Shown here: positions 1 through 64,000 of the stretch, piece after piece
Position numbering within the stretch: position 1 is the first letter of the stretch
Layout: each line of letters starts with the position of its first letter
Assembly: GCA_003574785.1 (NCBI GenBank)
Contig: QORU01000002.1
Location: 496,001 to 560,000, forward strand
Direction: 5' to 3'
Source: Taklimakanibacter deserti
GTDB lineage: Bacteria > Pseudomonadota > Alphaproteobacteria > Rhizobiales > Aestuariivirgaceae
Length of the DNA stretch: 64,000 nt
The notes under the pieces: model-generated
What the model was told of the DNA's origin: nothing
Seen by the model: only the letters and a program-made list of their open reading frames with translations
Database searches by the model: none
Position numbers and translations under genes: made by a program

Positions 1-596
1 ATGTTCGACATGCGGATGCCTTCATGGCCGATGAGGTCGCGCGGCGCCTTCGGCCTTCCGCGCGCCGCAAGATAGGCAGGCGCCGCGACCAGCAGCCGCC
101 GGCTCATGCCCAGCGGGCGCAGCTTCATCGAGCTGTCGGTGAGCGGCCCCAGGCGTAGCGCGATGTCGACGCCTTCGCGCACCAGGTCGATGCGCTCGTC
201 GGTGAGGCTGAGATCGATGCCGATATCGGGGTAGCGGTCCTGGAAGGCGAAAAGCAGCCGGCTGATATGGAGGACGCCAATGGCGGCCGAGCAGGAAATG
301 CGGATCTGGCCGGCGGGCGCCCCGCGTGTGCCGCGCGCTTCATCGCCTGCCTGCTCCACCAGCCTCAGGATCTGAACACAATCGGCATAATAGCGGCTGC
401 CTTCATCGGTCAGCGTGATCCGTCTGGTGGTCCGGCTCAGCAAGGGCACACCGACCGCCTCTTCCAACTCGCGCAGATGCCGCGTCACCGTCGACTGGCC
501 GAGGCTGAACTCGCGCGCCACCGCCGACAGGCTGCCGCGCTGGGCCACGCGGACGAAGCTGCGCATACGTTCGAGGGTGATGTCCGATTTATCCAT
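1..596 (-). CDS. LysR-family transcriptional regulator (C-terminus cut by window edge)
   Basis: Reading leftwards from the ATG at 594-596 gives an uninterrupted frame to the window edge, about 198 codons. The N-terminus begins MDKSDITLERMRSFVRVAQR and continues with the LysR helix-turn-helix (SLSAVAREFSLGQSTVTRHL, about residues 20-39), then the linker helix and the start of the effector-binding domain. About 100 C-terminal residues of a normal 300-residue LysR protein lie outside the window. It is divergent from the quinone oxidoreductase at 690, with an inverted repeat between the two genes, so it probably controls that gene and itself. The effector is unknown. Confidence 0.9.
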   Translation of the reverse strand, partial: MDKSDITLERMRSFVRVAQRGSLSAVAREFSLGQSTVTRHLRELEEAVGVPLLSRTTRRITLTDEGSRYYADCVQILRLVEQAGDEARGTRGAPAGQIRISCSAAIGVLHISRLLFAFQDRYPDIGIDLSLTDERIDLVREGVDIALRLGPLTDSSMKLRPLGMSRRLLVAAPAYLAARGRPKAPRDLIGHEGIRMSN

Positions 597-614
597 TTTT
601 CGGCATAATCATAT

Positions 615-639
615 GCATTCCCTATAACTACCGGAATGC
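615..639. promoter_or_regulatory. Inverted repeat between divergent LysR and quinone oxidoreductase genes
   Basis: Arms GCATTCC (615-621) and GGAATGC (633-639) are perfect complements separated by 11 nt, which is the spacing expected of a LysR box. A smaller palindrome (GCATA-N4-TATGC) overlaps its left side. It sits in the 93-bp gap between the divergent start codons, so it is a plausible LysR operator. Confidence 0.55.
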
Positions 640-689
640 TCATGAAGCGTCTACCTCAGGGGCCTGTCGCCACGTCGAGGATCTCGCCC

Positions 690-1511
690 ATGAAAATCCT
701 GTTTGTCTTCGCCCATCCCGAACAGCGCTCGCTCACCGGCGCGCTGCGCGATGTCGCCATTAAAGAGCTCGAGGCCCAGGGCCATGAAGTGCGCCTCACC
801 GACCTCTATGCCGATGGTTGGAAATCTGAGGTCGACCGTGCCGATTTCCCGCTGCTCAGACCTGAGGAACGGCTCAAGCCGGTCACGGCGTCGCATGATG
901 CATATGCCCAGGACGCGTTGACCGGCGACGTCAAAGCCGAGATCGAGAAGCTGCTCTGGGCCGATGCGCTCATTCTTCACTTTCCGCTCTGGTGGTTCGC
1001 CATGCCGGCGATCCTCAAGGGCTGGGTCGACCGGGTCTTCGCCTATGGTCTCGCTTATGGCGTCGGCGAGCACAGCGAGAAGCGCTGGGGCGACCGCTAT
1101 GGCGAAGGCACCTTCGCCGGCAAGCGCGCCATGCTGATCGTGACCGCGGGCGGCTGGGCGGAGCATTATGCGCCGCGCGGCGTCAATGGGCCGATCGACG
1201 ACCTCCTGTTCCCGATCAATCACGGCATTCTCTATTATCCGGGCTATGACGTGCTGCCGCCCTTCGTCGTCTATCGCGCCGACAAGCTCGACGAGGCGGG
1301 CTTCGCGCCAATCGCTGAGGACTTGCGCGAGCGGATGCGCAGCTTCGCGACCATAGCACCCATCGCCTATCGCCGGCAGAATGGCGGCGACTATCTCATC
1401 CCCAGCATGCAGTTGCGCCCCGAGATCGGTGACCCCGGCGCCACCGGCTTCGCGCTTCATGTCGATGAAGGCAAGCCCGCAAGCAGAACGCTGATTTCCG
1501 CGGTCGGTTAG
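690..1511 (+). CDS. NAD(P)H:quinone oxidoreductase, flavodoxin-like fold
   Basis: 273 residues starting MKILFVFAHPEQRSLTGALR, the beta1 strand and phosphate-binding loop of NQO1/KefF/MdaB-type flavodoxin-like reductases. ALILHFPLWWFAMPAILKGWVDRVF (about residues 92-116) is the family's central FMN/FAD and dimer motif, followed by a GKRAMLIVTAGG strand. Family members reduce quinones or other electrophiles by two electrons with NAD(P)H in the cytoplasm. The start at 690 is preferred over upstream codons because the fold begins directly there. It is divergent from a LysR regulator, a common arrangement for inducible quinone or electrophile detoxification. The substrate is unknown. Confidence 0.88.
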   Translation: MKILFVFAHPEQRSLTGALRDVAIKELEAQGHEVRLTDLYADGWKSEVDRADFPLLRPEERLKPVTASHDAYAQDALTGDVKAEIEKLLWADALILHFPLWWFAMPAILKGWVDRVFAYGLAYGVGEHSEKRWGDRYGEGTFAGKRAMLIVTAGGWAEHYAPRGVNGPIDDLLFPINHGILYYPGYDVLPPFVVYRADKLDEAGFAPIAEDLRERMRSFATIAPIAYRRQNGGDYLIPSMQLRPEIGDPGATGFALHVDEGKPASRTLISAVG

Positions 1512-1564
1512 CCTTTGAGTGCAACTAACTTGGGATTACAGACTGTGCAGTTTCCATGTAATAT

Positions 1565-1753
1565 GTGCACCATGAAAGATTTGGATGCTATCGCCTGGTC
1601 ATGATTCTAGAATATGCCCGCCTGAAACGACGCAACCGTCGCGCTGTCAGGCTCGAAGAGTTCAGCGAAGAGGAGATTGCGCTTATCGCTAAGGCCGAGG
1701 TGCCAGGCGAGCACGCCCATCTCGACGATGAGCTGAAGGATTGGCGGTCTTGA
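1565..1753 (+). pseudogene. Remnant of a Phd/YefM-type antitoxin (internal deletion)
   Basis: The 62-codon frame from GTG at 1565 ends with a tail typical of alphaproteobacterial Phd-like antitoxins: EYARLKRRNRRAV, then FSEEEIALIAKAEVPGEHAH and LDDELKDW. The N-terminal half is compressed. RFGCYR, resembling the family's FGRYR segment, joins almost directly to VMILEYARLKRR, so about 25-30 residues of the DNA-binding half (the TSHGRPSVVLLSA-type strand) are missing. No toxin frame follows: only 27 bp separate it from the end of the convergent cytochrome gene. I read it as a decayed antitoxin that has lost its toxin. It could instead be an expressed fragment retaining the toxin-binding tail. Confidence 0.6.
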
Positions 1754-1780
1754 GGTGGTCGGCTCCTGAGCTCGTTTTGA

Positions 1781-2803
1781 TCACTGATCCGATGTCGAAG
1801 GCGTCTTCTCGGCCTTGAGTCGCTTCAGCATTTCACGGATCGGCGCGTACGGTCCGTATTTATGCTGCTCTTCGCTGAAACCGTCGGCATAAGGGCCGTA
1901 AGGCGCATCCACCGGCTTGGTCAGCAGATCCGGATAGTCGCGCTCGAGGCCTTCCTTCTGCGGACGCGGCTGCGACACGACATAGGCCGCGACGTCCCAC
2001 GCATCCTCCACCGACAATTGCGGGTTCCGATAATCGGCGCCGTGCGGCATGTTGTAGTGAAGGAAATTCGCGATGGTGATGAGGCGGTTCATGCCGGCGC
2101 CGTCGTTGAACGTATCCGGGCCCCAAAGCGGCGGCACCCAGTAGCCCCCTTTTACCTCGAGGCCGGTGCGGGCGATGCCCTCGCCATTGGGATAATGGCA
2201 TTGGGTGCAGGCCATGGCATAAACCGATTTCCCCCTTGCCGGATCGGCGGCGCGGTCGAGTTCGGGCATCTGGCCGGCGCCGAGCCCCGGCAATTTCTCT
2301 CCGGCCGGAACACCGGTCGACAGGAATTTGACATAAGCGACGAATGCCGCCATTTCCGGCGCATCGGACGGCAACGGACGTCCATTCATGCTTCGTGTCA
2401 TGCAATTGTTGATGCGATCCTCGATCGTGATCTCGGCACCGGCCCGTGTGTTGTATTGCGGAAACAGCTCGAACAGCCCGAAGATCGGCAGCCCGAATTT
2501 CTTGGTGCCGGCCTGCAGATGGCAATTCGTGCAGGCCAGGTTGTTGCCGGCATAGCGCTTGTCCGCCGGCGCGCTCGGTCCGATATGGACATAGGTGGCG
2601 GTGATCAGATCGCGCCCCTTGCGCACCAGATTGCCGTAGTCGTCGTAGGGCAATGCGCCGATTTCGGGCACGGTCCAGATCGGCGGGCTGGTCGATGCAT
2701 CTTGCGCGAAAGCGGTTTCGGCAAGGATCGCGAGCGCGGTTGTCAACGCCGCGAGCACGGCCCTTCTGAAGGCTGCTCCGCGCTTTGCTCCATTCATCTT
2801 CAT
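1781..2803 (-). CDS. Exported diheme cytochrome c, TsdA-like (thiosulfate dehydrogenase family)
   Basis: 340 residues with a Sec signal peptide (cleavage about 33/34 after AFA). Two c-type heme motifs are present: CTNCH at 91-95 and CTQCH at 199-203. Between them, NNCMTRSMNGRPLP (Cys134) matches the segment that supplies the unusual cysteine heme ligand in TsdA thiosulfate dehydrogenases/tetrathionate reductases. This supports a periplasmic diheme enzyme oxidising thiosulfate to tetrathionate or a related sulfur compound, but the wider family (COG3258) contains members of unknown function. No other sulfur-oxidation gene is adjacent. It lies 15 bp downstream of lon on the same strand, so some read-through is possible. 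Confidence 0.7.
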   Translation of the reverse strand: MKMNGAKRGAAFRRAVLAALTTALAILAETAFAQDASTSPPIWTVPEIGALPYDDYGNLVRKGRDLITATYVHIGPSAPADKRYAGNNLACTNCHLQAGTKKFGLPIFGLFELFPQYNTRAGAEITIEDRINNCMTRSMNGRPLPSDAPEMAAFVAYVKFLSTGVPAGEKLPGLGAGQMPELDRAADPARGKSVYAMACTQCHYPNGEGIARTGLEVKGGYWVPPLWGPDTFNDGAGMNRLITIANFLHYNMPHGADYRNPQLSVEDAWDVAAYVVSQPRPQKEGLERDYPDLLTKPVDAPYGPYADGFSEEQHKYGPYAPIREMLKRLKAEKTPSTSDQ

Positions 2804-2818
2804 GGGTTCTCCGAAGCC

Positions 2819-5253
<2,435 letters not shown>

Positions 5254-5257
<4 letters not shown>

Positions 5258-5649
5258 GCTTTGCCGAGACGAATGACCAGGCAGCCATTCACCAGCTCGG
5301 ATCGATCGAGCGTCAGGAGTTGCGCCGGCAAGCGGATGCTGCGCTCGAAACGGCCATAAGGGATTTCCAGGCGATGGACGGCGGCGGTCCGCGCGGCGAC
5401 GTGCAGCCGGCGCCGGCCGGCCACGCGCAAGACATCGCCGTCTATGGAAAGCTTCAGATCATCCTTTTCGACTCCCGGCAGGGCGGCGATGATCCAGAAC
5501 TCATCCGCGGTCTCGAAGATGTCGACGGGCGGCTCCCAGCAGGCCCCCGAGCCTCCCGGCTCGATGAACCGCTGATGCAGTTGCTCGGCCCGCGCGATCA
5601 TCGCGAGGGCTTCATTCCACATGATACGGCGCGGATCGGATGTGGTCAT
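5254..5649 (-). CDS. Hsp20/alpha-crystallin small heat-shock protein
   Basis: 131 residues. A short helical N-terminus (about 1-35) precedes an alpha-crystallin domain: PPVDIFETADEFWIIAALPG, then VEKDDLKLSIDGDVLRVAGRR, then the GRFERSIRLPAQL strand characteristic of the fold. The protein ends at RLGKA and lacks the long C-terminal extension with the I-x-I/V oligomerisation motif seen in many sHsps; NGCLVIRL may play that role. ATP-independent holdases of this family bind unfolding proteins in the cytoplasm. The coupling to lon (4-nt overlap) suggests a capture-and-degrade pair. No CIRCE or ROSE element was recognised upstream. Confidence 0.88.
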
Positions 5650-5707
5650 TCATGGGCCTCGCTGTTCCATTGTCGGCATCCAGCATAACGCCAGTACCCC
5701 GCCTCGC

Positions 5708-6607
5708 CTACCCCATCATCGCCGGCAGCCGCGCCGCCAGCGCATCGATGAGGACGCGGACGCGCAGCGGCAGGAAGGGTGCGCGCGGCCATAGCGCAGA
5801 TGTCGCGAATTCCGTCGCGGGACCGTTGAAAAGGCGGACAAGCTCGCCACGCGCGATGCGCTCACGAATCAGCCAGCAGGGCAACCAGGCAAGCCCCAGC
5901 CCTGCCGTTGCGGCATCGCCAATGGCTTCGAGATCGTCGAGCCGGATGCGGCCCTTCATCGTGATCTCGGTCGTGGCTCCCTCGTCGCTCGGAAAGAGCC
6001 AGCTTCTTGTATAGCGCGGATTGGCATAGTCGATCGCCTGATGCGCCGACAGGTCGGCCAAATCAGCGGGTCGGCCATGCTTCTCGAGATAGGCCGGAGA
6101 GGCGCAGACCGTCATGCGCTGGCGCACCAGTGCCCGCGACATGAGACCTGGATCATCGGGCAGCGCGCCGTTGCGCACCGCCAGATCATAGCCTTCCTCG
6201 ATGAGATCGACCGGCCGGTCGGTGAAGGAGACTTCCAGCACGAGCGCCGGATGCTGGCGCGCCACATCGAAGAGCACCGGCGCCACGCAGCGCCGGCCGA
6301 TCACCACCGGGACGGTCACGCGCACCTTGCCCGCGGGCTCCGCGCGTCCAGATTCCAGCGCCAGTTCCGCCTGCTCGAGCTCACTCAGAGCGCGCGTGCA
6401 GCGCTCATAGAAAGCGAGGCCGTCTTCCGTCAGGCTCAGCACCCGCGTCGTGCGCTGGCACAGGCGCGTGCCGAGCCGCGCTTCGAGCCGCGCCACGGCC
6501 TTGCCGACGGCCGAGCGCGAGAGATTGAGGCGCAAGGCCGCGGCGGCAAAACTGCCCGCCTCCACCACCGTGACGAATTCACGAATTCCGCTCAGCCGGT
6601 CGCTCAT
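5708..6607 (-). CDS. LysR-family transcriptional regulator
   Basis: 299 residues with an N-terminal winged helix (GSFAAAALRLNLSRSAVGKAVARLEARLG, about 17-45), the CQRTTRVLSLTEDG wing, and a periplasmic-binding-like effector domain with AGLGLAWLPCWLI near the end. Members of this CrgA/DmlR-like branch usually regulate a divergent oxidoreductase. Here the divergent gene encodes a medium-chain dehydrogenase (start 6796), and the palindrome at 6622-6640 lies just upstream of this start codon. The inducer is unknown. Confidence 0.92.
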   Translation of the reverse strand: MSDRLSGIREFVTVVEAGSFAAAALRLNLSRSAVGKAVARLEARLGTRLCQRTTRVLSLTEDGLAFYERCTRALSELEQAELALESGRAEPAGKVRVTVPVVIGRRCVAPVLFDVARQHPALVLEVSFTDRPVDLIEEGYDLAVRNGALPDDPGLMSRALVRQRMTVCASPAYLEKHGRPADLADLSAHQAIDYANPRYTRSWLFPSDEGATTEITMKGRIRLDDLEAIGDAATAGLGLAWLPCWLIRERIARGELVRLFNGPATEFATSALWPRAPFLPLRVRVLIDALAARLPAMMG

Positions 6608-6621
6608 GCCTGGACCTTGAT

Positions 6622-6640
6622 TGTAGATAATTTCTCTACA
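6622..6640. promoter_or_regulatory. Putative LysR operator, TGTAGA-N7-TCTACA
   Basis: Perfect 6-bp arms TGTAGA (6622-6627) and TCTACA (6635-6640) with a 7-nt AT-rich spacer contain a T-N11-A LysR box. The element ends 15 bp upstream of the LysR start codon at 6607, a position suited to autorepression, with the divergent dehydrogenase 155 bp away. Confidence 0.6.
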
Positions 6641-6795
6641 TTCTGAAGAAAAATGACCCCCAGTGCAATCCAGAGGTCGCGAATATATCTGGACAAGATC
6701 CAGGTGCGGGGACGGCGGACAAGCGGATCACGACACGCTTGTCACTCACGATTTCAGCACTGCGGCTCTTATCACTGACCCTTAGGAGCAACGTC

Positions 6796-7842
6796 ATGAA
6801 CCAACATGTCAGGACCGACACGATGAAGCAGTGGACACTGAAAGCCGCCGGCCGCACCAATCTGGAATTGGCGACGACCAGGATTCCTGCGCTCAAGGAG
6901 AACGAGATCCTGGTCAAGGTCGGCGCCGTCTCGCTCAATTATCGCGACCTTATGCTCATCGATCGGGGACTCGGTTTCACCCCAGGGACCGAGCCCTTCG
7001 TGCCGGCATCCGATGCGGCGGGCGTGGTCGTTCAGACGGGCCCTGCCGTCACGCGTTTCAAGGACGGGGACCGCATCATCTCGACCTTCATTCCGGGCTG
7101 GATCGATGGTCCGGCCTTGGGCTCGGCGCGCCAGCCGAATCATCTGACCTTGGGTGGCGCGCTCCAGGGCGTGCTGTCCGAATTTGTCGCGCTCGACCAG
7201 GACTGGGCGGTGAAGGCGCCCGAAAGTCTCGATGACGCCGAGGCGAGCACGCTGCCTTGCGCCGGTCTCACCGCCTGGGAAGCATTGATCGAGCGCGGCC
7301 ATCTCCACGCCGGGGAGACCGTGCTGGTGCAAGGCACGGGCGGCGTCGCGCTGTTCGGACTGCAGATCGCCGCCGCTCATGGTGCCGAGATCATCGTGAC
7401 TTCAGGCGATGACGAAAAGCTCGCGCGCGCCAAGACGCTCGGCGCCACACATGGAATCAACCGCAAGAAAGGCGACTGGGTCGAGGCGGTCTATCGGCTG
7501 ACGGGCGATCGCGGCATCGATCATATTCTCGAAATCGTCGGTGGCCCGCATCTCGAGCAATCGATCAAGGCTGCCGCCGTCTTTGGCCGGATATCGCTCA
7601 TCGGGGTGCTCGAAGGCTTCGATATCTCAGGACCGTTCTTCCCACTCGCCGCCAAGCAAGTGACCGTCGAAGGCATCCAGGTCGGCAACCGCAACGGGCT
7701 CGAAGCCTTCGTTCGCGCCGTCGACCGAATCCGCCTCAAGCCGGTGATCGATGCCGAATATGCACTGGCCGACTTCCCCGCGGCGCTCGATCACCTGGCC
7801 CGCGGGCCCTTCGGCAAGATCGTGGTGAAGGTGGCGGGCTAA
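6796..7842 (+). CDS. Zinc-independent medium-chain dehydrogenase/quinone oxidoreductase-like (MDR)
   Basis: 348 residues. The N-terminal GroES-like domain includes SLNYRDLMLIDRG and PFVPASDAAGVVVQTG. The Rossmann nucleotide site is VLVQGTGGVALFGLQIAAAHG (about 176-196). The cysteine cluster of the structural zinc site of classical alcohol dehydrogenases is absent, pointing to an NAD(P)H-dependent reductase or quinone oxidoreductase. The start at 6796 is preferred because TTAGGAG lies about 8 nt upstream; the codon at 6823 is less likely. It is probably controlled by the divergent LysR regulator. Confidence 0.85.
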   Translation: MNQHVRTDTMKQWTLKAAGRTNLELATTRIPALKENEILVKVGAVSLNYRDLMLIDRGLGFTPGTEPFVPASDAAGVVVQTGPAVTRFKDGDRIISTFIPGWIDGPALGSARQPNHLTLGGALQGVLSEFVALDQDWAVKAPESLDDAEASTLPCAGLTAWEALIERGHLHAGETVLVQGTGGVALFGLQIAAAHGAEIIVTSGDDEKLARAKTLGATHGINRKKGDWVEAVYRLTGDRGIDHILEIVGGPHLEQSIKAAAVFGRISLIGVLEGFDISGPFFPLAAKQVTVEGIQVGNRNGLEAFVRAVDRIRLKPVIDAEYALADFPAALDHLARGPFGKIVVKVAG

Positions 7843-7973
7843 CCGCTCAGCGGCCTACGTGGCGAGCTCGAGAAGGCCCGTTCATCAAAGCGCTCTACTT
7901 CATCTCTAGGCTCGAAAACCATGTCCAAGCCGAGCCGCTGAGGTCGGTCGGCTCTTGATTTTCCACCCCAGAA

Positions 7974-8070
7974 GTCCACAAGAAATCACCCGAAGGGATC
8001 GGCGGCCCAGGTCGATATCGACCTCATAGAGCGGCGGCTGAAGTCGCGCGGCAGGACAGCGAGGGCGGCT
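7974..8070 (+). pseudogene. Decayed C-terminus of a HigB/RelE-type toxin
   Basis: Upstream of the HTH antitoxin, short fragments in different frames resemble the conserved tail of phage-derived Gp49/HigB-like toxins (family pattern HAFQKKS...TPKRDIDLIERRL). From 7974 one frame reads VHKKSPEGIGG; from 8002 another reads AAQVDIDLIERRLK; from about 8050 a third reads RQDSEGGYGKAKRY. At least two frameshifts would be needed to join them, and the catalytic N-terminal half is not recognisable. The middle fragment runs in frame, without a stop, into the antitoxin start. This is homology by eye and is short. Confidence 0.5.
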
Positions 8071-8376
8071 ATGGCAAAGCGAAACGTTATGCGAGTGAAG
8101 AAAGATGAGACGACGATCATCCGTGGCACGGCTAATGTGTTTGCCGATCTGGGCTACGCCGACGCCGAGGAGCGCCAAACGAAACTGCGCCTTGCCCGCA
8201 CGATCAACGGCATCGTTGCCCGTCGAAGCTTGACCCAGGCCGCGGCGGCGGAAAAGCTTGGCACCGATCAGCCGAAGGTATCGGCGCTTGCCGGATACAA
8301 GCTCGACAGATTCTCGGTGGAGAGGCTGATGACGTTCCTGACCGCACTCGATCAGGGCGTCGAGATCGCCCCATGA
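8071..8376 (+). CDS. XRE-type HTH antitoxin (HigA-like), toxin partner decayed
   Basis: 101 residues. GTANVFADLGYADAEERQTKLRLARTIN is followed by a helix-turn-helix (RSLTQAAAAEKLGTDQPKVSALAG, about 54-77) and RFSVERLMTFLTAL, the usual pattern of small antitoxins (HTH_37/COG5606) encoded after a HigB-like toxin. Start 8071 overlaps the toxin remnant frame; 8089 (MRVKKDE) is an alternative and fits the usual N-terminus better. The protein ends GVEIAP, a few residues shorter than most relatives, and its stop overlaps the next start (ATGA at 8373-8376). It may now act as a stand-alone repressor. Confidence 0.75.
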   Translation: MAKRNVMRVKKDETTIIRGTANVFADLGYADAEERQTKLRLARTINGIVARRSLTQAAAAEKLGTDQPKVSALAGYKLDRFSVERLMTFLTALDQGVEIAP

Positions 8377-9266
8377 CGCGCATAGTCGTCGTCTTCGGCG
8401 GAACCGGCTTCCTGGGACGGCGCGTCGTTCACCACGTGCTGGAACATGGCTTTGCCGTGCGCGTCGCCGCGCGGCATCCGGACCGCGGCAAGGACGTCTT
8501 CGCCGGAAGGTCGCCGGAACTCGAAATGATCCGGGCCGATATCGGCGATGACGCCTCGATCAGAGACGCGGTCGAGGGCGCCTACGGCGTCGTCAATGCC
8601 GTCAGCCTCTATGTCGAGCGGGACGGCCGGACCTTTCATTCCGTGCATGTCGAAGCGGCGCGCAGACTTGCTGAGATCGCGCAGGCAGCGGGCGTCGCGC
8701 GGCTCGTCCATGTTTCGGGCATCGGCGCCGATGCCGCATCGCCTTCACCCTATATCCGCAGCCGGGGAGAAGGCGAGAATGCCGTCCGTGCCGCCTTCCC
8801 GCAGGCGGCCATCGTCCGCCCCGCCGTCATGTTCGGACCGGATGACGCATTTCTCGTGCCGCTCGCTGGATTTCTACGCGAATTTCCGGCCTTTCCCCTG
8901 TTCGGCAGCGGCCAGACGCGGCTGCAGCCTGCTTATGTGGAAGATGTCGGGGAAGCCATAGCGCGCATCATCGCGACGGTATCGCCGCAAGCTGTCTATG
9001 AATTTGGAGGTCCCCGCGTCTGGACCTACAGAGAATTGCTGCAAAAGATCGGCGATCGCCTCGGTCGGCAGCGCAAGCTGATCCCCCTGCCCTTCGCGGC
9101 CTGGCAAGCTCTCGCCTCCATGGCCGAGTTTCTGCCCGAGGCTCCGATCACACGAAACCAGGTGGAGTTGATGGCGATCGACACTGTCGCCTCTCCCGCC
9201 TGCGCCGGATTCGACGCCCTCGGCATCGCGCCCGCCGGAATCGAGAAGGTGCTGGCCGAAGCGTGA
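8373..9266 (+). CDS. NAD(P)-binding SDR protein, NDUFA9/complex I-like atypical SDR
   Basis: 297 residues with an N-terminal Rossmann motif VVVFGGTGFLGRRVV (about 5-19) and the atypical-SDR sequence ARLVHVSGIGADAASPSPYIRSRGEGENAV, in which YxxxK is replaced by YIRSRGEGE as in NDUFA9-like proteins. PAVMFGPDDAFLVPL and the C-terminal EFLPEAPITRNQVELM region also match that group. The role could be NADPH binding in quinone metabolism or respiratory complex I assembly, but no nuo gene is nearby. Translation is probably coupled to the antitoxin gene by the 4-nt overlap. Confidence 0.82.
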   Translation: MTRIVVVFGGTGFLGRRVVHHVLEHGFAVRVAARHPDRGKDVFAGRSPELEMIRADIGDDASIRDAVEGAYGVVNAVSLYVERDGRTFHSVHVEAARRLAEIAQAAGVARLVHVSGIGADAASPSPYIRSRGEGENAVRAAFPQAAIVRPAVMFGPDDAFLVPLAGFLREFPAFPLFGSGQTRLQPAYVEDVGEAIARIIATVSPQAVYEFGGPRVWTYRELLQKIGDRLGRQRKLIPLPFAAWQALASMAEFLPEAPITRNQVELMAIDTVASPACAGFDALGIAPAGIEKVLAEA

Positions 9267-9276
9267 CCAATGTTTT

Positions 9277-9693
9277 TCACATCGGCGGCATCTTGTCGAA
9301 TTTCTGGAGCGCCGGATCGAGTCTGTCCCAGGCATGGCCGCGCATGGCATAGGTCACCACTTGCGGCTTGTAGCGGCCGGGATCGTCGAGGCTCCCCACA
9401 TGCACGATGAAGACGTCAGGCATGGCCTTGACGGTCAGATAGACGGGCGAGCCGCAAGTGGGGCAGAAGGCATGCGTCTTCACATTGCCGCTGTCGCTGG
9501 CGACATCCCAGAGCGTCGCCTCGCCGGTGACCTTCACTTTTTCCCTGCCGGAAAAGCTCAGATAGGAGCCATGCCCGGTGCCGCTTTTTTTCTGGCAGGT
9601 CAGGCACTGGCAGTCGTTCGTGAATATCGGCTCGCTTGCGATCTCGTAGCGGATCGCGCCGCAGGCGCATCCACCGCTATAGGCTTCGCTCAT
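9277..9693 (-). CDS. GFA-family (glutathione-dependent formaldehyde-activating-like) zinc protein
   Basis: 138 residues with the GFA/CENP-V zinc cysteines: GGCACGAIRYEI near the N-terminus, CQCLTCQKKSG around 33-43, and FCPTCGSPVYL around 76-86. The fold binds two zinc ions and is associated with adducts between thiols and aldehydes, but enzymatic function is proven for few members. A ribosome site GGAGAAGG precedes the start. It is tail-to-tail with the SDR gene and 21 bp after the AHSA1 gene on the same strand, so it may be the last gene of the ArsR-AHSA1 operon. Two further GFA genes lie at 41864 and 60155. Confidence 0.88.
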   Translation of the reverse strand: MSEAYSGGCACGAIRYEIASEPIFTNDCQCLTCQKKSGTGHGSYLSFSGREKVKVTGEATLWDVASDSGNVKTHAFCPTCGSPVYLTVKAMPDVFIVHVGSLDDPGRYKPQVVTYAMRGHAWDRLDPALQKFDKMPPM

Positions 9694-9714
9694 GTCCTTC
9701 TCCTTCGCTGTCCT

Positions 9715-10173
9715 TCAATCCTGCTCGTCGGTGACGGCGCCCAATCGCGGGATGATCTTCTTCCAGCCTTCGCTCATATTCTTGAAGGCGGTATCGTTGC
9801 GCGGCGTGACGAAGCCCGAATGGACCAGGCGCACGCGTGTTCCATCGGCCACGCGCGACAGCGTCCAGGTGACGATCGTATCGAGGAGCGAGCCATAGCC
9901 CGAATTGCCCGCATCTCCGCCCTTCCAGCTATAGGAAAAGCGCTCATTCGGGATCACTTCCAGCACCTCGCAACGAATGACGCCGTCCCAGGCGCCGGCC
10001 GGCGTCGTCTGATAGGTGAAACGATTGCCCGGCACGGGCGCGAAGTCCTTCGGCGGCATCATCCAGCGCGTGATGAGCGCGCCGGTCGTCAGCGTCTTCC
10101 AGATCGTTTCCGGCGCATGCGGCATGACCTCATCGACCACGATGGCATGGGTGTCGGGCTTGGCGTCCTTCAT
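9715..10173 (-). CDS. SRPBCC/AHSA1-type START-like protein
   Basis: 152 residues starting MKDAKPDTHAIVVDEVMPHA, followed by PETIWKTLTTGALITRWMMPP and VIPNERFSYSWKGG, typical of the AHSA1 branch of the Bet v1-like fold, which binds hydrophobic ligands. The start at 10173 is chosen because it overlaps the ArsR stop (ATGA). ArsR-AHSA1 pairs are very common in alphaproteobacteria; the biochemical role of the AHSA1 partner is not established. Confidence 0.85.
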   Translation of the reverse strand: MKDAKPDTHAIVVDEVMPHAPETIWKTLTTGALITRWMMPPKDFAPVPGNRFTYQTTPAGAWDGVIRCEVLEVIPNERFSYSWKGGDAGNSGYGSLLDTIVTWTLSRVADGTRVRLVHSGFVTPRNDTAFKNMSEGWKKIIPRLGAVTDEQD

Positions 10174-10499
10174 GGATCGATTTCCTTCAACAAACTGCGG
10201 AGATTGGCGAAGCGCTCGCGCCAGAAGACGCCATAGTGATTCATCCAATCGACGAGCGGCGCCAGACCCTCGGGCTTGGCGTGGTAATAGACGTTGCGGC
10301 CCTGGGCGCGTTCGGCGACGAGGCCCGCCTGCTTCAACGACTTGAGATGCTGGGAGATGGCGCCTTGCGTCACCCCGCTGCCCCGCGTCAGCTCGACCAC
10401 GGTGATCTCCTCAGCACTCGCCACCCGCTCGAACACGGCCCGCCGCGTTGGATCGGCAAGGGCGCGCATGACGGCATCGATGGCGACAGCTTCAAGCAT
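10170..10499 (-). CDS. ArsR-family winged-helix repressor
   Basis: 109 residues: IDAVMRALADPTRRAVFERVASAEEITVVELTRGSGVTQGAISQHLKSLKQAGLVAER, the classic ArsR DNA-binding domain, without the metal-binding ELCVCDL cysteine motif. It belongs to the SdpR-like group paired with AHSA1 proteins and is unlikely to sense arsenic. It is the first gene of an operon with the AHSA1 gene (4-nt overlap). Two AT-rich palindromes directly upstream (10508-10541) are its probable autoregulatory operators. Confidence 0.9.
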   Translation of the reverse strand: MLEAVAIDAVMRALADPTRRAVFERVASAEEITVVELTRGSGVTQGAISQHLKSLKQAGLVAERAQGRNVYYHAKPEGLAPLVDWMNHYGVFWRERFANLRSLLKEIDP

Positions 10500-10507
10500 G
10501 TAAATAT

Positions 10508-10541
10508 ATTAGTCATTGCTAATCAATTAGTCAATACTAAT
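10508..10541. promoter_or_regulatory. Tandem ArsR operators
   Basis: Two similar 16-bp palindromes lie in tandem, 18 bp centre to centre. The distal copy to the gene, ATTAGT-CAAT-ACTAAT (10526-10541), is perfect. The proximal copy, ATTAGT-CATT-GCTAAT (10508-10523), has one mismatch. They sit 9-42 bp upstream of the ArsR start, in an AT-rich stretch unlike the surrounding GC-rich DNA, so repressor binding would occlude the promoter. Confidence 0.7.
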
Positions 10542-10585
10542 TTATTATCCTGACTTTATATACGACTGCACGCGGCTGCTCCCGC

Positions 10586-11395
10586 CTAACCCCATCCGGC
10601 GGCGCGCGCGATCAGCAACAGCCCTGCCCCGATAGTGACGATGCCGATGGCTCGCGCGGCACGCGCACCATCGGGTGCGAGACGTTCGAGCGTGATGCCC
10701 GCCGTCACCATCGCCATCGCGAAGAGATCCATCATCCCCAACACCAGGAGGATCGCCATCAGATTGGCGCAGCAGCCGGCACAGTGGAGACCGAGGCGCA
10801 GGCCGTGTCGCACCGCCGTGGCGCCGTCCGCCGCTATCGTGCGGCTGCCCGGTTCCTCGCGGCAGCAGGCCAGGTGACGGGCCTTCCAGCGCGTGAACTG
10901 GGCGGCGCCGGCGATGAGCACGATCACACCCGCCGCGATCGGAACGGCACGTGCAACTCCGTCCGCGCGCATCGTCACGTCCGCCAAGATCGTGCCCACG
11001 GGAAAGACCGCAAGACCAAACACGACCCATGGAGTGAAATAGCCAGCCCCGACGAGCATGGTCAGTCGGTCGAGGCGCACGCCGCCATTGCTGCCAATGG
11101 CCTGGCGGTAGCGTCGCAGCATCGGCAGCAGAGAAGGCAGCATCATCGCCACCATCATCACCGTCCACATGACGAGAAACGACATTGCGGCTTCATGCCA
11201 GGCCTGTCCCGGCATCCGCATCCACATCATCGACATCGTCCAGCCGCCGGGCATCGGCATCCCGTCCATCGCCGACATGGACACGCACCAGACGATGGTC
11301 GTGGTAACGCTTGCCGCGAAGAAGAGCGCCGCGACAACAAAAAAGGCATGCTCGGAGGCGCGCCCGGCTGGCGTGACCCCGTCACCGCTTGTCAT
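10586..11395 (-). CDS. DUF2182 multi-pass membrane protein
   Basis: 269 residues with about seven hydrophobic segments. The Met/Trp-rich stretch MDGMPMPGGWTMSMMWM, the AAMSFLVMWTVMMVAMMLPSLLPML helix and the later CREEPGS and HCAGCCANLMAILLVLGMMDL segments are typical of DUF2182 (COG5486), described as predicted metal-binding integral membrane proteins. The many Met, His and Cys residues suggest copper or another soft metal, but this is an inference. It overlaps the upstream DUF899 gene by 4 nt (11392-11395), forming an operon with it. Confidence 0.88.
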   Translation of the reverse strand: MTSGDGVTPAGRASEHAFFVVAALFFAASVTTTIVWCVSMSAMDGMPMPGGWTMSMMWMRMPGQAWHEAAMSFLVMWTVMMVAMMLPSLLPMLRRYRQAIGSNGGVRLDRLTMLVGAGYFTPWVVFGLAVFPVGTILADVTMRADGVARAVPIAAGVIVLIAGAAQFTRWKARHLACCREEPGSRTIAADGATAVRHGLRLGLHCAGCCANLMAILLVLGMMDLFAMAMVTAGITLERLAPDGARAARAIGIVTIGAGLLLIARAAGWG

Positions 11396-12180
11396 GCCTG
11401 GCGCTCATATTCGTCGTGGCGGCGCCACCATGTGCCGCTCTCGTTGCGGCCCAGCGGCGCCCGGTCGAGCCACTGATACATGCCCCAGAGGCCGTCGAGG
11501 CCCCGCGCAAAAGCGGAATAGGTATGGTAGACGACACCATCCTCGCGCACGAACGCGCTCATGCCAGGCCTTTCACGCGTATAGGTGGCGACGTCCGTAC
11601 CGGTCATGTCTGCATTCTCGGCGACAGGGCCTTCGCCGCGTTTCGTCATCGTGTCGCCGATGCCCTGTGCTGTCCACGCCGGCTCGCGCTGGTAGTTGTA
11701 TTCGATGCCGCCGTCGCGCTGCTGCGCTTCGGTGAAGGAGACGTTGAAGTCGAAATTGAAATCGCCGCCCGACGAGGAGGCCCAGGGAAAGGTCCAGCCC
11801 ATCCGCTTCTTGTAGGCCTGGATTTTCGCAAGCGGCGCCCGCGATACCGCCGAAAGCATCACACCGTGATGGGCGAGGTGGACGGCGAAGCCGTTGAAGC
11901 CGTCGGCGATCGTCGAGCAGGTGGCGCAGCCCGCCGTATAGTCGGGGCCGAACATGTAGTGATAGACGAGGAGCTGCGAGCGCCCGCGGAACAGGTCGGC
12001 GAGCGTCGCCGGCCCATCCTCGGTCTCGAAGCGATAGGCCTTGTCGACCTTGACCCAAGGCAGCGCCTGGCGCCTTTGCGCCATCTCGTCGCTGCGCCGG
12101 GTCAGCTCCTTTTCCGCCTTGAGCAAATCGAGGCGGGCTTTCAGCCAATCTTCGCGTGTTCCGGTCGGATGTGTGGTCAT
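11392..12180 (-). CDS. DUF899 thioredoxin-like family protein (copy 1)
   Basis: 262 residues. EDWLKARLDLLKAEKELTRRSDEMAQRRQALPWVKVDKAYRF is followed by LADLFRGRSQLLVYHYMFGP and GCATCSTIADGFNGFAVHLAHHGVMLSAVSRAP, which define DUF899 (thioredoxin-like, AhpC/TSA relatives). The CATC segment occupies the position of a thioredoxin active site. Function is unproven; related proteins are usually called dithiol-disulfide isomerase-like. Start 12180 is chosen over 12210 because AGGAGAG lies just upstream. It is the first gene of an operon with DUF2182, and motif A (12236-12262) lies 56-82 bp upstream. A second copy is at 57952. Confidence 0.88.
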   Translation of the reverse strand: MTTHPTGTREDWLKARLDLLKAEKELTRRSDEMAQRRQALPWVKVDKAYRFETEDGPATLADLFRGRSQLLVYHYMFGPDYTAGCATCSTIADGFNGFAVHLAHHGVMLSAVSRAPLAKIQAYKKRMGWTFPWASSSGGDFNFDFNVSFTEAQQRDGGIEYNYQREPAWTAQGIGDTMTKRGEGPVAENADMTGTDVATYTRERPGMSAFVREDGVVYHTYSAFARGLDGLWGMYQWLDRAPLGRNESGTWWRRHDEYERQA

Positions 12181-12235
12181 CGCTCTCTCCTCGCAGTTGT
12201 CGGTGGTCATGAGACAAGATTTAGCGCCGGTCGAT

Positions 12236-12262
12236 GGAACGGCGAGAGTGACAACTATGTCG
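12236..12262 (-). promoter_or_regulatory. Shared motif A upstream of the DUF899-DUF2182 operon
   Basis: Core GAGTGACAA at 12246-12254 (TTGTCACTC towards the gene), flanked on one side by GGAACGGC and on the other by CTATGTCG. The first core base is 66 bp from the DUF899 start codon. The same core occurs at 13669, 58775 and, degenerate, at 63256. This could be an activator site just upstream of a promoter or an alternative sigma-factor -35 region. Confidence 0.5.
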
Positions 12263-12290
12263 GGATTCCGATCTCCGCCGTTGCGTCAGC

Positions 12291-13034
12291 TCAGTGCGCA
12301 TGCGCTAGGCAGAGAACATCGCGATAGGCGCAGAGTTCCTCGATCAGCGCCTTCTCCTCGGCGAGGATTCTCGCCTTCTCCGCTGCGCCGATGAGCTGGA
12401 TCATATAGCTCTGCTCGGCATTGCCCTGCTTGTCGATGAAGGGATTGAGCAGGCTCTCAGGATTGTCGAGATCGGGCACGGCGCCGATGTCTTCATTGGT
12501 GGTGTAAGGCGCATAGAACATCAGATGCGGCATGGCCATGGTATGGACCTGCATGTCGGGAGGCCCGATCGTGCGCATGACCGGCCCGACCATGTAGGAC
12601 AGGCCGGGCTTTTCCGGCACCTTGTAGGTCTTGTCCTTGTAGCGCTTCTCGATCTCGGCCTTGAGCGCTGCGGGGCTCAAGCCTTGCGCGCGCAAGGTCG
12701 CCGCATCCATGATGTATTTCAAGTAGGTTTGCGTGCCTTGAGCGTCATAGCAGAGCGGAATGTAGATATCGTCGCGAAAGTCGGCGAGCTCCCAGGCGGT
12801 GCGCTGGACGATGCAGGCGACACCGTTCGTTCCCTGCCGGTGCAGCGTGTAGCCGCTCCCCGGATCGAGAAGATAGACACTCGCCTGGTCGCGCAAGGCC
12901 TTGGGCGCCGCGCTCAAGGCAAAGCGGGCTTCGAGCTCGGACGGCATCGGTGCCAGCGTCGTGTCGCTCGCCTTTACCGGGATAATGCCCGCAAGGCTCA
13001 AGGCGATGAGGGCCGTGACCCATTTGATGTTCAT
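12291..13034 (-). CDS. Exported protein of unknown family
   Basis: 247 residues. A Sec signal peptide (MNIKWVTALIALSLAGIIPVKA, cleavage about 22/23) precedes a soluble domain with SVYLLDPGSGYTLHRQGTNGVACIVQRT, GPVMRTIGPPDMQVHTMAMPHLMFYAPYT and a helical C-terminus ending in CAYRDVLCLAHAH. I do not recognise the family. Three cysteines remain in the mature part of the C-terminal and central regions. Start 13034 has a GGAG site and a clear signal peptide; the 13073 start overlapping the previous stop is less likely. It follows the AHSA1 gene at 13070-13603 in an apparent operon that carries motif B upstream. Confidence 0.75.
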   Translation of the reverse strand: MNIKWVTALIALSLAGIIPVKASDTTLAPMPSELEARFALSAAPKALRDQASVYLLDPGSGYTLHRQGTNGVACIVQRTAWELADFRDDIYIPLCYDAQGTQTYLKYIMDAATLRAQGLSPAALKAEIEKRYKDKTYKVPEKPGLSYMVGPVMRTIGPPDMQVHTMAMPHLMFYAPYTTNEDIGAVPDLDNPESLLNPFIDKQGNAEQSYMIQLIGAAEKARILAEEKALIEELCAYRDVLCLAHAH

Positions 13035-13069
13035 AGGTTTCTCCAGTTTGCGAGGGGTGTGTCGTTCGT

Positions 13070-13603
13070 TCATGCAGGGATGCGCCGTTCGTATTCCTGC
13101 CTGAGGCGGCTCCAGCCGTCCCAGAACGGTTCCGGCTCGCCGCCACTGGCGCGAGTGACCAGGATGTCGAGATGCATGTGCCAGCCGGCCGAGATCGCGA
13201 GCATGGTCTGGCGATCGCTTAGGCCGCGATGGGTGACGGTCAGCAGCACCTTGTGGTCATGGGGCGTCAGCGCGAAAGTCGCATCGCCGGTGCCGTCCCA
13301 GGCGATCGAGAGCCGGCGCGGCGGATCGAGCTCGGTGATGCGGCTCCTCATCCTGATCTCCTCCGGAAATCCGGCGGGGCGGCGCGGCGATGGCCCGGAA
13401 AGCTCGTCATTGCGCCAGACGAATTCGAAAGGCGCGTCGAGCTTCATCGCCATGGCACCCGCCGCCAGCCAGTGCCGGCGCAGGTCACTGTCGATGAGAA
13501 CGGCCCAGGCGCGCTCGATGGGTCCCGGCAACAAGCGCTCTATGGTGAGCGTCGCGGGCGCGGTCAGCATGCCATAGGCATTGCAAGGCGTGAGATCGTT
13601 CAT
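13070..13603 (-). CDS. SRPBCC/AHSA1-type protein
   Basis: 177 residues: TLTIERLLPGPIERAWAVLIDSDLRRHWLAAGAM, DAPFEFVWRNDELS and ELDPPRRLSIAWDGTGDATFALTPHDHKVLLTVTHRGL are the successive strands and ligand-pocket segments of the AHSA1 fold. The final helix is EPFWDGWSRLRQEYERR. It is divergent from the TPR/winged-helix regulator (start 13695), with motif B between them, and is first in an operon with the exported unknown protein. Ligand and reaction are unknown. Confidence 0.85.
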   Translation of the reverse strand: MNDLTPCNAYGMLTAPATLTIERLLPGPIERAWAVLIDSDLRRHWLAAGAMAMKLDAPFEFVWRNDELSGPSPRRPAGFPEEIRMRSRITELDPPRRLSIAWDGTGDATFALTPHDHKVLLTVTHRGLSDRQTMLAISAGWHMHLDILVTRASGGEPEPFWDGWSRLRQEYERRIPA

Positions 13604-13657
13604 GGGTCGTCTCCTTCCAGAGGCCGGGTGGTTGCCAGAAAGGATAACGGCGGCTAT

Positions 13658-13686
13658 CGAACCTCAGGGAGTGACAAGTGTGGCGG
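13658..13686 (-). promoter_or_regulatory. Shared motif B between AHSA1 gene and TPR/winged-helix regulator
   Basis: Core GAGTGACAA at 13669-13677, preceded by CGAACCTCAG and followed by GTGTGGCGG. The first core base is 66 bp from the AHSA1 start, exactly as for motif A. The right edge is only 9 bp from the regulator start codon at 13695, so binding here would also affect that gene. Confidence 0.5.
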
Positions 13687-13694
13687 CATTTTAG

Positions 13695-14915
13695 ATGGAC
13701 TCACTGATCACGGCTGCTGGGCGCGCCCTCGCCGCAGGTGATCCCCTGGGCGCGTTGAAGCGGGTCGCGCTGCGCGACGATGCGCCGGCGCTGGCGCTGC
13801 GCGGCATCGCGATGGCGCAACTCGGCGATCTCGATCGCGCCAAGGCGCTGCTCAAGCGGGCGGCACGCGCCTTCAGCCCGAAAGAGGCGGTGGCCCGCGC
13901 GCGCTGCATCCTCGCCGAGGCCGAGATCGCTCTCGCCGCGCGCGACCTCACCTGGGCACCCCAAGCGCTCGGCGGTGCGCGGGCGACGCTCGAGGCGCAT
14001 GGCGATAGAGTGAACGCCGCGCATGCGCGCTATATCGAGGTCCGGCGCCTCCTCTTGCTGGGACGGCTCGATGAGGCCGAGCGCCGGCTCGCGCTCCTCG
14101 ATCCGGCGCCCTTCCCGCCCGCTCTCTTGACTGCACATGAGCTGGTGGTCGCAGGCCTTGCGATGCGGCGTCTCAAGATAAAGACGGCGCGCGCGGCCCT
14201 CGCCCGGGCCCAAAGCGCCGCGCTGAAGGCGCGGATCCCGGCGCTCGCGGCAGAGGTCGAAAGCGCTGCGCGTCACATCGACACGCCCGCGGCACGTCTC
14301 ATCACCAAAGGCAAGGAACGGTTTCTCCGCCTCGATGAGGTGGAGGCGCTCTTCGCATCCAACGCGCTCGTCGTCGATGCCTGCCGGCATGCAGTGCGGG
14401 ACGCCAACACGGTGGTCTCGCTCGCGCGGCGTCCGGTGCTGTTCGCGCTCGCCCGGGCACTCGCCGAAGCGTGGCCCGAGGGTGCCCCGCGGGACAGGCT
14501 CATCGCCCGCGCCTTCGGCGGCAAGCATGCGGATGAATCGCATCGCGCGCGTTTGCGGGTCGAGATCGGAAGGCTGCGCCAAAAGCTGCGCAAGCTCGCA
14601 GAGGTGAGCGCCACGCCGCAAGGCTTTGCCCTCGTGCCACACATGACGCCTGAGGTCGTCGTGCTGGCGAGGCCGGTCGAGGAGCGGCATGCCGCGGTGC
14701 TCGCGTTCCTCGCCGATGGCGAATCCTGGTCGAGCTCGGCCCTGGCCCTGGCGCTGGGGGCCAGCCAGCGCAGCGTGCAGCGGGCGCTCGACCAGCTAGC
14801 GGAGGGCGGCAAGGTGCAGTTCTATGGCCATGGCCGGGCGCGCCGGTGGATGACCCCGCCGCTCCCCGGCTTCACGACAACCTTGTTACTCCCCGCCCCT
14901 CTGCCGAGCGACTAA
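13695..14915 (+). CDS. TPR-like protein with two C-terminal winged-helix domains (candidate local regulator)
   Basis: 406 residues. Residues about 1-200 are alanine-rich helical repeats resembling TPRs (GDPLGALKRVALRDDAPALALRGIAMAQLGDLDRAKALLKRAARAF and following). Residues about 235-315 look like an OmpR/PhoB-type DNA-binding domain (TVVSLARRPVLFALARALAE, then DRLIARAFGGKHADESHRARLRVEIGRLRQKL). Residues about 335-390 form a second winged helix (ERHAAVLAFLADGESWSSSALALALGASQRSVQRALDQLAEGGKVQFYGHGRARRW). No membrane segment or receiver domain is seen. No clear ribosome site precedes the start, which abuts motif B. A role as regulator of the motif-bearing genes is an inference. Confidence 0.75.
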   Translation: MDSLITAAGRALAAGDPLGALKRVALRDDAPALALRGIAMAQLGDLDRAKALLKRAARAFSPKEAVARARCILAEAEIALAARDLTWAPQALGGARATLEAHGDRVNAAHARYIEVRRLLLLGRLDEAERRLALLDPAPFPPALLTAHELVVAGLAMRRLKIKTARAALARAQSAALKARIPALAAEVESAARHIDTPAARLITKGKERFLRLDEVEALFASNALVVDACRHAVRDANTVVSLARRPVLFALARALAEAWPEGAPRDRLIARAFGGKHADESHRARLRVEIGRLRQKLRKLAEVSATPQGFALVPHMTPEVVVLARPVEERHAAVLAFLADGESWSSSALALALGASQRSVQRALDQLAEGGKVQFYGHGRARRWMTPPLPGFTTTLLLPAPLPSD

Positions 14916-14916
14916 A

Positions 14917-15582
14917 ATGGCCCCCATGAAACGATCAACTGCCGAAATCATTCGTGAATATGGCCCCTTTCCGGGTGTCGACGAGGTGCATGGCGTGACC
15001 TTCGATGGCGAGCATGTCTGGTTCGCGGTCGGCGAGACGCTGAATGCCCTCGACCCCGAGAGCGGCAAGACGGTGCGCTCGCTCGATGTCGCCGCGCATG
15101 CCGGAACCGCCTTCGACGGGCGCTACCTCTATCAGATCGCCGAGGACCGCATCCAGAAGATCGATCCCAAGACCGGCAAGGTGATGGCGACGATCCCGGC
15201 GCCGGGTGCGGGCGGCGATTCGGGGCTCGCCTGGGCCGAAGGCACGCTCTGGGTCGGCCAGTATCGCGACCGCAAGATCCATCAGATCGAACCCGAGACG
15301 GGCAAGATCCTGCGCACCATCGAGACCAACCGCTTCGTCACCGGCGTCAGCTGGATCGACGGCGAGCTCTGGCACGGCACCTGGGAAGGTGACGAAAGCG
15401 ATGTCCGGCGAATCGATCCCGAGACCGGCGAAGTGCTGGAACGCATCGACATGCCGCGCGGTACCGTCGTGTCTGGGCTCGAATCCGATGGCGGCGACCG
15501 CTTCTTCTGTGGCGGCGGTCCGAGCGGGAAGCTGCGCGCCATACGCCGGCTCAAGCGCGGCGCCAAGCTCAAGAAAAAATAG
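14917..15582 (+). CDS. Beta-propeller protein (Vgb/glutaminyl-cyclase-like NHL repeats)
   Basis: 221 residues built of about five repeats of the form GVTFDGEHVWFAVGETLNALDPESGKTVRSL, with recurring IDPKTGKV and IEPETGKI turns, as in Vgb-like and glutamine-cyclotransferase-like propellers. No signal peptide is present, so it is probably cytoplasmic. The starts at 14917 and 14926 (MKRST) are both possible. It begins 1 nt after the regulator's stop and is likely cotranscribed with it. Enzymatic activity is not evident. Confidence 0.75.
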   Translation: MAPMKRSTAEIIREYGPFPGVDEVHGVTFDGEHVWFAVGETLNALDPESGKTVRSLDVAAHAGTAFDGRYLYQIAEDRIQKIDPKTGKVMATIPAPGAGGDSGLAWAEGTLWVGQYRDRKIHQIEPETGKILRTIETNRFVTGVSWIDGELWHGTWEGDESDVRRIDPETGEVLERIDMPRGTVVSGLESDGGDRFFCGGGPSGKLRAIRRLKRGAKLKKK

Positions 15583-15595
15583 CCCTCATCACCTA

Positions 15596-15644
15596 GCGCA
15601 TGATCCGGAAAAGTGGATACCGGTTTTCCGAAAAGATCATGCGC
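15596..15644. repeat. Hyphomicrobiales-type intergenic palindrome
   Basis: Outer arms GCGCATGATC (15596-15605) and GATCATGCGC (15635-15644) are perfect complements. An inner pair, CGGAAAA and TTTTCCG, nests inside. From general knowledge, palindromes with this GCGCATGATC...GATCATGCGC frame are dispersed in many Hyphomicrobiales genomes. I find only this full copy in the window. Confidence 0.75.
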
Positions 15645-15656
15645 AAACAAAAGGAT

Positions 15657-15695
15657 AAAGCGCGATGGCGACTCGATGTAAAGCCATCGCGCTTT
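15657..15695. terminator. Bidirectional stem-loop between convergent genes
   Basis: A perfect 13-bp stem, AAAGCGCGATGGC (15657-15669) with GCCATCGCGCTTT (15683-15695), encloses a 13-nt loop. It lies between the ends of the convergent beta-propeller and FAD monooxygenase genes and overlaps the stop codon of the latter. A-rich and T-rich ends suit termination in both directions. Confidence 0.7.
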
Positions 15696-16941
15696 AGCGC
15701 CGGTTGACCTGCTCGCGACTGTAGCCCGCCATCGACGCATAGCCCTTCACGATCGCCTCGCGTTCGGCATGGCTTGCGACGGTTTCGATATCGTCGAAAC
15801 CGTGCGGCGCGCGGGCCTCGACCAGGTCGATGACGCCTTCCGGTCCGCCGCGGCGGTTGTTGCGCACGATGTCGGCGGTCATCGGCCGGCGCTCGGCATC
15901 ATAGGCGGTGAAGGCCGCCGCCACCTCCGGCGTCGCGGTCAGATGGCGCGTAAGGGCGGCGGCATCGAGGATGGCCTGGCTCGCGCCATTGCTGCCGACC
16001 GGATACATGGGATGCGCCGCATCGCCCAAGAGCGTCACCCGGCCAAAGGACCAGCAGGACACCGGATCGCGGTCGCAATTGGGGTATTCATAGAAGGTCC
16101 CGGTCGCCGTGATGATCTCGGCCGGGTCGACGAAGCCCAGCCTGAAACTGCCTTCGACGAAAGCGCGTGCATCTTCCAGCCGCCCGAGCGAATTCCAGTC
16201 CTCGCGGCGCGGCGGCGGTCCCTCATTGTCGGTGATGCGCGCCATCACCGCCCAGTTGGTCAGGCGCTGATCGGGGCGCGTCTTATCGAAATGGATCGGA
16301 TAGAAGACGAATTTTGCCGCATTGCCGCCGGCGATCACCATGGTGCGGCCATCCTCATGCACCGGCCAGTTGAGCGCGCCGCGCCACAGCATGATGCCGC
16401 TCCAGCGCGGCGGTCCTTCGTCCGGATAGAAGAAGCCGCGCACGCGCGAATGGATGCCGTCGGCGCCGATCAGCCCGTCGCCTGTGGCGGTGAAGCGCCC
16501 GCCTGCTGCGCGGCTTTCGAATTTTGCCGTGACGCGGCCGTCACGCTCTTCGACGTCGACCAGCCGGCGATCGGTATGAAGACGCGACGGACCGAGCCGC
16601 TCCATGACGGCGCGCAAGAGGACGCCGTGCAGCTTGCCGCGGTGGATGCTGAGCTGCGGCACTTCATAGCCCGCATCGAGGCCGCGCAATTCACGCCACA
16701 CCGCCTGGCCATGCCGGTTCAGATAGATCAGCTCGCGGGTGCGGATACCGGCTTCGTCGAGCGCCGGCAAAAGATCGAGCCCCGCCAACTCCTTCACCGC
16801 ATGCGGCAGCAGGTTGATGCCGACGCCAAGCTCGCGCAGCTCCTGCGACTGCTCGAAGACCTCGATATCGATGCCGGCCCGGTTGAGCGAGAGCGCCGTC
16901 GTGAGGCCGCCAATGCCGCCGCCGATAATCAGGAGCTTCAT
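15694..16941 (-). CDS. FAD-dependent monooxygenase (UbiH/PhzS-like flavoprotein hydroxylase)
   Basis: 415 residues. MKLLIIGGGIGGLTTALSL is the FAD ADP-binding fingerprint (GxGxxG at 7-12). LIGADGIHSRVRGFFYP (DG motif) and VTLLGDAAHPMYPVGSNGASQAILDAAAL (GD motif) complete the class A flavin monooxygenase set. These enzymes use NAD(P)H and O2 to hydroxylate aromatic substrates. The start at 16941 has AGGGAG upstream. It is followed on the same strand, 86 bp upstream, by a LysR gene that may control it. The substrate is unknown. Confidence 0.87.
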   Translation of the reverse strand: MKLLIIGGGIGGLTTALSLNRAGIDIEVFEQSQELRELGVGINLLPHAVKELAGLDLLPALDEAGIRTRELIYLNRHGQAVWRELRGLDAGYEVPQLSIHRGKLHGVLLRAVMERLGPSRLHTDRRLVDVEERDGRVTAKFESRAAGGRFTATGDGLIGADGIHSRVRGFFYPDEGPPRWSGIMLWRGALNWPVHEDGRTMVIAGGNAAKFVFYPIHFDKTRPDQRLTNWAVMARITDNEGPPPRREDWNSLGRLEDARAFVEGSFRLGFVDPAEIITATGTFYEYPNCDRDPVSCWSFGRVTLLGDAAHPMYPVGSNGASQAILDAAALTRHLTATPEVAAAFTAYDAERRPMTADIVRNNRRGGPEGVIDLVEARAPHGFDDIETVASHAEREAIVKGYASMAGYSREQVNRR

Positions 16942-17027
16942 CCATATCTCCCTGGTTGGAGAATGTCCCGTGCCGTGGCCCTTGCCGATTGTACAGGGAT
17001 GGACATCGATCTCAAGCTGACGGGCCG

Positions 17028-17948
17028 TCACCTGGCGCTCGTTCGTCCCCGCGGGCCGGTCGAGCGTTTGAGGAAGTCGACGAAGGCGCGCACGCTCGGC
17101 GCGGTGTAGCGCTGTTTTGGATAGCACAGGTACCAGCCGGGAAAGTTCCCGCACCACTCTTCGAGGAGCGGGACAAGCTTGCCCTGATCGATCAGTGAGC
17201 GCAGAAGCCCCTCCGCCCGGAATGCGAGTCCGACACCCTGGACCGCGGCGGTAACGGCCATGGCGCGATGCGAGACGATGAGCGGTCCGTCGACGGTGAC
17301 GGAAAACCATCGGCCGTTCTTCACGAACTGCCATTTGTACAGGCCGGGACTTCCCGGCTGACGCCAATTGATGCAGCGGTGGCGGAGCAGATCGGCCGGC
17401 TCGCGCGGGCGTCCATGGCGAGCGATGTAGTCCGGAGAGCCGACGACGATTTCACGCTGATCGCCGCCGAGCTTGACGGCGACCATGTCGGCTTCGAGAG
17501 ATTCACCGAGCCGAACGCCGACGTCATAGCCAGCCTCGACAATGTTGGGGACGGAATCATCGACCGTCACATCGAGAACAACATCCGGATATGCCGCATG
17601 AAACTTGCCGAGAACCGGCTCGAGAAAGGCGGCGGCAGGAGCATTGGGCACATGCACCCGCAACATTCCGGCCGGCCTGTCGCGCGAACTCACGGCATCC
17701 TGAACCGCTGCCTCCATCTCCATCATCGCCGGCTTGAAGCGCGCGTGGAGGCGCTCGCCGGCGTCGGTCAAGGAGAGGCTGCGCGTCGTGCGATTCAACA
17801 GACGCATGCCTAGGCGTTTTTCCAGCTCGCCGATCGTACGGCTGAGCGCCGATGCCGAAATGCCGAGTTCCGCCGCGGCCCGGGCGAAATTGCCATGCCC
17901 GACCACCGTCACGAATGCTTTCAGCTCGGCGTAATCGCTACCGCGCAT
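17028..17948 (-). CDS. LysR-family transcriptional regulator
   Basis: 306 residues with the N-terminal winged helix (GNFARAAAELGISASALSRTIGELEKRLGMRLLNRTTRSLSLTDAG, about 19-63) and the CrgA/DmlR-like effector domain (HGRPREPADLLRHRCINWRQPGSPGLYKWQF). It is upstream of the FAD monooxygenase on the same strand and divergent from the GNAT gene, with two palindromes at 17969-18003 between. Either neighbour could be the target. Confidence 0.92.
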   Translation of the reverse strand: MRGSDYAELKAFVTVVGHGNFARAAAELGISASALSRTIGELEKRLGMRLLNRTTRSLSLTDAGERLHARFKPAMMEMEAAVQDAVSSRDRPAGMLRVHVPNAPAAAFLEPVLGKFHAAYPDVVLDVTVDDSVPNIVEAGYDVGVRLGESLEADMVAVKLGGDQREIVVGSPDYIARHGRPREPADLLRHRCINWRQPGSPGLYKWQFVKNGRWFSVTVDGPLIVSHRAMAVTAAVQGVGLAFRAEGLLRSLIDQGKLVPLLEEWCGNFPGWYLCYPKQRYTAPSVRAFVDFLKRSTGPRGRTSAR

Positions 17949-17968
17949 TGTGCCTCGGAATCACAGGA

Positions 17969-18003
17969 ATGTATTTGAATTGTACATCATTGTCTCCACA
18001 ATG
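17969..18003. promoter_or_regulatory. Two adjacent palindromes in the LysR/GNAT divergent gap
   Basis: ATGTA-N9-TACAT (17969-17987) is followed directly by CATTGT-CTCC-ACAATG (17988-18003), both with perfect arms. They begin 21 bp upstream of the LysR start codon, the usual location of a LysR autoregulatory region. Confidence 0.55.
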
Positions 18004-18095
18004 TGCGGGCGCCAATCTACGGGGGCATTCAGCGGAAGTGAAACGAAATGCGCTGTTTCTCCCGCGCGAAGGCAGATCTGAGACAGGAGCCAGCC

Positions 18096-18815
18096 ATGCG
18101 TGAAGCCGCGCGTTTCATTGCCAGCCAGACTGAGCCCGCGCAAGATGGAACCCTGCTGCGCTTCGTCTATGCCGCCCTCGGTTCCCGGCCCGGCAAGCGG
18201 GCCGGATCCAATGACGATCTGCTCTGGCACGTCTCTGCGACGTGTCCGCGGCGGCTGGCTTCGACAGTTCCCATCCCCTTCCCTCAGGCGCGTTTCAGGC
18301 AATCCGAAATCGCGACCCTGATCGATGCGGCGCCTATTGCCGATCTCGTAAACGCAGCCTATCGGGGCGCCGGCGGCCGCCTCGGATGGATCCACGAGGC
18401 AAAGTTGCTCGCCGGTGACCGCGCCAGTTTGCGAGATGTTGTGGCCATGATCGACGACGTCTCGACAACCGTGTTGGTCCGACGTGGCGGCAGATCATCG
18501 GCATTGCTCGGCTGTGTCGCCATCCAGATGGATGGCGCGGATCGTTGCGTGATCTCGATGCTGGCCGTCGATCCGGAACTTCAGTCCGCCGGACTTGGTC
18601 GCGCCCTGCTCGCCGATGCCGAGCAGTTCGCAGCAAGCAACGGCGCGCGAAGCGCCGTGATGACGGTGATACGGCAACGGCAATCGCTCATCGCCTGGTA
18701 TGAGCGTTGTGGCTACCACCGAACCGGTGCCGTTGCTTTTCCCTATGGCGCCAGCAAGGTCGGCACGCCGCTGCGCGACGATCTTGACTTCGTCATCCTC
18801 GAAATGGCTCTGTGA
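18096..18815 (+). CDS. GNAT-family N-acetyltransferase with unusual N-terminal extension
   Basis: 239 residues. The acetyltransferase domain starts near residue 70 (FRQSEIATLIDAAPIADLVNAAYRG) and has the acetyl-CoA loop LAVDPELQSAGLGRALLADAEQFA (motif A, Q/RxxGxG/A) and LIAWYERCGYHRTGA near the end. Residues 1-68 (MREAARFIASQTEPAQDG onward) are not part of the usual fold and I do not recognise them. The start at 18096 is supported by AGGAGCC 8 nt upstream. Substrate unknown; the next gene is an exported cyclase 47 bp downstream. Confidence 0.75.
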   Translation: MREAARFIASQTEPAQDGTLLRFVYAALGSRPGKRAGSNDDLLWHVSATCPRRLASTVPIPFPQARFRQSEIATLIDAAPIADLVNAAYRGAGGRLGWIHEAKLLAGDRASLRDVVAMIDDVSTTVLVRRGGRSSALLGCVAIQMDGADRCVISMLAVDPELQSAGLGRALLADAEQFAASNGARSAVMTVIRQRQSLIAWYERCGYHRTGAVAFPYGASKVGTPLRDDLDFVILEMAL

Positions 18816-18862
18816 AGCCACGCCGGCGACGTCCCGCAGGCGACCAACCGAAAGGAGAAGTC

Positions 18863-19786
18863 ATGAACAAGAACTTCGCGACTATCGTTTTTGCCCTCGG
18901 CCTGTCGGCATCGGGAGCGCACGCTCAGGACGGCAAAGGACTGTGGAGCGTCTATGACGCATCGCTCAAGGGCGCCAAATACATCGACCTGACGCATGTA
19001 ATCGCGCCCGACATTCCCGTGTGGTACGGCTTCGGCCCGTCGAAATTCGCGCGCAGCAAGGCCGGCGGCGACATCGAGGGCTTCGCCAAGAAAGGCGATG
19101 AGTTCACCTATGAGAAGCACGGCTTCGAGGCGACGCATTATGACCTCGCGACCGATCAGCTCGGGACGCAGCTCGATCCCCCGGCGCATTGGGCGCCGGA
19201 ATATCCCTCGATCGACGAGTTGCCGCCGACCTATTCCTTGCGCCCGCTGGCGGTGATCTCGATCGTCGACAAGGTGGCCAGCAATGCCGGATATCACCTG
19301 CAGGTCGCTGACATAGGGGCTTTTGAGAAGGAGCACGGCCGGATTCCGGAAGGCGCGGTCGTCTTCGTGCGCTCCGACTGGTCGAAGGACTGGCCCAAGC
19401 CTGAGCTCGCCACGCGCAAGCCCTTCCCCGGCGTGTCGCTCGACGCGCTGAAATTCCTGCACGAGCAGCGCCATATCCTGCTCCACGGCCACGAGCCGCT
19501 CGACACGGATACGACGCCCACGCTCGAGGGCGAGGCGTGGCTCATGCACAATGGCTACACACAGGCCGAGGGCGTCGCCAATCTCGACGGCGTGCCGGCG
19601 ACGGGCTGTCTGGTAACCATCGGCTTTCCCCGATTCAAGGGCGGCACGGGCGGCTATGCCCGCTATGTGGCCGTTTGCCCGCCCGACACGCCGGTCGGCA
19701 CGACCATCGGCGCGAGTGATGCGCCGCTGCCGAAATCCGAAAAGCCGCTCCATTGGGACGCGGCGGCAGGGACACGCGTCCGCTAG
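18863..19786 (+). CDS. Exported cyclase-family (kynurenine formamidase-like) hydrolase
   Basis: 307 residues with a Sec signal peptide (cleavage near GAHA/QDG, residue about 22). The body contains YIDLTHVIAPDIPVWYGFGP, DQLGTQLDPPAHWAPEY and VVFVRSDWSKDW, the cyclase-family pattern in which His/Asp ligands in the HxGTHxDxPxH-type motif bind metal; here the motif is the divergent DQLGTQLDPPAHW. A later HEPLDTDTTP segment is also conserved in periplasmic members. It probably hydrolyses an amide or lactone in the periplasm. AAAGGAG supports the start. Confidence 0.83.
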   Translation: MNKNFATIVFALGLSASGAHAQDGKGLWSVYDASLKGAKYIDLTHVIAPDIPVWYGFGPSKFARSKAGGDIEGFAKKGDEFTYEKHGFEATHYDLATDQLGTQLDPPAHWAPEYPSIDELPPTYSLRPLAVISIVDKVASNAGYHLQVADIGAFEKEHGRIPEGAVVFVRSDWSKDWPKPELATRKPFPGVSLDALKFLHEQRHILLHGHEPLDTDTTPTLEGEAWLMHNGYTQAEGVANLDGVPATGCLVTIGFPRFKGGTGGYARYVAVCPPDTPVGTTIGASDAPLPKSEKPLHWDAAAGTRVR

Positions 19787-19871
19787 CATCGGCGAGCGCT
19801 GAAACATGCTGCGCCGGGAACGCGATCACCGCGACCCTCGCGCCCCTCGCGCAGCTTGTCGAGGAGGGAAC

Positions 19872-21095
19872 ATGGAAATTCACGAAGGTCATATCGCCAT
19901 TGCACCGCCGCCCGGCGTGACGGCATGGGACGTCGACCCCTATGATGCGGAAATCCTCGCCGATCCGGTCGAATATTACCGGGAGCTCCGCGCCAAAGGC
20001 GCTTTTGCCTACATACCGAAATACGCCATTCTCGCCTGCGGGCGTTATGCCGAGACCAGGGAAGTCTTCGCCGACAATGAGCGCTTCGTTTCCTCGCGCG
20101 GCGTCGGCCTGCAGGATTTTCAATTGCAGGAGCCCTGGCGGCCGCCGAGCATCATTCTCGAGGCCGATCCGCCCTATCATACGAAGACCAGGACCGTCAT
20201 GGCCCGGGCGCTGTCCGCTGGCGCCATCGCCGGCCTCAAGGATCAGTTCGAGCGCGCGGCCGAAACGCTCGTCGACGAGCTCCTGGAGAAAGGATCCTTC
20301 GAAGCCGTCACGGAACTCGCGGAGGCCTTCCCCGCACGGGTCTTCCCGCCAGCCGTCGGGCTTGCGGAGACCGATCGCCGGCGGCTTCTCGACTATGCAG
20401 CGATGGTCTTCAATGCGGTGGGTCCGGACAATGAGCTCCGCCGCGCCGCGATGGCGAAGGCCGCGGATGTCGTTCCGTGGATCACGGAGCATTGCAAGCG
20501 CTACAGGCTCAAGCCTGGCGGCTTCGGCAGAGCCATTTATGAGGCGGCCGATGCCGGTGAGGTAACGGAGACCGAAGCGGGCATGCTGGTGCGCTCGTTA
20601 TTGTCGGCAGGCCTCGACACCACCGTGGCGGGGATCGGCAACGCTTTGTGGTGCCTGGCCTCGAACCCGAAGGAATATGAGGCGCTGAAGCGTGATCCGG
20701 CACTTGTCCGCGCCGCCTTCGAAGAGACGCTTCGATTTACGTCTCCCGTGCACTCCTTCTGCCGTACGGCCCAACACGGCACGACGGTCGCCGCCATTCC
20801 GATTCCCGCAGGAGCAAAGATACTTTGCGTGCTGGGCGCCGCGAATCTCGATGAAAGCCACTGGCCCGACGCCGATCGGTTCAAGGTTGCCCGAAGGACC
20901 GCCGGCCACCTCGCCTTCGGCACCGGCATTCACGGATGCGTCGGCCAGCAGCTGGCGCGCGCCGAGATCGAGGCGCTGCTCAAGGCGATCGTGGCCAAAG
21001 TCGGTCACATCGAATTCAACGGTGATCCAGTCTGGCGTCCGAATAATGCGATCCATGCGCTGGACAAGCTGCCGCTCGTCTTTCGGGCGGATTAG
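19872..21095 (+). CDS. Cytochrome P450, CYP199A-like
   Basis: 407 residues. The heme-thiolate loop HLAFGTGIHGCVGQ places the ligand at Cys356. The I-helix is LLSAGLDTTVAG (about 243-253, acid replaced as in several bacterial P450s) and the ExxR motif lies in AAFEETLRFTSPVHSF. SSRGVGLQDF followed by PWRPPSIILEADPP strongly resembles CYP199A enzymes of Rhodopseudomonas, which O-demethylate para-substituted benzoates such as 4-methoxybenzoate. The start at 19872 has GAGGAGG upstream. No ferredoxin or ferredoxin reductase gene is adjacent, so electrons must come from elsewhere. Confidence 0.87.
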   Translation: MEIHEGHIAIAPPPGVTAWDVDPYDAEILADPVEYYRELRAKGAFAYIPKYAILACGRYAETREVFADNERFVSSRGVGLQDFQLQEPWRPPSIILEADPPYHTKTRTVMARALSAGAIAGLKDQFERAAETLVDELLEKGSFEAVTELAEAFPARVFPPAVGLAETDRRRLLDYAAMVFNAVGPDNELRRAAMAKAADVVPWITEHCKRYRLKPGGFGRAIYEAADAGEVTETEAGMLVRSLLSAGLDTTVAGIGNALWCLASNPKEYEALKRDPALVRAAFEETLRFTSPVHSFCRTAQHGTTVAAIPIPAGAKILCVLGAANLDESHWPDADRFKVARRTAGHLAFGTGIHGCVGQQLARAEIEALLKAIVAKVGHIEFNGDPVWRPNNAIHALDKLPLVFRAD

Positions 21096-21112
21096 GCATC
21101 GCCGCTCCTGCC

Positions 21113-21451
21113 TTAGACCGCCGCAGGCGTCAGCTCCCGGGAAGCAAGAGCCTGGCGCTGGTACATTTCTCCCCACTGGCAAAGGCTTTCGACGCCGCCG
21201 GTGAGCGCCACGCCGTGATCGGTCAGGGAATAGACCACTTTGGGCGGGGAGACATCGTGAACCTGGCGATGGACAAGGCCATCCGCCTCCATCTCGCGCA
21301 GCTGCTGCGCCAGCATCTTCTCGCTGATCCCGGGAATCAGTTGCCGCAAACGGCCGAAACGGCGCGGCGCCGAATTGAGCGCGCAGAGAATATCGACCTT
21401 CCACTTCCCGCCGATGATCCTGACGGCTGTCGTGAAACCGCAGTCATCCAT
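21113..21451 (-). CDS. HxlR-family winged-helix regulator
   Basis: 112 residues from MDDCGFTTAVRIIGGKWKVDILCAL, which is the HxlR N-terminus with its early cysteine, followed by RRFGRLRQLIPGISEKMLAQQLREMEADGLVHRQVHDVSPPKVVYSLTDHG. Start 21451 has AAGGAG upstream. It is divergent from the dehydrogenase at 21558, with a palindrome (21475-21493) in the gap. HxlR proteins often sense aldehydes or quinones through the cysteine; the signal here is unknown. Confidence 0.9.
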   Translation of the reverse strand: MDDCGFTTAVRIIGGKWKVDILCALNSAPRRFGRLRQLIPGISEKMLAQQLREMEADGLVHRQVHDVSPPKVVYSLTDHGVALTGGVESLCQWGEMYQRQALASRELTPAAV

Positions 21452-21474
21452 CACTGTTCTCCTTACCCAATGGT

Positions 21475-21493
21475 GAGCACTAACCTCGTGCTC
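21475..21493. promoter_or_regulatory. Putative HxlR operator, GAGCAC-N7-GTGCTC
   Basis: Perfect arms GAGCAC (21475-21480) and GTGCTC (21488-21493) lie in the 106-bp gap between the HxlR gene and the divergent dehydrogenase gene, 24-42 bp upstream of the HxlR start codon. Confidence 0.6.
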
Positions 21494-21557
21494 CGTATTG
21501 CCGCCGCCCTGCCCCCGCACCAGCTACCGCAGATCAACGAAATGTAGGAGGCGGATC

Positions 21558-22433
21558 GTGAAAACACCAGTCAGCGTGATCGGCACCGGGCGGATGGGAT
21601 CGGCGCTTGCGCGAGCCTTTATCAAAAACGGGCATCCGACCACGGTCTGGAACCGCACGCCGCACAAGGCAGAGCCTTTGGCAGCGCTGGGGGCCACTGT
21701 GGCGGAAAGCGTCGACCGGGCTATATCGGCCTCCGGCATCGTGGTCGTCAATGTGAGCGATTACGACGCCTCGGCGGCGCTTCTGCATAGGGCGGCCGGC
21801 ACGCTGCGGGGCAAGCTGATTGTCGAGCTCACCTCCGGCACGCCGCAAGGGGCACGTGGTGCGGCTGAATGGGCGAAGGCGCAAGGTGCCGATTATCTCG
21901 ACGGCGCGATCCTGGCGACGCCCAATCTGATCGGCAGCGCGCAAGGCGTGATCCTGGTCTCAGGTCCCCTTGCCGCCTTCACTGCGCATAAGGATACGCT
22001 TCTTTCACTCGGCAATGTTCGCCATGTCGGTGAAGATCCGGGGACGGCCAGCACGCTCGACAGCGCCGCGCTCAGCCAGATGTGGGGCGGGTTGTTCGGC
22101 ACGCTCCATGCCATCGCTCTATGCGAGGCCGAGAAGGTCGACCTCGCCGCACTGGCGCAGCAGTGGACGGAGACCGCTCCCGTCATCGAAGGCCTCATCT
22201 CCGATCTGATCGCGCGGACGAAAGCCAAGCGCTTCGCCGGCGACGAGCAGACGCTGTCCTCGATCTCGGCGCATCACGGCGCCCTGCAGCATCTGATCGA
22301 GATCACCCAGATGCGCAATCTCGACCGCGGCCTGGTCGATGCCTATGACACGGTCTTCAGGCGGGCGGTCGCGGCCGGCCATCTGGAGGACGATTTCGCG
22401 GCGATGACGCGTTTCATGGAGAAGTCCGCATAA
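21558..22433 (+). CDS. NAD(P)-binding dehydrogenase, imine reductase/6PGDH-like
   Basis: 291 residues from GTG at 21558 (AGGAGG 7 nt upstream). VSVIGTGRMGSALARAFIKNGHPTTVWNRT is the NADP-type Rossmann motif of beta-hydroxyacid dehydrogenases. The C-terminal helical domain (AALSQMWGGLFGTLHAIALCEAEKVDL) and the sequence SGTPQGARGAAEWAKAQGADYLDGAIL are closest to imine-reductase-like proteins. It probably reduces an imine or hydroxyacid with NADPH. Likely controlled by the divergent HxlR regulator. Confidence 0.8.
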   Translation: MKTPVSVIGTGRMGSALARAFIKNGHPTTVWNRTPHKAEPLAALGATVAESVDRAISASGIVVVNVSDYDASAALLHRAAGTLRGKLIVELTSGTPQGARGAAEWAKAQGADYLDGAILATPNLIGSAQGVILVSGPLAAFTAHKDTLLSLGNVRHVGEDPGTASTLDSAALSQMWGGLFGTLHAIALCEAEKVDLAALAQQWTETAPVIEGLISDLIARTKAKRFAGDEQTLSSISAHHGALQHLIEITQMRNLDRGLVDAYDTVFRRAVAAGHLEDDFAAMTRFMEKSA

Positions 22434-22526
22434 GCAAGGAACCCACCGCCGCGGTCCGTGTTGGTAACCAGCACCCTTCAGATTGTTCCCAAAAATCTAC
22501 TGAGCTGGTGCGGAAAGGAGGCCGTC

Positions 22527-23105
22527 ATGGCCGTGACATCGCTCCGTTCGATCGACCCTGGCGAACTATCCTTTGCGCATGTGCTCCACGCCGCCGGCCC
22601 TGATCGGGAACGTGCCGAGAAGCTTGCGCTCTTCGCATGGCTCGTGGGCGATTGGGAAATGGCCGTGACCACCTTCCCGGAAGACGGGCAAAGGCACGAA
22701 GGCCAGGGGGAGATTCATGCCGGCTGGATCCTGGAGGGGCGCGCAATTCAGGACGTGTGGATGATACCGCTCCTTCACAACCGCAAGCCCGGCATCGGTC
22801 AACTGCCCGGCGCGGGCAATTGGTATGGCACGACGTTACGCATCTACGATCCGGCCCTCGATGCCTGGCGTATCTTGTGGAATGACCCGGCGACCGGCTT
22901 CTTTACACAGCAGATTGGCCGGGCGCGGGGCGAGGATATCGTCCAGACGGGTCCCGACCCCCGAGGCGGCACGATGCGCTGGACTTTCACCGAAATCGAT
23001 CGGGACACGAAGAGCGCGCCGGCCTCGTTTCACTGGATGGCCGAACGCAGCTTGGACGACGAGAATTGGCGCAAGGAAGTTGATATCCGGGCACGCCGTC
23101 GCTGA
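22527..23105 (+). CDS. Conserved hypothetical, DUF1579-like (calycin-type)
   Basis: 192 residues from MAVTSLRSIDPGELSFAHVL (AAAGGAGG upstream). FAWLVGDWEMAVTTFPEDGQRHEGQGEIHAGWILEGRAIQDVWMIP is the pattern of DUF1579-like beta-barrel proteins, and MRWTFTEIDRDTKSAPASFHWMAERSLDDENWRKEVDIRARR completes it. No catalytic motif is evident. It follows the dehydrogenase by 93 bp on the same strand and converges with the MFS gene. Confidence 0.65.
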   Translation: MAVTSLRSIDPGELSFAHVLHAAGPDRERAEKLALFAWLVGDWEMAVTTFPEDGQRHEGQGEIHAGWILEGRAIQDVWMIPLLHNRKPGIGQLPGAGNWYGTTLRIYDPALDAWRILWNDPATGFFTQQIGRARGEDIVQTGPDPRGGTMRWTFTEIDRDTKSAPASFHWMAERSLDDENWRKEVDIRARRR

Positions 23106-23110
23106 TAGGC

Positions 23111-24631
23111 TCACTCTCCGAATTGAACTTTCGCCGGACGAACGACCTTCGCGTTGAAGATGAGGAAACTCAGGGCCGCCATGATCCAGACCCCTATTCC
23201 GGCATAGAGCATCACCCAGCCGAAGCCCTGCGCCAGCGCCGCATGGACGACCTCGCCGGAGAGGCCTCCAACCGACACGGCATTGCCGGCGGCGATCTTC
23301 TCGGCAACAAGACGCAATTCCGCATCGGGCAAGCCCAGAGACGACGCGCTTCTCAGATAGGCCAGCACGCCGCTCGCCAGGATGAAGCCCATCACCGCGA
23401 TATTGATCGCCAGCGACACCATGCGCGCGCTGATGTCGATGCCGGACGCCATGCCGGCGCGGTCGCTCGACACCGCGCCCGTCGTGGTGTTGGTGACCGG
23501 CGTATTGGTGAGGCCGAGGCCGATGCCGGCGATGAGGCAGCCGGGCAGCATGGTGAGCCAGCTCGCTTGCGCCGCGGCGCTGCCGAATTTCATCAGGATG
23601 AAGCCGAGACCGATGGTGAAGAGGCCAACGGGAATGACGAGACCCGGCCTGAAGCGCAGCGACAGTCTTTCGCCCAGGGGCGGCATCACCAGCGTCGGCA
23701 GCGTATAGGCGAGCAGAGCGAGGCCGGCGGTGACACCGTCATAGCCGAGCCCGGCCTGGAACCAGATCGGCAGATAGATCATGAACGGCCAGAAGCTGAT
23801 ATTCATCGCCGCCGAGCCCAGGATCGCGCCCGAAAACTTTCGGATACGGAAGACCGAGAAGTCGAACATCGGTCGTGGGCTCACCTTCTCGGCGATCACG
23901 AAGGCGATGAGGCTCGCTAAGGCGACGCCGAGGAAGGCGAGCGCCATTCCACTGGCGAAGCCCAGATCCGGCCCCTGGGTGATGTAGAAAGCGAGGCAGA
24001 AGACCGAAAGCGACAGCGTCAGCATGCCGGGCCAGTCGAGATGGCTCGCCCCGGGATCCTTCGATTCATGCACGCCCGTCTCCGTGAGGACGAGCGCCAG
24101 CACGGCGAACAGCACGTGGATGAGGAACACCCACGCCCAGCCCAGGAAGGCCGCGATCGCGCCACCGATGATCGGGCCGAAGCCGAGACCGATGCCGAAG
24201 ACGATGCCCCACCAGCCGAAGGCGATGGCGCGCTCGCGTCCGCCCTGGAATTCATGCGAGAGCACGGCGATCTGGCAGATCAGCATCGCGCCGCCGGAAA
24301 GGCCCTGGAGAAAGCGCGCCGCGATCAGCGCCGGGACATTCTCGGTCACGCCGCACATCAGCGAGGTGACGCCGAAGGCCAGGATCGCGATCATGAAGAT
24401 GCGCTTGCGGCCATAGCGGTCGGCCAATGTCCCGGTCGCCATCAGCACGCTGGTCACGGCGATCGTATAGGCGTTCATGATCCACTGCAGCTGCTTGAAG
24501 TCGGCATGGAGCAGCTTTTCCAGGGTCGGCAGGATCGCCGGGATCGAGGAGATCTCCAGGCCGAACATGAGGCAGGAGAGGCAGATGGCGCAGAGGACGA
24601 TGACGTTACGGCGTGTCACGGCGGCAGGCAT
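23111..24631 (-). CDS. MFS drug/metabolite exporter, DHA2 (EmrB/QacA) type
   Basis: 506 residues with about 14 hydrophobic segments. LADRYGRKRIFMIAILAFG is the loop 2-3 MFS signature (motif A). GIVFGIGLGFGPIIGGAIAAFLGWAWVFLIHVL is motif C, typical of proton-coupled drug antiporters. The start at 24631 (MPAAVTRRN) is preferred to an upstream TTG. It is divergent from the LysR regulator at 24787, which likely controls it. Confidence 0.9.
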   Translation of the reverse strand: MPAAVTRRNVIVLCAICLSCLMFGLEISSIPAILPTLEKLLHADFKQLQWIMNAYTIAVTSVLMATGTLADRYGRKRIFMIAILAFGVTSLMCGVTENVPALIAARFLQGLSGGAMLICQIAVLSHEFQGGRERAIAFGWWGIVFGIGLGFGPIIGGAIAAFLGWAWVFLIHVLFAVLALVLTETGVHESKDPGASHLDWPGMLTLSLSVFCLAFYITQGPDLGFASGMALAFLGVALASLIAFVIAEKVSPRPMFDFSVFRIRKFSGAILGSAAMNISFWPFMIYLPIWFQAGLGYDGVTAGLALLAYTLPTLVMPPLGERLSLRFRPGLVIPVGLFTIGLGFILMKFGSAAAQASWLTMLPGCLIAGIGLGLTNTPVTNTTTGAVSSDRAGMASGIDISARMVSLAINIAVMGFILASGVLAYLRSASSLGLPDAELRLVAEKIAAGNAVSVGGLSGEVVHAALAQGFGWVMLYAGIGVWIMAALSFLIFNAKVVRPAKVQFGE

Positions 24632-24738
24632 GGTTCGGCCTTTCGACAAATCGGGTCGATGGAAGAGGATTCCAGGAATGATGAGCGCGCGCGGGGTCGC
24701 CCCGCATGTCGCTTATGCGGGAACGTAGTCGCCGCTTG

Positions 24739-24759
24739 ATCATTTTATAACTGGATGAT
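24739..24759. promoter_or_regulatory. Putative LysR box in MFS/LysR divergent gap
   Basis: ATCAT (24739-24743) and ATGAT (24755-24759) are perfect complements with an 11-nt spacer, inside an AT-rich segment 28-48 bp upstream of the LysR start. Confidence 0.45.
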
Positions 24760-24786
24760 TGAATATATCAGAGACAACGATTTTGG

Positions 24787-25686
24787 ATGAATAACATGAC
24801 CACCTTGGATGTCGATGCGGTCCAGGCCTTCGTGGCGATCGCCGATCACCAGAGTTTTACCCGCGCGGCGGAAGTGCTGGGCACCACGCAAGGCGCCATC
24901 AGCGTGAAGCTGAAGCGGCTCGAAGACCGGCTCGGCCAGAAACTGATCGAGCGCACGCCGCGGCTGGTGCGCCTTTCGGCGCAGGGTGCGGTGTTCATCG
25001 AGTCGGCCCGCGATTTCCTCGCCGCCCATGACCGCGCCATCGCCGGACTGTCCTCGACCCGCCGCCACTTCGCTCTCGGCATCGCCAATCATGTGGTGGG
25101 GCCGGAGATCCCCACCTTGCTGGCGCGGCTCAATGCCCATGATCCGGCACTCACCATCGAGGTCAGGCTCGATAATTCGCGCGACCTGCTCGATGCTTTC
25201 GACCGCGGCGAGATCGATGCGGCGATCATCCGCCGCGAAGACGACCGCCGCGACGGCGAGGTGCTGGCGCCGGAGCATTTCGGCTGGTACGCCACGCCGG
25301 ACTTCGTGCATCGGAAGGACGAGCCCTTGCGCCTCGCGGCATCATCGCCTTCCTGTCGCATCCGCGAACTCGCCACGCAGGCGCTCGATGCCAAGGGCAT
25401 AAAGTGGCGAGAGGTCTTCCTCGGCTGCGGTTCCTTCGTCATTGCCGATGCGGTCGCGGCCGGCCTCGCCACCGCGGCCTTCCCAACCCGGATCGCGCCG
25501 GCCGGCACGGTCGAGGTCAGCAAGCGCTTCGGGCTCCCTGCCCTTCCTTCATCCGAGATCGTGCTGCTCACGACACTATCGGACGCGCGCTCCCGCGCGG
25601 CGCTCCGGACGCTGGCGGCGGCCTTCCGCGAGCATCCATCACCCGCCCGCCGTGTTTCAATTGAAAGCAAACACCCGGCGACCTGA
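24787..25686 (+). CDS. LysR-family transcriptional regulator
   Basis: 299 residues with HTH segment QSFTRAAEVLGTTQGAISVKLKRLEDRLGQKLIERTPRLVRLSAQG (about 20-65) and an effector domain containing IANHVVGPEIPTLLARLNAHDPALTIEVRLDNSRDLLDAFDRGEIDAAI. It starts at 24787 or at the in-frame ATG at 24796. Divergent from the DHA2 exporter, its probable target. Confidence 0.92.
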   Translation: MNNMTTLDVDAVQAFVAIADHQSFTRAAEVLGTTQGAISVKLKRLEDRLGQKLIERTPRLVRLSAQGAVFIESARDFLAAHDRAIAGLSSTRRHFALGIANHVVGPEIPTLLARLNAHDPALTIEVRLDNSRDLLDAFDRGEIDAAIIRREDDRRDGEVLAPEHFGWYATPDFVHRKDEPLRLAASSPSCRIRELATQALDAKGIKWREVFLGCGSFVIADAVAAGLATAAFPTRIAPAGTVEVSKRFGLPALPSSEIVLLTTLSDARSRAALRTLAAAFREHPSPARRVSIESKHPAT

Positions 25687-25703
25687 AATGCGGGTCCGGC
25701 GCT

Positions 25704-25988
25704 CTAAAAGCCATCCATCAGGATGAAGGTTCCCGGCTTGCGCTGATGCGCATTGATGAGCGGCACCAGGCGGGTGAAATGCGGCGTGGCGCAATGGATA
25801 TCGAGCGCCGCGCGATCCGGCCACTCCTCGATGAAGATGAAATGCCCGGGATCCTTCTGGTCGACGAAGAGATCATAAGCGATGCAGAGCGCTTCGCGGC
25901 GGGTCATGTCCACGAGTTCGCGATAGAGCGGACGCACGATCGTCACCGCCTCCGGCTTGATGAAATCCTCCGCGATCACTTTCAGCAT
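25704..25988 (-). CDS. ABM-family putative quinol monooxygenase
   Basis: 94 residues: MLKVIAEDFIKPEAVTIVRPLYRELVDMTRREALCIAYDLFVDQKDPGHFIFIEEWPDRAALDIHCATPHF, the single ferredoxin-like ABM domain of YgiN-type quinol monooxygenases. The conserved EEW and the histidine after it match the cofactor-free active pocket. It stands alone, convergent with the LysR gene and divergent from recQ. Confidence 0.85.
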   Translation of the reverse strand: MLKVIAEDFIKPEAVTIVRPLYRELVDMTRREALCIAYDLFVDQKDPGHFIFIEEWPDRAALDIHCATPHFTRLVPLINAHQRKPGTFILMDGF

Positions 25989-26106
25989 GGGGCCTCCTGC
26001 ACCGACTCGGGGAAAACCGCCCTTATAGTCCTTTCAGCCGCGATGGCGCATGGAAACCCGGTCCGGCATGGTCTAAAGAGTCGTTCTTCCCAGATTGATC
26101 CTCTCC

Positions 26107-27903
<1,797 letters not shown>

Positions 27904-27918
27904 AAAATACTCTGGCAA

Positions 27919-27942
27919 TCCGTATGTTACGGAACATACGGA
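27919..27942. promoter_or_regulatory. Perfect palindromic operator of the Phd-type antitoxin
   Basis: Arms TCCGTATGTT (27919-27928) and AACATACGGA (27933-27942) are exact complements around the 4-nt spacer ACGG, 12 bp upstream of the antitoxin ATG. This is what a Phd/YefM dimer pair would bind for autoregulation. It begins 16 bp after the recQ stop codon. Confidence 0.75.
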
Positions 27943-27953
27943 AAAGGTGCTAC

Positions 27954-28208
27954 ATGTCAAAAACAGCTTCTGCTTCCGAGGTCCAGAAGAATTTCGGCGT
28001 CTATCATGATCGCGCGCTTACGGAGCCGATCCGAGTGACGAAATATGGCCGGGAAACGGTCTATATCGTCTCGGCCGAGACCTTTCATGCGCTGAAGCAG
28101 GCGCAGCGAGAGGCAATCGCCAGCGCGGAACTTACCGATGCTGAGAGGAAGCTGATCGATAGTGCCGAGATTCCAGCCGAGCATCGATACAGCCTCGACA
28201 AATCATAA
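27954..28208 (+). CDS. Solitary Phd/YefM-family antitoxin
   Basis: 84 residues. SASEVQKNFGVYHDRALTEPIRVTKYGRETVYIVSAETFHALKQAQ is the Phd/YefM DNA-binding fold. The C-terminal tail ASAELTDAERKLIDSAEIPAEHRYSLDKS is the disordered toxin-neutralising region. No toxin frame follows: 75 bp later the convergent YjbR gene ends. The intact operator upstream suggests it is still an active DNA-binding protein. A toxin could be encoded elsewhere. Confidence 0.85.
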   Translation: MSKTASASEVQKNFGVYHDRALTEPIRVTKYGRETVYIVSAETFHALKQAQREAIASAELTDAERKLIDSAEIPAEHRYSLDKS

Positions 28209-28283
28209 ACCGGATGGCTCTGCCGAAAGGAACGCCGCCTGGGTCTGACGCCTCGGGAATGAGGCCAACCTCCGGTCACCGTT

Positions 28284-28649
28284 TCAATCGAACACCAGCC
28301 CCAGCGCCTTCTGCTTCTTCTTCGACAGCCCTTGCGCCACGATCCGGTGCGAGGCCTTGAGATATTGCTTGAGCTCCGGATCCTTAAGGCCGGGCTTGGC
28401 GTAATGCTGGATCCATTTCATCCCGCGCGAGGCGAGATAGGGTGCGGGGCGCAGGCCCGGCTGGTCCTTCAACACCTCATAGCCGATGTCGGAGACCTTG
28501 AAGGTGATGTGCGGCTCATGGCCCTCGTCCCAGCCGGCGACGGCGAAGACCTTGCCCCCCACTTTCCATACATGCGAACCGCCCCATTGCACGACATGGG
28601 TGGTCGCCTTGAGCGATCGGCAGAAAGCATTGTATTTATCGCGGGTCAT
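28284..28649 (-). CDS. MmcQ/YjbR-family protein
   Basis: 121 residues: YNAFCRSLKATTHVVQWGGSHVWKVGGKVFAVAGW, then ITFKVSDIGYEVLKDQPGLRPAPYLASRGMKWIQHY and ASHRIVAQGLSKKKQKALGL, the complete YjbR/MmcQ (CyaY-like fold) pattern. Sometimes annotated as DNA-binding, but function is unproven. It overlaps the upstream OhrR gene by 4 nt, so it is part of the peroxide-responsive operon. Confidence 0.88.
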   Translation of the reverse strand: MTRDKYNAFCRSLKATTHVVQWGGSHVWKVGGKVFAVAGWDEGHEPHITFKVSDIGYEVLKDQPGLRPAPYLASRGMKWIQHYAKPGLKDPELKQYLKASHRIVAQGLSKKKQKALGLVFD

Positions 28650-29113
28650 TTTGGGGCCTCGAGCGAGCGCAGGAGATTGTCGCGCAAGCCCGCCACGGCC
28701 TTGCGCAGCGCGGGAAAGTCCTTGCCCAGCCCGGTCGCGTCGATGAGCGATGGCCCGGCCTCCTTCTCGATCCTCTCCAGTAGCCGGCGGCCTGACGGCG
28801 CCAATTGTACCCGCACCTGCCGTTCATCGGCCGGGTCGCGCTGGCGCCTGATCAAGTCCATCGTTTCAAGCTTCTTGAGGATGGGGGTCAGCGTATTGGA
28901 TTCGAGGAACAGTTTTTCGCCGAGCGCCCCCACCGTCTGGTCGTCCTCGTCGCCCAGCGCCACCAGCGCAATATATTGGGTATAGGTCAGGCCGAGCTGG
29001 TCGAGGATCGGCTTATACACCCGGCCGAAGGCCAGATTGGCCGAATAGACCGCAAAACACAGGAAATCCGGGAGCTTAGGGTTTTCACTAGGGGTTTTCG
29101 GGGGATGGGGCAT
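28646..29113 (-). CDS. ohrR: OhrR-type MarR-family organic peroxide sensor
   Basis: 155 residues. LPDFLCFAVYSANLAFGRVYKPILDQLGLTYTQYIALVALG carries the reactive cysteine (Cys19) in the conserved L-C-F-A-x-Y context, with the partner tyrosine downstream. The winged helix follows (TVGALGEKLFLESNTLTPILKKLETMDLIRRQRDPADERQVRV). OhrR represses ohr until its cysteine is oxidised by organic hydroperoxides. The divergent gene at 29264 is ohr, and two identical palindromes lie between, which firmly supports the assignment. Confidence 0.92.
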   Translation of the reverse strand: MPHPPKTPSENPKLPDFLCFAVYSANLAFGRVYKPILDQLGLTYTQYIALVALGDEDDQTVGALGEKLFLESNTLTPILKKLETMDLIRRQRDPADERQVRVQLAPSGRRLLERIEKEAGPSLIDATGLGKDFPALRKAVAGLRDNLLRSLEAPK

Positions 29114-29158
29114 AGTGCATCTCCGGGTCTCGACAGGGTCCCTCCTATATATATCGTA

Positions 29159-29229
29159 TCCGATTTAATCGGAAGGGCTTGACATCGGTTCGGCGTTTAT
29201 ATATTTACATCGCATCCGATTTAATCGGA
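29159..29229. promoter_or_regulatory. Twin OhrR operators
   Basis: Two identical 15-bp palindromes, TCCGATTTAATCGGA, occur at 29159-29173 and 29215-29229, exactly 56 bp apart, each preceded by ATCG(T/C)A. One lies close to the ohrR start and the other 34 bp upstream of ohr, so each divergent promoter appears to have its own site. Confidence 0.85.
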
Positions 29230-29263
29230 CACGATCTTAAACTAAACAGGAAAGGATACTCCC

Positions 29264-29692
29264 ATGGCCGACAAGCTTTATTTCACCGGCAAGACCCACA
29301 CCGTCGCCGGACACGACGGCTCGACCCGCAGCGTCGACGGCAAGCTCGACATCAAGCTGCCCGAGCCCCATCCAATGGCGGAAAACCTCTTCGCCGCCGC
29401 CTGGTCCGCCTGCTATCTGGGCGCCATCCAGCTCGCCGCCGACCAGCGCAAGATCAAGCTCGCCGCCGCGCCTGAGGTCGATACCGAGATCCAGCTGCTC
29501 CATGGCGGCCCCAAGGGCTTCTTCCTCAGAGCCCGCCTCGATGTCACGGTGCCGGGCGTCGACAATGAGACGGCGCGCATCCTGGCCGATATGGCGCATG
29601 AGATCTGCCCCTACTCCAAGGCTGTCCATGGCAATATCGACATCGAAACGACGGCGGTCGGTTCTGCCGCTGCCGCACAGACCGCGGCCTGA
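29264..29692 (+). CDS. ohr: Organic hydroperoxide resistance protein Ohr (OsmC/Ohr family)
   Basis: 142 residues. The two catalytic cysteines are Cys50 (AAAWSACYLGAI) and Cys115 (HEICPYSKAVHGNI), as in Ohr thiol peroxidases; the upstream GKLDIKLPEPHPMAENLFAAAW supplies the conserved Glu. It reduces organic hydroperoxides with lipoyl or dithiol donors in the cytoplasm. AGGAAAGGA precedes the start. Controlled by divergent OhrR. Confidence 0.93.
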   Translation: MADKLYFTGKTHTVAGHDGSTRSVDGKLDIKLPEPHPMAENLFAAAWSACYLGAIQLAADQRKIKLAAAPEVDTEIQLLHGGPKGFFLRARLDVTVPGVDNETARILADMAHEICPYSKAVHGNIDIETTAVGSAAAAQTAA

Positions 29693-29709
29693 TGCGGATG
29701 CTCTCGCGG

Positions 29710-29742
29710 GACTGGCCTGGCGCAGGTAGCGTCGGGCCAGTC
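29710..29742 (+). terminator. Stem-loop after ohr
   Basis: Arms GACTGGCC (29710-29717) and GGCCAGTC (29735-29742) are perfect complements, 18 bp after the ohr stop. There is no T-run after it, so termination may be weak. The rest of the gap to 29915 holds nothing recognisable. Confidence 0.5.
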
Positions 29743-29914
29743 GAAAACCCAACCCACATCGCCATTCAAACTTTGTCGCAATACAGCACCGACCGTTGGC
29801 CCAAGGTCCAATGGTTCAGGGTGCGCCTGATGCGCTAGCCTCGCATCACCAAGGCAAGTAGCCCTCTATGCGCTGCGACCGTATCCGTTAACGGAATGCG
29901 AGGGAGGCGAATGC

Positions 29915-30916
29915 ATGAACCTACCGAAGCCCTTGCTCGACCCTGAAAGCGCGTATGTTTCGACAGGCAAGCTGCCGCAGCCGGATCATGTCGCGCGGCT
30001 GGTGACGGAAGCGCATGAACGCTTTGCATCCGTCACGCTCGGACAGACCTCCCAAGTTTATCCGGCCCTCGCCCGTGTGCCGGCCAATCTGTTCGGCATC
30101 TGCGTCGCGGGCGTGGATGGACGTGTCTTCGCCGTTGGCGACGCGGAGCACGAGTTCACCATCATGAGCGTATCCAAGCCGTTCATATTCGCGCAGGTCT
30201 GCAATGTGATCGGTGCGACCGGCGCGCGTGAGCGGCTTGGCGTGAATGCGACGGGCTATGCCTTCAACTCTCTTGCCGGCATCGAACGCAATTCGGACGG
30301 CCGCACCAACCCGATGGTCAATGCCGGGGCCATTGCCACGACCAGCCTGGTGCCGGGCGCCAATGAAGAAGCGAAGTGGCGTTTCATCCTCGAGGGCCTG
30401 TCTCGTTTCGCCGGCCGTGAGCTGGCGCTGAATGATGAGGTCTACGCCTCGGCGTCGGAAACGAATTTCCGCAATCGCAGCATCGCCTGGATGCTCGAGA
30501 GCCTGGGCCGCCTATATTGCGACCCCGCCGAGGCCACCGATCTTTATACAAGGCAATGCTCACTGAATGTGAGCGCAAAGGATCTCGCCATCATGGGCGC
30601 AACGCTCGCCTGCGGCGGCTTCAATCCCCTCACGCGAGAGCAAGTGGTCAATCCGGATGTCTGTCACTACGCATTGGCGGTGATGCTGACTGCCGGACTA
30701 TATGAAACCTCCGGTGACTGGCTCTATGAGATCGGGCTTCCGGGCAAGAGCGGGATCGGAGGAGGAATTGTCACGGTCTCGCCTGGCAAGGGCGGGCTCG
30801 GCACTTTCGCGCCGCTTCTCGATGAAGCAGGCAACAGCGTCAAGGGTCAATTGGTGGCGCAGTTCTTGTCACAGCGGCTGGGGCTTGACCTGCTCATGTC
30901 ATCGCCCGGCCGATAA
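29915..30916 (+). CDS. glsA: Glutaminase A
   Basis: 333 residues. The serine-lysine catalytic pair of the beta-lactamase-like fold is in FTIMSVSKPF (Ser85, Lys88). NSLAGIERNSDGRTNPMVNAGAIATTSLV, ETNFRNRSIAWML and VVNPDVCHYALAVMLTAGLYETSGDWLYEIGLPGKSGIGGGI are all glutaminase signatures. It hydrolyses glutamine to glutamate and ammonia. GGGAGG precedes the start. The MFS gene follows 37 bp later and may be cotranscribed. Confidence 0.95.
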   Translation: MNLPKPLLDPESAYVSTGKLPQPDHVARLVTEAHERFASVTLGQTSQVYPALARVPANLFGICVAGVDGRVFAVGDAEHEFTIMSVSKPFIFAQVCNVIGATGARERLGVNATGYAFNSLAGIERNSDGRTNPMVNAGAIATTSLVPGANEEAKWRFILEGLSRFAGRELALNDEVYASASETNFRNRSIAWMLESLGRLYCDPAEATDLYTRQCSLNVSAKDLAIMGATLACGGFNPLTREQVVNPDVCHYALAVMLTAGLYETSGDWLYEIGLPGKSGIGGGIVTVSPGKGGLGTFAPLLDEAGNSVKGQLVAQFLSQRLGLDLLMSSPGR

Positions 30917-30953
30917 CCCTCGGCCTTGCCAGGCCGCAAAGAGGAGACAATCC

Positions 30954-32585
30954 ATGACTGCGACAACATCCGCCCAACAAAACCATGCGGAAGAGCGAGC
31001 GTCATGGATCCCCATGATCGCGATCGCGTTCGGCCAAGCCATCATGTCGTTCAATGTGGCGTCCTTGCCGGTGGCGATGCGCGGCATGGTGGAAAGCTTT
31101 GGCGTGGCACCAACGGTCGTCGCCACGGGAATTGTCGCTTACTCCATGATCGTTGCGGGCTTTGTCATGCTGGGCGCCAAGCTCGTTCAGCGCTTCGGGG
31201 CGCTGCAGGTATTCCGCCTGGCCGTCGTCGTGTTCGGATTGTCTCAGGTGCTGATGACCTTCAGCCCAAACGCGACGGCGATGATCACCGCCCAGGCGCT
31301 GTGCGGGGCAGCGGCAGCCGTCATCGTTCCGGCTCTGGTTGCCTTGATTGCCGAAAACTACCATGGCACGCAGCAGGCGACGGCGCTCGGCACCCTGGGA
31401 TCCGCCCGGGCGGGCGCCGGCGTGCTGGCGTTCCTCATCGGCGGCGTGCTCGGCACCTATATCGGCTGGCGGCCGGTATTCGGCATTCTGATCGCCGTTT
31501 CGGCGCTCGTGCTGCTGCTGAGTTTCCGGCTCAAGCCTGATCGTGGACGCCCGGAGGTGCAGATCGACTTCATTGGCGTCCTGCTTGCGGCGTTGGCCAT
31601 CATCTTCATCAGCTTCGGTTTCAACAATCTCAACGGCTGGGGACTTATGCTGGCACGCCCGACAGCCCCCTTCAATGTGCTCGGCCTGTCGCCGGCGCCC
31701 ATTCTCATCGTTGTCGGAATTGTGCTCGGCCAGGGCTTTCTGATGTGGACTCGCCGCCGTGAAGTCGCCGGCCGATCGCCCCTGTTGGCGTTGGCCGTAC
31801 TGGATTCGCCCGAAGAGCGCGCGGCTGTCTATGCCATGTTTTCCGTCGTGGCGCTCGAGGCTGCGCTCAATTTCTCGGTGCCGCTTTACATCCAGATCGT
31901 CCAGGGACGTTCTCCCTTGGCGACTGCCGTTGCCATGCTCCCCTTCAACCTGACCGTTTTCTTCGCCGCCATGCTGATCGTCCGGTTCTACGGGAGATTC
32001 ACGCCACGACAAATCGGTCGTTTCGGATTCGTGCTCTGCGCCGTGGCCCTCATCTGGCTCGCCTTCGTCGTCCGTAACGACTGGAGCTCGATCCCGGTGC
32101 TCTTCGGCCTGGTCGTGTTCGGCATCGGTCAGGGATCGCTCGTGACATTGCTGTTCAACGTCCTGGTTACGGCCTCGCCCAAGGAACTCGCCGGCGACGT
32201 CGGATCGCTGCGTGGTACCACGAACAATCTCGCATCCGCCTTGGGCACCGCCGTTGCCGGGGCCCTGCTCGTGGGCCTGTTGAGCTCGGCGGTCATGCGC
32301 CAGCTCGCGGAGAATCCGACCCTGCCGATCGATATCCAGTCGCAGGTCAATCTCGACAGCATCACTTTTGTGAGCAATGAGCAGCTCGAGACGATCGTTG
32401 CAGGCACCACCGCCACACCGGAGCAGAAGGCCGAGGCCCTTCGCATCAACACCGAGTCCCGGCTGCTGGCGCTCAAGATCGGTCTCCTGATCATGGCGGG
32501 GCTTGCGCTTTTGACGATACTGCCGGCCGGCAGACTGCCCGCTTATCGGCCGGGCGAGATCCCCGAAAAACTGAACGGTGGCTGA
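30954..32585 (+). CDS. MFS transporter, DHA2-like
   Basis: 543 residues with about 14 hydrophobic segments, beginning WIPMIAIAFGQAIMSFNVASLPVAMRGMVESFG. GSARAGAGVLAFLIGGVLGTYIGWRPVFGILIAV corresponds to motif C of drug:H+ antiporters. A long hydrophilic loop near residues 465-515 precedes the last membrane helix. Start 30954 has GAGGAG upstream. Adjacent to glutaminase, so an amino-acid or acid-resistance-related substrate is conceivable but unproven. Confidence 0.88.
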   Translation: MTATTSAQQNHAEERASWIPMIAIAFGQAIMSFNVASLPVAMRGMVESFGVAPTVVATGIVAYSMIVAGFVMLGAKLVQRFGALQVFRLAVVVFGLSQVLMTFSPNATAMITAQALCGAAAAVIVPALVALIAENYHGTQQATALGTLGSARAGAGVLAFLIGGVLGTYIGWRPVFGILIAVSALVLLLSFRLKPDRGRPEVQIDFIGVLLAALAIIFISFGFNNLNGWGLMLARPTAPFNVLGLSPAPILIVVGIVLGQGFLMWTRRREVAGRSPLLALAVLDSPEERAAVYAMFSVVALEAALNFSVPLYIQIVQGRSPLATAVAMLPFNLTVFFAAMLIVRFYGRFTPRQIGRFGFVLCAVALIWLAFVVRNDWSSIPVLFGLVVFGIGQGSLVTLLFNVLVTASPKELAGDVGSLRGTTNNLASALGTAVAGALLVGLLSSAVMRQLAENPTLPIDIQSQVNLDSITFVSNEQLETIVAGTTATPEQKAEALRINTESRLLALKIGLLIMAGLALLTILPAGRLPAYRPGEIPEKLNGG

Positions 32586-32607
32586 AGAATCAGCTCACAG
32601 CGTGCTC

Positions 32608-33639
32608 TTATGGATCTTCGGTTTTGGCGGGAGCGCCCGCGGACAGCAATGCCGCGAGCCAGCGACTGGACGGCTCTTGCGCGCAATAGATGACGAAGGC
32701 GATGAGGATGGGCACGCCGATGAAGGCGCCCGCCAGGCCCCACAGGAAGGTCCAGAAGAACACCGCGAAGATGACCGCGAAGGGCGATATTTTCAGCGAG
32801 GCGCCGGAGAGCAGCGGCTCGAAATAACTGCCGATGACGAATTGGATGATATTGAGGCTGATGAAGACGATCACCGCCATCTGCCAGGATTCGAACTGGG
32901 CGATGGCGAACAGCGTCGGAAACAGCGTGGCGATCAGCGGTCCGAGAAAGGGTATGTAGTTCAGCGCCAGCGCGATCGCGCCCCAGGCTGCGGCGAGCTC
33001 GAGCCCGGCGAGGAGCGCGAAGCCCCAAACGACGAAGCCCGTCAGCACGCTGGCCAAGCTGCGCACCACCATGAAGCGGCGCAGCTTGTGACCGATCTCC
33101 CGGTTTGCCCGCAACATCTTCTCGCCGAACGGTTGAACACCCGGCTGGCGCAGGCGCGCGTTGAAGTCGTCGACCTCGAGCAGCCCCAGCATGACGAAGA
33201 TGAGCACGAGGACGGCGAAGCCGGTAAAGCTGTTGAGCCGGCCGGCGATGCCCTGAACGAAACCCAAGAGCCAGGCCACGTCGAAGCGGTCGGTGATGGG
33301 GCCGACGACGGCAATGCCGTGCTCCTCCAGCCAGGCGACCCAGTCGCGATAGATCGTCTGAAATCGGCCGGCATTGAGGAAAAGCCATTGCGCGAGCTTG
33401 CCGAACCCCCAGGCGCTCAGCGAGCCGACCGCGCCGATCACGAAAATCGTGCCGCTGAGCGTGATCAGCAAAGCGATCAGTTTCGGCATCCGCCGCTGCA
33501 GTGCCGCCTGGAGCGGCCAGACCAGGGCAATCACGAACAGCGCGAAAGCCAGTGGCACGAAAAACGATTGGGCGAAATAGAGCAGCGCTATGACGAGAAT
33601 TGCGGTCGCCAAACGGCCGATCATCGGGCGATCGCTCAT
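32608..33639 (-). CDS. AI-2E-family (YdgG/PerM-like) membrane protein
   Basis: 343 residues. MIGRLATAILVIALLYFAQSFFVPLAFALFVIALVWPLQAAL is the N-terminal pair of helices of the family. The ALNYIPFLGPLIATLFPTLFAIAQFESWQMAVIVFISLNIIQFVIGSYFEPLLSGASLKISPF segment is its most conserved region. Relatives include TqsA (AI-2 export) and Na+/H+ exchangers; substrate unknown. It ends 22 bp from the convergent MFS gene. Confidence 0.9.
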   Translation of the reverse strand: MSDRPMIGRLATAILVIALLYFAQSFFVPLAFALFVIALVWPLQAALQRRMPKLIALLITLSGTIFVIGAVGSLSAWGFGKLAQWLFLNAGRFQTIYRDWVAWLEEHGIAVVGPITDRFDVAWLLGFVQGIAGRLNSFTGFAVLVLIFVMLGLLEVDDFNARLRQPGVQPFGEKMLRANREIGHKLRRFMVVRSLASVLTGFVVWGFALLAGLELAAAWGAIALALNYIPFLGPLIATLFPTLFAIAQFESWQMAVIVFISLNIIQFVIGSYFEPLLSGASLKISPFAVIFAVFFWTFLWGLAGAFIGVPILIAFVIYCAQEPSSRWLAALLSAGAPAKTEDP

Positions 33640-33689
33640 GAATTACCCCTAAAGGCCGCCAGGGAGCCGCGGTGACGGCCGACTCGCGA

Positions 33690-33704
33690 TTTCATAGTAT
33701 GAAA
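33690..33704. promoter_or_regulatory. Short palindrome TTTCAT-AGT-ATGAAA
   Basis: Perfect 6-bp arms around a 3-nt centre, in the 112-bp gap between divergent genes for the AI-2E-family protein and the membrane alpha/beta hydrolase. No regulator gene is adjacent, so the binder is unknown. Confidence 0.35.
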
Positions 33705-33751
33705 CATTCCTTTGAGTCCCAAGCGGAAATGATGGTTAAGAGGATGCCTGG

Positions 33752-35401
33752 ATGAAGAGAAACTGGCTTGTCAGGCTCTGGTACTCGCTGTCGGCCGGTG
33801 GCCTGCTCCTCGGAACGCTGTTCTTTGCCGCGTCGCTGACGCCGACACTGCTGCCGCGGACCTTCCTGACCCAGGGCGCGCTTTCGGGATGTTCTCTGGC
33901 CGTTGGCTACGGCATCGGCGTGTTCGGCCGCTGGTTGTGGACCTATTTGGAACTGCCCAGGCCGCAGGCTCGTGCCTTGCGCGTCGCCAAGCTCACAGCG
34001 ATCATCATCTGCGCGGTCGTCGCGGTCTCGTTTCTCTGGCGAGCGGCACAATGGCAGAATTCGATCCGTGAGCTGATGGGTCTCGAACCCGTCGCGAGCG
34101 CGCAACCGCTCGAGGTCGGGCTGATCGCGCTGGCAACCTTCATCGTCCTGCTTGCATTGGCGCGCCTCTTCAAGCTGACCTTGAGCTTCATATCGGCAAA
34201 AGGCCGGCGCTTCGTGCCGCGGCGGGTGTCGAATGTCATCGGCTTCGTTGCAGCGGTCGCGCTGTTCTGGTCGGTTATCAATGGTGTTCTCCTCCGTGCC
34301 GCGCTGCACATGGCGGATTCGTCGTACCAGCAATTTGACGCCCTGATCGAACCGGAGACGGAGCAACCTTCCGATCCCCTCAAGACGGGAAGCAGCGCCT
34401 CATTGCTTGACTGGGAAGAGCTCGGGCGCGCCGGGCGTGAGTTCGTCTCTTCGGGGCCCAACGCCCGGGACATAGGCGCCTTTTCGGGCAAGGAAGCGCT
34501 CGAGCCCATTCGTGTCTATGCCGGGCTGCGATCCGCGGAGACGCCGGAACAGCGGGCGAAGCTCGCATTCGAGGAGTTCAAGCGCGTCGGCGGCTTTAAA
34601 CGCGCCGTCATCATCGTGGTGACGCCGACCGGATCGGGCTGGATCGATCCGCCGGCGATGGACAGTATCGAATACCTGCATAGTGGCGACGTGGCGAGCA
34701 TTGCCGTGCAGTATTCCTATCTCGCAAGCTGGCTGTCCCTGCTGACGGAGCCCGGTTATGGCGCTGACGCCGCGCGTGCCCTTTTCAAGGAAATCTACGG
34801 CTACTGGACGACGCTTCCCAGGGACAGTCGGCCACGGCTCTATCTCTACGGGCTCAGTCTCGGCGCGATGAACTCCGAGCAGTCGACCGATCTGATCGAG
34901 GTGCTCGGCGATCCCTATAACGGCGCGCTGTGGAGCGGCCCGCCCTATACCAGCCGGATCTGGAGGTGGATCACCGCCAACCGGAATCCGGACTCGCCCG
35001 CCTGGCTGCCGCGATTTCGCGATGGGTCATTCGTCCGGTTCATGAACCAGGACGGCGCTGCCATTGCGCAAGGCTCCGCCTGGGGGCCGATGCGGATCGT
35101 TTATCTTCAATATGCCAGCGACCCGGTTACCTTTTTCGACTATCACGACCTCTACCGCGCGCCGGCCTGGATGTCGTCGCCACGGGGCCCCGACGTCTCG
35201 CCGCAACTGCGGTGGTATCCGGTCGTGACCTTCCTTCAACTCGTGCTGGACATGGCCATGGCGACCACGACGCCGATCGGCCACGGCCATGTCTACGCCG
35301 CGGAGCATTACATCGACGCCTGGATGGCCGTGACGGATGTTGGCAACTGGTCGCCTGAGGACGTAGCGCGACTGAAGCGGCATTTGGCGAAGACGCCATG
35401 A
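33752..35401 (+). CDS. Membrane-anchored alpha/beta hydrolase (Abhydrolase_9, COG4425)
   Basis: 549 residues. Four hydrophobic segments occupy about residues 10-185 (the Abhydrolase_9_N membrane domain, including SLTPTLLPRTFLTQGALSG). The hydrolase domain follows, with nucleophile motif YGLSLGAMNSEQ (Ser in GLSLG) and a C-terminal GHGHVYAAEHYIDAW containing the likely catalytic His. Family members are uncharacterised predicted lipases or esterases. Single gene, divergent from the AI-2E-family gene. Confidence 0.88.
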   Translation: MKRNWLVRLWYSLSAGGLLLGTLFFAASLTPTLLPRTFLTQGALSGCSLAVGYGIGVFGRWLWTYLELPRPQARALRVAKLTAIIICAVVAVSFLWRAAQWQNSIRELMGLEPVASAQPLEVGLIALATFIVLLALARLFKLTLSFISAKGRRFVPRRVSNVIGFVAAVALFWSVINGVLLRAALHMADSSYQQFDALIEPETEQPSDPLKTGSSASLLDWEELGRAGREFVSSGPNARDIGAFSGKEALEPIRVYAGLRSAETPEQRAKLAFEEFKRVGGFKRAVIIVVTPTGSGWIDPPAMDSIEYLHSGDVASIAVQYSYLASWLSLLTEPGYGADAARALFKEIYGYWTTLPRDSRPRLYLYGLSLGAMNSEQSTDLIEVLGDPYNGALWSGPPYTSRIWRWITANRNPDSPAWLPRFRDGSFVRFMNQDGAAIAQGSAWGPMRIVYLQYASDPVTFFDYHDLYRAPAWMSSPRGPDVSPQLRWYPVVTFLQLVLDMAMATTTPIGHGHVYAAEHYIDAWMAVTDVGNWSPEDVARLKRHLAKTP

Positions 35402-35427
35402 GCGGGCGCCCTACTCAGACGACCCGC

Positions 35428-36624
35428 TCAACTCCCTGCGAGCACCTTCAAGATTCGCGCGCCGGGACGTCCCGTCGGCTTCAATCCGGCCTTCTTCTCG
35501 GCTTCCTTGATCGCGGCGGCCGTGAGCGGGCCCATCCGTCCGTCGGCCTCGCCCTTATAGAGACCTTGCGCGATCAACAGTTCCTGCAGGCGCTTGCGCT
35601 CGGCGCGCGATAAGCCCGGATCATTGGTCGGCCAGGCGGTCTTCAAGGCGCCCTTGCCGCTGAGGCGGTCGGAGAGATGCGAAATGGCGAGCGCATAGGA
35701 TTCCGCCGCATTGTAGGAATAGAGCGCGTCGAAATTGCGCGACACCAGGAAGGCCGGCCCGCTCTTGCCTGCCGGCCGGAGCAGCCCATAGGAGCCCGAT
35801 CTGGGCAACGCCCTGCCATCGGCGCGCGTGATGCCGCGCTTGGCCCAGGCGGCGATCGATGCTTTGCGCGAGCGCCCCGTCGGCCCCTTATAGGAACTTG
35901 GGACCCTCACCTCGAAGCCCCAGGGCAGGCCTGAGCGCCAGCCGGCTTTCTTGAGGAAATTGGCGCTCGAGGCGAGCGCGTCCGGAACCGAGTTGATCGT
36001 GTCGCGCCGCCCGTCGCGGTCGAAGTCGACGGCGAGTCTGCGATAGGTCGAAGGCATGAACTGCGTATGGCCGAAGGCGCCCGCCCAGGACCCGTGCAGG
36101 TCCTGAAGCTTCACATCGCCGGCGCCCACGATCTTCAGCGCATGGATGAGTTCGCCCTTGAACATCCCCGGACGGCGTCCCGCGCAAGCGAGGCTCGCAA
36201 AGGCCTGCGGCAGGAAGAAATCGCCCTCGATCTTGCCATAGTCGCTCTCGACGCCCCAAAGTGCGGCGAGGACGAACCGGTCGACGCCATAGGCCTTCTC
36301 GATGGCGCGGAGGGTCTTCTCCTCGACCTCCATCATCTGCTTGCCGTCGGCAATGCGCGCCGGATCGACCAGAAAGGCCATATAGTCCCAGATCGCCAGG
36401 CGGTATTCGGGCTGGTTGCGCGAGAAGCGCACCACCTTCTCGTCGAACTTGATGTCGCGAAAGGCGGCATCGGCGATATCGGCTTTGACGCCGGCCTTGA
36501 TGACGTCGCCCCGAAGGCGCTTCACGCAGGCCTCGAAGGAGGCGGCGCCCGCCGATGGGGCGGCGAGGGTCGCGGCCATGGCCATCGTCAGGGCAGAAAT
36601 CCAAAGCCTGAAACTGCAAATCAT
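35428..36624 (-). CDS. Lytic murein transglycosylase, MltB/SLT_2 type with PG-binding domain
   Basis: 398 residues with a signal peptide (MICSFRLWISALTMAMAATLAAPSAGA). The SLT_2 domain has the catalytic Glu126 in VLAALWGVESDYG and the conserved GSWAGAFGHTQFMPSTYRRLAVDFDRDGRRD. A C-terminal PG_binding_1 domain (LSRAERKRLQELLIAQGLYKGEADGRMGPLTAAAIKEAEKKAGL) anchors it to peptidoglycan. It cleaves glycan strands to 1,6-anhydro products in the periplasm. Start 36624 gives a normal signal peptide; upstream in-frame codons would precede it with a non-signal segment. Confidence 0.92.
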   Translation of the reverse strand: MICSFRLWISALTMAMAATLAAPSAGAASFEACVKRLRGDVIKAGVKADIADAAFRDIKFDEKVVRFSRNQPEYRLAIWDYMAFLVDPARIADGKQMMEVEEKTLRAIEKAYGVDRFVLAALWGVESDYGKIEGDFFLPQAFASLACAGRRPGMFKGELIHALKIVGAGDVKLQDLHGSWAGAFGHTQFMPSTYRRLAVDFDRDGRRDTINSVPDALASSANFLKKAGWRSGLPWGFEVRVPSSYKGPTGRSRKASIAAWAKRGITRADGRALPRSGSYGLLRPAGKSGPAFLVSRNFDALYSYNAAESYALAISHLSDRLSGKGALKTAWPTNDPGLSRAERKRLQELLIAQGLYKGEADGRMGPLTAAAIKEAEKKAGLKPTGRPGARILKVLAGS

Positions 36625-36699
36625 GCGGGCAATCCTGAAAGTCAGTGTTACGCTCCATCGCCCCCGATATGCGTCGTATTCGCCCCCGCCGATCCGATT

Positions 36700-36750
36700 C
36701 TGCCCCAATTGTTCCCTACCAAACAGGGAAAGACGACAAAGATGGGGCAG
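36700..36750. other. Nested inverted repeat in 235-bp intergenic gap
   Basis: Outer arms CTGCCCCA (36700-36707) and TGGGGCAG (36743-36750) enclose inner arms TTCCCT (36712-36717) and AGGGAA (36725-36730). The element lies between the divergent transglycosylase (36624) and VOC (36860) genes. It could be an operator pair or a transcribed hairpin; the rest of the gap shows nothing else recognisable. Confidence 0.4.
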
Positions 36751-36859
36751 AAAATCGGCCCGGCCGTCCTGCCCGGAACCTTCGCATCCTCCAATGGTTG
36801 CAAGGGTGTACTGCTCGCCGCCCGCGCGAGCTCTCCATTCTCAGCAAAGGAGGCCTGCC

Positions 36860-37315
36860 ATGGCCGTGAAGCCCATTCCTGAAGGATTTCACAGTGTAAC
36901 CCCCTATCTGACTGTTCGCGGGGTCGACAAGATCATCGACTTCCTCCGCAAGGCTTTCGATGCGCAAGTCTCGCATGAGCCGATCAAGCGCCCGGACGGC
37001 AAGATCATGCATGCGCAGGTCAAGATCGGCGATTCATGCGTGATGCTTGGTGAGGAAAGCGAGCAGGCCAAGGCGACGGCATCCACTCTTTACCTCTATG
37101 TTCCGGACGTGGACCGGGTCTATCAGCAGGCGGTTAGAGCCGGAGGCCAATCGGTGATGGAGCCTGCCGACATGTTCTATGGCGACCGCTGCGGCGGGGT
37201 GAAGGATCAATCGGGCAACAGCTGGATGGTCGCGACCCACAAGGAAGACGTGGCGCTGCCCGAGCTGCAGAAGCGGGCCAATGAATTCATGAAGCAGCAG
37301 GGCAAGGCCGCCTGA
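36860..37315 (+). CDS. VOC-family (glyoxalase/PhnB-like) protein
   Basis: 151 residues: GFHSVTPYLTVRGVDKIIDFLRKAFDAQVSHEPIKRPDGKIMHAQVKIGDSCVMLGEE, then LYLYVPDVDRVYQQAVRAGGQSVMEPADMFYGDRCGGVKDQSGNSWMVATH. This is the PhnB-like VOC pattern with paired beta-alpha-beta-beta-beta modules. Function unknown; members may bind or modify small molecules. Start supported by AAAGGAGG. Confidence 0.88.
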   Translation: MAVKPIPEGFHSVTPYLTVRGVDKIIDFLRKAFDAQVSHEPIKRPDGKIMHAQVKIGDSCVMLGEESEQAKATASTLYLYVPDVDRVYQQAVRAGGQSVMEPADMFYGDRCGGVKDQSGNSWMVATHKEDVALPELQKRANEFMKQQGKAA

Positions 37316-37400
37316 GCCGATAGGCGCACGGACCGTCCAAAAATGCTCAGCTGACATATCCTCTGGGATACATTGAATCCGCCGTTCGTCGGGCCATAGA

Positions 37401-38753
37401 ATGCGGACGATGCGCCGCTTTCCTCTATCCCAGAACGTGCTGACCATTGCTGCTGCCATCACGGGCAGCAGTGCCGTGATGCTGGGCGAGAGCGTGGTTT
37501 CGCTGGCGCTGCCCAGCATCGGCAAGACATTGAACGTGCCCTTCGCCAGCCTGCAATGGGTGGCCGACGGCTACAATCTGACACTTGCCTCATGCATTCT
37601 CTTTGGCGGGTCGCTCGGCGATGTCCTGGGCTTGAGGCGCGTCTATCTGTGGAGCGCCTGCGCGTTTCTGGCTCTCTCCCTCCTTTGCGCCCTGGCCTGG
37701 AGCGGCCTCACCCTCATCCTGTTTCGTGCGGTGCTCGGGATCGCCGGAGCGCTTCTCACACCGGTGAGCCTTGCCGTCCTCAATGCGCAACTGCCGAAGG
37801 ACCTGCGCACGCGGGCTGTCGCTTATTGGACGGCGGCGACCTCGATCGTACTGGCGCTTGGCCCTCTGGTCGGCGGCTATCTCGTCGATGTGTTTTCGTG
37901 GCGCGCGATATTCCTGTTCAACGTGCCGCTCGCCCTCATTGCGCTCGCATTGGGCTACTCTGCCTTGAAGGACGCTCCGATGCGCAAAGACTTGCGGATC
38001 GACTGGGCCGGCGCCATCCTGGCCTTCCTCTTCCTTGCCGGCATCACCTTCGGACTGATCGAAGGGCCCGCCAATGACTGGCCGGTGCTGGCCATCGCCG
38101 CGATCGCAGGCGGCGTGGTGTGCTTTTTCGCCTTCATCTGGTGGGAGCGGCGTGCGTCGCGTCCGCTGGTCGATTTCGCGCTCTTCCGCAATCGGAATTT
38201 CTCGGCCACCAATGCCGCGACCTTGCTCCTCTATGCCGCGTTTGGCGGCTTCGGATTCCTGTTCTCGTACTTCCTGCAAACTGTCTCCGGCTTTTCGGCG
38301 ACCGCGGCGGGTGCCGCCTTCCTGCCGGTCTCGGCGATGCTGGGCGTCGCGTCCGGCCAGGTCGGAAGCTACGCCGCGCGCTTTGGCCCGCGCTGGTTCA
38401 TGGGCCTGGGTCCCTTCTTCTGTGCCGCGGGCATGGTGATGCTCCTGCCCTTGGGACCTCAGACGACCTATCTCACCGGTGTGCTGCCGGGCATCGTGCT
38501 GTTCGGCATCGGACTGACACTCACCGTGGCGCCCTTGACCGCGACGGCTCTCAATTCGGCGCCGGACGAGAAATCAGGCATCGCGTCTGCCATCAACAAC
38601 GGATTGGCGTCCGCAGGCCCTCTCATCGCTATCGCCTTGCTCGGGCTTGGCGGACTCGAGCATGCCTATCTTCTCGGCGTGTGGATATGCGTGGTGCTTG
38701 CAGTGCTTGCCGGGCTGGTTTCCCTGACCTTTGTCCGTAAAGCCAGCGCGTGA
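37401..38753 (+). CDS. MFS transporter, DHA2-like
   Basis: 450 residues with about 14 hydrophobic segments. GSSAVMLGESVVSLALPSIGKTLNVPFASLQWVADGYNLTLASCILFGGSLGDVLGLRRVYLW includes the D-x-x-G-x-R-x-x loop, and TAATSIVLALGPLVGGYLVDVFSWRAIFLFNVPLAL is motif C. Probably an exporter. Start 37401 or 37410; no strong ribosome site. Confidence 0.88.
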   Translation: MRTMRRFPLSQNVLTIAAAITGSSAVMLGESVVSLALPSIGKTLNVPFASLQWVADGYNLTLASCILFGGSLGDVLGLRRVYLWSACAFLALSLLCALAWSGLTLILFRAVLGIAGALLTPVSLAVLNAQLPKDLRTRAVAYWTAATSIVLALGPLVGGYLVDVFSWRAIFLFNVPLALIALALGYSALKDAPMRKDLRIDWAGAILAFLFLAGITFGLIEGPANDWPVLAIAAIAGGVVCFFAFIWWERRASRPLVDFALFRNRNFSATNAATLLLYAAFGGFGFLFSYFLQTVSGFSATAAGAAFLPVSAMLGVASGQVGSYAARFGPRWFMGLGPFFCAAGMVMLLPLGPQTTYLTGVLPGIVLFGIGLTLTVAPLTATALNSAPDEKSGIASAINNGLASAGPLIAIALLGLGGLEHAYLLGVWICVVLAVLAGLVSLTFVRKASA

Positions 38754-38755
38754 CC

Positions 38756-39775
38756 TCAGCGCCAGCCGAGCGCCGGGGCGACATGCTTCAGGATCGCCTC
38801 GATGACATGCGCATTGTACTCGACGCCGAGCTGATTGGGCACGGTGAGGAGCAGCGTGTCGGCCGCGGCGATCGCCTCGTCCTGCTTCAATTGCTCGATG
38901 AGGACGTCGGGCTCGGCGGCATAGGTGCGGCCGAAGACGGCGCGCCGTTCGGGCTCGATATAGCCGAAATGGTCCCGGCTCTCGCTGCCGCCGAAATAGG
39001 CGCGGTCGCGCTCATCGACAATCGCGAAAATGCTGCGGCTCACCGACACGCGGGGCTCGCGCTTGTGTCCGGCTTCCGTCCAGGCCGCGCGAAAGGCGCT
39101 GATCTGCTTGGCCTGCTGGATATGCAGCGGCTCGCCGCCCTCGTCGAATTTGAGCGTCGAGCTTTGCAGATTCATGCCAAGCTTCGCCGCCCACTGCGCC
39201 GTGGCGTTGGTGGCGGCCCCCCACCAGATCCGCTCACGCAAGCCTTCCGAGTGAGGCTCGACCCGCAACAGGCCGGGCGGGTTGGGAAACATCGGCTGCG
39301 GATTGGGTTGGGCAAATCCCTCGCCCTTCAGCAATTCGAGAAAGACTTCCGCATGATGGCGGGCCATGTCGGCATCGCTCTTGCCCTCGGGCGGGACGTA
39401 ACCGAAATAGCGCCAGCCATCGATGACCTGCTCCGGCGATCCGCGGCTGATGCCGAGCTGCAGCCGGCCGCCGGCAATGAGGTCGGCCGAGCCCGCATCC
39501 TCGATCATATAGAACGGGTTCTCATATCGCATGTCGATGACCGCCGTTCCGATCTCGATGCGCTTCGTCCGGGCGCCCACGGCGGCGAGCAGCGGAAAGG
39601 GCGAGCCGAGCTGGCGGGCGAAATGATGCACGCGGAAATAAGCGCCGTCGGCGCCCAGTTCCTCGGCGGCGACCGCCAGGTCGATGGATTGCAACAAGGC
39701 GTCCGCCGCCGTCCGCGTCCGCGACTGGAGCGAGGGTGACCAATGCCCGAAGGAGAGAAAGCCGATTTTTTTCAT
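38756..39775 (-). CDS. LLM-class flavin-dependent oxidoreductase (luciferase-like)
   Basis: 339 residues: MKKIGFLSFGHWSPS, AAEELGADGAYFRVHHFARQLGSPFPLLAAVGARTKRIEIGTAVIDMRYENPFYMIEDAGSADLIAGGRLQLGISRGSPEQVIDGW is the bacterial-luciferase TIM-barrel pattern (F420/FMN-type monooxygenase). It probably uses reduced FMN from a separate reductase. Substrate unknown. It is followed upstream on the same strand by the disulfide reductase-like flavoprotein, 57 bp away. Confidence 0.9.
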   Translation of the reverse strand: MKKIGFLSFGHWSPSLQSRTRTAADALLQSIDLAVAAEELGADGAYFRVHHFARQLGSPFPLLAAVGARTKRIEIGTAVIDMRYENPFYMIEDAGSADLIAGGRLQLGISRGSPEQVIDGWRYFGYVPPEGKSDADMARHHAEVFLELLKGEGFAQPNPQPMFPNPPGLLRVEPHSEGLRERIWWGAATNATAQWAAKLGMNLQSSTLKFDEGGEPLHIQQAKQISAFRAAWTEAGHKREPRVSVSRSIFAIVDERDRAYFGGSESRDHFGYIEPERRAVFGRTYAAEPDVLIEQLKQDEAIAAADTLLLTVPNQLGVEYNAHVIEAILKHVAPALGWR

Positions 39776-39831
39776 GGAGAGAGGTATGTAGTGCGCGCTC
39801 CTGCGGCTTCAATAGGAGAAACGACGCAGGC

Positions 39832-41208
39832 TCACGTCAGCGGCTTGAGCTCGCCTAGCATCGTCGGGACGAACTCCGATACGGTCGGGTGGATATGCAT
39901 CGCCCGCTGCATCACCGTATAAGGCGCCTTGGCATACATCAGGTCGAGAATGGAGTGGATCACCTCATCGCCGCCCGTTCCCAGGATCGAAGCCCCCAGG
40001 AACTGATTCGTCTCGCGGTCGATGAGGACCTTCATGAAGCCCAGCGTTTCGCTCTTTTCAAACGCCCGGCCGACATCCTCCATCGCCATCGTCGCGATCA
40101 ATGCCGGCTTCCCTGATTTCCTCACCTGGGCTTCGGTAAGCCCGACGCGGCCGAGCGGCGGATCGATATAGAGATTATAGGCCGGGATGCGATCGCTCAC
40201 GCGCCGCGGGTCGTTGTCGAGCAGATTGGCCGCGACGATCTCGAAGTCGTTCCAGGCGGTGTGGGTGAAGGCGCCCCGGCCGTTGCAATCGCCCATCGCC
40301 CAGATGCCCGGCACATTCGTGCGCAGCTCGTCATCGACCTTGATGTAACCCTTCTCATCCACGGCAACCGAGGCCTTGTCCAGTCCGAGGTCGTCGGTAT
40401 TGGGACGCCGCCCGACGGCCAGCAGAAGATGGCTGCCCGCCACCTCGGGCGCTCCTTGCGTACATTCGACGCTGGCGGTGATGTCGTTGCCGCGTCTTCC
40501 GACAGCGAGGCATTGCGCGTTGAGGCGTATGCTGATCCCCTCGCGCTCCAGAACGTCATGGATAGCTGAGGAAACGTCCTCGTCCTCGCGCGGCACGAGG
40601 CGGGACGACATTTCGATCACCGTAACTTCACTGCCGAACCGGCGATAAACTTGAGCAAATTCGAGGCCGATATAGCTGCCCCCGACGACGATCAGGTGGC
40701 GCGGCAGGACATCGAGCTTCAGGATCGAGCTGTTGGTGAGATAGTCGACCTCGTCGAGCCCGGGCATGTCGGGCACCGATGCGCGGCCGCCGACATTGAT
40801 GAAAATCTTGTCGGCGCTGAGCACCTCGTTTCCGACCGCGACCTCGCGCGATGACACGAAGCGGGCATGATCGTGATAGACGGTGCAGCGCTCGGTGTTC
40901 CGCAGGGACTTTTCGACGCCCTTGGTCGAAGGCGTGAATATCGCCTCCATGCGCGCCTTGACCCGCTTCATGTCGACGGTGACCGGCCCGCCGATATCCA
41001 CGCCGAATTCGGCGGCGCGGCGCGCCATGTGGGCGGCATAGGCGCTCGCCACCAGGGCCTTGGTCGGCGTGCAGCCGGTATTGACGCAGGTCCCGCCGAA
41101 ATGCTTTCGCTCGACGATCGCAACCGTCGTTCCCGATTCCGCGAGGCGCTTGGCCAGCGACGGCCCTGCCTGCCCTGTGCCGATGACGATGGCGTCATAT
41201 TTTTTCAT
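39832..41208 (-). CDS. Pyridine nucleotide-disulfide oxidoreductase (mercuric reductase-like flavoprotein)
   Basis: 458 residues. FAD fingerprint DAIVIGTGQAGPSLAK at 5-20; redox-active disulfide CVNTGC at 41-46; NAD(P) fingerprint LIVVGGSYIGLEFAQVYRRFG; C-terminal dimerisation domain ending MHIHPTVSEFVPTMLGEL with the catalytic His-x-x-x-x-Glu pair (HIHPTVSE). The N-terminal heavy-metal domain and C-terminal vicinal cysteines of MerA are absent, so it is not a true mercuric reductase. Substrate unknown; no mer genes are present. Confidence 0.88.
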   Translation of the reverse strand: MKKYDAIVIGTGQAGPSLAKRLAESGTTVAIVERKHFGGTCVNTGCTPTKALVASAYAAHMARRAAEFGVDIGGPVTVDMKRVKARMEAIFTPSTKGVEKSLRNTERCTVYHDHARFVSSREVAVGNEVLSADKIFINVGGRASVPDMPGLDEVDYLTNSSILKLDVLPRHLIVVGGSYIGLEFAQVYRRFGSEVTVIEMSSRLVPREDEDVSSAIHDVLEREGISIRLNAQCLAVGRRGNDITASVECTQGAPEVAGSHLLLAVGRRPNTDDLGLDKASVAVDEKGYIKVDDELRTNVPGIWAMGDCNGRGAFTHTAWNDFEIVAANLLDNDPRRVSDRIPAYNLYIDPPLGRVGLTEAQVRKSGKPALIATMAMEDVGRAFEKSETLGFMKVLIDRETNQFLGASILGTGGDEVIHSILDLMYAKAPYTVMQRAMHIHPTVSEFVPTMLGELKPLT

Positions 41209-41327
41209 CTGGTCCCTCGCGGAAGCCCCAGCCTATATCAGCTTCGATGAGCATGCCAGTTCTGGTACCAAGCGCTATGATCTCCCGGCGACGGCCCGAG
41301 GATCATTCATGCAAGGAAAGCAATGCG

Positions 41328-41888
41328 ATGAAAAGGCTCAAATTGCAGATGCAGGTCAGCGCCGACGGCTTTGACGCGAGCGGCCCCGCTGACGACAAGG
41401 CCTGGAGCGAGATGGAGCCCCATTCCCGCGACCTCCTCGATGGCGCCGACACGATCGTTATCGGCCGGAAAACCGCGGTCGACTTCATTCCCTATTGGGA
41501 CGAGAAGGCGACGCAGCGCGAGGATCCCTGGCACGAGATCGCCAGGCGCATCGCCGAAGCAAGGAAGGTCGTCTTTTCCAAGACGCTCGCCAAGTCCGAA
41601 TGGACCAACACCGATGTCGAGAACGGAGACCTCGCCGAAGCGATCGGGCGGCTCAAAAGCACGGCCGGGAAGGACATCATCGTTTATGGTGGCGTCTCCT
41701 TCGTTTCCGCCCTGGTCAAGTCGAGGCTGATCGATGAGTTTCATCTGTTCGTCAATCCTATCGCCCTGGGTGCGGGGAAAAGCATATTTGCCGGCCTCGA
41801 CGAAGCGCAGCGGCTCAGGCTGAAAAAGTCGGTCGCCTACACCAGCGGGGTCGTGCTGTTGAATTACGAAGCTTTCCCCGCCGAATAG
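41328..41888 (+). CDS. Dihydrofolate reductase-like protein (RibD C-terminal domain)
   Basis: 186 residues: MKRLKLQMQVSADGFDASGPADDKAWSEME, GADTIVIGRKTAVDFIPYW, ARKVVFSKTLAKSEWTN and IIVYGGVSFVSALVKSRLIDEFHLFVNPIALGAGKSIF, the RibD-C fold of NADPH-dependent pyrimidine reductases. Stand-alone members are of unknown role. Start 41328 follows AAGGAAAG. Its last 25 bp overlap the end of the convergent GFA gene. Confidence 0.87.
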   Translation: MKRLKLQMQVSADGFDASGPADDKAWSEMEPHSRDLLDGADTIVIGRKTAVDFIPYWDEKATQREDPWHEIARRIAEARKVVFSKTLAKSEWTNTDVENGDLAEAIGRLKSTAGKDIIVYGGVSFVSALVKSRLIDEFHLFVNPIALGAGKSIFAGLDEAQRLRLKKSVAYTSGVVLLNYEAFPAE

Positions 41889-42274
41889 CGTTCGAAGGCC
41901 GGCAGCTCATGGACATGCGCCATCCATCCGATGCGCTCTGCGGTCTGGATATGAGCCCGGGCCGGCACGGCGTCCGGATTGTCGAAGCTGGCGCTCCTGA
42001 TATTGATGCGCCCGGCCAAGATTTTCTCATTGGTATAGAAGAGGCCGGTGCCGCAATCGGGGCAGAAATGCCGCCGGCCGTGTTCGGAGGAGCCGTAGGT
42101 CTTCGCCCTGCCCTTCGTCACCTTGAAGGCCGCAAGCGGATACATCGCCCAGCCGACCATGGGCGCTCCGGCGCTGCGCCGGCAATCGGCGCAATGGCAC
42201 AGCGCATGCGTCAGTGCTTCGCCTTCTGCTTCGTAGCGAATTGCGCCACAGTGACAGCCGCCGGTGATTGCCAT
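41864..42274 (-). CDS. GFA-family zinc protein (copy 2)
   Basis: 136 residues with zinc cysteines in GGCHCGAIRYEAEG, LCHCADCRRSAGAPM and HFCPDCGTGLFYTN. It is closer to the classic GFA pattern than the copy at 9277. The C-terminal PAFERYSAGKAS overlaps the convergent RibD-like gene by 25 bp. Likely role: binding of glutathione or a thiol-aldehyde adduct, unproven. Confidence 0.88.
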   Translation of the reverse strand: MAITGGCHCGAIRYEAEGEALTHALCHCADCRRSAGAPMVGWAMYPLAAFKVTKGRAKTYGSSEHGRRHFCPDCGTGLFYTNEKILAGRINIRSASFDNPDAVPARAHIQTAERIGWMAHVHELPAFERYSAGKAS

Positions 42275-42359
42275 GTCGTCGCTCCTCTTTGCCGTCAGAT
42301 GGGCAATCTAGGATCCGGCGAGCGGCCGCGCCAGGGGATCCCGAAAGACTGGAGATCAT

Positions 42360-43019
42360 ATGTTCATCGTCATTTTCGAGGTGCAGCCCAAGCCCGATCG
42401 CTTCGATGACTATCTCGCCTTGGCCAAGCAGTTGAAGCCGAAGCTCGAGGCCATGGAAGGCTTCATCGACAATGAGCGCTTCAGGAGCAAGCGCGATGAT
42501 GGCCGCTTATTGTCCTTGTCGACCTGGCGCGACGAGAAGGCGGTCGTCAGATGGCGCACGCAAAGCGAGCATCACGCCGTCCAGGAAAAGGGACGCTTCG
42601 AGATTTTTGCGGATTATCATTTGCGCATCGGCGAGATCACCGCCGATACGGCGCCGCCCGATGGTCTGGCTGTCACGGAGAGTCGCTTCGACGAGACGGA
42701 AATCGGCAAGGCCAAGGCAGCGACCATCACCGAACTGACGCCGGCCGGAGATGAGGCGCTCGACCCAGTGCTTGCCCGGCTCGGCCTTGCGCCGGCGCAG
42801 CAAGGGATCGTCGCACTCGAGGTGTTCGAGAGCATCTACAAACGCGGCAAGCTCGCCCTCCTGGCGTCCTGGATGGATGCCGAAGCCGCCTCCGCCTGGT
42901 CGCCGCCGAAGCCCCTATCCGTCGCATCGATCCGGCACCGGCAGGTGCGGATCATTCGCGACTACGGCATGTTCGAGCGCCGCGAAGCCCCGCAATTCTA
43001 TCCGGATGTCAAGACTTGA
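42360..43019 (+). CDS. Two-domain antibiotic biosynthesis monooxygenase-like protein
   Basis: 219 residues. The N-terminal domain (MFIVIFEVQPKPDRFDDYLALAKQLKPKLEAMEGFIDNERFRSKRDDGRLLSLSTWRDEKAVVRWR) is a typical ABM ferredoxin-like fold with conserved W and H. The second half (IVALEVFESIYKRGKLALLASWMDAEAASAW ... RHRQVRIIRDYGMFERREAPQFYP) is a diverged second ABM domain. Probably a cofactor-free oxygenase or a heme-binding relative. Confidence 0.85.
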   Translation: MFIVIFEVQPKPDRFDDYLALAKQLKPKLEAMEGFIDNERFRSKRDDGRLLSLSTWRDEKAVVRWRTQSEHHAVQEKGRFEIFADYHLRIGEITADTAPPDGLAVTESRFDETEIGKAKAATITELTPAGDEALDPVLARLGLAPAQQGIVALEVFESIYKRGKLALLASWMDAEAASAWSPPKPLSVASIRHRQVRIIRDYGMFERREAPQFYPDVKT

Positions 43020-43158
43020 GGCCTAATCTCCGCGTTCAGGTGAACCTATCCTTCAGCGCGATAGCAACGAAGTCCCGGAACAGCCGATCATGGTCCGATA
43101 TGACCGGTGACAACACCCGGCGTCTTTCGGCGCCGCGATTACGCTTTCGGAGCACGCC

Positions 43159-44163
43159 ATGCATGTCGGGAAATCCTATCGCGCGCGCGAATTTCTGTCC
43201 TGGTCGCGCCGAAGCCTGTTCGCGCTCCTGATCGTCAGCACGGCCTCGGTGCTGCTCTATCGCCTTGTGGGCTTCAAGGGGCTGTCGCTGCCGTGGTCGG
43301 TCATCCTGCTCCTGGGAACGACCGTCACCCTCGTCGCGGCATTCAAGAACACCCAGACCTACAGCCGCAGCCTCGAGGCGCAGCAGGCCTGGTCGGCCAT
43401 CTCGACGAGCAGCCGCCTGTGGGGGGCGCTGTGCCGCGATTTCCTCAACCCGGAGGCGGCACGAAAGCTCATCTACCGCCACATCGCCTGGCTCACGGCC
43501 TTGCGCTTCGCCTTGCGCAGCCCAAAGCCCTGGGAGACCGTCGATCGGAAAGCCAATGCCGAGTTCAAGCGGCACTACTATGTCCTCGAGCAGGAAACCC
43601 GGCTGCAGGACGAACTCACAAGCAGCGTTTCGGGCGAGGACGCGCAGACCATCTTGGGCGCCGCGAATCCCGCCGCCCGCGCCTTGCAGCTGCAAGGCAC
43701 AGATCTGAAAGCGCTGCTCGATCAGGGCGCCTTGTCGGTCCAGTCCTATCTCGAGATGCTGAAGGTCCTGCGCGAGCTCTATGATCAGCAATCGCGCAGC
43801 GAGCGCATCAAGAACTTCCCTTATCCAAGGCAATATGCGGTGGTGAGCGCCATGTTCGTCACCATCTTCTGCTTTCTGCTGCCCTTTGGGATGATCGGCC
43901 AACTCGCCGGCCTCGATGCCGAGATCGAGGGCGTCATGAAGGGGAACATGGTGTGGCTGGTCGTTCCGCTCAGCATGCTCATCGGCTGGATGTACGCCTC
44001 GCTGGATCAGGTCGGAGAGAGCACGTCCAACCCCTTCGAGGGCGGCGCCAATGACGTGCCGATTTCCCAGATCAGCCGCCAGATCGAGATCGAGCTGCGC
44101 GAGCTCTTGGGCGAGAACGACCTGCCCGCGCCCTTGCAGCCCGCCAACGGCATCGTGACGTAA
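43159..44163 (+). CDS. Bestrophin-like (UPF0187) ion channel
   Basis: 334 residues. N-terminal membrane pair (SLFALLIVSTASVLLYRLVGFKGLSLPWSVILLLGTTVTLVAAFKNTQTYSR), then the long cytoplasmic helix WSAISTSSRLWGALCRDFL and the late membrane segments. NPFEGGANDVPISQISRQIEIELRELLGE near the C-terminus is the bestrophin signature. Bacterial relatives form pentameric ion channels. Confidence 0.9.
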   Translation: MHVGKSYRAREFLSWSRRSLFALLIVSTASVLLYRLVGFKGLSLPWSVILLLGTTVTLVAAFKNTQTYSRSLEAQQAWSAISTSSRLWGALCRDFLNPEAARKLIYRHIAWLTALRFALRSPKPWETVDRKANAEFKRHYYVLEQETRLQDELTSSVSGEDAQTILGAANPAARALQLQGTDLKALLDQGALSVQSYLEMLKVLRELYDQQSRSERIKNFPYPRQYAVVSAMFVTIFCFLLPFGMIGQLAGLDAEIEGVMKGNMVWLVVPLSMLIGWMYASLDQVGESTSNPFEGGANDVPISQISRQIEIELRELLGENDLPAPLQPANGIVT

Positions 44164-44175
44164 CGCTATGGTCTC

Positions 44176-44201
44176 ATGAGGCTCCGCTAGCTTCGCCTCA
44201 T
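44176..44201. terminator. Stem-loop after bestrophin gene
   Basis: Arms ATGAGGC (44176-44182) and GCCTCAT (44195-44201) with a 12-nt loop, 12 bp after the stop codon and followed by TTAGG. Probable terminator. Confidence 0.5.
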
Positions 44202-44268
44202 TAGGAACCTATTGGTCAGCGCCTCCATTACCGCAAGATGCTTCGCTGGTTCTCGAATGGAGGACGCA

Positions 44269-44712
44269 ATGGCTTCCGCGCAGTCAGAGGTTACCGCACT
44301 CTTGGACAATCGCGTTGAGGCCTGCCGGGCAAAGGACATTGATCGCCTCATGTCGCTCTACTCCTCCGACATTGTCTATTTCGACTGTGTGCCCCCGCTT
44401 CAAGGCTTCATTGGTTCCGCTGCCGTGCGGGGTAATTTCCTGCGCTGGTTCGATGAATATGAAGGCCCGATCGGCCTGGAAACCCGCGACATGGATATTG
44501 CGCTGAGCGGGGATGTCGCCTTTGCCCATATGCTCAACCTGGATCAAGGAAACCTCCATTTGGCAAAGGCCGGGCTTCAAGAAGCCTGGGTGCGCTCGAC
44601 CGTTTGCTGTCAACGATCGTCCCGCGGATGGCTGATCACGCACGAGCATGTCTCATGGCCGTTCGAGTTCAACAAGAAGGGCGGGAATGTGGTCATGAAG
44701 CTTGCCGCCTGA
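44269..44712 (+). CDS. SnoaL/NTF2-like protein
   Basis: 147 residues: VTALLDNRVEACRAKDIDRLMSLYSSDIVYFDCVPPLQGFIGSAAVRGNFLRWFDEYEGPIGLETRDMDIALSGDVAFAHMLNL is the SnoaL-like cone fold used by ketosteroid isomerases and polyketide cyclases. GGAGG lies 6 nt before the ATG at 44269; the ATG at 44257 is itself part of that site. Substrate unknown. Confidence 0.85.
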   Translation: MASAQSEVTALLDNRVEACRAKDIDRLMSLYSSDIVYFDCVPPLQGFIGSAAVRGNFLRWFDEYEGPIGLETRDMDIALSGDVAFAHMLNLDQGNLHLAKAGLQEAWVRSTVCCQRSSRGWLITHEHVSWPFEFNKKGGNVVMKLAA

Positions 44713-44814
44713 CATCGCGGGTTGGGAATGCCACACGACACGCCGCCGATGGAGTTGACACCTTTCGCAGCCTGAGGCATCATGACAGCAATTTTTCTGG
44801 CATCGTGATGTATC

Positions 44815-45072
44815 ATGCGAACCACTGTCACACTGGATCCGGACGTTGAGTCAATGCTGCGCAAAGAGGTGCAGAAGCGCGGTGAACCGTTCAAACAGGT
44901 ATTGAACAACGCGATTCGCGCCGGACTGCGCGGTACAAAGCGGCGCGGCGAAGCGTTCGAACCCCTCACCTTCGATATGGGCCAGCCGCGGTTGGACCTC
45001 ACCAAGGCTGGCGCGCTCGCCGCCGAGCTGGAGGATGAAGAACTCATCAGTCGGTACCGGCGCAGCCGATGA
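44815..45072 (+). CDS. vapB: VapB-like ribbon-helix-helix antitoxin
   Basis: 85 residues. MRTTVTLDPDVESMLRKEVQKRGEPFKQVLNNAIRAGL is a ribbon-helix-helix DNA-binding domain; the tail (FDMGQPRLDLTKAGALAAELEDEELISRYRRSR) would wrap the toxin. It overlaps the toxin gene by 4 nt (ATGA at 45069). Imperfect repeats of CATCATGACAG/CTGGCATCGTGATG upstream may be its operator. Confidence 0.88.
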   Translation: MRTTVTLDPDVESMLRKEVQKRGEPFKQVLNNAIRAGLRGTKRRGEAFEPLTFDMGQPRLDLTKAGALAAELEDEELISRYRRSR

Positions 45073-45500
45073 TCTTGCCGGACGTCAATGTACTTCTCTA
45101 CGTCGTCAACAGTTCTAGCGACCAGCATGCGGTTGCGTTGAGAGCCCTGCGGCAGGGTTTCGATGATCCACGCGGCGTTGCCTTTGCGTGGACGGCGCTT
45201 CTGGCGTTTTTGCGTCTCGCCACGCGCCGGGGCATCTTTCCGAGGCCTTTGTCGATAGAGGACGCCCTGCATGTCATCGAGCGTTGGCTTGGACATCCCC
45301 AGGCACAAGTCATACATCCGGGAGACCGGCACGCCGAGATTCTTGGGCGATTGCTGAAGTCTGCTGGCACCGCCGGCAATCTGACGACGGATGCACATCT
45401 TGCCGCGCTGGCGATCGAGCACGGAGCGGCGGTCTTGAGCTTCGATCGTGACTTCGCACGTTTCGACGGCGTGCAATGGACGCTGCCTTCCGCTGACTGA
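45069..45500 (+). CDS. vapC: VapC-like PIN-domain toxin
   Basis: 143 residues: MILPDVNVLLYVVNSSSDQHAVALRALRQGF (Asp5 of the acidic site), the AFLRLATRRGIFPRPLSIEDAL segment typical of the TTHA0281/VapC subfamily, and GNLTTDAHLAALAIEHGAAVLSFDRDFARFDGVQW with the distal aspartates. PIN toxins are Mg-dependent ribonucleases acting on tRNA or rRNA. The site and frame look intact, so the pair is probably functional. Confidence 0.88.
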   Translation: MILPDVNVLLYVVNSSSDQHAVALRALRQGFDDPRGVAFAWTALLAFLRLATRRGIFPRPLSIEDALHVIERWLGHPQAQVIHPGDRHAEILGRLLKSAGTAGNLTTDAHLAALAIEHGAAVLSFDRDFARFDGVQWTLPSAD

Positions 45501-45577
45501 CCGCCACATTCTCAGTAGCACCAAAAGAGCCAACGTGATGATACGTTAGAGACTGCTGTTCCCCCCAATGCGCGGGA

Positions 45578-45958
45578 TCAGCCCTTTGACGGCTTCAGCG
45601 CCTCATGCGCCGCCAGGAAGGCTTGGCGGCCTGCCGGCGTCCCGCAATAGACGGTGACATGGATCAACGCTTCCTTGATCTCGTCGACCGTCACACCGTT
45701 CGAGACGGCAGCCTTCGTGTAGATGCCCAGCTCTTGAAAGCGGCCCAGCCCGGCGAGGATGCCGAGCGTCAGAATAAACCGCGTCCTCTGGTCAAGTCCG
45801 GGACGGCTCCACGCATAGCCCCAGGCCAATTCGGTAACGGCGCGCTGAAACGTCATCATGAAGTCATCAGCGCCCGCAAAGTTCGCGTCCAGATATTCGG
45901 ACCCGAGCACTTGCCTGCGCTTCTCGAGGCCCTTCTCAAACAACTCGTTGTTCGCCAT
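45578..45958 (-). CDS. Carboxymuconolactone decarboxylase-family protein, PcaC-like
   Basis: 126 residues: LFEKGLEKRRQVLGSEYLDANFAGADDFMMTFQRAVTELAWGYAWSRPGLDQRTRFILTLGILAGLGRFQELGIYTKAAVSNGVTVDEIKEALIHVTVYCGTPAGRQAFLAAHEAL is the full PcaC pattern, including HVTVYCGTPAG. No other protocatechuate gene is adjacent, so gamma-carboxymuconolactone decarboxylase activity is possible but unproven. Confidence 0.87.
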   Translation of the reverse strand: MANNELFEKGLEKRRQVLGSEYLDANFAGADDFMMTFQRAVTELAWGYAWSRPGLDQRTRFILTLGILAGLGRFQELGIYTKAAVSNGVTVDEIKEALIHVTVYCGTPAGRQAFLAAHEALKPSKG

Positions 45959-46108
45959 CGCCTGCGCTCCTCCGTCTTCGCCCCGGATCGCATTTGAGGC
46001 GATATTGCTTCACGACTCAAGGCATCGTTCCCCAGGGGGACCTGGAGCCGGTTCGTCGGACGGTATAGACTGTCCGGCAGCGAAGTCGGTTGAGGAGTGC
46101 CCGCCGTC

Positions 46109-46783
46109 ATGAAGCCCATGGAGGAAAGGCATCTCGCGGTTCTGCGCAAACACATGGTCGAGATGATCGAGATTCTTGCCGATCTCGCCAGCGAGGATAT
46201 CGGCAAGGCAGCGCTCGATGAACGGGTGATGGCCGTGATGCATGAGGTGCCGCGGCATCTCTTCGTGCCGGACCAGGTGGCGCCTTATGCCTATCAGGAC
46301 ATGCCGCTGCCGATCGGCTTCGACAAGACCATCTCGCAACCCTTCATGGTGGCTCTCATGACCGACCTGCTGGCGCCTCAGCCGCACGACGCCGTGCTCG
46401 AGATCGGCACCGGCTTCGGCTATCAGACCGCGATCCTCGCGGAGCTTGCGCGCCAGGTCTGGAGCGTCGAGATCATCGAGGAATTTGCCAGCGGTGCCGT
46501 GGCCCTTCTCGAGGCCCTGGGCTACGCCAATGTCGGCATTCGTGTCGGCGACGGGTCGCGCGGCTGGCCCGAGCATGCCCCCTTCGACAAGATCATGGTC
46601 ACGGTGGCGGCCGAGCGCACGCCTCAGGCTTTGCTCGAGCAGCTCAAGCCCGGCGGGCGGATGGTGTTGCCTGTCGGCGCCGAAGAGGCACAGGTCCTGA
46701 CCGTCATCGACAAGGACGCGACCGGAAAGCTTGCCGAGCGAAAACTCATCCCCGTCCGGTTCAGCCCGCTCGAAACGGTCTAG
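46109..46783 (+). CDS. pcm: Protein-L-isoaspartate O-methyltransferase
   Basis: 224 residues. VMAVMHEVPRHLFVPDQVAPYAYQDMPLPIGFDKTISQPFMVALMTDLL contains the substrate-binding loop (TISQPFMVA) and VLEIGTGFGYQTAILAELARQVWSVEII is the SAM-binding motif I. It repairs isoaspartyl residues in aged proteins. The start at 46109 is preferred to the GTG at 46097, which directly abuts the GAGGAG site. Confidence 0.92.
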   Translation: MKPMEERHLAVLRKHMVEMIEILADLASEDIGKAALDERVMAVMHEVPRHLFVPDQVAPYAYQDMPLPIGFDKTISQPFMVALMTDLLAPQPHDAVLEIGTGFGYQTAILAELARQVWSVEIIEEFASGAVALLEALGYANVGIRVGDGSRGWPEHAPFDKIMVTVAAERTPQALLEQLKPGGRMVLPVGAEEAQVLTVIDKDATGKLAERKLIPVRFSPLETV

Positions 46784-46784
46784 A

Positions 46785-46816
46785 GCATCGGCGTGCGGTT
46801 TTCGATAAGCCGATGC
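46785..46816 (+). terminator. Stem-loop after pcm
   Basis: Arms GCATCGGC (46785-46792) and GCCGATGC (46809-46816) with a T-containing loop, directly after the pcm stop and followed by an A-rich run. The remaining 136 bp to 46953 hold a ribosome site but no other recognisable element. Confidence 0.6.
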
Positions 46817-46952
46817 CAAAAAAAAGAGGTAGACGCCAACGGATCGCGAAGATGAAAAAGAGTCAATCCTGGCTCCGTAACGAAAGTGGCAGCGCGCTCG
46901 TAAGTGCTGGTAGGTTCAGTATCGAAACTCTCCCTCAAAGGAAGCAAAAGTC

Positions 46953-47726
46953 ATGAACAGGCGCATGTTTTCGGCCGGTCTCGTCGCCGGCGCCGCCGCT
47001 TCGCTGATCTCAACCCGCGGCATGGCCGCCGCCACTTCTCAGACCGCGGCCCGCAATGTCGTTCTCGTGCACGGCCTCTTTGCTGACGGATCATGCTGGT
47101 CCGAGGTGATCGCCCGGCTGCAATCGGCGGGGATCAATGCGACATCGGTGCAGAACCCGCTGACGACGCTTGCCGAAGCCGTGGCTGCGGCGAAACGCGT
47201 GCTGGCGCGGCAGGATGGTCCCACGGTCCTGGTCGGGCATTCCTTTGCCGGGATAATCGTCACCGAGGCCGGCATGCATCCGAATGTCTCGGCACTCGTC
47301 TATGTGGCGGCGCGCGCGCCGGATGCGGGCGAAGATTATGCAGCGCTCGCCAAGACATTTCCCGCACCCCCGGCATCCGCCGGCATCGTCTTCGATGGCG
47401 ATGAAGGGCGGCTCAGCGAGGAGGCATTCTTGCGCGATTTCGCGGGCGACCTGCCGGAAGCGAAGGCCAAGGTGCTCTATGCGGTTCAGGAACCCTTCCA
47501 GAAAGCCCTCCTCACAGGCAAGACGAGTGAGGCCGCATGGCGTTCGAAGCCCGCCTTCTATGCCGTCTCGACGGAGGACCGCACGATCAATCCCGATCTC
47601 CAGCGCTTCATGGCGAAGCGCATGGCGGCCCGGACCATCGAAGTGAAGTCGAGCCACCTGTCGCTCATCTCCCATCCCGACGAGATCACCCGGCTGATCC
47701 TGGAAGCCGCCGGACAAGCGGCCTAG
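46953..47726 (+). CDS. Exported alpha/beta hydrolase (copy 1)
   Basis: 257 residues. An N-terminal MNRRMFSAGLVAGAAASLISTRGMAA signal carries a twin-arginine-like RRMF motif. NVVLVHGLFADGSCWSEVIARL is the oxyanion region, GHSFAG gives nucleophile Ser97, and KSSHLSLIS the likely catalytic His. It resembles esterase/hydroxynitrile-lyase-like hydrolases. It is paralogous to the gene at 57168. A second hydrolase follows 4 nt downstream. AAAGGAAG supports the start. Confidence 0.88.
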   Translation: MNRRMFSAGLVAGAAASLISTRGMAAATSQTAARNVVLVHGLFADGSCWSEVIARLQSAGINATSVQNPLTTLAEAVAAAKRVLARQDGPTVLVGHSFAGIIVTEAGMHPNVSALVYVAARAPDAGEDYAALAKTFPAPPASAGIVFDGDEGRLSEEAFLRDFAGDLPEAKAKVLYAVQEPFQKALLTGKTSEAAWRSKPAFYAVSTEDRTINPDLQRFMAKRMAARTIEVKSSHLSLISHPDEITRLILEAAGQAA

Positions 47727-47729
47727 CCT

Positions 47730-48455
47730 ATGGCGACACCAAGCCTTACCTTTGTCCTGGTCCATGGGGCCTGGCATGGCGGCTGGTGCTGGGCGCGGGT
47801 CGCCGAGCGGCTTCGTGGGGCGGGTCATCGTGTCCTGACACCGACGCTGACCGGTCATGGCGAGCGCGCTCATCTGCTGACGCCCGAAGTGGGCCTCGAT
47901 ACCTTTATTCAGGACATCATCGCCGCTCTCGAAACGGACGAGGTGACCGACGCCGTTCTGGTGGGTCACAGCCTGGCCGGTGGGCCGATCACGGGTGCTG
48001 CAGACCGGGTGCCGGAGCGGATCGCGCATCTTATCTATCTCGACGCGGCCTTGCCGCAGGATGGCGAGAGCGTGTTCAGCCGCTACGCGCCTGAGATCGT
48101 GGCGGAGCGGCGCAAGCTGGCGCAGGAAACGAGCGGCGGGCTGACCTTGCCGGCGCCGCCTCCCGCCAGTTTCGGCGTCACGGCAAAGGAAGACGCCGCA
48201 TGGTTGGCGCACAATCTCAGGCCCGAGCCGTTCCGGGGATTCGAGGACAGGCTGCATCTCCAGCACCCTTTCGGCAACGGACGCAAGATCACCTACATCG
48301 CCTGCGTGAAGCCCACCTACCCTCCCGCCGCACCGGCGCACGACCACGCCCGCCGCCAGCCGGGCTGGCAGTATCTGGAGCTCGCCACCGGCCATGACGC
48401 CATGATCCTTGCCCCTGTCGAACTCTCGGACATGCTGCGGCACATGGCGTCGTGA
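47730..48455 (+). CDS. Alpha/beta hydrolase, EstC/HNL-like
   Basis: 241 residues: TFVLVHGAWHGGWCWARVAERLRGAGHRVLTPTLTGHGERAHLL is the classic N-terminus of the salicylate-esterase/EstC group; nucleophile Ser81 is in VLVGHSLAGGP and the catalytic His in ELATGHDAMILAP. Cytoplasmic (no signal). Probably cotranscribed with the preceding hydrolase. It ends in a strong hairpin. Confidence 0.88.
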   Translation: MATPSLTFVLVHGAWHGGWCWARVAERLRGAGHRVLTPTLTGHGERAHLLTPEVGLDTFIQDIIAALETDEVTDAVLVGHSLAGGPITGAADRVPERIAHLIYLDAALPQDGESVFSRYAPEIVAERRKLAQETSGGLTLPAPPPASFGVTAKEDAAWLAHNLRPEPFRGFEDRLHLQHPFGNGRKITYIACVKPTYPPAAPAHDHARRQPGWQYLELATGHDAMILAPVELSDMLRHMAS

Positions 48456-48485
48456 GTTATCCTTCCATTGACTGGAAGGATAACT
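48455..48485 (+). terminator. Strong hairpin after EstC-like gene
   Basis: Perfect 12-bp arms AGTTATCCTTCC (48455-48466) and GGAAGGATAACT (48474-48485) with a 7-nt loop, overlapping the stop codon and followed by CTTAAAATT. Confidence 0.7.
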
Positions 48486-48572
48486 CTTAAAATTACCGGC
48501 TGCTCACAGAAATTGAAAAGGTGCATCCTTTGTGCATCGGCAAATTGAACGCCGTTCGAAAGGAGAAATGCA

Positions 48573-49058
48573 ATGACCACGCTCATCAAAACCCTCGCCG
48601 CCATCGCGGCCGGCACCGTGCTGATCACCAACGCCTTTGCCCAAGACGCGACCCCCAGCGCCCGGGACATCCGCGGCCCCACACCCTATCTCGCAATCGA
48701 GAACGAGCCCGCACCCAAGCTGATCGTCGATCCCCCGCTGGCGGAAGGACTGGCAATCGGCGTCTTCTGGGCCCAGTACCGGGTCGAGAATTTGCGCATC
48801 GCTCCCGTGTTTGGAGAAGGTGCGCTTCAGGTGTCTCCGCGCATCGGGCATCTGCATGTCAGCGTCGACGACCTTCCCTGGTGGTGGGCGGATGCAAGCG
48901 ACAACAACACGGTCGACATCGCGGGATTTGCGCCTGGCCCGCACAAGGTGAAGATCGGATTGGTCGACGCCAATCACAACCCCATCCCGGGACAGCTGGT
49001 GACGGTGAACTTCACGGTGCCGGACTCGGCGCCGAAGCATGCTCATCCCACGAACTGA
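48573..49058 (+). CDS. Exported protein, DUF6130-like
   Basis: 161 residues with a signal peptide (MTTLIKTLAAIAAGTVLITNAFA). The mature part has GPTPYLAIENEPAPKLIVDPPLAEGLAIGVFWAQYRVENLRIAPVFGEGALQVSPRIGHLHVSVDDLPWWWADASDNNTVDIAGFAPGPHKVKI, a pattern of small periplasmic beta-sandwich proteins that I believe corresponds to DUF6130. The HLHVSVDD and PWWWAD segments may bind metal or a ligand. Function unknown. Confidence 0.65.
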   Translation: MTTLIKTLAAIAAGTVLITNAFAQDATPSARDIRGPTPYLAIENEPAPKLIVDPPLAEGLAIGVFWAQYRVENLRIAPVFGEGALQVSPRIGHLHVSVDDLPWWWADASDNNTVDIAGFAPGPHKVKIGLVDANHNPIPGQLVTVNFTVPDSAPKHAHPTN

Positions 49059-49126
49059 CTCGTGAGCGGCGTGCAGCGAGTGTTTGTACCGGGCACGGTT
49101 GAGATCTCATCCGCGCCCGGACCGAT

Positions 49127-49528
49127 TCACTGCCGCAGCGTCTTCCATGGCGCGTCGCTGGCGACATCGACCAGCTCGTACCCGGCTGGTCCGACACAGG
49201 GTCCGAGGATGGCGGCGAGCTTCACGGGCTCCCCGCTCGTGTTGAACGAGGCGTGCACGACGTCGGCCGGAATGAAGGCGCAATCGCCCGGGCCAAGCAT
49301 GCGCTTCTCGCGATCGATCCACTGCTCGACCCTTCCCGCGATAACCAGGATCACTTCTTCCTGATCGGGATGCTTGTGGAAATTATGCCCCTGGCCCGGA
49401 CCGAGATTGACATCGATCACAGTGAGCTGCTTGGCCCCGGTATTGGGCGGCGTGCTGAGCCAGAAGAGCGTGCCGAAATCACCGACTTGGGGCTCGACGT
49501 CTTTCGCGATAACGAATTTTCCAGGCAT
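49127..49528 (-). CDS. Cupin-domain protein
   Basis: 133 residues from MPGKFVIAKDVEPQVGDFGTLFWLSTPPNT. The cupin metal motif is GHNFHKHPDQEEVILVIAGRVEQW, and the second motif is GPGDCAFIPADVVHASFNTSG. Small single-domain cupins bind metal and act as dioxygenases, isomerases or regulators. GGGAG lies before the start at 49528. It is 32 bp downstream of the LysR gene on the same strand. Confidence 0.85.
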   Translation of the reverse strand: MPGKFVIAKDVEPQVGDFGTLFWLSTPPNTGAKQLTVIDVNLGPGQGHNFHKHPDQEEVILVIAGRVEQWIDREKRMLGPGDCAFIPADVVHASFNTSGEPVKLAAILGPCVGPAGYELVDVASDAPWKTLRQ

Positions 49529-49560
49529 TGGACTCCCATTTGCTGATTTGACTGAGTGGA

Positions 49561-50418
49561 TCATTGGGCGGCGCGCGCTTGCTCGCAAAGCCAGGCGCGG
49601 AAATGCTGGGGTGCGGGGCGGGTGTCGTCGCTGCGCATCAGCGCGAAATGCCAGGCGGGTCCGCTCAAGACGCAAGCGAAGGGTGCGACCAGTAATCCTT
49701 CCTGCAAGAGCGGCCGGAACAAGGACGGCGACAGCAGCGCTACGCCGGCGCCCGCCAGTGCCGCATTGGCGTTGAGCTCATGCGTCGGATAATCGACGGA
49801 AGCAAAGCGCAAGCCCTGCGGGAGTTTGCATCCTGCTTCCGCGAACCAGGGCTCCCAGTCGGGATGCGGCAGAAGCGTGAAGTCGCTGAGCTCCTCGGGC
49901 GCCACGAGGCGCCGCGTTCCGAGCAGTGAAGGTGAGAGCATCGGCGTCACTTCCACTGGTGTCAGCGGATACTCCTCGAGCCCGGGCCAGCCGCCGGCGC
50001 CCGTCCTTATGGCGACGTCGAAGAGATCCGGATCACGTATGTCGGTCGAGACATCGAGCTCGATGCCGAGCGCCCCTTGCGCCGCATAGCGCGAAAGGCG
50101 CGAAGCGAGCCAGCGCGCGGCAAAGGTCGGCGGTGCGGTGACCCTGAGCAGCGGCAGTGCTGCCTGGAATTCATCGAGCGCCGCGCTGATGCCGGCCAAG
50201 GCCTCGCCCACCCGGTCGGCCAGCTGGACGGCGGCAAGCGTCGGGATGACCCGCCTTCCGGCGCGGATGAAGAGCGCCTGATCGAGTTCGGCCTCGAGGG
50301 TGCGGATGCGCAAGCTGACCGCCGCCGGCGTCAGGAACAGGCGTTCGGCGGCGCGCGCGAAGCTGCCGGCCGAGACACACGCTTCCAATATGCGCAAAGA
50401 CTCCAAAGACGGCCGCAT
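49561..50418 (-). CDS. LysR-family transcriptional regulator, GcvA-like
   Basis: 285 residues from MRPSLESLRILEACVSAGSFARAAERLFLTPAAVSLRIRTLEAELDQALFIRAGRRVIPT, the GcvA-type winged helix. Effector domain includes LRVTAPPTFAARWLASRLSRYAAQ. Divergent from the DUF3237 gene and upstream of the cupin gene. Targets unknown. Confidence 0.9.
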   Translation of the reverse strand: MRPSLESLRILEACVSAGSFARAAERLFLTPAAVSLRIRTLEAELDQALFIRAGRRVIPTLAAVQLADRVGEALAGISAALDEFQAALPLLRVTAPPTFAARWLASRLSRYAAQGALGIELDVSTDIRDPDLFDVAIRTGAGGWPGLEEYPLTPVEVTPMLSPSLLGTRRLVAPEELSDFTLLPHPDWEPWFAEAGCKLPQGLRFASVDYPTHELNANAALAGAGVALLSPSLFRPLLQEGLLVAPFACVLSGPAWHFALMRSDDTRPAPQHFRAWLCEQARAAQ

Positions 50419-50510
50419 GATCAGTTTTCCTTGTGATGACGACAAGCAAAGCGCGTTTTGAGGGTGAAGCGCCCCAGCGCAGTGTCGGGCTGAAGAATAG
50501 GAGATTTGCC

Positions 50511-50969
50511 TTGACCCTGCAATCGCGCCACCTGCTGACACTCTTCATAGACCTTCACCCGGCGCTGGAGCTGGGGCGGACGCCCGCTGGCGGCCGGCGC
50601 ATTTTTCCCGTCTCGGGCGGACATTTCGACGGCGAGCGCCTCAAAGGAAAGGTATCGCCGCTGATCGGCTCCGACCTCCTGCTCGAACGCGCCGATGGGA
50701 CGTTCCAGCAGGATGTCAGACTCCTCCTCATCGCGGAGGACGAGAGCCTCATCCTCATGACCTATCGCGGCATAAGGCGTGCGTCCGCGGCCGCCTCCCT
50801 GCGTCTGGCGAAGGGCGAAGCGGTCGCGCCTTCCGAATATTACCTGCGCACGACGCCCTGTTTCGAGACCGCGGCACCCGTTCATGCCTGGCTCAACGGC
50901 ATTGTCGCCGTGGCGACAGGCGAGCGCCGTCCGGGCGGCGTCACTTACGAGGTCTTTGAGATTCTCTGA
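50511..50969 (+). CDS. DUF3237 protein
   Basis: 152 residues from a TTG at 50511 (TAGGAG 7 nt upstream), starting LTLQSRHLLTLFIDLHPALELGRTPAGGRRIFPVSGGHFDGERLKGKV, the DUF3237 beta-barrel signature, then DVRLLLIAEDESLILMTYRGIRR. Homology begins at the TTG, so upstream in-frame ATG codons at 50433-50436 are unlikely. Function unknown. Stop and next start overlap (TGATG). Confidence 0.82.
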   Translation: MTLQSRHLLTLFIDLHPALELGRTPAGGRRIFPVSGGHFDGERLKGKVSPLIGSDLLLERADGTFQQDVRLLLIAEDESLILMTYRGIRRASAAASLRLAKGEAVAPSEYYLRTTPCFETAAPVHAWLNGIVAVATGERRPGGVTYEVFEIL

Positions 50970-51157
50970 TGCCGCTGCAGCGATCGCTCTTCGAACTTCT
51001 GTCGATGATCTTCGGCTGGACTGACCTGCGCCTCGAGAAACGCCGCCGCCGGCTTGCGCTGCTGCGGCTGACCGACGAGCAGCTCAAGGACATCGGCCTG
51101 TCGCGCCGCGAGATCGACGGGCGGATAGATCGCCTGGATCCGCGGCATTATCGCTGA
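50969..51157 (+). CDS. DUF1127 small arginine-rich protein
   Basis: 62 residues with the C-terminal DUF1127 motif RRRRLALLRLTDEQLKDIGLSRREIDGRIDRLDPRHYR. In other alphaproteobacteria such small proteins bind RNA and influence phosphate or RNA turnover. Its ATG overlaps the DUF3237 stop (TGATG at 50967-50971), so it is translationally coupled. Confidence 0.88.
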   Translation: MPLQRSLFELLSMIFGWTDLRLEKRRRRLALLRLTDEQLKDIGLSRREIDGRIDRLDPRHYR

Positions 51158-51170
51158 GCTGCACTCCCGC

Positions 51171-52151
51171 TCACCCCGGATACCAGACCCGCCGCGGGTC
51201 GCTTGGCTGACGTTGATAGTCCCAGGCGGCATCGATGAGCTTTCGCGTGTCATAGGCCGGACGCCAGCCGAGCTCGGCCTTGGCGCGAGAGTTGTCCATC
51301 CAGTTGCTGACGAAGGAGCTCCGGATCGGCTTGGCCGGAAGGCCGCGCGTCCGGGCCAGATGATCGGCGACGAGCTGATAATCGACCGGCTCGTCCATCG
51401 AGATATTGTAGAGACGCTGCCGCGCCGCCTTGGCGGTGAGCGCCAGCAGGATGGCCTCGACCAGGTCATCGACATGGACGAAGTTGCGCTTGATGGGTGT
51501 CCCGTCCATCTCCTGGAGCAGCGGCACCGCGCCACTGGCGCGGCAGGCTTCCGCTTCCTCGGGCGTCACCATGGTCTTCCACTCCGGCCCGCCGAACACA
51601 TCATCGCCGAAGGAGAGCGTGTAGCGGAAATCGTCCTTCTCCATGATCCAAGGCGCTCTGAGACAGCACCAGTCGATGCCGTACTGGATGCCATATTGCT
51701 CGAGCATCACCTCTTCCAGCACTTTCGACAGCGCATAACAGCCGGGATAGGCCATATGGGGCGCATCCTCGGTGATCGGCGCCTTATGGCGGTGGAAGAA
51801 ATGGCCGACCGCCGCATCACCGCCGATCAGCACGAATCTTTGGGCCTTACGGCTCAGGCGGAATTCCTCGAGCAGCCAGAACAGGCCCTTGACCGTCACG
51901 TCCATCACATCTTCGGGCGTCTCCTTGCAGGTCGCGAGATGGACGACATGGGTGACATCGCGGAGGGCCGCGCGGCAGACCTCGCGCTCGGCGATCGATC
52001 CCTTCATCACCGAGAGGATCGCCGTTTCGGGCAGCACGCGGTTATGGCACAGAGCGCGGATCTTGAGCGGCGCCGCGACCGGCCCGCGCGCCATCCGGGC
52101 AATGAGCGCCTGGCCGACCTTGCCGGTGGCCCCTGTCACCAGAACCAGCAT
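51171..52151 (-). CDS. NAD-dependent epimerase/dehydratase (extended SDR)
   Basis: 326 residues. MLVLVTGATGKVGQALIARM is the SDR nucleotide motif; HVVHLATCKETPEDVMDV, FVLIGGDAAVG and YALSKVLEEVML (Tyr-x-x-x-Lys) give the extended-SDR active site. The C-terminal half (DNSRAKAELGWRPAYDTRKLIDAAWDYQ) matches UDP-sugar epimerases. Substrate unknown. A 21-bp palindrome lies 54 bp upstream. Confidence 0.87.
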   Translation of the reverse strand: MLVLVTGATGKVGQALIARMARGPVAAPLKIRALCHNRVLPETAILSVMKGSIAEREVCRAALRDVTHVVHLATCKETPEDVMDVTVKGLFWLLEEFRLSRKAQRFVLIGGDAAVGHFFHRHKAPITEDAPHMAYPGCYALSKVLEEVMLEQYGIQYGIDWCCLRAPWIMEKDDFRYTLSFGDDVFGGPEWKTMVTPEEAEACRASGAVPLLQEMDGTPIKRNFVHVDDLVEAILLALTAKAARQRLYNISMDEPVDYQLVADHLARTRGLPAKPIRSSFVSNWMDNSRAKAELGWRPAYDTRKLIDAAWDYQRQPSDPRRVWYPG

Positions 52152-52204
52152 TTTCCATCCTCCCTTTTGGGAAAGCTCAAGCGCAGAGCGAAGGAGGCGT
52201 CAAG

Positions 52205-52225
52205 TTCTTTTGTCTGACAAAAGAA
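52205..52225. promoter_or_regulatory. Perfect 10-bp-arm palindrome upstream of epimerase gene
   Basis: TTCTTTTGTC (52205-52214) and GACAAAAGAA (52216-52225) are exact complements around one T. It lies 54-74 bp upstream of the epimerase start, so a repressor site is likely. It also supplies the T-rich tail after the hairpin at 52228. Confidence 0.6.
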
Positions 52226-52227
52226 GC

Positions 52228-52257
52228 ATCGCCCGAGGCTCATGGCTCTCGGGCGAT
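52228..52257 (-). terminator. Terminator of the cupin-AhpD-like operon
   Basis: Arms ATCGCCCGAG (52228-52237) and CTCGGGCGAT (52248-52257) form a perfect 10-bp stem after the stop of the minus-strand gene at 52270; in that direction it is followed by GCTTCTTTTG, a T-rich tract. Confidence 0.7.
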
Positions 52258-52269
52258 CGCTGCATGGGC

Positions 52270-52725
52270 TCACTTCTCGATCGCCGCCTGGGGCGTGTTG
52301 CGGAAGCTGATGGCCATCCGGTTATAGGCATTCATCAGGCTGATCGCGATGGTGAGATCGACCAGCTCCTTTTCCTCGAACACGGCGCGCGCCGCCGCGA
52401 AGGCTTCATCCGGCACGTTCGTGTCCGCCACGCGCGTCACCGTCTCGGCCCAGGCGAGGGCCGCCCGCTCGCGCGCGCTGAAGAGGTGGCCAGCTTCCGC
52501 CCACGCTTGGATGAGCGCCAGCTTTTCGATCTTCACACCCATCTTGGTGAGCTCGCGCGTGTGCATGTCGAGGCAATAGGCGCAGTTGTTGATCTGCGAG
52601 ATGCGCTGATAGACGAGAGTGACGAGCTCGGGCTCGAGGCCGCTCTGCATGACATAGCCATAGACGGAGCCCAGAGCTTTGACGCCGCTGGGCGCGATCT
52701 GGTTGTAATCGATACGCCTGGTCAT
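52270..52725 (-). CDS. AhpD-like/carboxymuconolactone decarboxylase-family protein
   Basis: 151 residues: MTRRIDYNQIAPSGVKALGSVYGYVMQSGLEPELVTLVYQRISQINNCAYCLDMHTRELTKMG has the CxxC-x-x-x-H active site of alkylhydroperoxidase AhpD-like proteins (CAYCLDMH), followed by AWAETVTRVADTNVPDEAFAAARAVF. Likely a peroxidase or thiol-dependent redox enzyme. Start 52725 has AGGAGAAG upstream. Cotranscribed with the cupin gene upstream. Confidence 0.88.
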   Translation of the reverse strand: MTRRIDYNQIAPSGVKALGSVYGYVMQSGLEPELVTLVYQRISQINNCAYCLDMHTRELTKMGVKIEKLALIQAWAEAGHLFSARERAALAWAETVTRVADTNVPDEAFAAARAVFEEKELVDLTIAISLMNAYNRMAISFRNTPQAAIEK

Positions 52726-52748
52726 TGTTCTTCTCCTGGATGATCGGT

Positions 52749-53159
52749 CTATTTGAGATATCTGGTGAGGTCCTTGTCGCCGGTGTCGGCGACGAAGACG
52801 GCGAGCAGCCTGGCGGGCTTGGTCTGGCTGGCATTGCGGCTGATGGAATGGGTGGCGCCGGGGGGCTCCGACCAACTCTCGCCCGCTTTGTAGACGTGGG
52901 CTGCGCCGTCATTCACCTTGGACTCGATTGAGCCTTCGATGACATAGGCATAGACGAAGCCGGTCTTGCTGTGGACATGGGGGGCCGAGGCCGCGCCCGG
53001 CGCATAGTCGACGACGAGTGCGGTGAGCGTCTTGCCCGGGATATTGGGGATCGCCTGCTCGAAATTGGGCGTGACCTTGTCGCCCGTGTCATGGGCGGAG
53101 GCGGTGGTGACGAGCGCCAGGCCGGCAAAGGCTGCGCCGAGGATGGTTTGCTTCAACAT
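52749..53159 (-). CDS. Exported cupin-domain protein
   Basis: 136 residues with signal peptide MLKQTILGAAFAGLALVTTASA. The cupin motifs are APHVHSKTGFVYAYVIEGSIES and AGESWSEPPGATHSISRNAS. Such periplasmic cupins are often found beside AhpD-like proteins and MocR regulators. It is divergent from the MocR regulator at 53247. Confidence 0.85.
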   Translation of the reverse strand: MLKQTILGAAFAGLALVTTASAHDTGDKVTPNFEQAIPNIPGKTLTALVVDYAPGAASAPHVHSKTGFVYAYVIEGSIESKVNDGAAHVYKAGESWSEPPGATHSISRNASQTKPARLLAVFVADTGDKDLTRYLK

Positions 53160-53220
53160 GGTGGGTCTCCTTTCGCCCCAAGAGATGCCCCTTTTCTGGG
53201 CCTGAAAAAAGCACCAAGAA

Positions 53221-53239
53221 AGTACAAAAATCGTGTACT
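53221..53239. promoter_or_regulatory. AGTAC-N9-GTACT inverted repeat at MocR start
   Basis: AGTAC (53221-53225) and GTACT (53235-53239) are perfect complements around a 9-nt spacer, 8 bp upstream of the MocR ATG and 62-80 bp upstream of the divergent cupin start. Candidate MocR operator. Confidence 0.45.
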
Positions 53240-53246
53240 ACGAACC

Positions 53247-54659
53247 ATGGCCAAGACTTTCCAGCTAAAGCTCGATCGCTCCGCCAAGACGCCGCTCGCC
53301 GAGCAGATACGCAAGGCGATCGGCGGGGCAATCGAGAGCGGCGTGCTGGCGCCGGGGGCGCGGCTCCCCTCCTGGCAGGACCTCGCCGCCCAGCTCGGGG
53401 TCGCGCGCGGCACCGTGCGCACCGCCTATGAAAGGCTGTCCGCGGCGCAGCTCATCGTGGCCTCGCGCGCGACCGGGACCCATGTCGCCGAGCGGCCGCG
53501 CCCCCTCGCCCGCGCCGAGCCGCCGCCCGATCCCGGCTCCTTCATGGAAATGTATCAGGAGATGAACCGTGGACCGGCCGTCTTCCAGATGGGGGTGCCG
53601 GCGGCGGAGATCTTTCCGGCCACACTCTTCGCGCGCATCCGCGCCCATGCCGTGCGCGCCGAAGCGGGCGCGGCGCTCGTCTATCCGGATGCGCGCGGCG
53701 AGCTCGAGTTTCGCCGCGAGATCGCCGCCTATCTCGCCATCGCCCGCGGCATCGACTGTTCGCCGGCGCAGGTCATCATCACCTCGGGCTTCGCCGGCGG
53801 GCTCGGATTGGCGCTCCGGGCGCTCGGGCTCGAAGGCGCAAAGGCCTGGATGGAGGAGCCGGGCTTTCCCTTCACCCGCCGCGCCATCGAGCTCGCGCGC
53901 TTGTCGTTGGCCCCCATACCGGTCGATGCCGGCGGCATCGATGTCGATCACGGGCTGGCGCAGGCGCCGGACGCCAAGCTGGTGGTCGTAACGCCAGGCC
54001 AGCAGGCGCCGCTCGGTGTCACTCTGTCGCTCGAACGGCGCCTGCGCCTCCTCGATTGGACGGCGCAAGAGGGCGCGTGGGTGATCGAGGACGACTATCT
54101 GAGCGAGCTGCAGCTCAAGGGCCGCGCGGCGCCGGCGCTCGCCTCGCTCGATCGCGATGGCCGCGTCATCCATATCGGCTCGTTCAGCAAGACCATCAGC
54201 CCCACTTTGCGGCTGGGCTTCCTCGTCGCACCCCTGCCGCTCCTCTCGCGCTTTTCGGAAGTCGCGGCCTGTCTCGCGCCGGCGCCCGGTCCTTCGGTGC
54301 AGCTGGCGACCGCCGAGTTCATGCGCGATGGCCACTATATCCGCCATCTGCGGCGCACCAAGCGGGCCTATGCGGCGAAGCGCGACGCGTTGCTCGACGG
54401 CCTTCAGGCAGAGGTGAAAACTCGCGGCGTCACGATAGCGGGATTGTCGGCCATCCTGCCTTTGCCCGACGGCGTGCCGGATGTGGCCATCGCCCGCGAG
54501 ACCTTTGCCTTCGGCATGGCGCCCGTCCCCTTGTCGGCCTGCTATAAGCGGCCGGCCGCGGGGCGATCGGGTCTCCTTCTCGGCATCGCGACGGTGCCGC
54601 AGAAGCATCTGGCGCGCTCCTGCGACCGTCTCATCGAGATCATCGAGCGTTTCATCTGA
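53247..54659 (+). CDS. MocR/PdxR-type regulator (GntR winged helix fused to aminotransferase domain)
   Basis: 470 residues. Residues 1-80 are a GntR winged helix (TPLAEQIRKAIGGAIESGVLAPGARLPSWQDLAAQLGVARGTVRTAYERLSAAQLIVASRATGTHV). The rest is a class I aminotransferase-like domain; Lys315 in IGSFSKTISPTLRLG is the pyridoxal-phosphate Schiff-base lysine. No ribosome site precedes the ATG. It probably regulates the divergent cupin-AhpD-like operon; the ligand is unknown. Confidence 0.9.
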   Translation: MAKTFQLKLDRSAKTPLAEQIRKAIGGAIESGVLAPGARLPSWQDLAAQLGVARGTVRTAYERLSAAQLIVASRATGTHVAERPRPLARAEPPPDPGSFMEMYQEMNRGPAVFQMGVPAAEIFPATLFARIRAHAVRAEAGAALVYPDARGELEFRREIAAYLAIARGIDCSPAQVIITSGFAGGLGLALRALGLEGAKAWMEEPGFPFTRRAIELARLSLAPIPVDAGGIDVDHGLAQAPDAKLVVVTPGQQAPLGVTLSLERRLRLLDWTAQEGAWVIEDDYLSELQLKGRAAPALASLDRDGRVIHIGSFSKTISPTLRLGFLVAPLPLLSRFSEVAACLAPAPGPSVQLATAEFMRDGHYIRHLRRTKRAYAAKRDALLDGLQAEVKTRGVTIAGLSAILPLPDGVPDVAIARETFAFGMAPVPLSACYKRPAAGRSGLLLGIATVPQKHLARSCDRLIEIIERFI

Positions 54660-54677
54660 GCAATGGCGGCGCGGCGA

Positions 54678-55286
54678 TCAGGCGGGCGACAGGATCACGA
54701 CCTTGGTGCCGAGCTCGACGCGCTCATAGAGGTGGATCACGTCGATATTGAGGAGGCCGATGCATCCCGCCGTGACTTTCTTGCCGATCATGGAGGGTTT
54801 CAGCGTGCCGTGGATGCGGATCACCGTGTCGACCTCGCCCTGATAGAGATAGAGGGCGCGCGCGCCCATCGGATTGTCGCGGCCCCCCGGCATGCCATGG
54901 ATGAATTTGGCCATGTCCGGGAATTCGGCGAGATGCTCAGGCGTCGGCACCCATACCGGCCATTTCTCCTTGCGCTTGATCTCCGCTTCGCCGTACCAGG
55001 ACCGGCCGGCTTTTCCGACCGACACGCCATAGCGTGTCGCCTCTCCGTTGCCGAGCACATGATAGAGAAAGCGCGCCTCGGTATCGACGATCAGCGTCCC
55101 CGGCGGCTCGCTCGTCTTATAGTCCACGCTGCGCCGCCGGTACTTGTAGGGTATCTGCTGCGCATCGGATTCGAACACCGGAAACGGCTCGCCCGCCAGC
55201 GCCAGCGCCTTCTGGTGCTGCACCAGTCCCCAACCGAGCCCGAGCCCGGACGCCAGCAGCGCGCGGCGTGAAATCCCCATCGGCAT
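54678..55286 (-). CDS. L,D-transpeptidase (YkuD family)
   Basis: 202 residues. The N-terminus MPMGISRRALLASGLGLGWGL is a signal with an SRRALLAS twin-arginine-like motif. The catalytic motif HGTLKPSMIGKKVTAGCIGL has the YkuD cysteine; the usual SxGC[IV]R reads TAGCIGL here. It probably cross-links peptidoglycan or anchors proteins in the periplasm. Starts at 55286 or 55280. Confidence 0.87.
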   Translation of the reverse strand: MPMGISRRALLASGLGLGWGLVQHQKALALAGEPFPVFESDAQQIPYKYRRRSVDYKTSEPPGTLIVDTEARFLYHVLGNGEATRYGVSVGKAGRSWYGEAEIKRKEKWPVWVPTPEHLAEFPDMAKFIHGMPGGRDNPMGARALYLYQGEVDTVIRIHGTLKPSMIGKKVTAGCIGLLNIDVIHLYERVELGTKVVILSPA

Positions 55287-55406
55287 ATCCCTTCTGTCGA
55301 GCCCGATTCCTAACGTCCCGCGCCCGGCAGATCAATAGTCGCACGCCCCCCGCGTGTACGGCTTCGGCACGCGGCAATGGAAGGCTTCGGTTATGATGCG
55401 GCAGTT

Positions 55407-56552
55407 CTACTCGGCGGCTTGCGGCCGGCGCTCGTCACGCATCTTGAAGCGCTTCATGAGGCCGCCGACCGTGTCGCGGAAGCCGCCATATTCGAGCTCC
55501 GAATAGGGCAGCATGGCGGCACCGGACCAGCCTTGGCTGCGCATCTCGATCGCCTTGCGCTGGGCCGACCGTCTGACCTCGTCCCAGGCCGGGTTGTCGA
55601 AGAAGTCGGTATGGGATTCGGAGAAGCGGCCCTCTCTGTCGATGGAGAAGCCGACGCAGGAGACGATGGGCAGGCAGTAGAGACCGGTCACGGCCGTGTT
55701 GATGGGCACGGGCATGAGCGGCATGACATGCGAGCCGCGCGCGTCGCCGCCCACGAAATGCGCCTTGGCGAAGGGCGAGACGATTTCTTCCGGCGCCGGG
55801 AATATCCCCTGGTTCCTGAGGATCGCGACAGGATCATCCTTGCCGGTATACTTGCCGGCGATCGAATGGAGCCGCTGCGCCGACACGGAAGCGGCGGGCT
55901 CTCCATGGGTACGCGAGACGATGCGATCGATGCCGAAGCGCTCATTGTCGCGCAGCAATGCGGCGATGCGGTAGCCCTCTTCCGGCGCATCGAGTTCGAT
56001 CACGCTGTCGCCCGCCGTGTTGTCCATGTCGATGATGTGGAAGCTGAAACCCTTGATCATCTGGGGCAGCATGAGGCCGGCGCAATACATGGGGTCGGCG
56101 AAGGCCAGATAGAGCGGCAGGTTGTAGGCGCCGGGGCCGCATTTGTCGGCGGCGAACACCATGAAGGACTCGGCGGGCCGGACACCTGAGAGGCTGTGCT
56201 CGAAAGTGAGCTCGGCGACACCGGGTCCGGCGCCGCGGATGTTTCCCGACGGCGCGTCGACCAGGAGATCCTGGCCGGCGCCATAGAGCCCGGCGGCCTT
56301 GGCGATCGACGTTGCCTTGAGAAAACTGTTCCAAGCGAATTGGTGCACCTCGCGGCTCCCCTCGCCCTGGGTGTGGGTCATGAGGATCGCGATATCATCG
56401 CCCGTGTGGCAGACGAAGCCGTCGATCAGGAGGCCGGTATCGATCGCTCTTGCGACCTCGCTCCTCACACTGTCCAGCATGGCTGTGGATGGCTTCGTAT
56501 GCCCGCCGATCGAGCCGACATCGGCCTTGATGACGGAAACGGTCATTCTCAT
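55407..56552 (-). CDS. Archaeal-type fructose-1,6-bisphosphate aldolase/phosphatase (FBPA/P, class V FBPase)
   Basis: 381 residues from MRMTVSVIKADVGSIGGHT. GLLIDGFVCHTGDDIAILMTH, KAAGLYGAGQDLLVDAPSGNIRGAGPGVAEL and FMVFAADKCGPGAYNLPLYLAFADP match the bifunctional archaeal FBP aldolase/phosphatase throughout. Likely catalytic residues are Tyr235 and Lys238 in IAGKYTGKDDP and Tyr355 in SELEYGG; they correspond to the Schiff-base lysine and tyrosines of the Sulfolobus enzyme by my recollection. It condenses triose phosphates and dephosphorylates the product in gluconeogenesis. Start 56552 follows GGGAGG. No other sugar gene is adjacent. Confidence 0.88.
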   Translation of the reverse strand: MRMTVSVIKADVGSIGGHTKPSTAMLDSVRSEVARAIDTGLLIDGFVCHTGDDIAILMTHTQGEGSREVHQFAWNSFLKATSIAKAAGLYGAGQDLLVDAPSGNIRGAGPGVAELTFEHSLSGVRPAESFMVFAADKCGPGAYNLPLYLAFADPMYCAGLMLPQMIKGFSFHIIDMDNTAGDSVIELDAPEEGYRIAALLRDNERFGIDRIVSRTHGEPAASVSAQRLHSIAGKYTGKDDPVAILRNQGIFPAPEEIVSPFAKAHFVGGDARGSHVMPLMPVPINTAVTGLYCLPIVSCVGFSIDREGRFSESHTDFFDNPAWDEVRRSAQRKAIEMRSQGWSGAAMLPYSELEYGGFRDTVGGLMKRFKMRDERRPQAAE

Positions 56553-56741
56553 GGCATTTCCTCCCCGACCTGACTCGCGAGCCGCGCAACGGCCCTCGCT
56601 CCGCCGGGGCGGCGGCGCGGCTCTTTCTCCAACCATATGAAACGCCGTGCGTTGCGAGTGGTTCCACGCGCTCACCGGCGCGGATCGCAAAACAATGAAT
56701 GCCCGCCCAACCTAGGTATCATCTTCCAGCCTTCTGGGGTT

Positions 56742-56864
56742 TCAGGCCTGACGCGCCACCAGCTCGGCGTACCGCTGCAGATACAGCGGCCAGCCTTGAT
56801 CGCCGGCAACACCGTCGCGCACGCTTTCCCAACCTTCGACGTGTCCTTTTACATGCGTGCTCAT
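56742..56864 (-). pseudogene. C-terminal remnant of an AHSA1 (SRPBCC) gene
   Basis: A 40-codon frame, MSTHVKGHVEGWESVRDGV then AGDQGWPLYLQRYAELVARQA, equals the last helix of AHSA1 proteins (HxEGWxxxxDGxxGxxGWPxYLxRYxxL). The N-terminal 110 or so residues are missing. Its ATG overlaps the stop of the ArsR remnant (ATGA), as in the intact pair at 9715-10499. Confidence 0.7.
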
Positions 56865-57130
56865 TGCGACTTCTCCGGTGGTTGCTCGACGGCGAGCTTG
56901 TAGGCCGCGAGCGTCTTGCTCCAGAACCGGTCGAGTTCCGCGCGAAGGCGCGCCAGCCCCTCGGGATCGACCCGGTAGATGCGTTGCTTTCCGGCCCGCA
57001 TGTCGACCACGAGACCGGCATCCTTGAGCACCTTCAGGTGCTGCGAGACCGCCGGCCGGCTCACCGGCAGGGCACGAGCCAGTTCGCCGACCGAGCACGG
57101 ATGCTCGCTCAGCCGCTCGAAGATCGTGCG
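56861..57130 (-). pseudogene. ArsR regulator truncated at its N-terminus
   Basis: The open frame reads RTIFERLSEHPCSVGELARALPVSRPAVSQHLKVLKDAGLVVDMRAGKQRIYRVDPEGLARLRAELDRFWSKTLAAYKLAVEQPPEKSQ, a complete ArsR except that the usual first 13 or so residues (up to DPTRR) are lost. A TGA stop lies directly before RTIF (57131-57133), and the upstream DNA belongs to the alpha/beta hydrolase tail. A shorter product could start at an internal ATG, but its first helices would be missing. Confidence 0.75.
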
Positions 57131-57167
57131 TCAACCTTGTCCGATGCGCTTCACTGCGGGCTTCGTT

Positions 57168-57938
57168 CTACTCCTCGCCGACAGCGCGGGCCGCTTTTTC
57201 GATGACGCGCGCAACCGCCTCGGGCTCAGAGATGTAGACCAGGTGGCTGCCCTTGATCTCGGTTATCTGGGCGCCCGAGCGCTCATACATCCAGCGTGCA
57301 AGCTTGGGATTGAGCGCCCTATCCTCGGTGGCGATGATCCCGTAGCTCGGCTTGTCGCGCCAGGCGGCGACCGTCGCCGGCGCATCGAAAGCGGCGGCGG
57401 CCACCGGCGTCTGTGCGTTCGCCATGTAGCCTGCCAGCGCCGGCGGCAGATCGGCCGCGACGTCGGCAGCGAATTTGGCCGAGTCGACGAAGATGAAGCC
57501 GTCCTTGGTCAGCTTCAGGTCGCTCGCCGGCACCTCTCCCGGCATCGACGAGGCGAGCCCGCTGGTCGTTTCGCCTATGTCGGGCTGCACCGCCGCGACA
57601 TAGACCAGCGCCTTGACCTTGGGATCCGCGCCCACAACCGTGATGATGGCGCCGCCATAGCTGTGGCCGACGAGGATGACCGGTCCTTCCTGCCGGTCGA
57701 GGACGCGTTTCGTCGCCGCCACATCATCGGCGAGGCCGGTGAGCGGCTGCTGGACCACGCTCACGCGGTACCCGTCCTTTGTCAGAATGTCATAAACGCC
57801 GCGCCATCCCGAACCGTCGGTATTGGCGCCATGCACGAGCACGATGTTTTTCGCCGGCGACCCGGCTTCGGCAGCCGGGCCGATGACGAGTACTATGACC
57901 GCGAAGACAATGCCGAGCGCCAATCCCATGGTCCTCAT
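57168..57938 (-). CDS. Exported alpha/beta hydrolase (copy 2)
   Basis: 256 residues. Signal peptide MRTMGLALGIVFAVIVLVIGPAAEA, oxyanion region NIVLVHGANTDGSGWRGVYDIL, nucleophile Ser93 in GHSYGG, and KGSHLVYISEPEAVARVIEKA with the catalytic His. Clearly paralogous to the gene at 46953 (same length and order). It lies 14 bp downstream of DUF899 copy 2 on the same strand, so it is the second gene of that operon. Confidence 0.88.
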   Translation of the reverse strand: MRTMGLALGIVFAVIVLVIGPAAEAGSPAKNIVLVHGANTDGSGWRGVYDILTKDGYRVSVVQQPLTGLADDVAATKRVLDRQEGPVILVGHSYGGAIITVVGADPKVKALVYVAAVQPDIGETTSGLASSMPGEVPASDLKLTKDGFIFVDSAKFAADVAADLPPALAGYMANAQTPVAAAAFDAPATVAAWRDKPSYGIIATEDRALNPKLARWMYERSGAQITEIKGSHLVYISEPEAVARVIEKAARAVGEE

Positions 57939-57951
57939 CGTCTGACGGGCC

Positions 57952-58701
57952 TCAGCAGCATGAAGCGGCGGCCGTTCCCGGCTCATAACGGTCGTGGTGG
58001 CGCACCCACTCCATCTTGTGATCGACGTCGCGTTCGTCGCGGCCCTTGGGCATGAGGTCGAGCATGTTATAGGTGCCCATCATCACTTCCACGCCGCGCG
58101 CATAGGTCGAATAGCTGTGGAAGACATCGCCCGCATCATCCTTGATGAACGCGCTGATGCCGGGCAACTCCTCTTCATTATGGGGCGAGGTGCCGTAATT
58201 GTAGCCGATAGCGCCTTTGGCCACCTCTTCCGGCGTGAAGCTGACGCCGAAATCATAGTTGAAGTCGCTCTCATGCGACGACACCCAGGTGAACTGCCAG
58301 CCCATGCGCCGGCGGAAGCGCTCGATCTCGGCGAGAGGTGCGCGCGAGACGGCGACGAACGTGACGTCGCGCTCCGCCAGGTGGGCCGTCATGCCGTCGC
58401 TGTGATCGGCCATATAGGAGCAGCTCGGGCAGCCTTCCTCCCATCCGGGGCCGAGCATGAAGTGCTGCACCAGGAGCTGGCGGCGGCCGTCGAACAGCTC
58501 GGCCAGCGTGCGCCGGCCGTCCGGCGTCTCGAAAACATAATCCTTGTCGATGCGCACCCAGGGCAGCGCGCGGCGCTCGCGGGCGACCTGATCTCTGAGG
58601 CGCATCGCTTCCTTCTCGCGCGCCAGGAGCTTCTTGCGTTCGGCGATCCATTGCACCCTGGGAAGGACACGATGGTTCCCGGTGTTCGTCATATTGGTCA
58701 T
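57952..58701 (-). CDS. DUF899 thioredoxin-like family protein (copy 2)
   Basis: 249 residues: WIAERKKLLAREKEAMRLRDQVARERRALPWVRIDKDYVF, LAELFDGRRQLLVQHFMLGPGWEEGCPSCSYMADHSDGM and FHSYSTYARGVEVMMGTYNMLDLMPKGRDE. The thioredoxin-like site is CPSC. A C-terminal Cys-Cys pair (AAASCC) is unusual and absent from copy 1. Followed by the exported hydrolase in one operon. Motif C lies upstream. Confidence 0.88.
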   Translation of the reverse strand: MTNMTNTGNHRVLPRVQWIAERKKLLAREKEAMRLRDQVARERRALPWVRIDKDYVFETPDGRRTLAELFDGRRQLLVQHFMLGPGWEEGCPSCSYMADHSDGMTAHLAERDVTFVAVSRAPLAEIERFRRRMGWQFTWVSSHESDFNYDFGVSFTPEEVAKGAIGYNYGTSPHNEEELPGISAFIKDDAGDVFHSYSTYARGVEVMMGTYNMLDLMPKGRDERDVDHKMEWVRHHDRYEPGTAAASCC

Positions 58702-58764
58702 GGCTTCGCCTCCTTCGTCTCGCTGCTCTCACCGTCTCACACGAGAACACTTAAGGCGGAACCC

Positions 58765-58791
58765 GGAACGGCGGGAGTGACAAATGTGACG
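58765..58791 (-). promoter_or_regulatory. Shared motif C upstream of DUF899 copy 2
   Basis: Core GAGTGACAA at 58775-58783, preceded by GGAACGGCG and followed by ATGTGACG, nearly identical to motif A over 20 bp. It is 74 bp from the DUF899 start and sits in the gap just after the cupin stop. Confidence 0.5.
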
Positions 58792-58794
58792 TGA

Positions 58795-59280
58795 TTACCG
58801 TTCAGTCGGCGGCAGCTCGATCGTCACGCCATATTTGGCGCCGATGGCGATGAGCTTGGCGAAATCCGGCGTGCCTTGGATATGGGCGGCTTCGAATTCG
58901 GCGAACATCTGGTCGAGGCCGACGCTGGGCGCGCTCAGGATCAGCACGCGGGCAGGCTTGTCGCCCAGATTGCGGACCGCATGGCGCACGCCCCGTGCGC
59001 CGAAGAAGAAGCCGCCGGGTGCCACGCGCTGGGGCGCCGTTCCGCCCTCGAAGTCGAAGGTGAGCTCGCCCTCCAGCACATAGAAGGCTTCATCTTCCCG
59101 CGAATGGGTGTGCGGCGGCGCGCCCGAGCCCGGCGGGAGCACCGCTTCCCAGAGCGAGAAGGATCCGCCTGTCTCGGCAGCGGTCGCCTTGTAGAGATGG
59201 GTGACGCTGAGGAAACTGATCGTGGACCCGGCATTGGGCGCTCGCACGAAGGATCGGGCTGCCGCGGCTTTGTCATCCAT
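58795..59280 (-). CDS. Cupin-domain protein, ectoine/quercetinase-like
   Basis: 161 residues: FLSVTHLYKATAAETGGSFSLWEAVLPPGSGAPPHTHSREDEAFYVLEGELTFDFEGG then GGFFFGARGVRHAVRNLGDKPARVLILSAP are the two cupin motifs with His-x-His and downstream His ligands. Start 59280 has GGAG upstream. Directly upstream of DUF899 copy 2 (93-bp gap, containing motif C). Confidence 0.85.
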   Translation of the reverse strand: MDDKAAAARSFVRAPNAGSTISFLSVTHLYKATAAETGGSFSLWEAVLPPGSGAPPHTHSREDEAFYVLEGELTFDFEGGTAPQRVAPGGFFFGARGVRHAVRNLGDKPARVLILSAPSVGLDQMFAEFEAAHIQGTPDFAKLIAIGAKYGVTIELPPTER

Positions 59281-59365
59281 GGTCGGTCTCCATTGTGTGT
59301 TCCTCGTCACCGCTCGAGTATAATCAGATTTTGTGGCGCAAGATGAGCCGGCGAAAGGCTATTGC

Positions 59366-60151
59366 ATGAGCGAACAGAAAATCCGTTTCGATGATGGTGC
59401 GGCCTATGAGCAGATGATGGGGATCTGGAGCGGGCTTGCGGGAAAAACCTTCCTCGACTGGCTGGCGCCGCCCAAAGCTTTGCGCTGGATCGATGTGGGC
59501 TGCGGCAACGGCGCCTTCACCGAGCTCCTGGTCGAGAACTGCGCCCCCTCGGAGGTTCAGGGCATCGACCCCTCGGAAGGACAGCTCGCTTATGCCCGCA
59601 CCCGTCCGGGCGCGCGCCTGGCGGAATTCCGCCTCGGCGATGCGATGGCGCTTCCTTTCCCCGCCGACAGGTTCGATGCCGCCATCATGGCGCTCGTCCT
59701 CGTCTTCGTGCCGGAGCCGGCGAAAGCTGTCGCGGAAATGCTGCGCGTGGTGCGGCCGGGCGGCATCGTCGCGGCCTATATGTGGGATATGCCGGGTGGC
59801 GGCTTTCCCTTGGAACCGCTCCTCATCGAGATGCGCGCCATGGAGATCACGGCGCCACGCCCCCCGCAAAGGGAGGCATCGCGCATGGAGGCGATGCTGG
59901 ATTTGTGGAACGGGGCGGGGCTCGAGAACGTCGAGACGCGCGAGATCACCGTGCACCGGACCTTCGCCGATTTCGACGACTGGTGGATGACCGGCATGAA
60001 GTCGCCCTCGCTTGGCCCCACCATCGCGGCGCTCTCCCCGCAAGACCACGCTGCGCTCAAGAGCCGGGTGCGCGCGCGCCTGCCCGCGGCGAGCGACGGG
60101 CGGATCACCTATGCCGCGCGCGCCAATGCGATCAAAGGATCGAGGAGTTGA
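59366..60151 (+). CDS. Class I SAM-dependent methyltransferase
   Basis: 261 residues. LRWIDVGCGNGAFTELLVENC (motif I, about 39-59), IDPSEGQLAYA, FRLGDAMALPFPADRFDAAIMALVLVFVPEPAKAVAEMLRVVRPGG are the UbiE/Methyltransf_11 motifs. The substrate is unknown. The GFA gene follows 3 nt later and is likely cotranscribed. Start 59366 (MSEQKI). Confidence 0.88.
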   Translation: MSEQKIRFDDGAAYEQMMGIWSGLAGKTFLDWLAPPKALRWIDVGCGNGAFTELLVENCAPSEVQGIDPSEGQLAYARTRPGARLAEFRLGDAMALPFPADRFDAAIMALVLVFVPEPAKAVAEMLRVVRPGGIVAAYMWDMPGGGFPLEPLLIEMRAMEITAPRPPQREASRMEAMLDLWNGAGLENVETREITVHRTFADFDDWWMTGMKSPSLGPTIAALSPQDHAALKSRVRARLPAASDGRITYAARANAIKGSRS

Positions 60152-60154
60152 GCC

Positions 60155-60595
60155 ATGACCGACGCGACGAGGACGGCCACCTGCCGCTGCGGACAGCTCA
60201 CGGCTGAATGCACCGGCGAGCCGGTGCGCGTGTCGGTGTGCCACTGCCTCGATTGCCAGAAGCGCTCGGGCAGCGCCTTTGCCGTCCAGGCGCGCTGGCC
60301 GGAGGACCAGGTTCGGGTTACGGGCGAAGCGAAGATTTGGGAGCGCGTCGCCGACAGCGGCCATCGCGCCACCTATCGCTTCTGTCCCCAATGCGGATCG
60401 ACCGTCACCTATGTGATCGAAGGCTGGCCGGGTCTCGTCGCCGTGCCGCTCGGCGCCTTCGCCAATCTCCAATTTCCAAAGCCCCGCTTCTCCGTCTACG
60501 AGCATCGCAAGCATGACTGGGTCGCGATCGTCGGCGACGACATCGAGCATTCATCGACGCCCGGCGTCCCGCGCATGCCGGACCATCGCCACTGA
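60155..60595 (+). CDS. GFA-family zinc protein (copy 3)
   Basis: 146 residues with CRCGQLTAECTGEPVRVSVCHCLDCQKRSGSAFA and RFCPQCGSTVTYVIEG. The GGHCGA start of the family reads TCRCGQL here. Cotranscribed with the methyltransferase. Role unproven, as for the other two copies. Confidence 0.87.
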   Translation: MTDATRTATCRCGQLTAECTGEPVRVSVCHCLDCQKRSGSAFAVQARWPEDQVRVTGEAKIWERVADSGHRATYRFCPQCGSTVTYVIEGWPGLVAVPLGAFANLQFPKPRFSVYEHRKHDWVAIVGDDIEHSSTPGVPRMPDHRH

Positions 60596-60598
60596 GGC

Positions 60599-62209
60599 TT
60601 AGGAGGGACGCGCGAAGATCCGTCCGAAATATTGGGCCAGGCCCGGTGATCGCCAGGACGCGCCGCGCCAGCCAATGTATCCGTCCGGCCGCACCATGAC
60701 GGCGCGAGCATCGCTTCCATAGGCTTTGGCGAATCCGCCCTCGGCGTCGAGATAACCGGGGAGCTGCGGCATGTCGGGCACCGCCGTCCGGGTGATCGCC
60801 GCGGCACGAACCGATGGTCCCCATTGCTTTCGCAGATCACGCGCAAAGGCGGCCGCATCATCCGTTTGCGCCCGATCGTCGATCTGGATCAGCAGGACGT
60901 GGCCGGTTCCCTTGATGATGTCGAACAGGCGCAGCGGAAAGCCGAAGCCCGACCGGACCAATCCCTGCACATCGGGCGCGCGGTCGCCGGCCAAAGGTCC
61001 GTCCGTCGCCAAGGACGGCTCGTCGGCGACGAAGGGCGTGCCGCGATAGGAGACCAGGATCTGCGTGTCGGCCAGGCGGTCGGGCGCCTTGCCTTTCTCG
61101 CGGCCGTAATTCTCGCTCGCCGCCTGGGTGCGCTTCACCACATCGGCGCCGACCGGGCGGCGTTCGGCATCATAGCTGTCGAGCAGCTCGCTGCGGCCTG
61201 AGCCCTGCACCACCAGCGCCAGCTTCCAGGCGAGATTGTAGGCGTCCTGGATGCCGGTGTTCATGCCCTGCCCGCCGGTCGGGGGATGGATATGGGCGGC
61301 ATCGCCCGCGATGAAGGCGCGGTCCTTGCGGTACTCGGACGCCAGCCGCATGCTGATACGGAAGACCGACGACCAGCGCAGGTCGGAGAGCTTTGGCTTG
61401 GCGGGAACCATATCGTCGGCAACGGCCTGCAGGTCGGAAAGCGACGGCCCTTTCAACTCGGCCTGGATGCCGTGTTCCGTGCCGCCTTCCGGATTGAGCG
61501 AGGCCGGCGCCAGCATGGAAACGCGATATCGTCCGGCCTCCGGTAGCGGAATGGCGATGAACATGTCGGGCGGCCCATCTGGCCTCGGCCTTACCGCCCG
61601 GAACGCCATGCCGTAAGGAAGATCCCAGGCGATGTGCACGTCGCCCAGCATGAAAGGCCAGGGATAAGCCTCGCCGTCGAAACCGATGTCGAGCGCCTTG
61701 CGCACCGCGCTATGAGCGCCGTCGCAGCCCACGACATAGCTGAAGCGCGCCTCTTCCGTCGCCCCCTCCCCCTTGCGCAGCGTGACGGCGACGCCGTTGC
61801 TGTCCTGCGTCAAGGCGACGAGCTCGGTGCCGCGTTCGATGTCCCCGCCGAGATTTTGAAGATGCTCGGTCAGCAGGCGTTCCGTCTCGTATTGGGGCAG
61901 GCCCAGCTGGGCGAAGGGCAGGCCGAGCGGCGGCGCAACAACTTCCTGCGCCGGCTTGCCATCTATCACCGAACGCAAGCCCGTGATCCACAGCCCGCTG
62001 TCGATCATCTCGCGCACGATGCCCATATCCTCCCAGACTTCGAGCGTGCGCGGCGTGACGCCGATGGCGCGGCAAAAGGGAAGCGCCTCTTGAGCGCGGT
62101 CGATCAGGCGGCAGCGCACCCCATGGCGCCTGAGCTCGCTCGCCATGGTCAGTCCCACAGGACCCGCGCCCACGACGAGGATTGGTTTTTGCGTGCTGTC
62201 ACTGGACAT
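60599..62209 (-). CDS. FAD-dependent aromatic monooxygenase (PheA/TfdB/MhpA family)
   Basis: 536 residues. PILVVGAGPVGLTMASELRRHGVRCRLIDR is the FAD fingerprint (GAGPVG at 14-19); VVGCDGAHSAVRKALDI is the DG motif; RAFIAGDAAHIHPPTGGQGMNTGIQDAYNLAWKLALV is the GD motif. A thioredoxin-like C-terminal domain follows (about 400-536). Hydroxylates phenolic substrates with NAD(P)H and O2. Tail-to-tail with the GFA gene. GGGGGAAG precedes the start. Confidence 0.9.
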   Translation of the reverse strand: MSSDSTQKPILVVGAGPVGLTMASELRRHGVRCRLIDRAQEALPFCRAIGVTPRTLEVWEDMGIVREMIDSGLWITGLRSVIDGKPAQEVVAPPLGLPFAQLGLPQYETERLLTEHLQNLGGDIERGTELVALTQDSNGVAVTLRKGEGATEEARFSYVVGCDGAHSAVRKALDIGFDGEAYPWPFMLGDVHIAWDLPYGMAFRAVRPRPDGPPDMFIAIPLPEAGRYRVSMLAPASLNPEGGTEHGIQAELKGPSLSDLQAVADDMVPAKPKLSDLRWSSVFRISMRLASEYRKDRAFIAGDAAHIHPPTGGQGMNTGIQDAYNLAWKLALVVQGSGRSELLDSYDAERRPVGADVVKRTQAASENYGREKGKAPDRLADTQILVSYRGTPFVADEPSLATDGPLAGDRAPDVQGLVRSGFGFPLRLFDIIKGTGHVLLIQIDDRAQTDDAAAFARDLRKQWGPSVRAAAITRTAVPDMPQLPGYLDAEGGFAKAYGSDARAVMVRPDGYIGWRGASWRSPGLAQYFGRIFARPS

Positions 62210-62275
62210 GGTCTTCCCCCGGTTATCCGCGCCTAGCCTCATCGACCATAGCAGGCACCGATAGAGCTGACGACC

Positions 62276-63208
62276 CTATGCCGCCACCGGCGCCGGCGGG
62301 GTGATGGCGATCGCGAAGGGCTTGTTGCCGACCGTGATCTCCGCCACGACCTTGTTGGTGGCGGTGGCGATGACCGAAACAATGTTCGATGTCGCGGCGG
62401 CATTCGTCACATAGGCATGTTTCCCGTCGGCGGTGATCGCCACGCCGAAAGGCTCCGCCCCCACGGGAATCGTGGCCGATACCGTGTTGCCGGCGGTATC
62501 GATCACCGACACGTTGCCCGCGCCATGATTGGTCACATAGGCGTGTTTGCCGTCGGGCGTGACGGCCACGCCGACCGGGTCGGCGCCCACGGCGACCGTG
62601 GCCGATACGCTGTGGGCCTGGGTGTCGATCACCGAGACCGCATTGGCGCCGCCATTCGTCAGATAGGCTTTCTTGCCATCCGGGCTCAAAGCTATTCCCC
62701 GTCCCGTCGTGCTGGTGGAGCCCTTGGGGACCTGGATGGTGGCCACCACCGTGTTGGTGCTCGTGTCGATCACCGTGACGCCTTGGAAACTCGTCACATA
62801 GGCGTGCTTGCCGTTCGGCGCGACGGCCACATCGATCGAATTGTCCATGTCGATCGTGGCCGTCACCTGGCTGGTCGCGGTGTCGAGCACCTTGACGGCG
62901 TGGTCATTGCCGGAATTGGCGATATAGGCGTGCTTGCCGTCGCGGGTCAGCGCAATGCCGGCGATGAAGAAATCCGTCACATCCGGGATCGTCTCCGTGA
63001 CGGTGTTGGTGGCGGTGTCGAGCACCGAGACGAAGGAGCCGGTCGCGGTCTGCCGGCTCGTGATAAAGGCGCGTTTGCCATTGGGGGTCAGCGCCACGCG
63101 GATGGGTGCCCCGGTCGTCGCGGGCGTGGCCACCACCAGGTTGGTCGCGAGATCGATCACCGAGACAGTGCCAGAACCCGTATTCGTCACATAGGCGAAC
63201 GGTGCCAT
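62276..63208 (-). CDS. YVTN-repeat seven-bladed beta-propeller protein (YncE-like)
   Basis: 310 residues, no signal peptide, made of seven similar blades such as FAYVTNTGSGTVSVIDLATNLVVA and GVAVTPDGKHAYVTNHGAGNVSVIDTAGNTVSATI. Blades are highly alike, suggesting recent internal duplication or selection for symmetry. Function unknown; YncE of E. coli binds DNA weakly. AGGAGG precedes the start at 63208. Degenerate motif D lies upstream. Confidence 0.88.
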   Translation of the reverse strand: MAPFAYVTNTGSGTVSVIDLATNLVVATPATTGAPIRVALTPNGKRAFITSRQTATGSFVSVLDTATNTVTETIPDVTDFFIAGIALTRDGKHAYIANSGNDHAVKVLDTATSQVTATIDMDNSIDVAVAPNGKHAYVTSFQGVTVIDTSTNTVVATIQVPKGSTSTTGRGIALSPDGKKAYLTNGGANAVSVIDTQAHSVSATVAVGADPVGVAVTPDGKHAYVTNHGAGNVSVIDTAGNTVSATIPVGAEPFGVAITADGKHAYVTNAAATSNIVSVIATATNKVVAEITVGNKPFAIAITPPAPVAA

Positions 63209-63243
63209 TTTGAAACACCTCCTGTGATTTGCGAATGACATTA

Positions 63244-63275
63244 GGCGCGGCGAGAGAGTGATACTTACGTGGCGG
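63244..63275 (-). promoter_or_regulatory. Degenerate shared motif D upstream of YVTN propeller gene
   Basis: Core GAGTGATAC (63256-63264), two differences from the GAGTGACAA core, preceded by GGCGAGA and followed by TTACGTGGCGG, the latter shared with motif B. It is 48 bp upstream of the start, nearer than in the other three cases. Weakest member of the set. Confidence 0.35.
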
Positions 63276-63290
63276 AATATCAAGTCACCA

Positions 63291-63788
63291 TCAGGACGGC
63301 GCCTTGGCTCGAGGATGCATCAGCAAAGTGAAGGCGACGCCATGCGTGATCATCAAGAGGGGCACGTAGATGATCGGGATCGCATAGGCGGCACCGAACT
63401 CTCCTGCTTGCGCCGGAAGGCCGACCGCGATCGCGTGATAATAGTTCAAGATGAGATCGGCCGTCCCCACCAGGTTGAAGGCGACGACGAACAACCAGAA
63501 GAGCGGACGCATCCGGACCGTGAGCAGCGCCAGCATGGCGAGAAGGCCGGTCGCCAGATCGCCATAGGCGGCGAAATGGGCGAAGCTCGAAGGCAAATTG
63601 GAGCCGACGACGCCCGGGACGATGAAGACCAGCCCGAAGAAGCGGAAGCTGTGCAGCATGGCGATGGCGCGGTGCGCCTCGACGCTCTCCATCGACTTGA
63701 GCCAGGGCAGGATATAGGCGCCAAGGCACAGCAGCCACGCGGCATAGCCGAGGACGAGCTGGATTTGGAAGACGAGTTCCGTCGACAT
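63291..63788 (-). CDS. Small integral membrane protein of unknown family
   Basis: 165 residues with about four to five hydrophobic segments (VLGYAAWLLCLGAYILPWLKSM, FRFFGLVFIVPGVVGSNLP, LATGLLAMLALLTVRMRPLFWLFVVAFNLVGTADLIL, YVPLLMITHGVAFTLLM). I do not recognise the family. It lies 77 bp upstream of the partial LysR gene, in divergent orientation, which suggests LysR control. Confidence 0.75.
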   Translation of the reverse strand: MSTELVFQIQLVLGYAAWLLCLGAYILPWLKSMESVEAHRAIAMLHSFRFFGLVFIVPGVVGSNLPSSFAHFAAYGDLATGLLAMLALLTVRMRPLFWLFVVAFNLVGTADLILNYYHAIAVGLPAQAGEFGAAYAIPIIYVPLLMITHGVAFTLLMHPRAKAPS

Positions 63789-63865
63789 CAGAGGACTCCG
63801 TAAATTGCGCGTCGGATATAGGACCGCTTCCGGCGAGCGACTATCGGCGATAATCTCGACAGGCT

Positions 63866-64000
63866 ATGAAGCGGAACTTCACAGTCAGGCACGGCGCGCT
63901 CGACGGCGTGGAGGCGTTTCTGAGCGTCGCCCGGCACCGCAGCTTCCGCAAGGCGGCGGCGGATCTGGGCGTCACGCCCTCGGCGATCAGCCAGGCGGTA
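63866..64000 (+). CDS. LysR-family transcriptional regulator (N-terminus only, cut by window edge)
   Basis: The frame from ATG at 63866 stays open to the window end (45 codons). It encodes the first LysR helices: LDGVEAFLSVARHRSFRKAAADLGVTPSAISQAV. The rest lies outside the window. It is divergent from the membrane protein at 63291. Confidence 0.85.
   Translation, partial: MKRNFTVRHGALDGVEAFLSVARHRSFRKAAADLGVTPSAISQAV

Follow-up and report, generated by a model that had tools for sequence, protein, structure and literature searches.

A conserved element upstream of DUF899 and AHSA1 operons and its association with a candidate winged-helix regulator

The window, that is, the whole 64,000-nt stretch of DNA analyzed here, carries copies of a short motif in front of several operons. 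This raised the question whether the copies belong to one regulon and, if so, which protein acts on them.

Copies of the element in the window

The sequence-only reading had placed the core GAGTGACAA at 12246, 13669 and 58775, and it was found at all three positions, on the plus strand. A further copy was present on the minus strand at 6739-6747. The four occurrences compare with a mean of 0.23 and a maximum of 2 in 100 shuffles.

The three plus-strand copies are part of a conserved element of 22-27 bp, GGGAGTKACAAGTGTGRCGGGATT. Site A (12241..12267; core 12246-12254) is upstream of two minus-strand genes, encoding DUF899 (11392..12180; PF05988, E 8e-96) and DUF2182 (Pfam name PpoB2; 10586..11395; PF09948, E 3e-49). 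Site B (13664..13690; core 13669-13677) reads TTGTCACTC towards the minus-strand AHSA1 operon, which consists of an AHSA1/SRPBCC gene (13070..13603; PF08327, E 2e-12) and a gene for a 247-aa protein without a Pfam family (12291..13034). A 67% identical relative of the latter lies directly under a regulator-adjacent site in another locus, L050. Site C (58770..58796; core 58775-58783) precedes a second minus-strand DUF899 gene (57952..58701; PF05988, E 2e-96), followed by an alpha/beta hydrolase gene (57168..57986; PF12697, E 1.5e-24).

A fixed-spacing matrix, built solely from other genomes with the window sequence left out, gave C, A and B the top three scores of the window (40.0, 34.4 and 30.5 bits), against a best score of 8.2 bits in 20 Markov shuffles. 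A second matrix, made from 31 loci assigned to Beta- and Gammaproteobacteria, scored C, B and A at 37.7, 32.8 and 31.4. The sequence-only model R1, trained on regulator-adjacent sites including that of genome G002, gave 27.2 bits for C, 24.9 for B and 19.6 for A, then 12.8 and 12.7 for Sites F and E (see below); the next match reached 4.9. The element thus precedes several operons more often than chance would allow. At 13148, inside the AHSA1 gene, a weak match (10.8 bits with the other-genome matrix) was regarded as chance.

The earlier list of four copies held for A, B and C, and it had overlooked E and F. Its fourth member, at 63256 in front of a propeller gene, was not supported. This Site D (63254..63279, plus strand; GAGTGATAC) scored below 4 bits with the fixed-spacing matrix. 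In a two-half scan, which lets the spacing between the halves vary, it scored 10.0 with two extra spacer bases, just above the best of the 25 background shuffles (9.5); position 50545, with altered spacing and regarded as chance, scored 14.0. Nor did Site D have TA at the offset that the other sites share, and it was not accepted as a regulon member. Its propeller gene had no relatives at E 1e-30 in 150 genomes. The distances to the start codons given for the four copies (66, 66, 74 and 48 bp) were correct for starts at 12180, 13603, 58701 and 63208.

Site E (6726..6752, minus strand; core 6739-6747) reads TTGTCACTC towards a plus-strand gene for a zinc-type dehydrogenase (6796..7842; PF00107 and PF08240). 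It scored 13.2 bits with the other-genome matrix and 23.2 in the two-half scan, and has TATCAC at offset 22. None of 25 relatives of the dehydrogenase gene (39-65% identical) had an upstream site; four genomes with close relatives of this gene do encode the regulator described below. In three Mesorhizobium loci (L039, L044 and L065), a 39% identical dehydrogenase gene is found behind a site-bearing DUF899 gene, which backs Site E only loosely. Site E is likely a genuine copy, though not a conserved one.

A candidate regulator and its co-occurrence with the element

Site B lies between the AHSA1 gene and a divergent plus-strand gene (13695..14915), and ends 4 nt ahead of the start codon of the latter. 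The sequence-only reading drew no link between the motif and this gene. A site placed between a regulator gene and a divergent target is a usual arrangement in self-encoded regulation.

The gene encodes a protein of 406 aa, the candidate regulator, with at least 8000 homologues. In the AlphaFold2 model, a TPR-like domain (residues about 1-195) is followed by an OmpR/PhoB-like winged helix (about 200-325), a second winged helix (about 326-385) and a low-confidence tail (386-406). None of the Pfam and NCBIfam scans made gave the protein a match above cut-off; its match to Pfam Trans_reg_C was weak and below cut-off (E 0.011). When its sequence was searched against solved structures, a single match at chance level resulted (E 0.79). 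Fold searches with the whole model were dominated by TPR proteins, and Foldseek returned nothing at E 0.001, so the DNA-binding part was folded and searched alone. This part (pLDDT 90.5) gave a TMt of 0.75 to the DNA-binding domain of CovR, with a weak Foldseek E of 0.014 and outside the top rows, which were winged helices of ScpB and ESCRT-II. TPR folds are common, and the TPR match indicates no function. No receiver domain was detected by Pfam up to E 0.1, and the N-terminal part is all-helical and TPR-like in the model. The product looks like a winged-helix protein and not a sigma factor.

A loose anchor put the element just upstream of the regulator gene at 74 of the 85 related loci; the other 11 did not fit this anchor. 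A pattern search of six genomes or records found one site per regulator and an extra site in five of the six, in all five before DUF899. In the order of G002, 150 genomes were surveyed: 26 had the regulator and 22 had the site, all within the 26, and the site was absent from all 124 regulator-less genomes (Fisher p 1e-22, with genomes counted as independent). In the four regulator genomes without a model hit, GAGTGACA was seen by eye 25 nt upstream. Of these 124, 23 have DUF899, and none of the 23 carries the site.

In the same order, six genomes had sites away from the regulator, again all within the 26 (p 2e-5, under the same counting), and seven of the eight sites were beside DUF899; in G118 the site is 808 bp from the regulator. 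A separate count took 33 sites that were more than 150 nt from a regulator start and outside its 3' end; DUF899 was within 1.6 kb at 31 of them, or at 29 of 31 when two sites from loci fetched for DUF899 were left out.

The association was weaker in the order of G003, where only two of eight regulator genomes had a model hit. Six regulators were read there; an upstream site was lacking at five and degenerate at one. These five agree with another explanation, that a different transcription factor binds the element and the 13695-14915 gene is merely its best-conserved target. On the other hand, the regulator was present in all 22 site-bearing genomes of the G002 order and in both of the G003 order, its model has two winged helices, and the site lies where a self-encoded regulator would be expected to bind. 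We consider a different factor quite unlikely.

The targets elsewhere were DUF899 operons, many of which include DUF2182 or a small membrane protein, and also AHSA1, GFA, glyoxalase and DUF4440 genes; orientation and distance resembled those in the window (GFA and two AHSA1 targets were named by family scan). The small membrane protein was tried as a shortened DUF2182 and rejected, as profile comparison gave a probability of 0.1%. The earlier regulon idea was supported by the recurrence of the element before DUF899, AHSA1 and GFA genes in other genomes and by its co-occurrence with one regulator. The element is conserved across genomes and tied to one regulator, less so in the order of G003.

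The majority of DUF899 genes among the targets might also reflect a recent duplication or repeat that carried DUF899 copies along with the block. This is hardly probable at all, because the block also precedes the unrelated AHSA1, GFA, glyoxalase and DUF4440 genes, and the letters 5-21 nt past CTC (below 0.9 bits) are far less conserved than the block.

Promoter spacing and Site F

Of 115 intergenic sites, 69 had a TANNNT box 21 or 22 nt away (offset 21 or 22) and 46 lacked one at these offsets; any other offset accounted for at most 8%. In the window, the letters there are TAAATC (A, offset 22), the -10-like TATCCT (B, offset 22) and TAAGTG (C, offset 21). The distance from TTGTMA to TANNNT is 24-25 nt, whereas the -35 and -10 elements of a sigma promoter are about 16-18 nt apart.

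The sequence-only reading had left a choice between an activator site and the -35 element of an alternative sigma factor. The constant orientation and the constant distance to the -10-like box would suit a sigma factor, but the 24-25 nt spacing and a companion gene that resembles a winged-helix protein disfavor it. In addition, the conserved block (about 22 bp) is longer than a -35 element, and TANNNT resembles the housekeeping -10. The sigma reading is therefore very unlikely. The activator reading was backed by the other genomes, and the spacing is as would be seen at class II activator sites.

Site F (14870..14896, minus strand) falls within the 3'-terminal part of the regulator gene and reads towards the next gene, which encodes a beta-propeller protein of 218 aa (14926..15582, plus strand; start picked by likeness to relatives). 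Codons 397-399 of the regulator (14883-14891) spell TTGTTACTC on the plus strand within this site, which scored 15.0 bits with the other-genome matrix and 18.7 in the two-half scan. A -10-like box, TAAAAT (14913..14918, plus strand), starts 21 nt past the core and overlaps the regulator stop codon. Of 83 distinct relatives, 69 had TANNNT at this offset. In L083 and L084, which are annotated, the regulator is followed by a propeller relative, and relatives were found in 119 loci.

The site core is made of the last leucine codons, TTG-TTA-CTC, which were present in 85 of 85 aligned regulators. TTGTTACTC occurred in 98 of 102 distinct regulator 3' ends and was kept in copies down to 55% identity. 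A feature of the protein or the mRNA, such as translational coupling, could account for this, as the three leucines are invariant in all 85 and the regulator 3' end is near the next start codon. Against it, TTA and TTG at this place are the two most biased codons among 221 conserved columns, the nine bases are identical to the operator core, and the flanking letters and the -10 offset agree with those of the intergenic sites. Moreover, in L052 and L074 the gene stops with TGA, yet TAGGAT is retained at offset 22. We regard a protein or mRNA feature as unlikely. The propeller gene downstream is probably transcribed from a promoter made up of Site F and the stop-codon box, and its transcript is possibly leaderless.

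From these sequence comparisons, we propose with good confidence that the motif serves a single regulon as its operator, that the 13695-14915 protein is its regulator by class II activation, and that Site F starts the propeller gene. The regulator would bind CCCGYCACACTTGTMACTCCC, placed roughly between -55 and -35 in each target promoter, where it would cover a poor -35 region 21-22 nt from the TANNNT -10 box, and the bound regulator would recruit RNA polymerase. The core targets would be DUF899 operons, with AHSA1, DUF2182 and GFA genes added and, in this genome, perhaps the dehydrogenase. Site B probably also limits synthesis of the regulator itself, since it ends right before the regulator start codon. 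Site F, with the -10 box formed from the stop codon, would start the propeller gene. The inducing signal would be a ligand of the TPR-like domain. The sequences show the conserved sites with their targets and spacing, the co-occurrence with the regulator and the conservation of Site F at the nucleotide level; we infer direct binding, activation, autorepression, the inducing signal and a detoxification or redox role.

Possible roles and comparison with known systems

To our knowledge, neither DUF899 nor DUF2182 has a settled function. DUF899 gave AhpC-TSA matches below the Pfam cut-off, and it has been placed in the thioredoxin-like clan (PMC3091736). A redox role is a lead with this thioredoxin-like nature of DUF899 as its sole basis; a copper role is a lead from the Pfam name of DUF2182 only. 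A literature search, mostly without subscription papers, found nothing on DUF899 together with DUF2182, on a DUF899 regulon, on DUF2182 or on the motif strings, and nothing close, by title, on regulatory sites within genes. With operator and regulator defined, it would be possible to join DUF899, DUF2182, AHSA1 and the propeller into one inducible response that can be studied. More broadly, we give an even chance to a widespread, uncharacterized family of one-component activators in several bacterial classes, which would read an asymmetric 22-bp site by two winged helices and carry the promoter of the next gene in their own last codons and stop codon, with amino-acid sequence, operator and -10 box in one conserved stretch.

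Among known systems, OmpR/PhoB-type activators bind where the site sits relative to the promoter, and in the model the middle domain of the regulator resembles the DNA-binding domains of CovR, VanR, PrrA, RstA and KdpE, with weak E-values. Unlike in these activators, no receiver domain was found in the regulator, which instead has a TPR-like domain at its N-terminus and an additional winged helix, and the half-like elements of the site are, in our own reading, 9 bp apart, not 10-11.

The SARP/AfsR proteins of actinobacteria also combine a TPR-like helical domain and an OmpR-type winged helix in one chain, and AfsR was among the Foldseek rows of the DNA-binding part. A SARP has an N-terminal OmpR-type domain and then a bacterial transcriptional activation domain. 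The regulator does not show this layout: in the model its domain order is reversed, the winged helix lying C-terminal of the TPR-like part, and another winged helix is added; Pfam gave no such match up to E 0.1. As in MalT and the peptide-sensing TPR regulators PlcR, NprR and Rap, the TPR-like N-terminal domain may sense a ligand; the DNA-binding domains of these proteins and their order differ from those of the regulator.

Promoters and operators inside coding sequence are of a known kind, and Site F is like them in being a regulatory site within the upstream gene. What sets it apart is its position: it is spelled by the final codons and the stop codon of the gene whose product would bind it. 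It would thus be a clear natural example of protein, operator and promoter information written over one another.

Copies of the element in the window

The sequence-only reading had proposed a shared motif at sites A (12246), B (13669) and C (58775), with a fourth copy at site D (63256). All three of A, B and C were present as the 9-mer GAGTGACAA, which matched four times in the window versus 0.23 expected. The list of copies was incomplete, the fourth match being the overlooked site E (6739-6747, minus strand). A dehydrogenase gene starts 48 bp on from site E, which has the same orientation to its gene as the other copies. The wider pattern GAGTGAYAM added two places, D and 54016, the latter within a GntR-aminotransferase gene.

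A weak match to the element (10.8 bits) was located inside the AHSA1 gene at 13148-13174, ahead of the gene that follows in its operon. A 165-aa protein encoded at 63291-63788, without a Pfam match, had 71% identical relatives in loci L009, L023 and L136, the L136 copy being near a DUF899 site.

The element and its targets in relatives

Site B is flanked by the AHSA1 gene and, in divergent orientation, the candidate regulator gene (13695-14915, plus strand), whose product has at least 8000 homologues. A sample of 85 loci was assembled from the best 80 of 547 regulator relatives and 5 plasmid loci from 76 records. With a loose anchor, 74 of the 85 had a block of consensus GGGAGTKACAAGTGTGRCGGGATT upstream of the regulator, no more than 90 nt from its start and mostly at one of two distances.

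A matrix was built from 39 distinct forms of the block, with the window sequence excluded. Its top three places in the window were C (40.0 bits), A (34.4) and B (30.5), and the best of 20 shuffles gave 8.2 bits. C, A and B were again high with a matrix from 31 loci (20 distinct sites) whose record titles pointed to Beta- and Gammaproteobacteria. A second, sequence-only model, R1, made from 27 of the 39 forms, agreed with the matrix on the window sites, and in 28 further genomes none of its scores fell between 21.8 and 15.8 bits.

Searching six genomes or records for the pattern gave one site at each regulator and, in five of the six, one extra site, always upstream of a DUF899 gene. With R1 at 17 bits or more, 196 loci yielded 135 distinct places. 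Of these, 87 had a regulator start within 150 nt, 15 fell in regulator gene 3' ends, and 33 were elsewhere. DUF899 lay no more than 1.6 kb downstream of 31 of these 33 (29/31 in the unbiased count, as two of the 31 came from loci fetched for DUF899); of the other two, L188 had an AHSA1 gene and L114 no recognised gene. The regulator was on the same locus for 8 of the 33. DUF899 was also downstream of 69 of the 87 regulator-adjacent sites. Nine of the 87 had no recognised target in this comparison, among them L069, L083 and L184 (AHSA1) and L075 (DUF4440). Genes accompanying the targets encoded DUF2182, GFA and a small membrane protein with no Pfam family above cut-off; in L050, a gene related to the second one in the AHSA1 operon was itself a direct target.

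The small membrane protein (about 84-113 aa; pattern APTFAxMALLT...MYLLMSAFHLxPWL) occurred beside DUF899 in L007, L129, L004 and others. A Pfam scan of two such proteins found no family at its cut-off.

Large genome scans were run with stricter filters, by which weak matches were lost. In the order of G002, the Bradyrhizobium genome of locus L004, 26 of 150 genomes had the regulator and 22 the site, all 22 inside the 26. The co-occurrence tests treated genomes as independent, although they are not. Of 29 sites, 21 adjoined the regulator; the remaining 8, spread over six genomes, were beside DUF899 (7) or before an AHSA1 gene (L188). DUF899 was present in 47 genomes, 24 of them with the regulator, leaving 23 with neither regulator nor site. 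In the order of the Paraburkholderia genome G003, the regulator was found in 8 of 150 genomes and the site in two, both regulator-bearing. Fifteen regulator upstream regions from the two orders were inspected. The four G002-order regulators missed by the model had GAGTGACA at -25; of six G003-order regions, five lacked the site and one had a degenerate form.

Five G003-order regulators (L178 and L180-L183, 55-61% identity) had no upstream site. In several of these loci a TAGCCT- or TAGGCT-like box stood about 6 nt ahead of the start codon, an arrangement seen in leaderless genes, and all five kept TTGTTACTC in the regulator 3' end.

As far as comparison of sequences can show, the regulon is real. 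Neither the motif strings nor a regulon of DUF899 genes was described in the papers searched.

A site within the regulator gene

The window-free matrix also marked site F (14870-14896), within the regulator gene's 3' end and reading towards the beta-propeller gene (14926-15582, plus strand). In an alignment of the window regulator with 84 relatives (L063, whose frame reads on, was omitted), the leucine codons at site F were TTG, TTA and CTC in 85/85. The TTA and TTG were the two most biased codons of 221 conserved columns. TTA was scarce elsewhere in these genes, making up 122 of 5,062 leucine codons in all, and the stricter pattern LLLP put 80 of the 122 at this position. The nine letters TTG-TTA-CTC are the operator core TTGTTACTC, which was intact in 98 of 102 distinct regulator 3' ends, including G003-order copies without an upstream site; three had a one-base change and one was cut off.

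Of 83 distinct cases, 69 had TANNNT at offset 21 from site F, the stop codon making up the box. Regulator stop codons in the 85 loci were TAG in 76, TAA in 7 and TGA in 2, against a background of 21%, 17% and 62%, respectively (854 other long open frames of the same loci, spurious ones included). The two loci with TGA, L052 and L074, nevertheless had TAGGAT at offset 22.

In the window, the propeller start (14926) is only 7 bases past the -10-like box TAAAAT (14913-14918), which suggests that the propeller message is leaderless there. In many relatives the distance was longer. The protein tail encoded at site F was modelled with pLDDT below 50, in keeping with selection on the DNA rather than on the structure.

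In L063 (Chelativorans salis, about 11190-11260), the regulator frame lacks a stop codon and runs in frame into the propeller gene, either a fusion or a sequence error.

The predicted regulator and promoter geometry

The protein encoded beside site B is very probably the regulator of this regulon. Scanned against Pfam and NCBIfam, it matched no family at cut-off. In its AlphaFold2 model (mean pLDDT 78.9; 90.5 for the DNA-binding part folded alone), a TPR-like N-terminal part is followed by two winged helices, the first of them OmpR-like, and by a tail of low confidence. The whole model resembled TPR proteins, such as MalT domain III and Rap. With the DNA-binding part, the top Foldseek ranks were winged helices of ScpB and ESCRT-II; the same list held, with weak E-values, the OmpR-type domains of CovR (TMt 0.75), VanR, PrrA and RstA, and MarR-, ArsR- and Z-alpha-type winged helices.

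Of 115 distinct intergenic sites, 27 had TANNNT at offset 21 after TTGTNACTC and 42 had it at offset 22; 46 had it at neither, and any other offset accounted for at most 8%. In the window, TA was absent at both offsets from site D and present at one or the other in A, B, C and E. With this spacing, the block would lie at roughly -55 to -35, which is the location of a class II activator.
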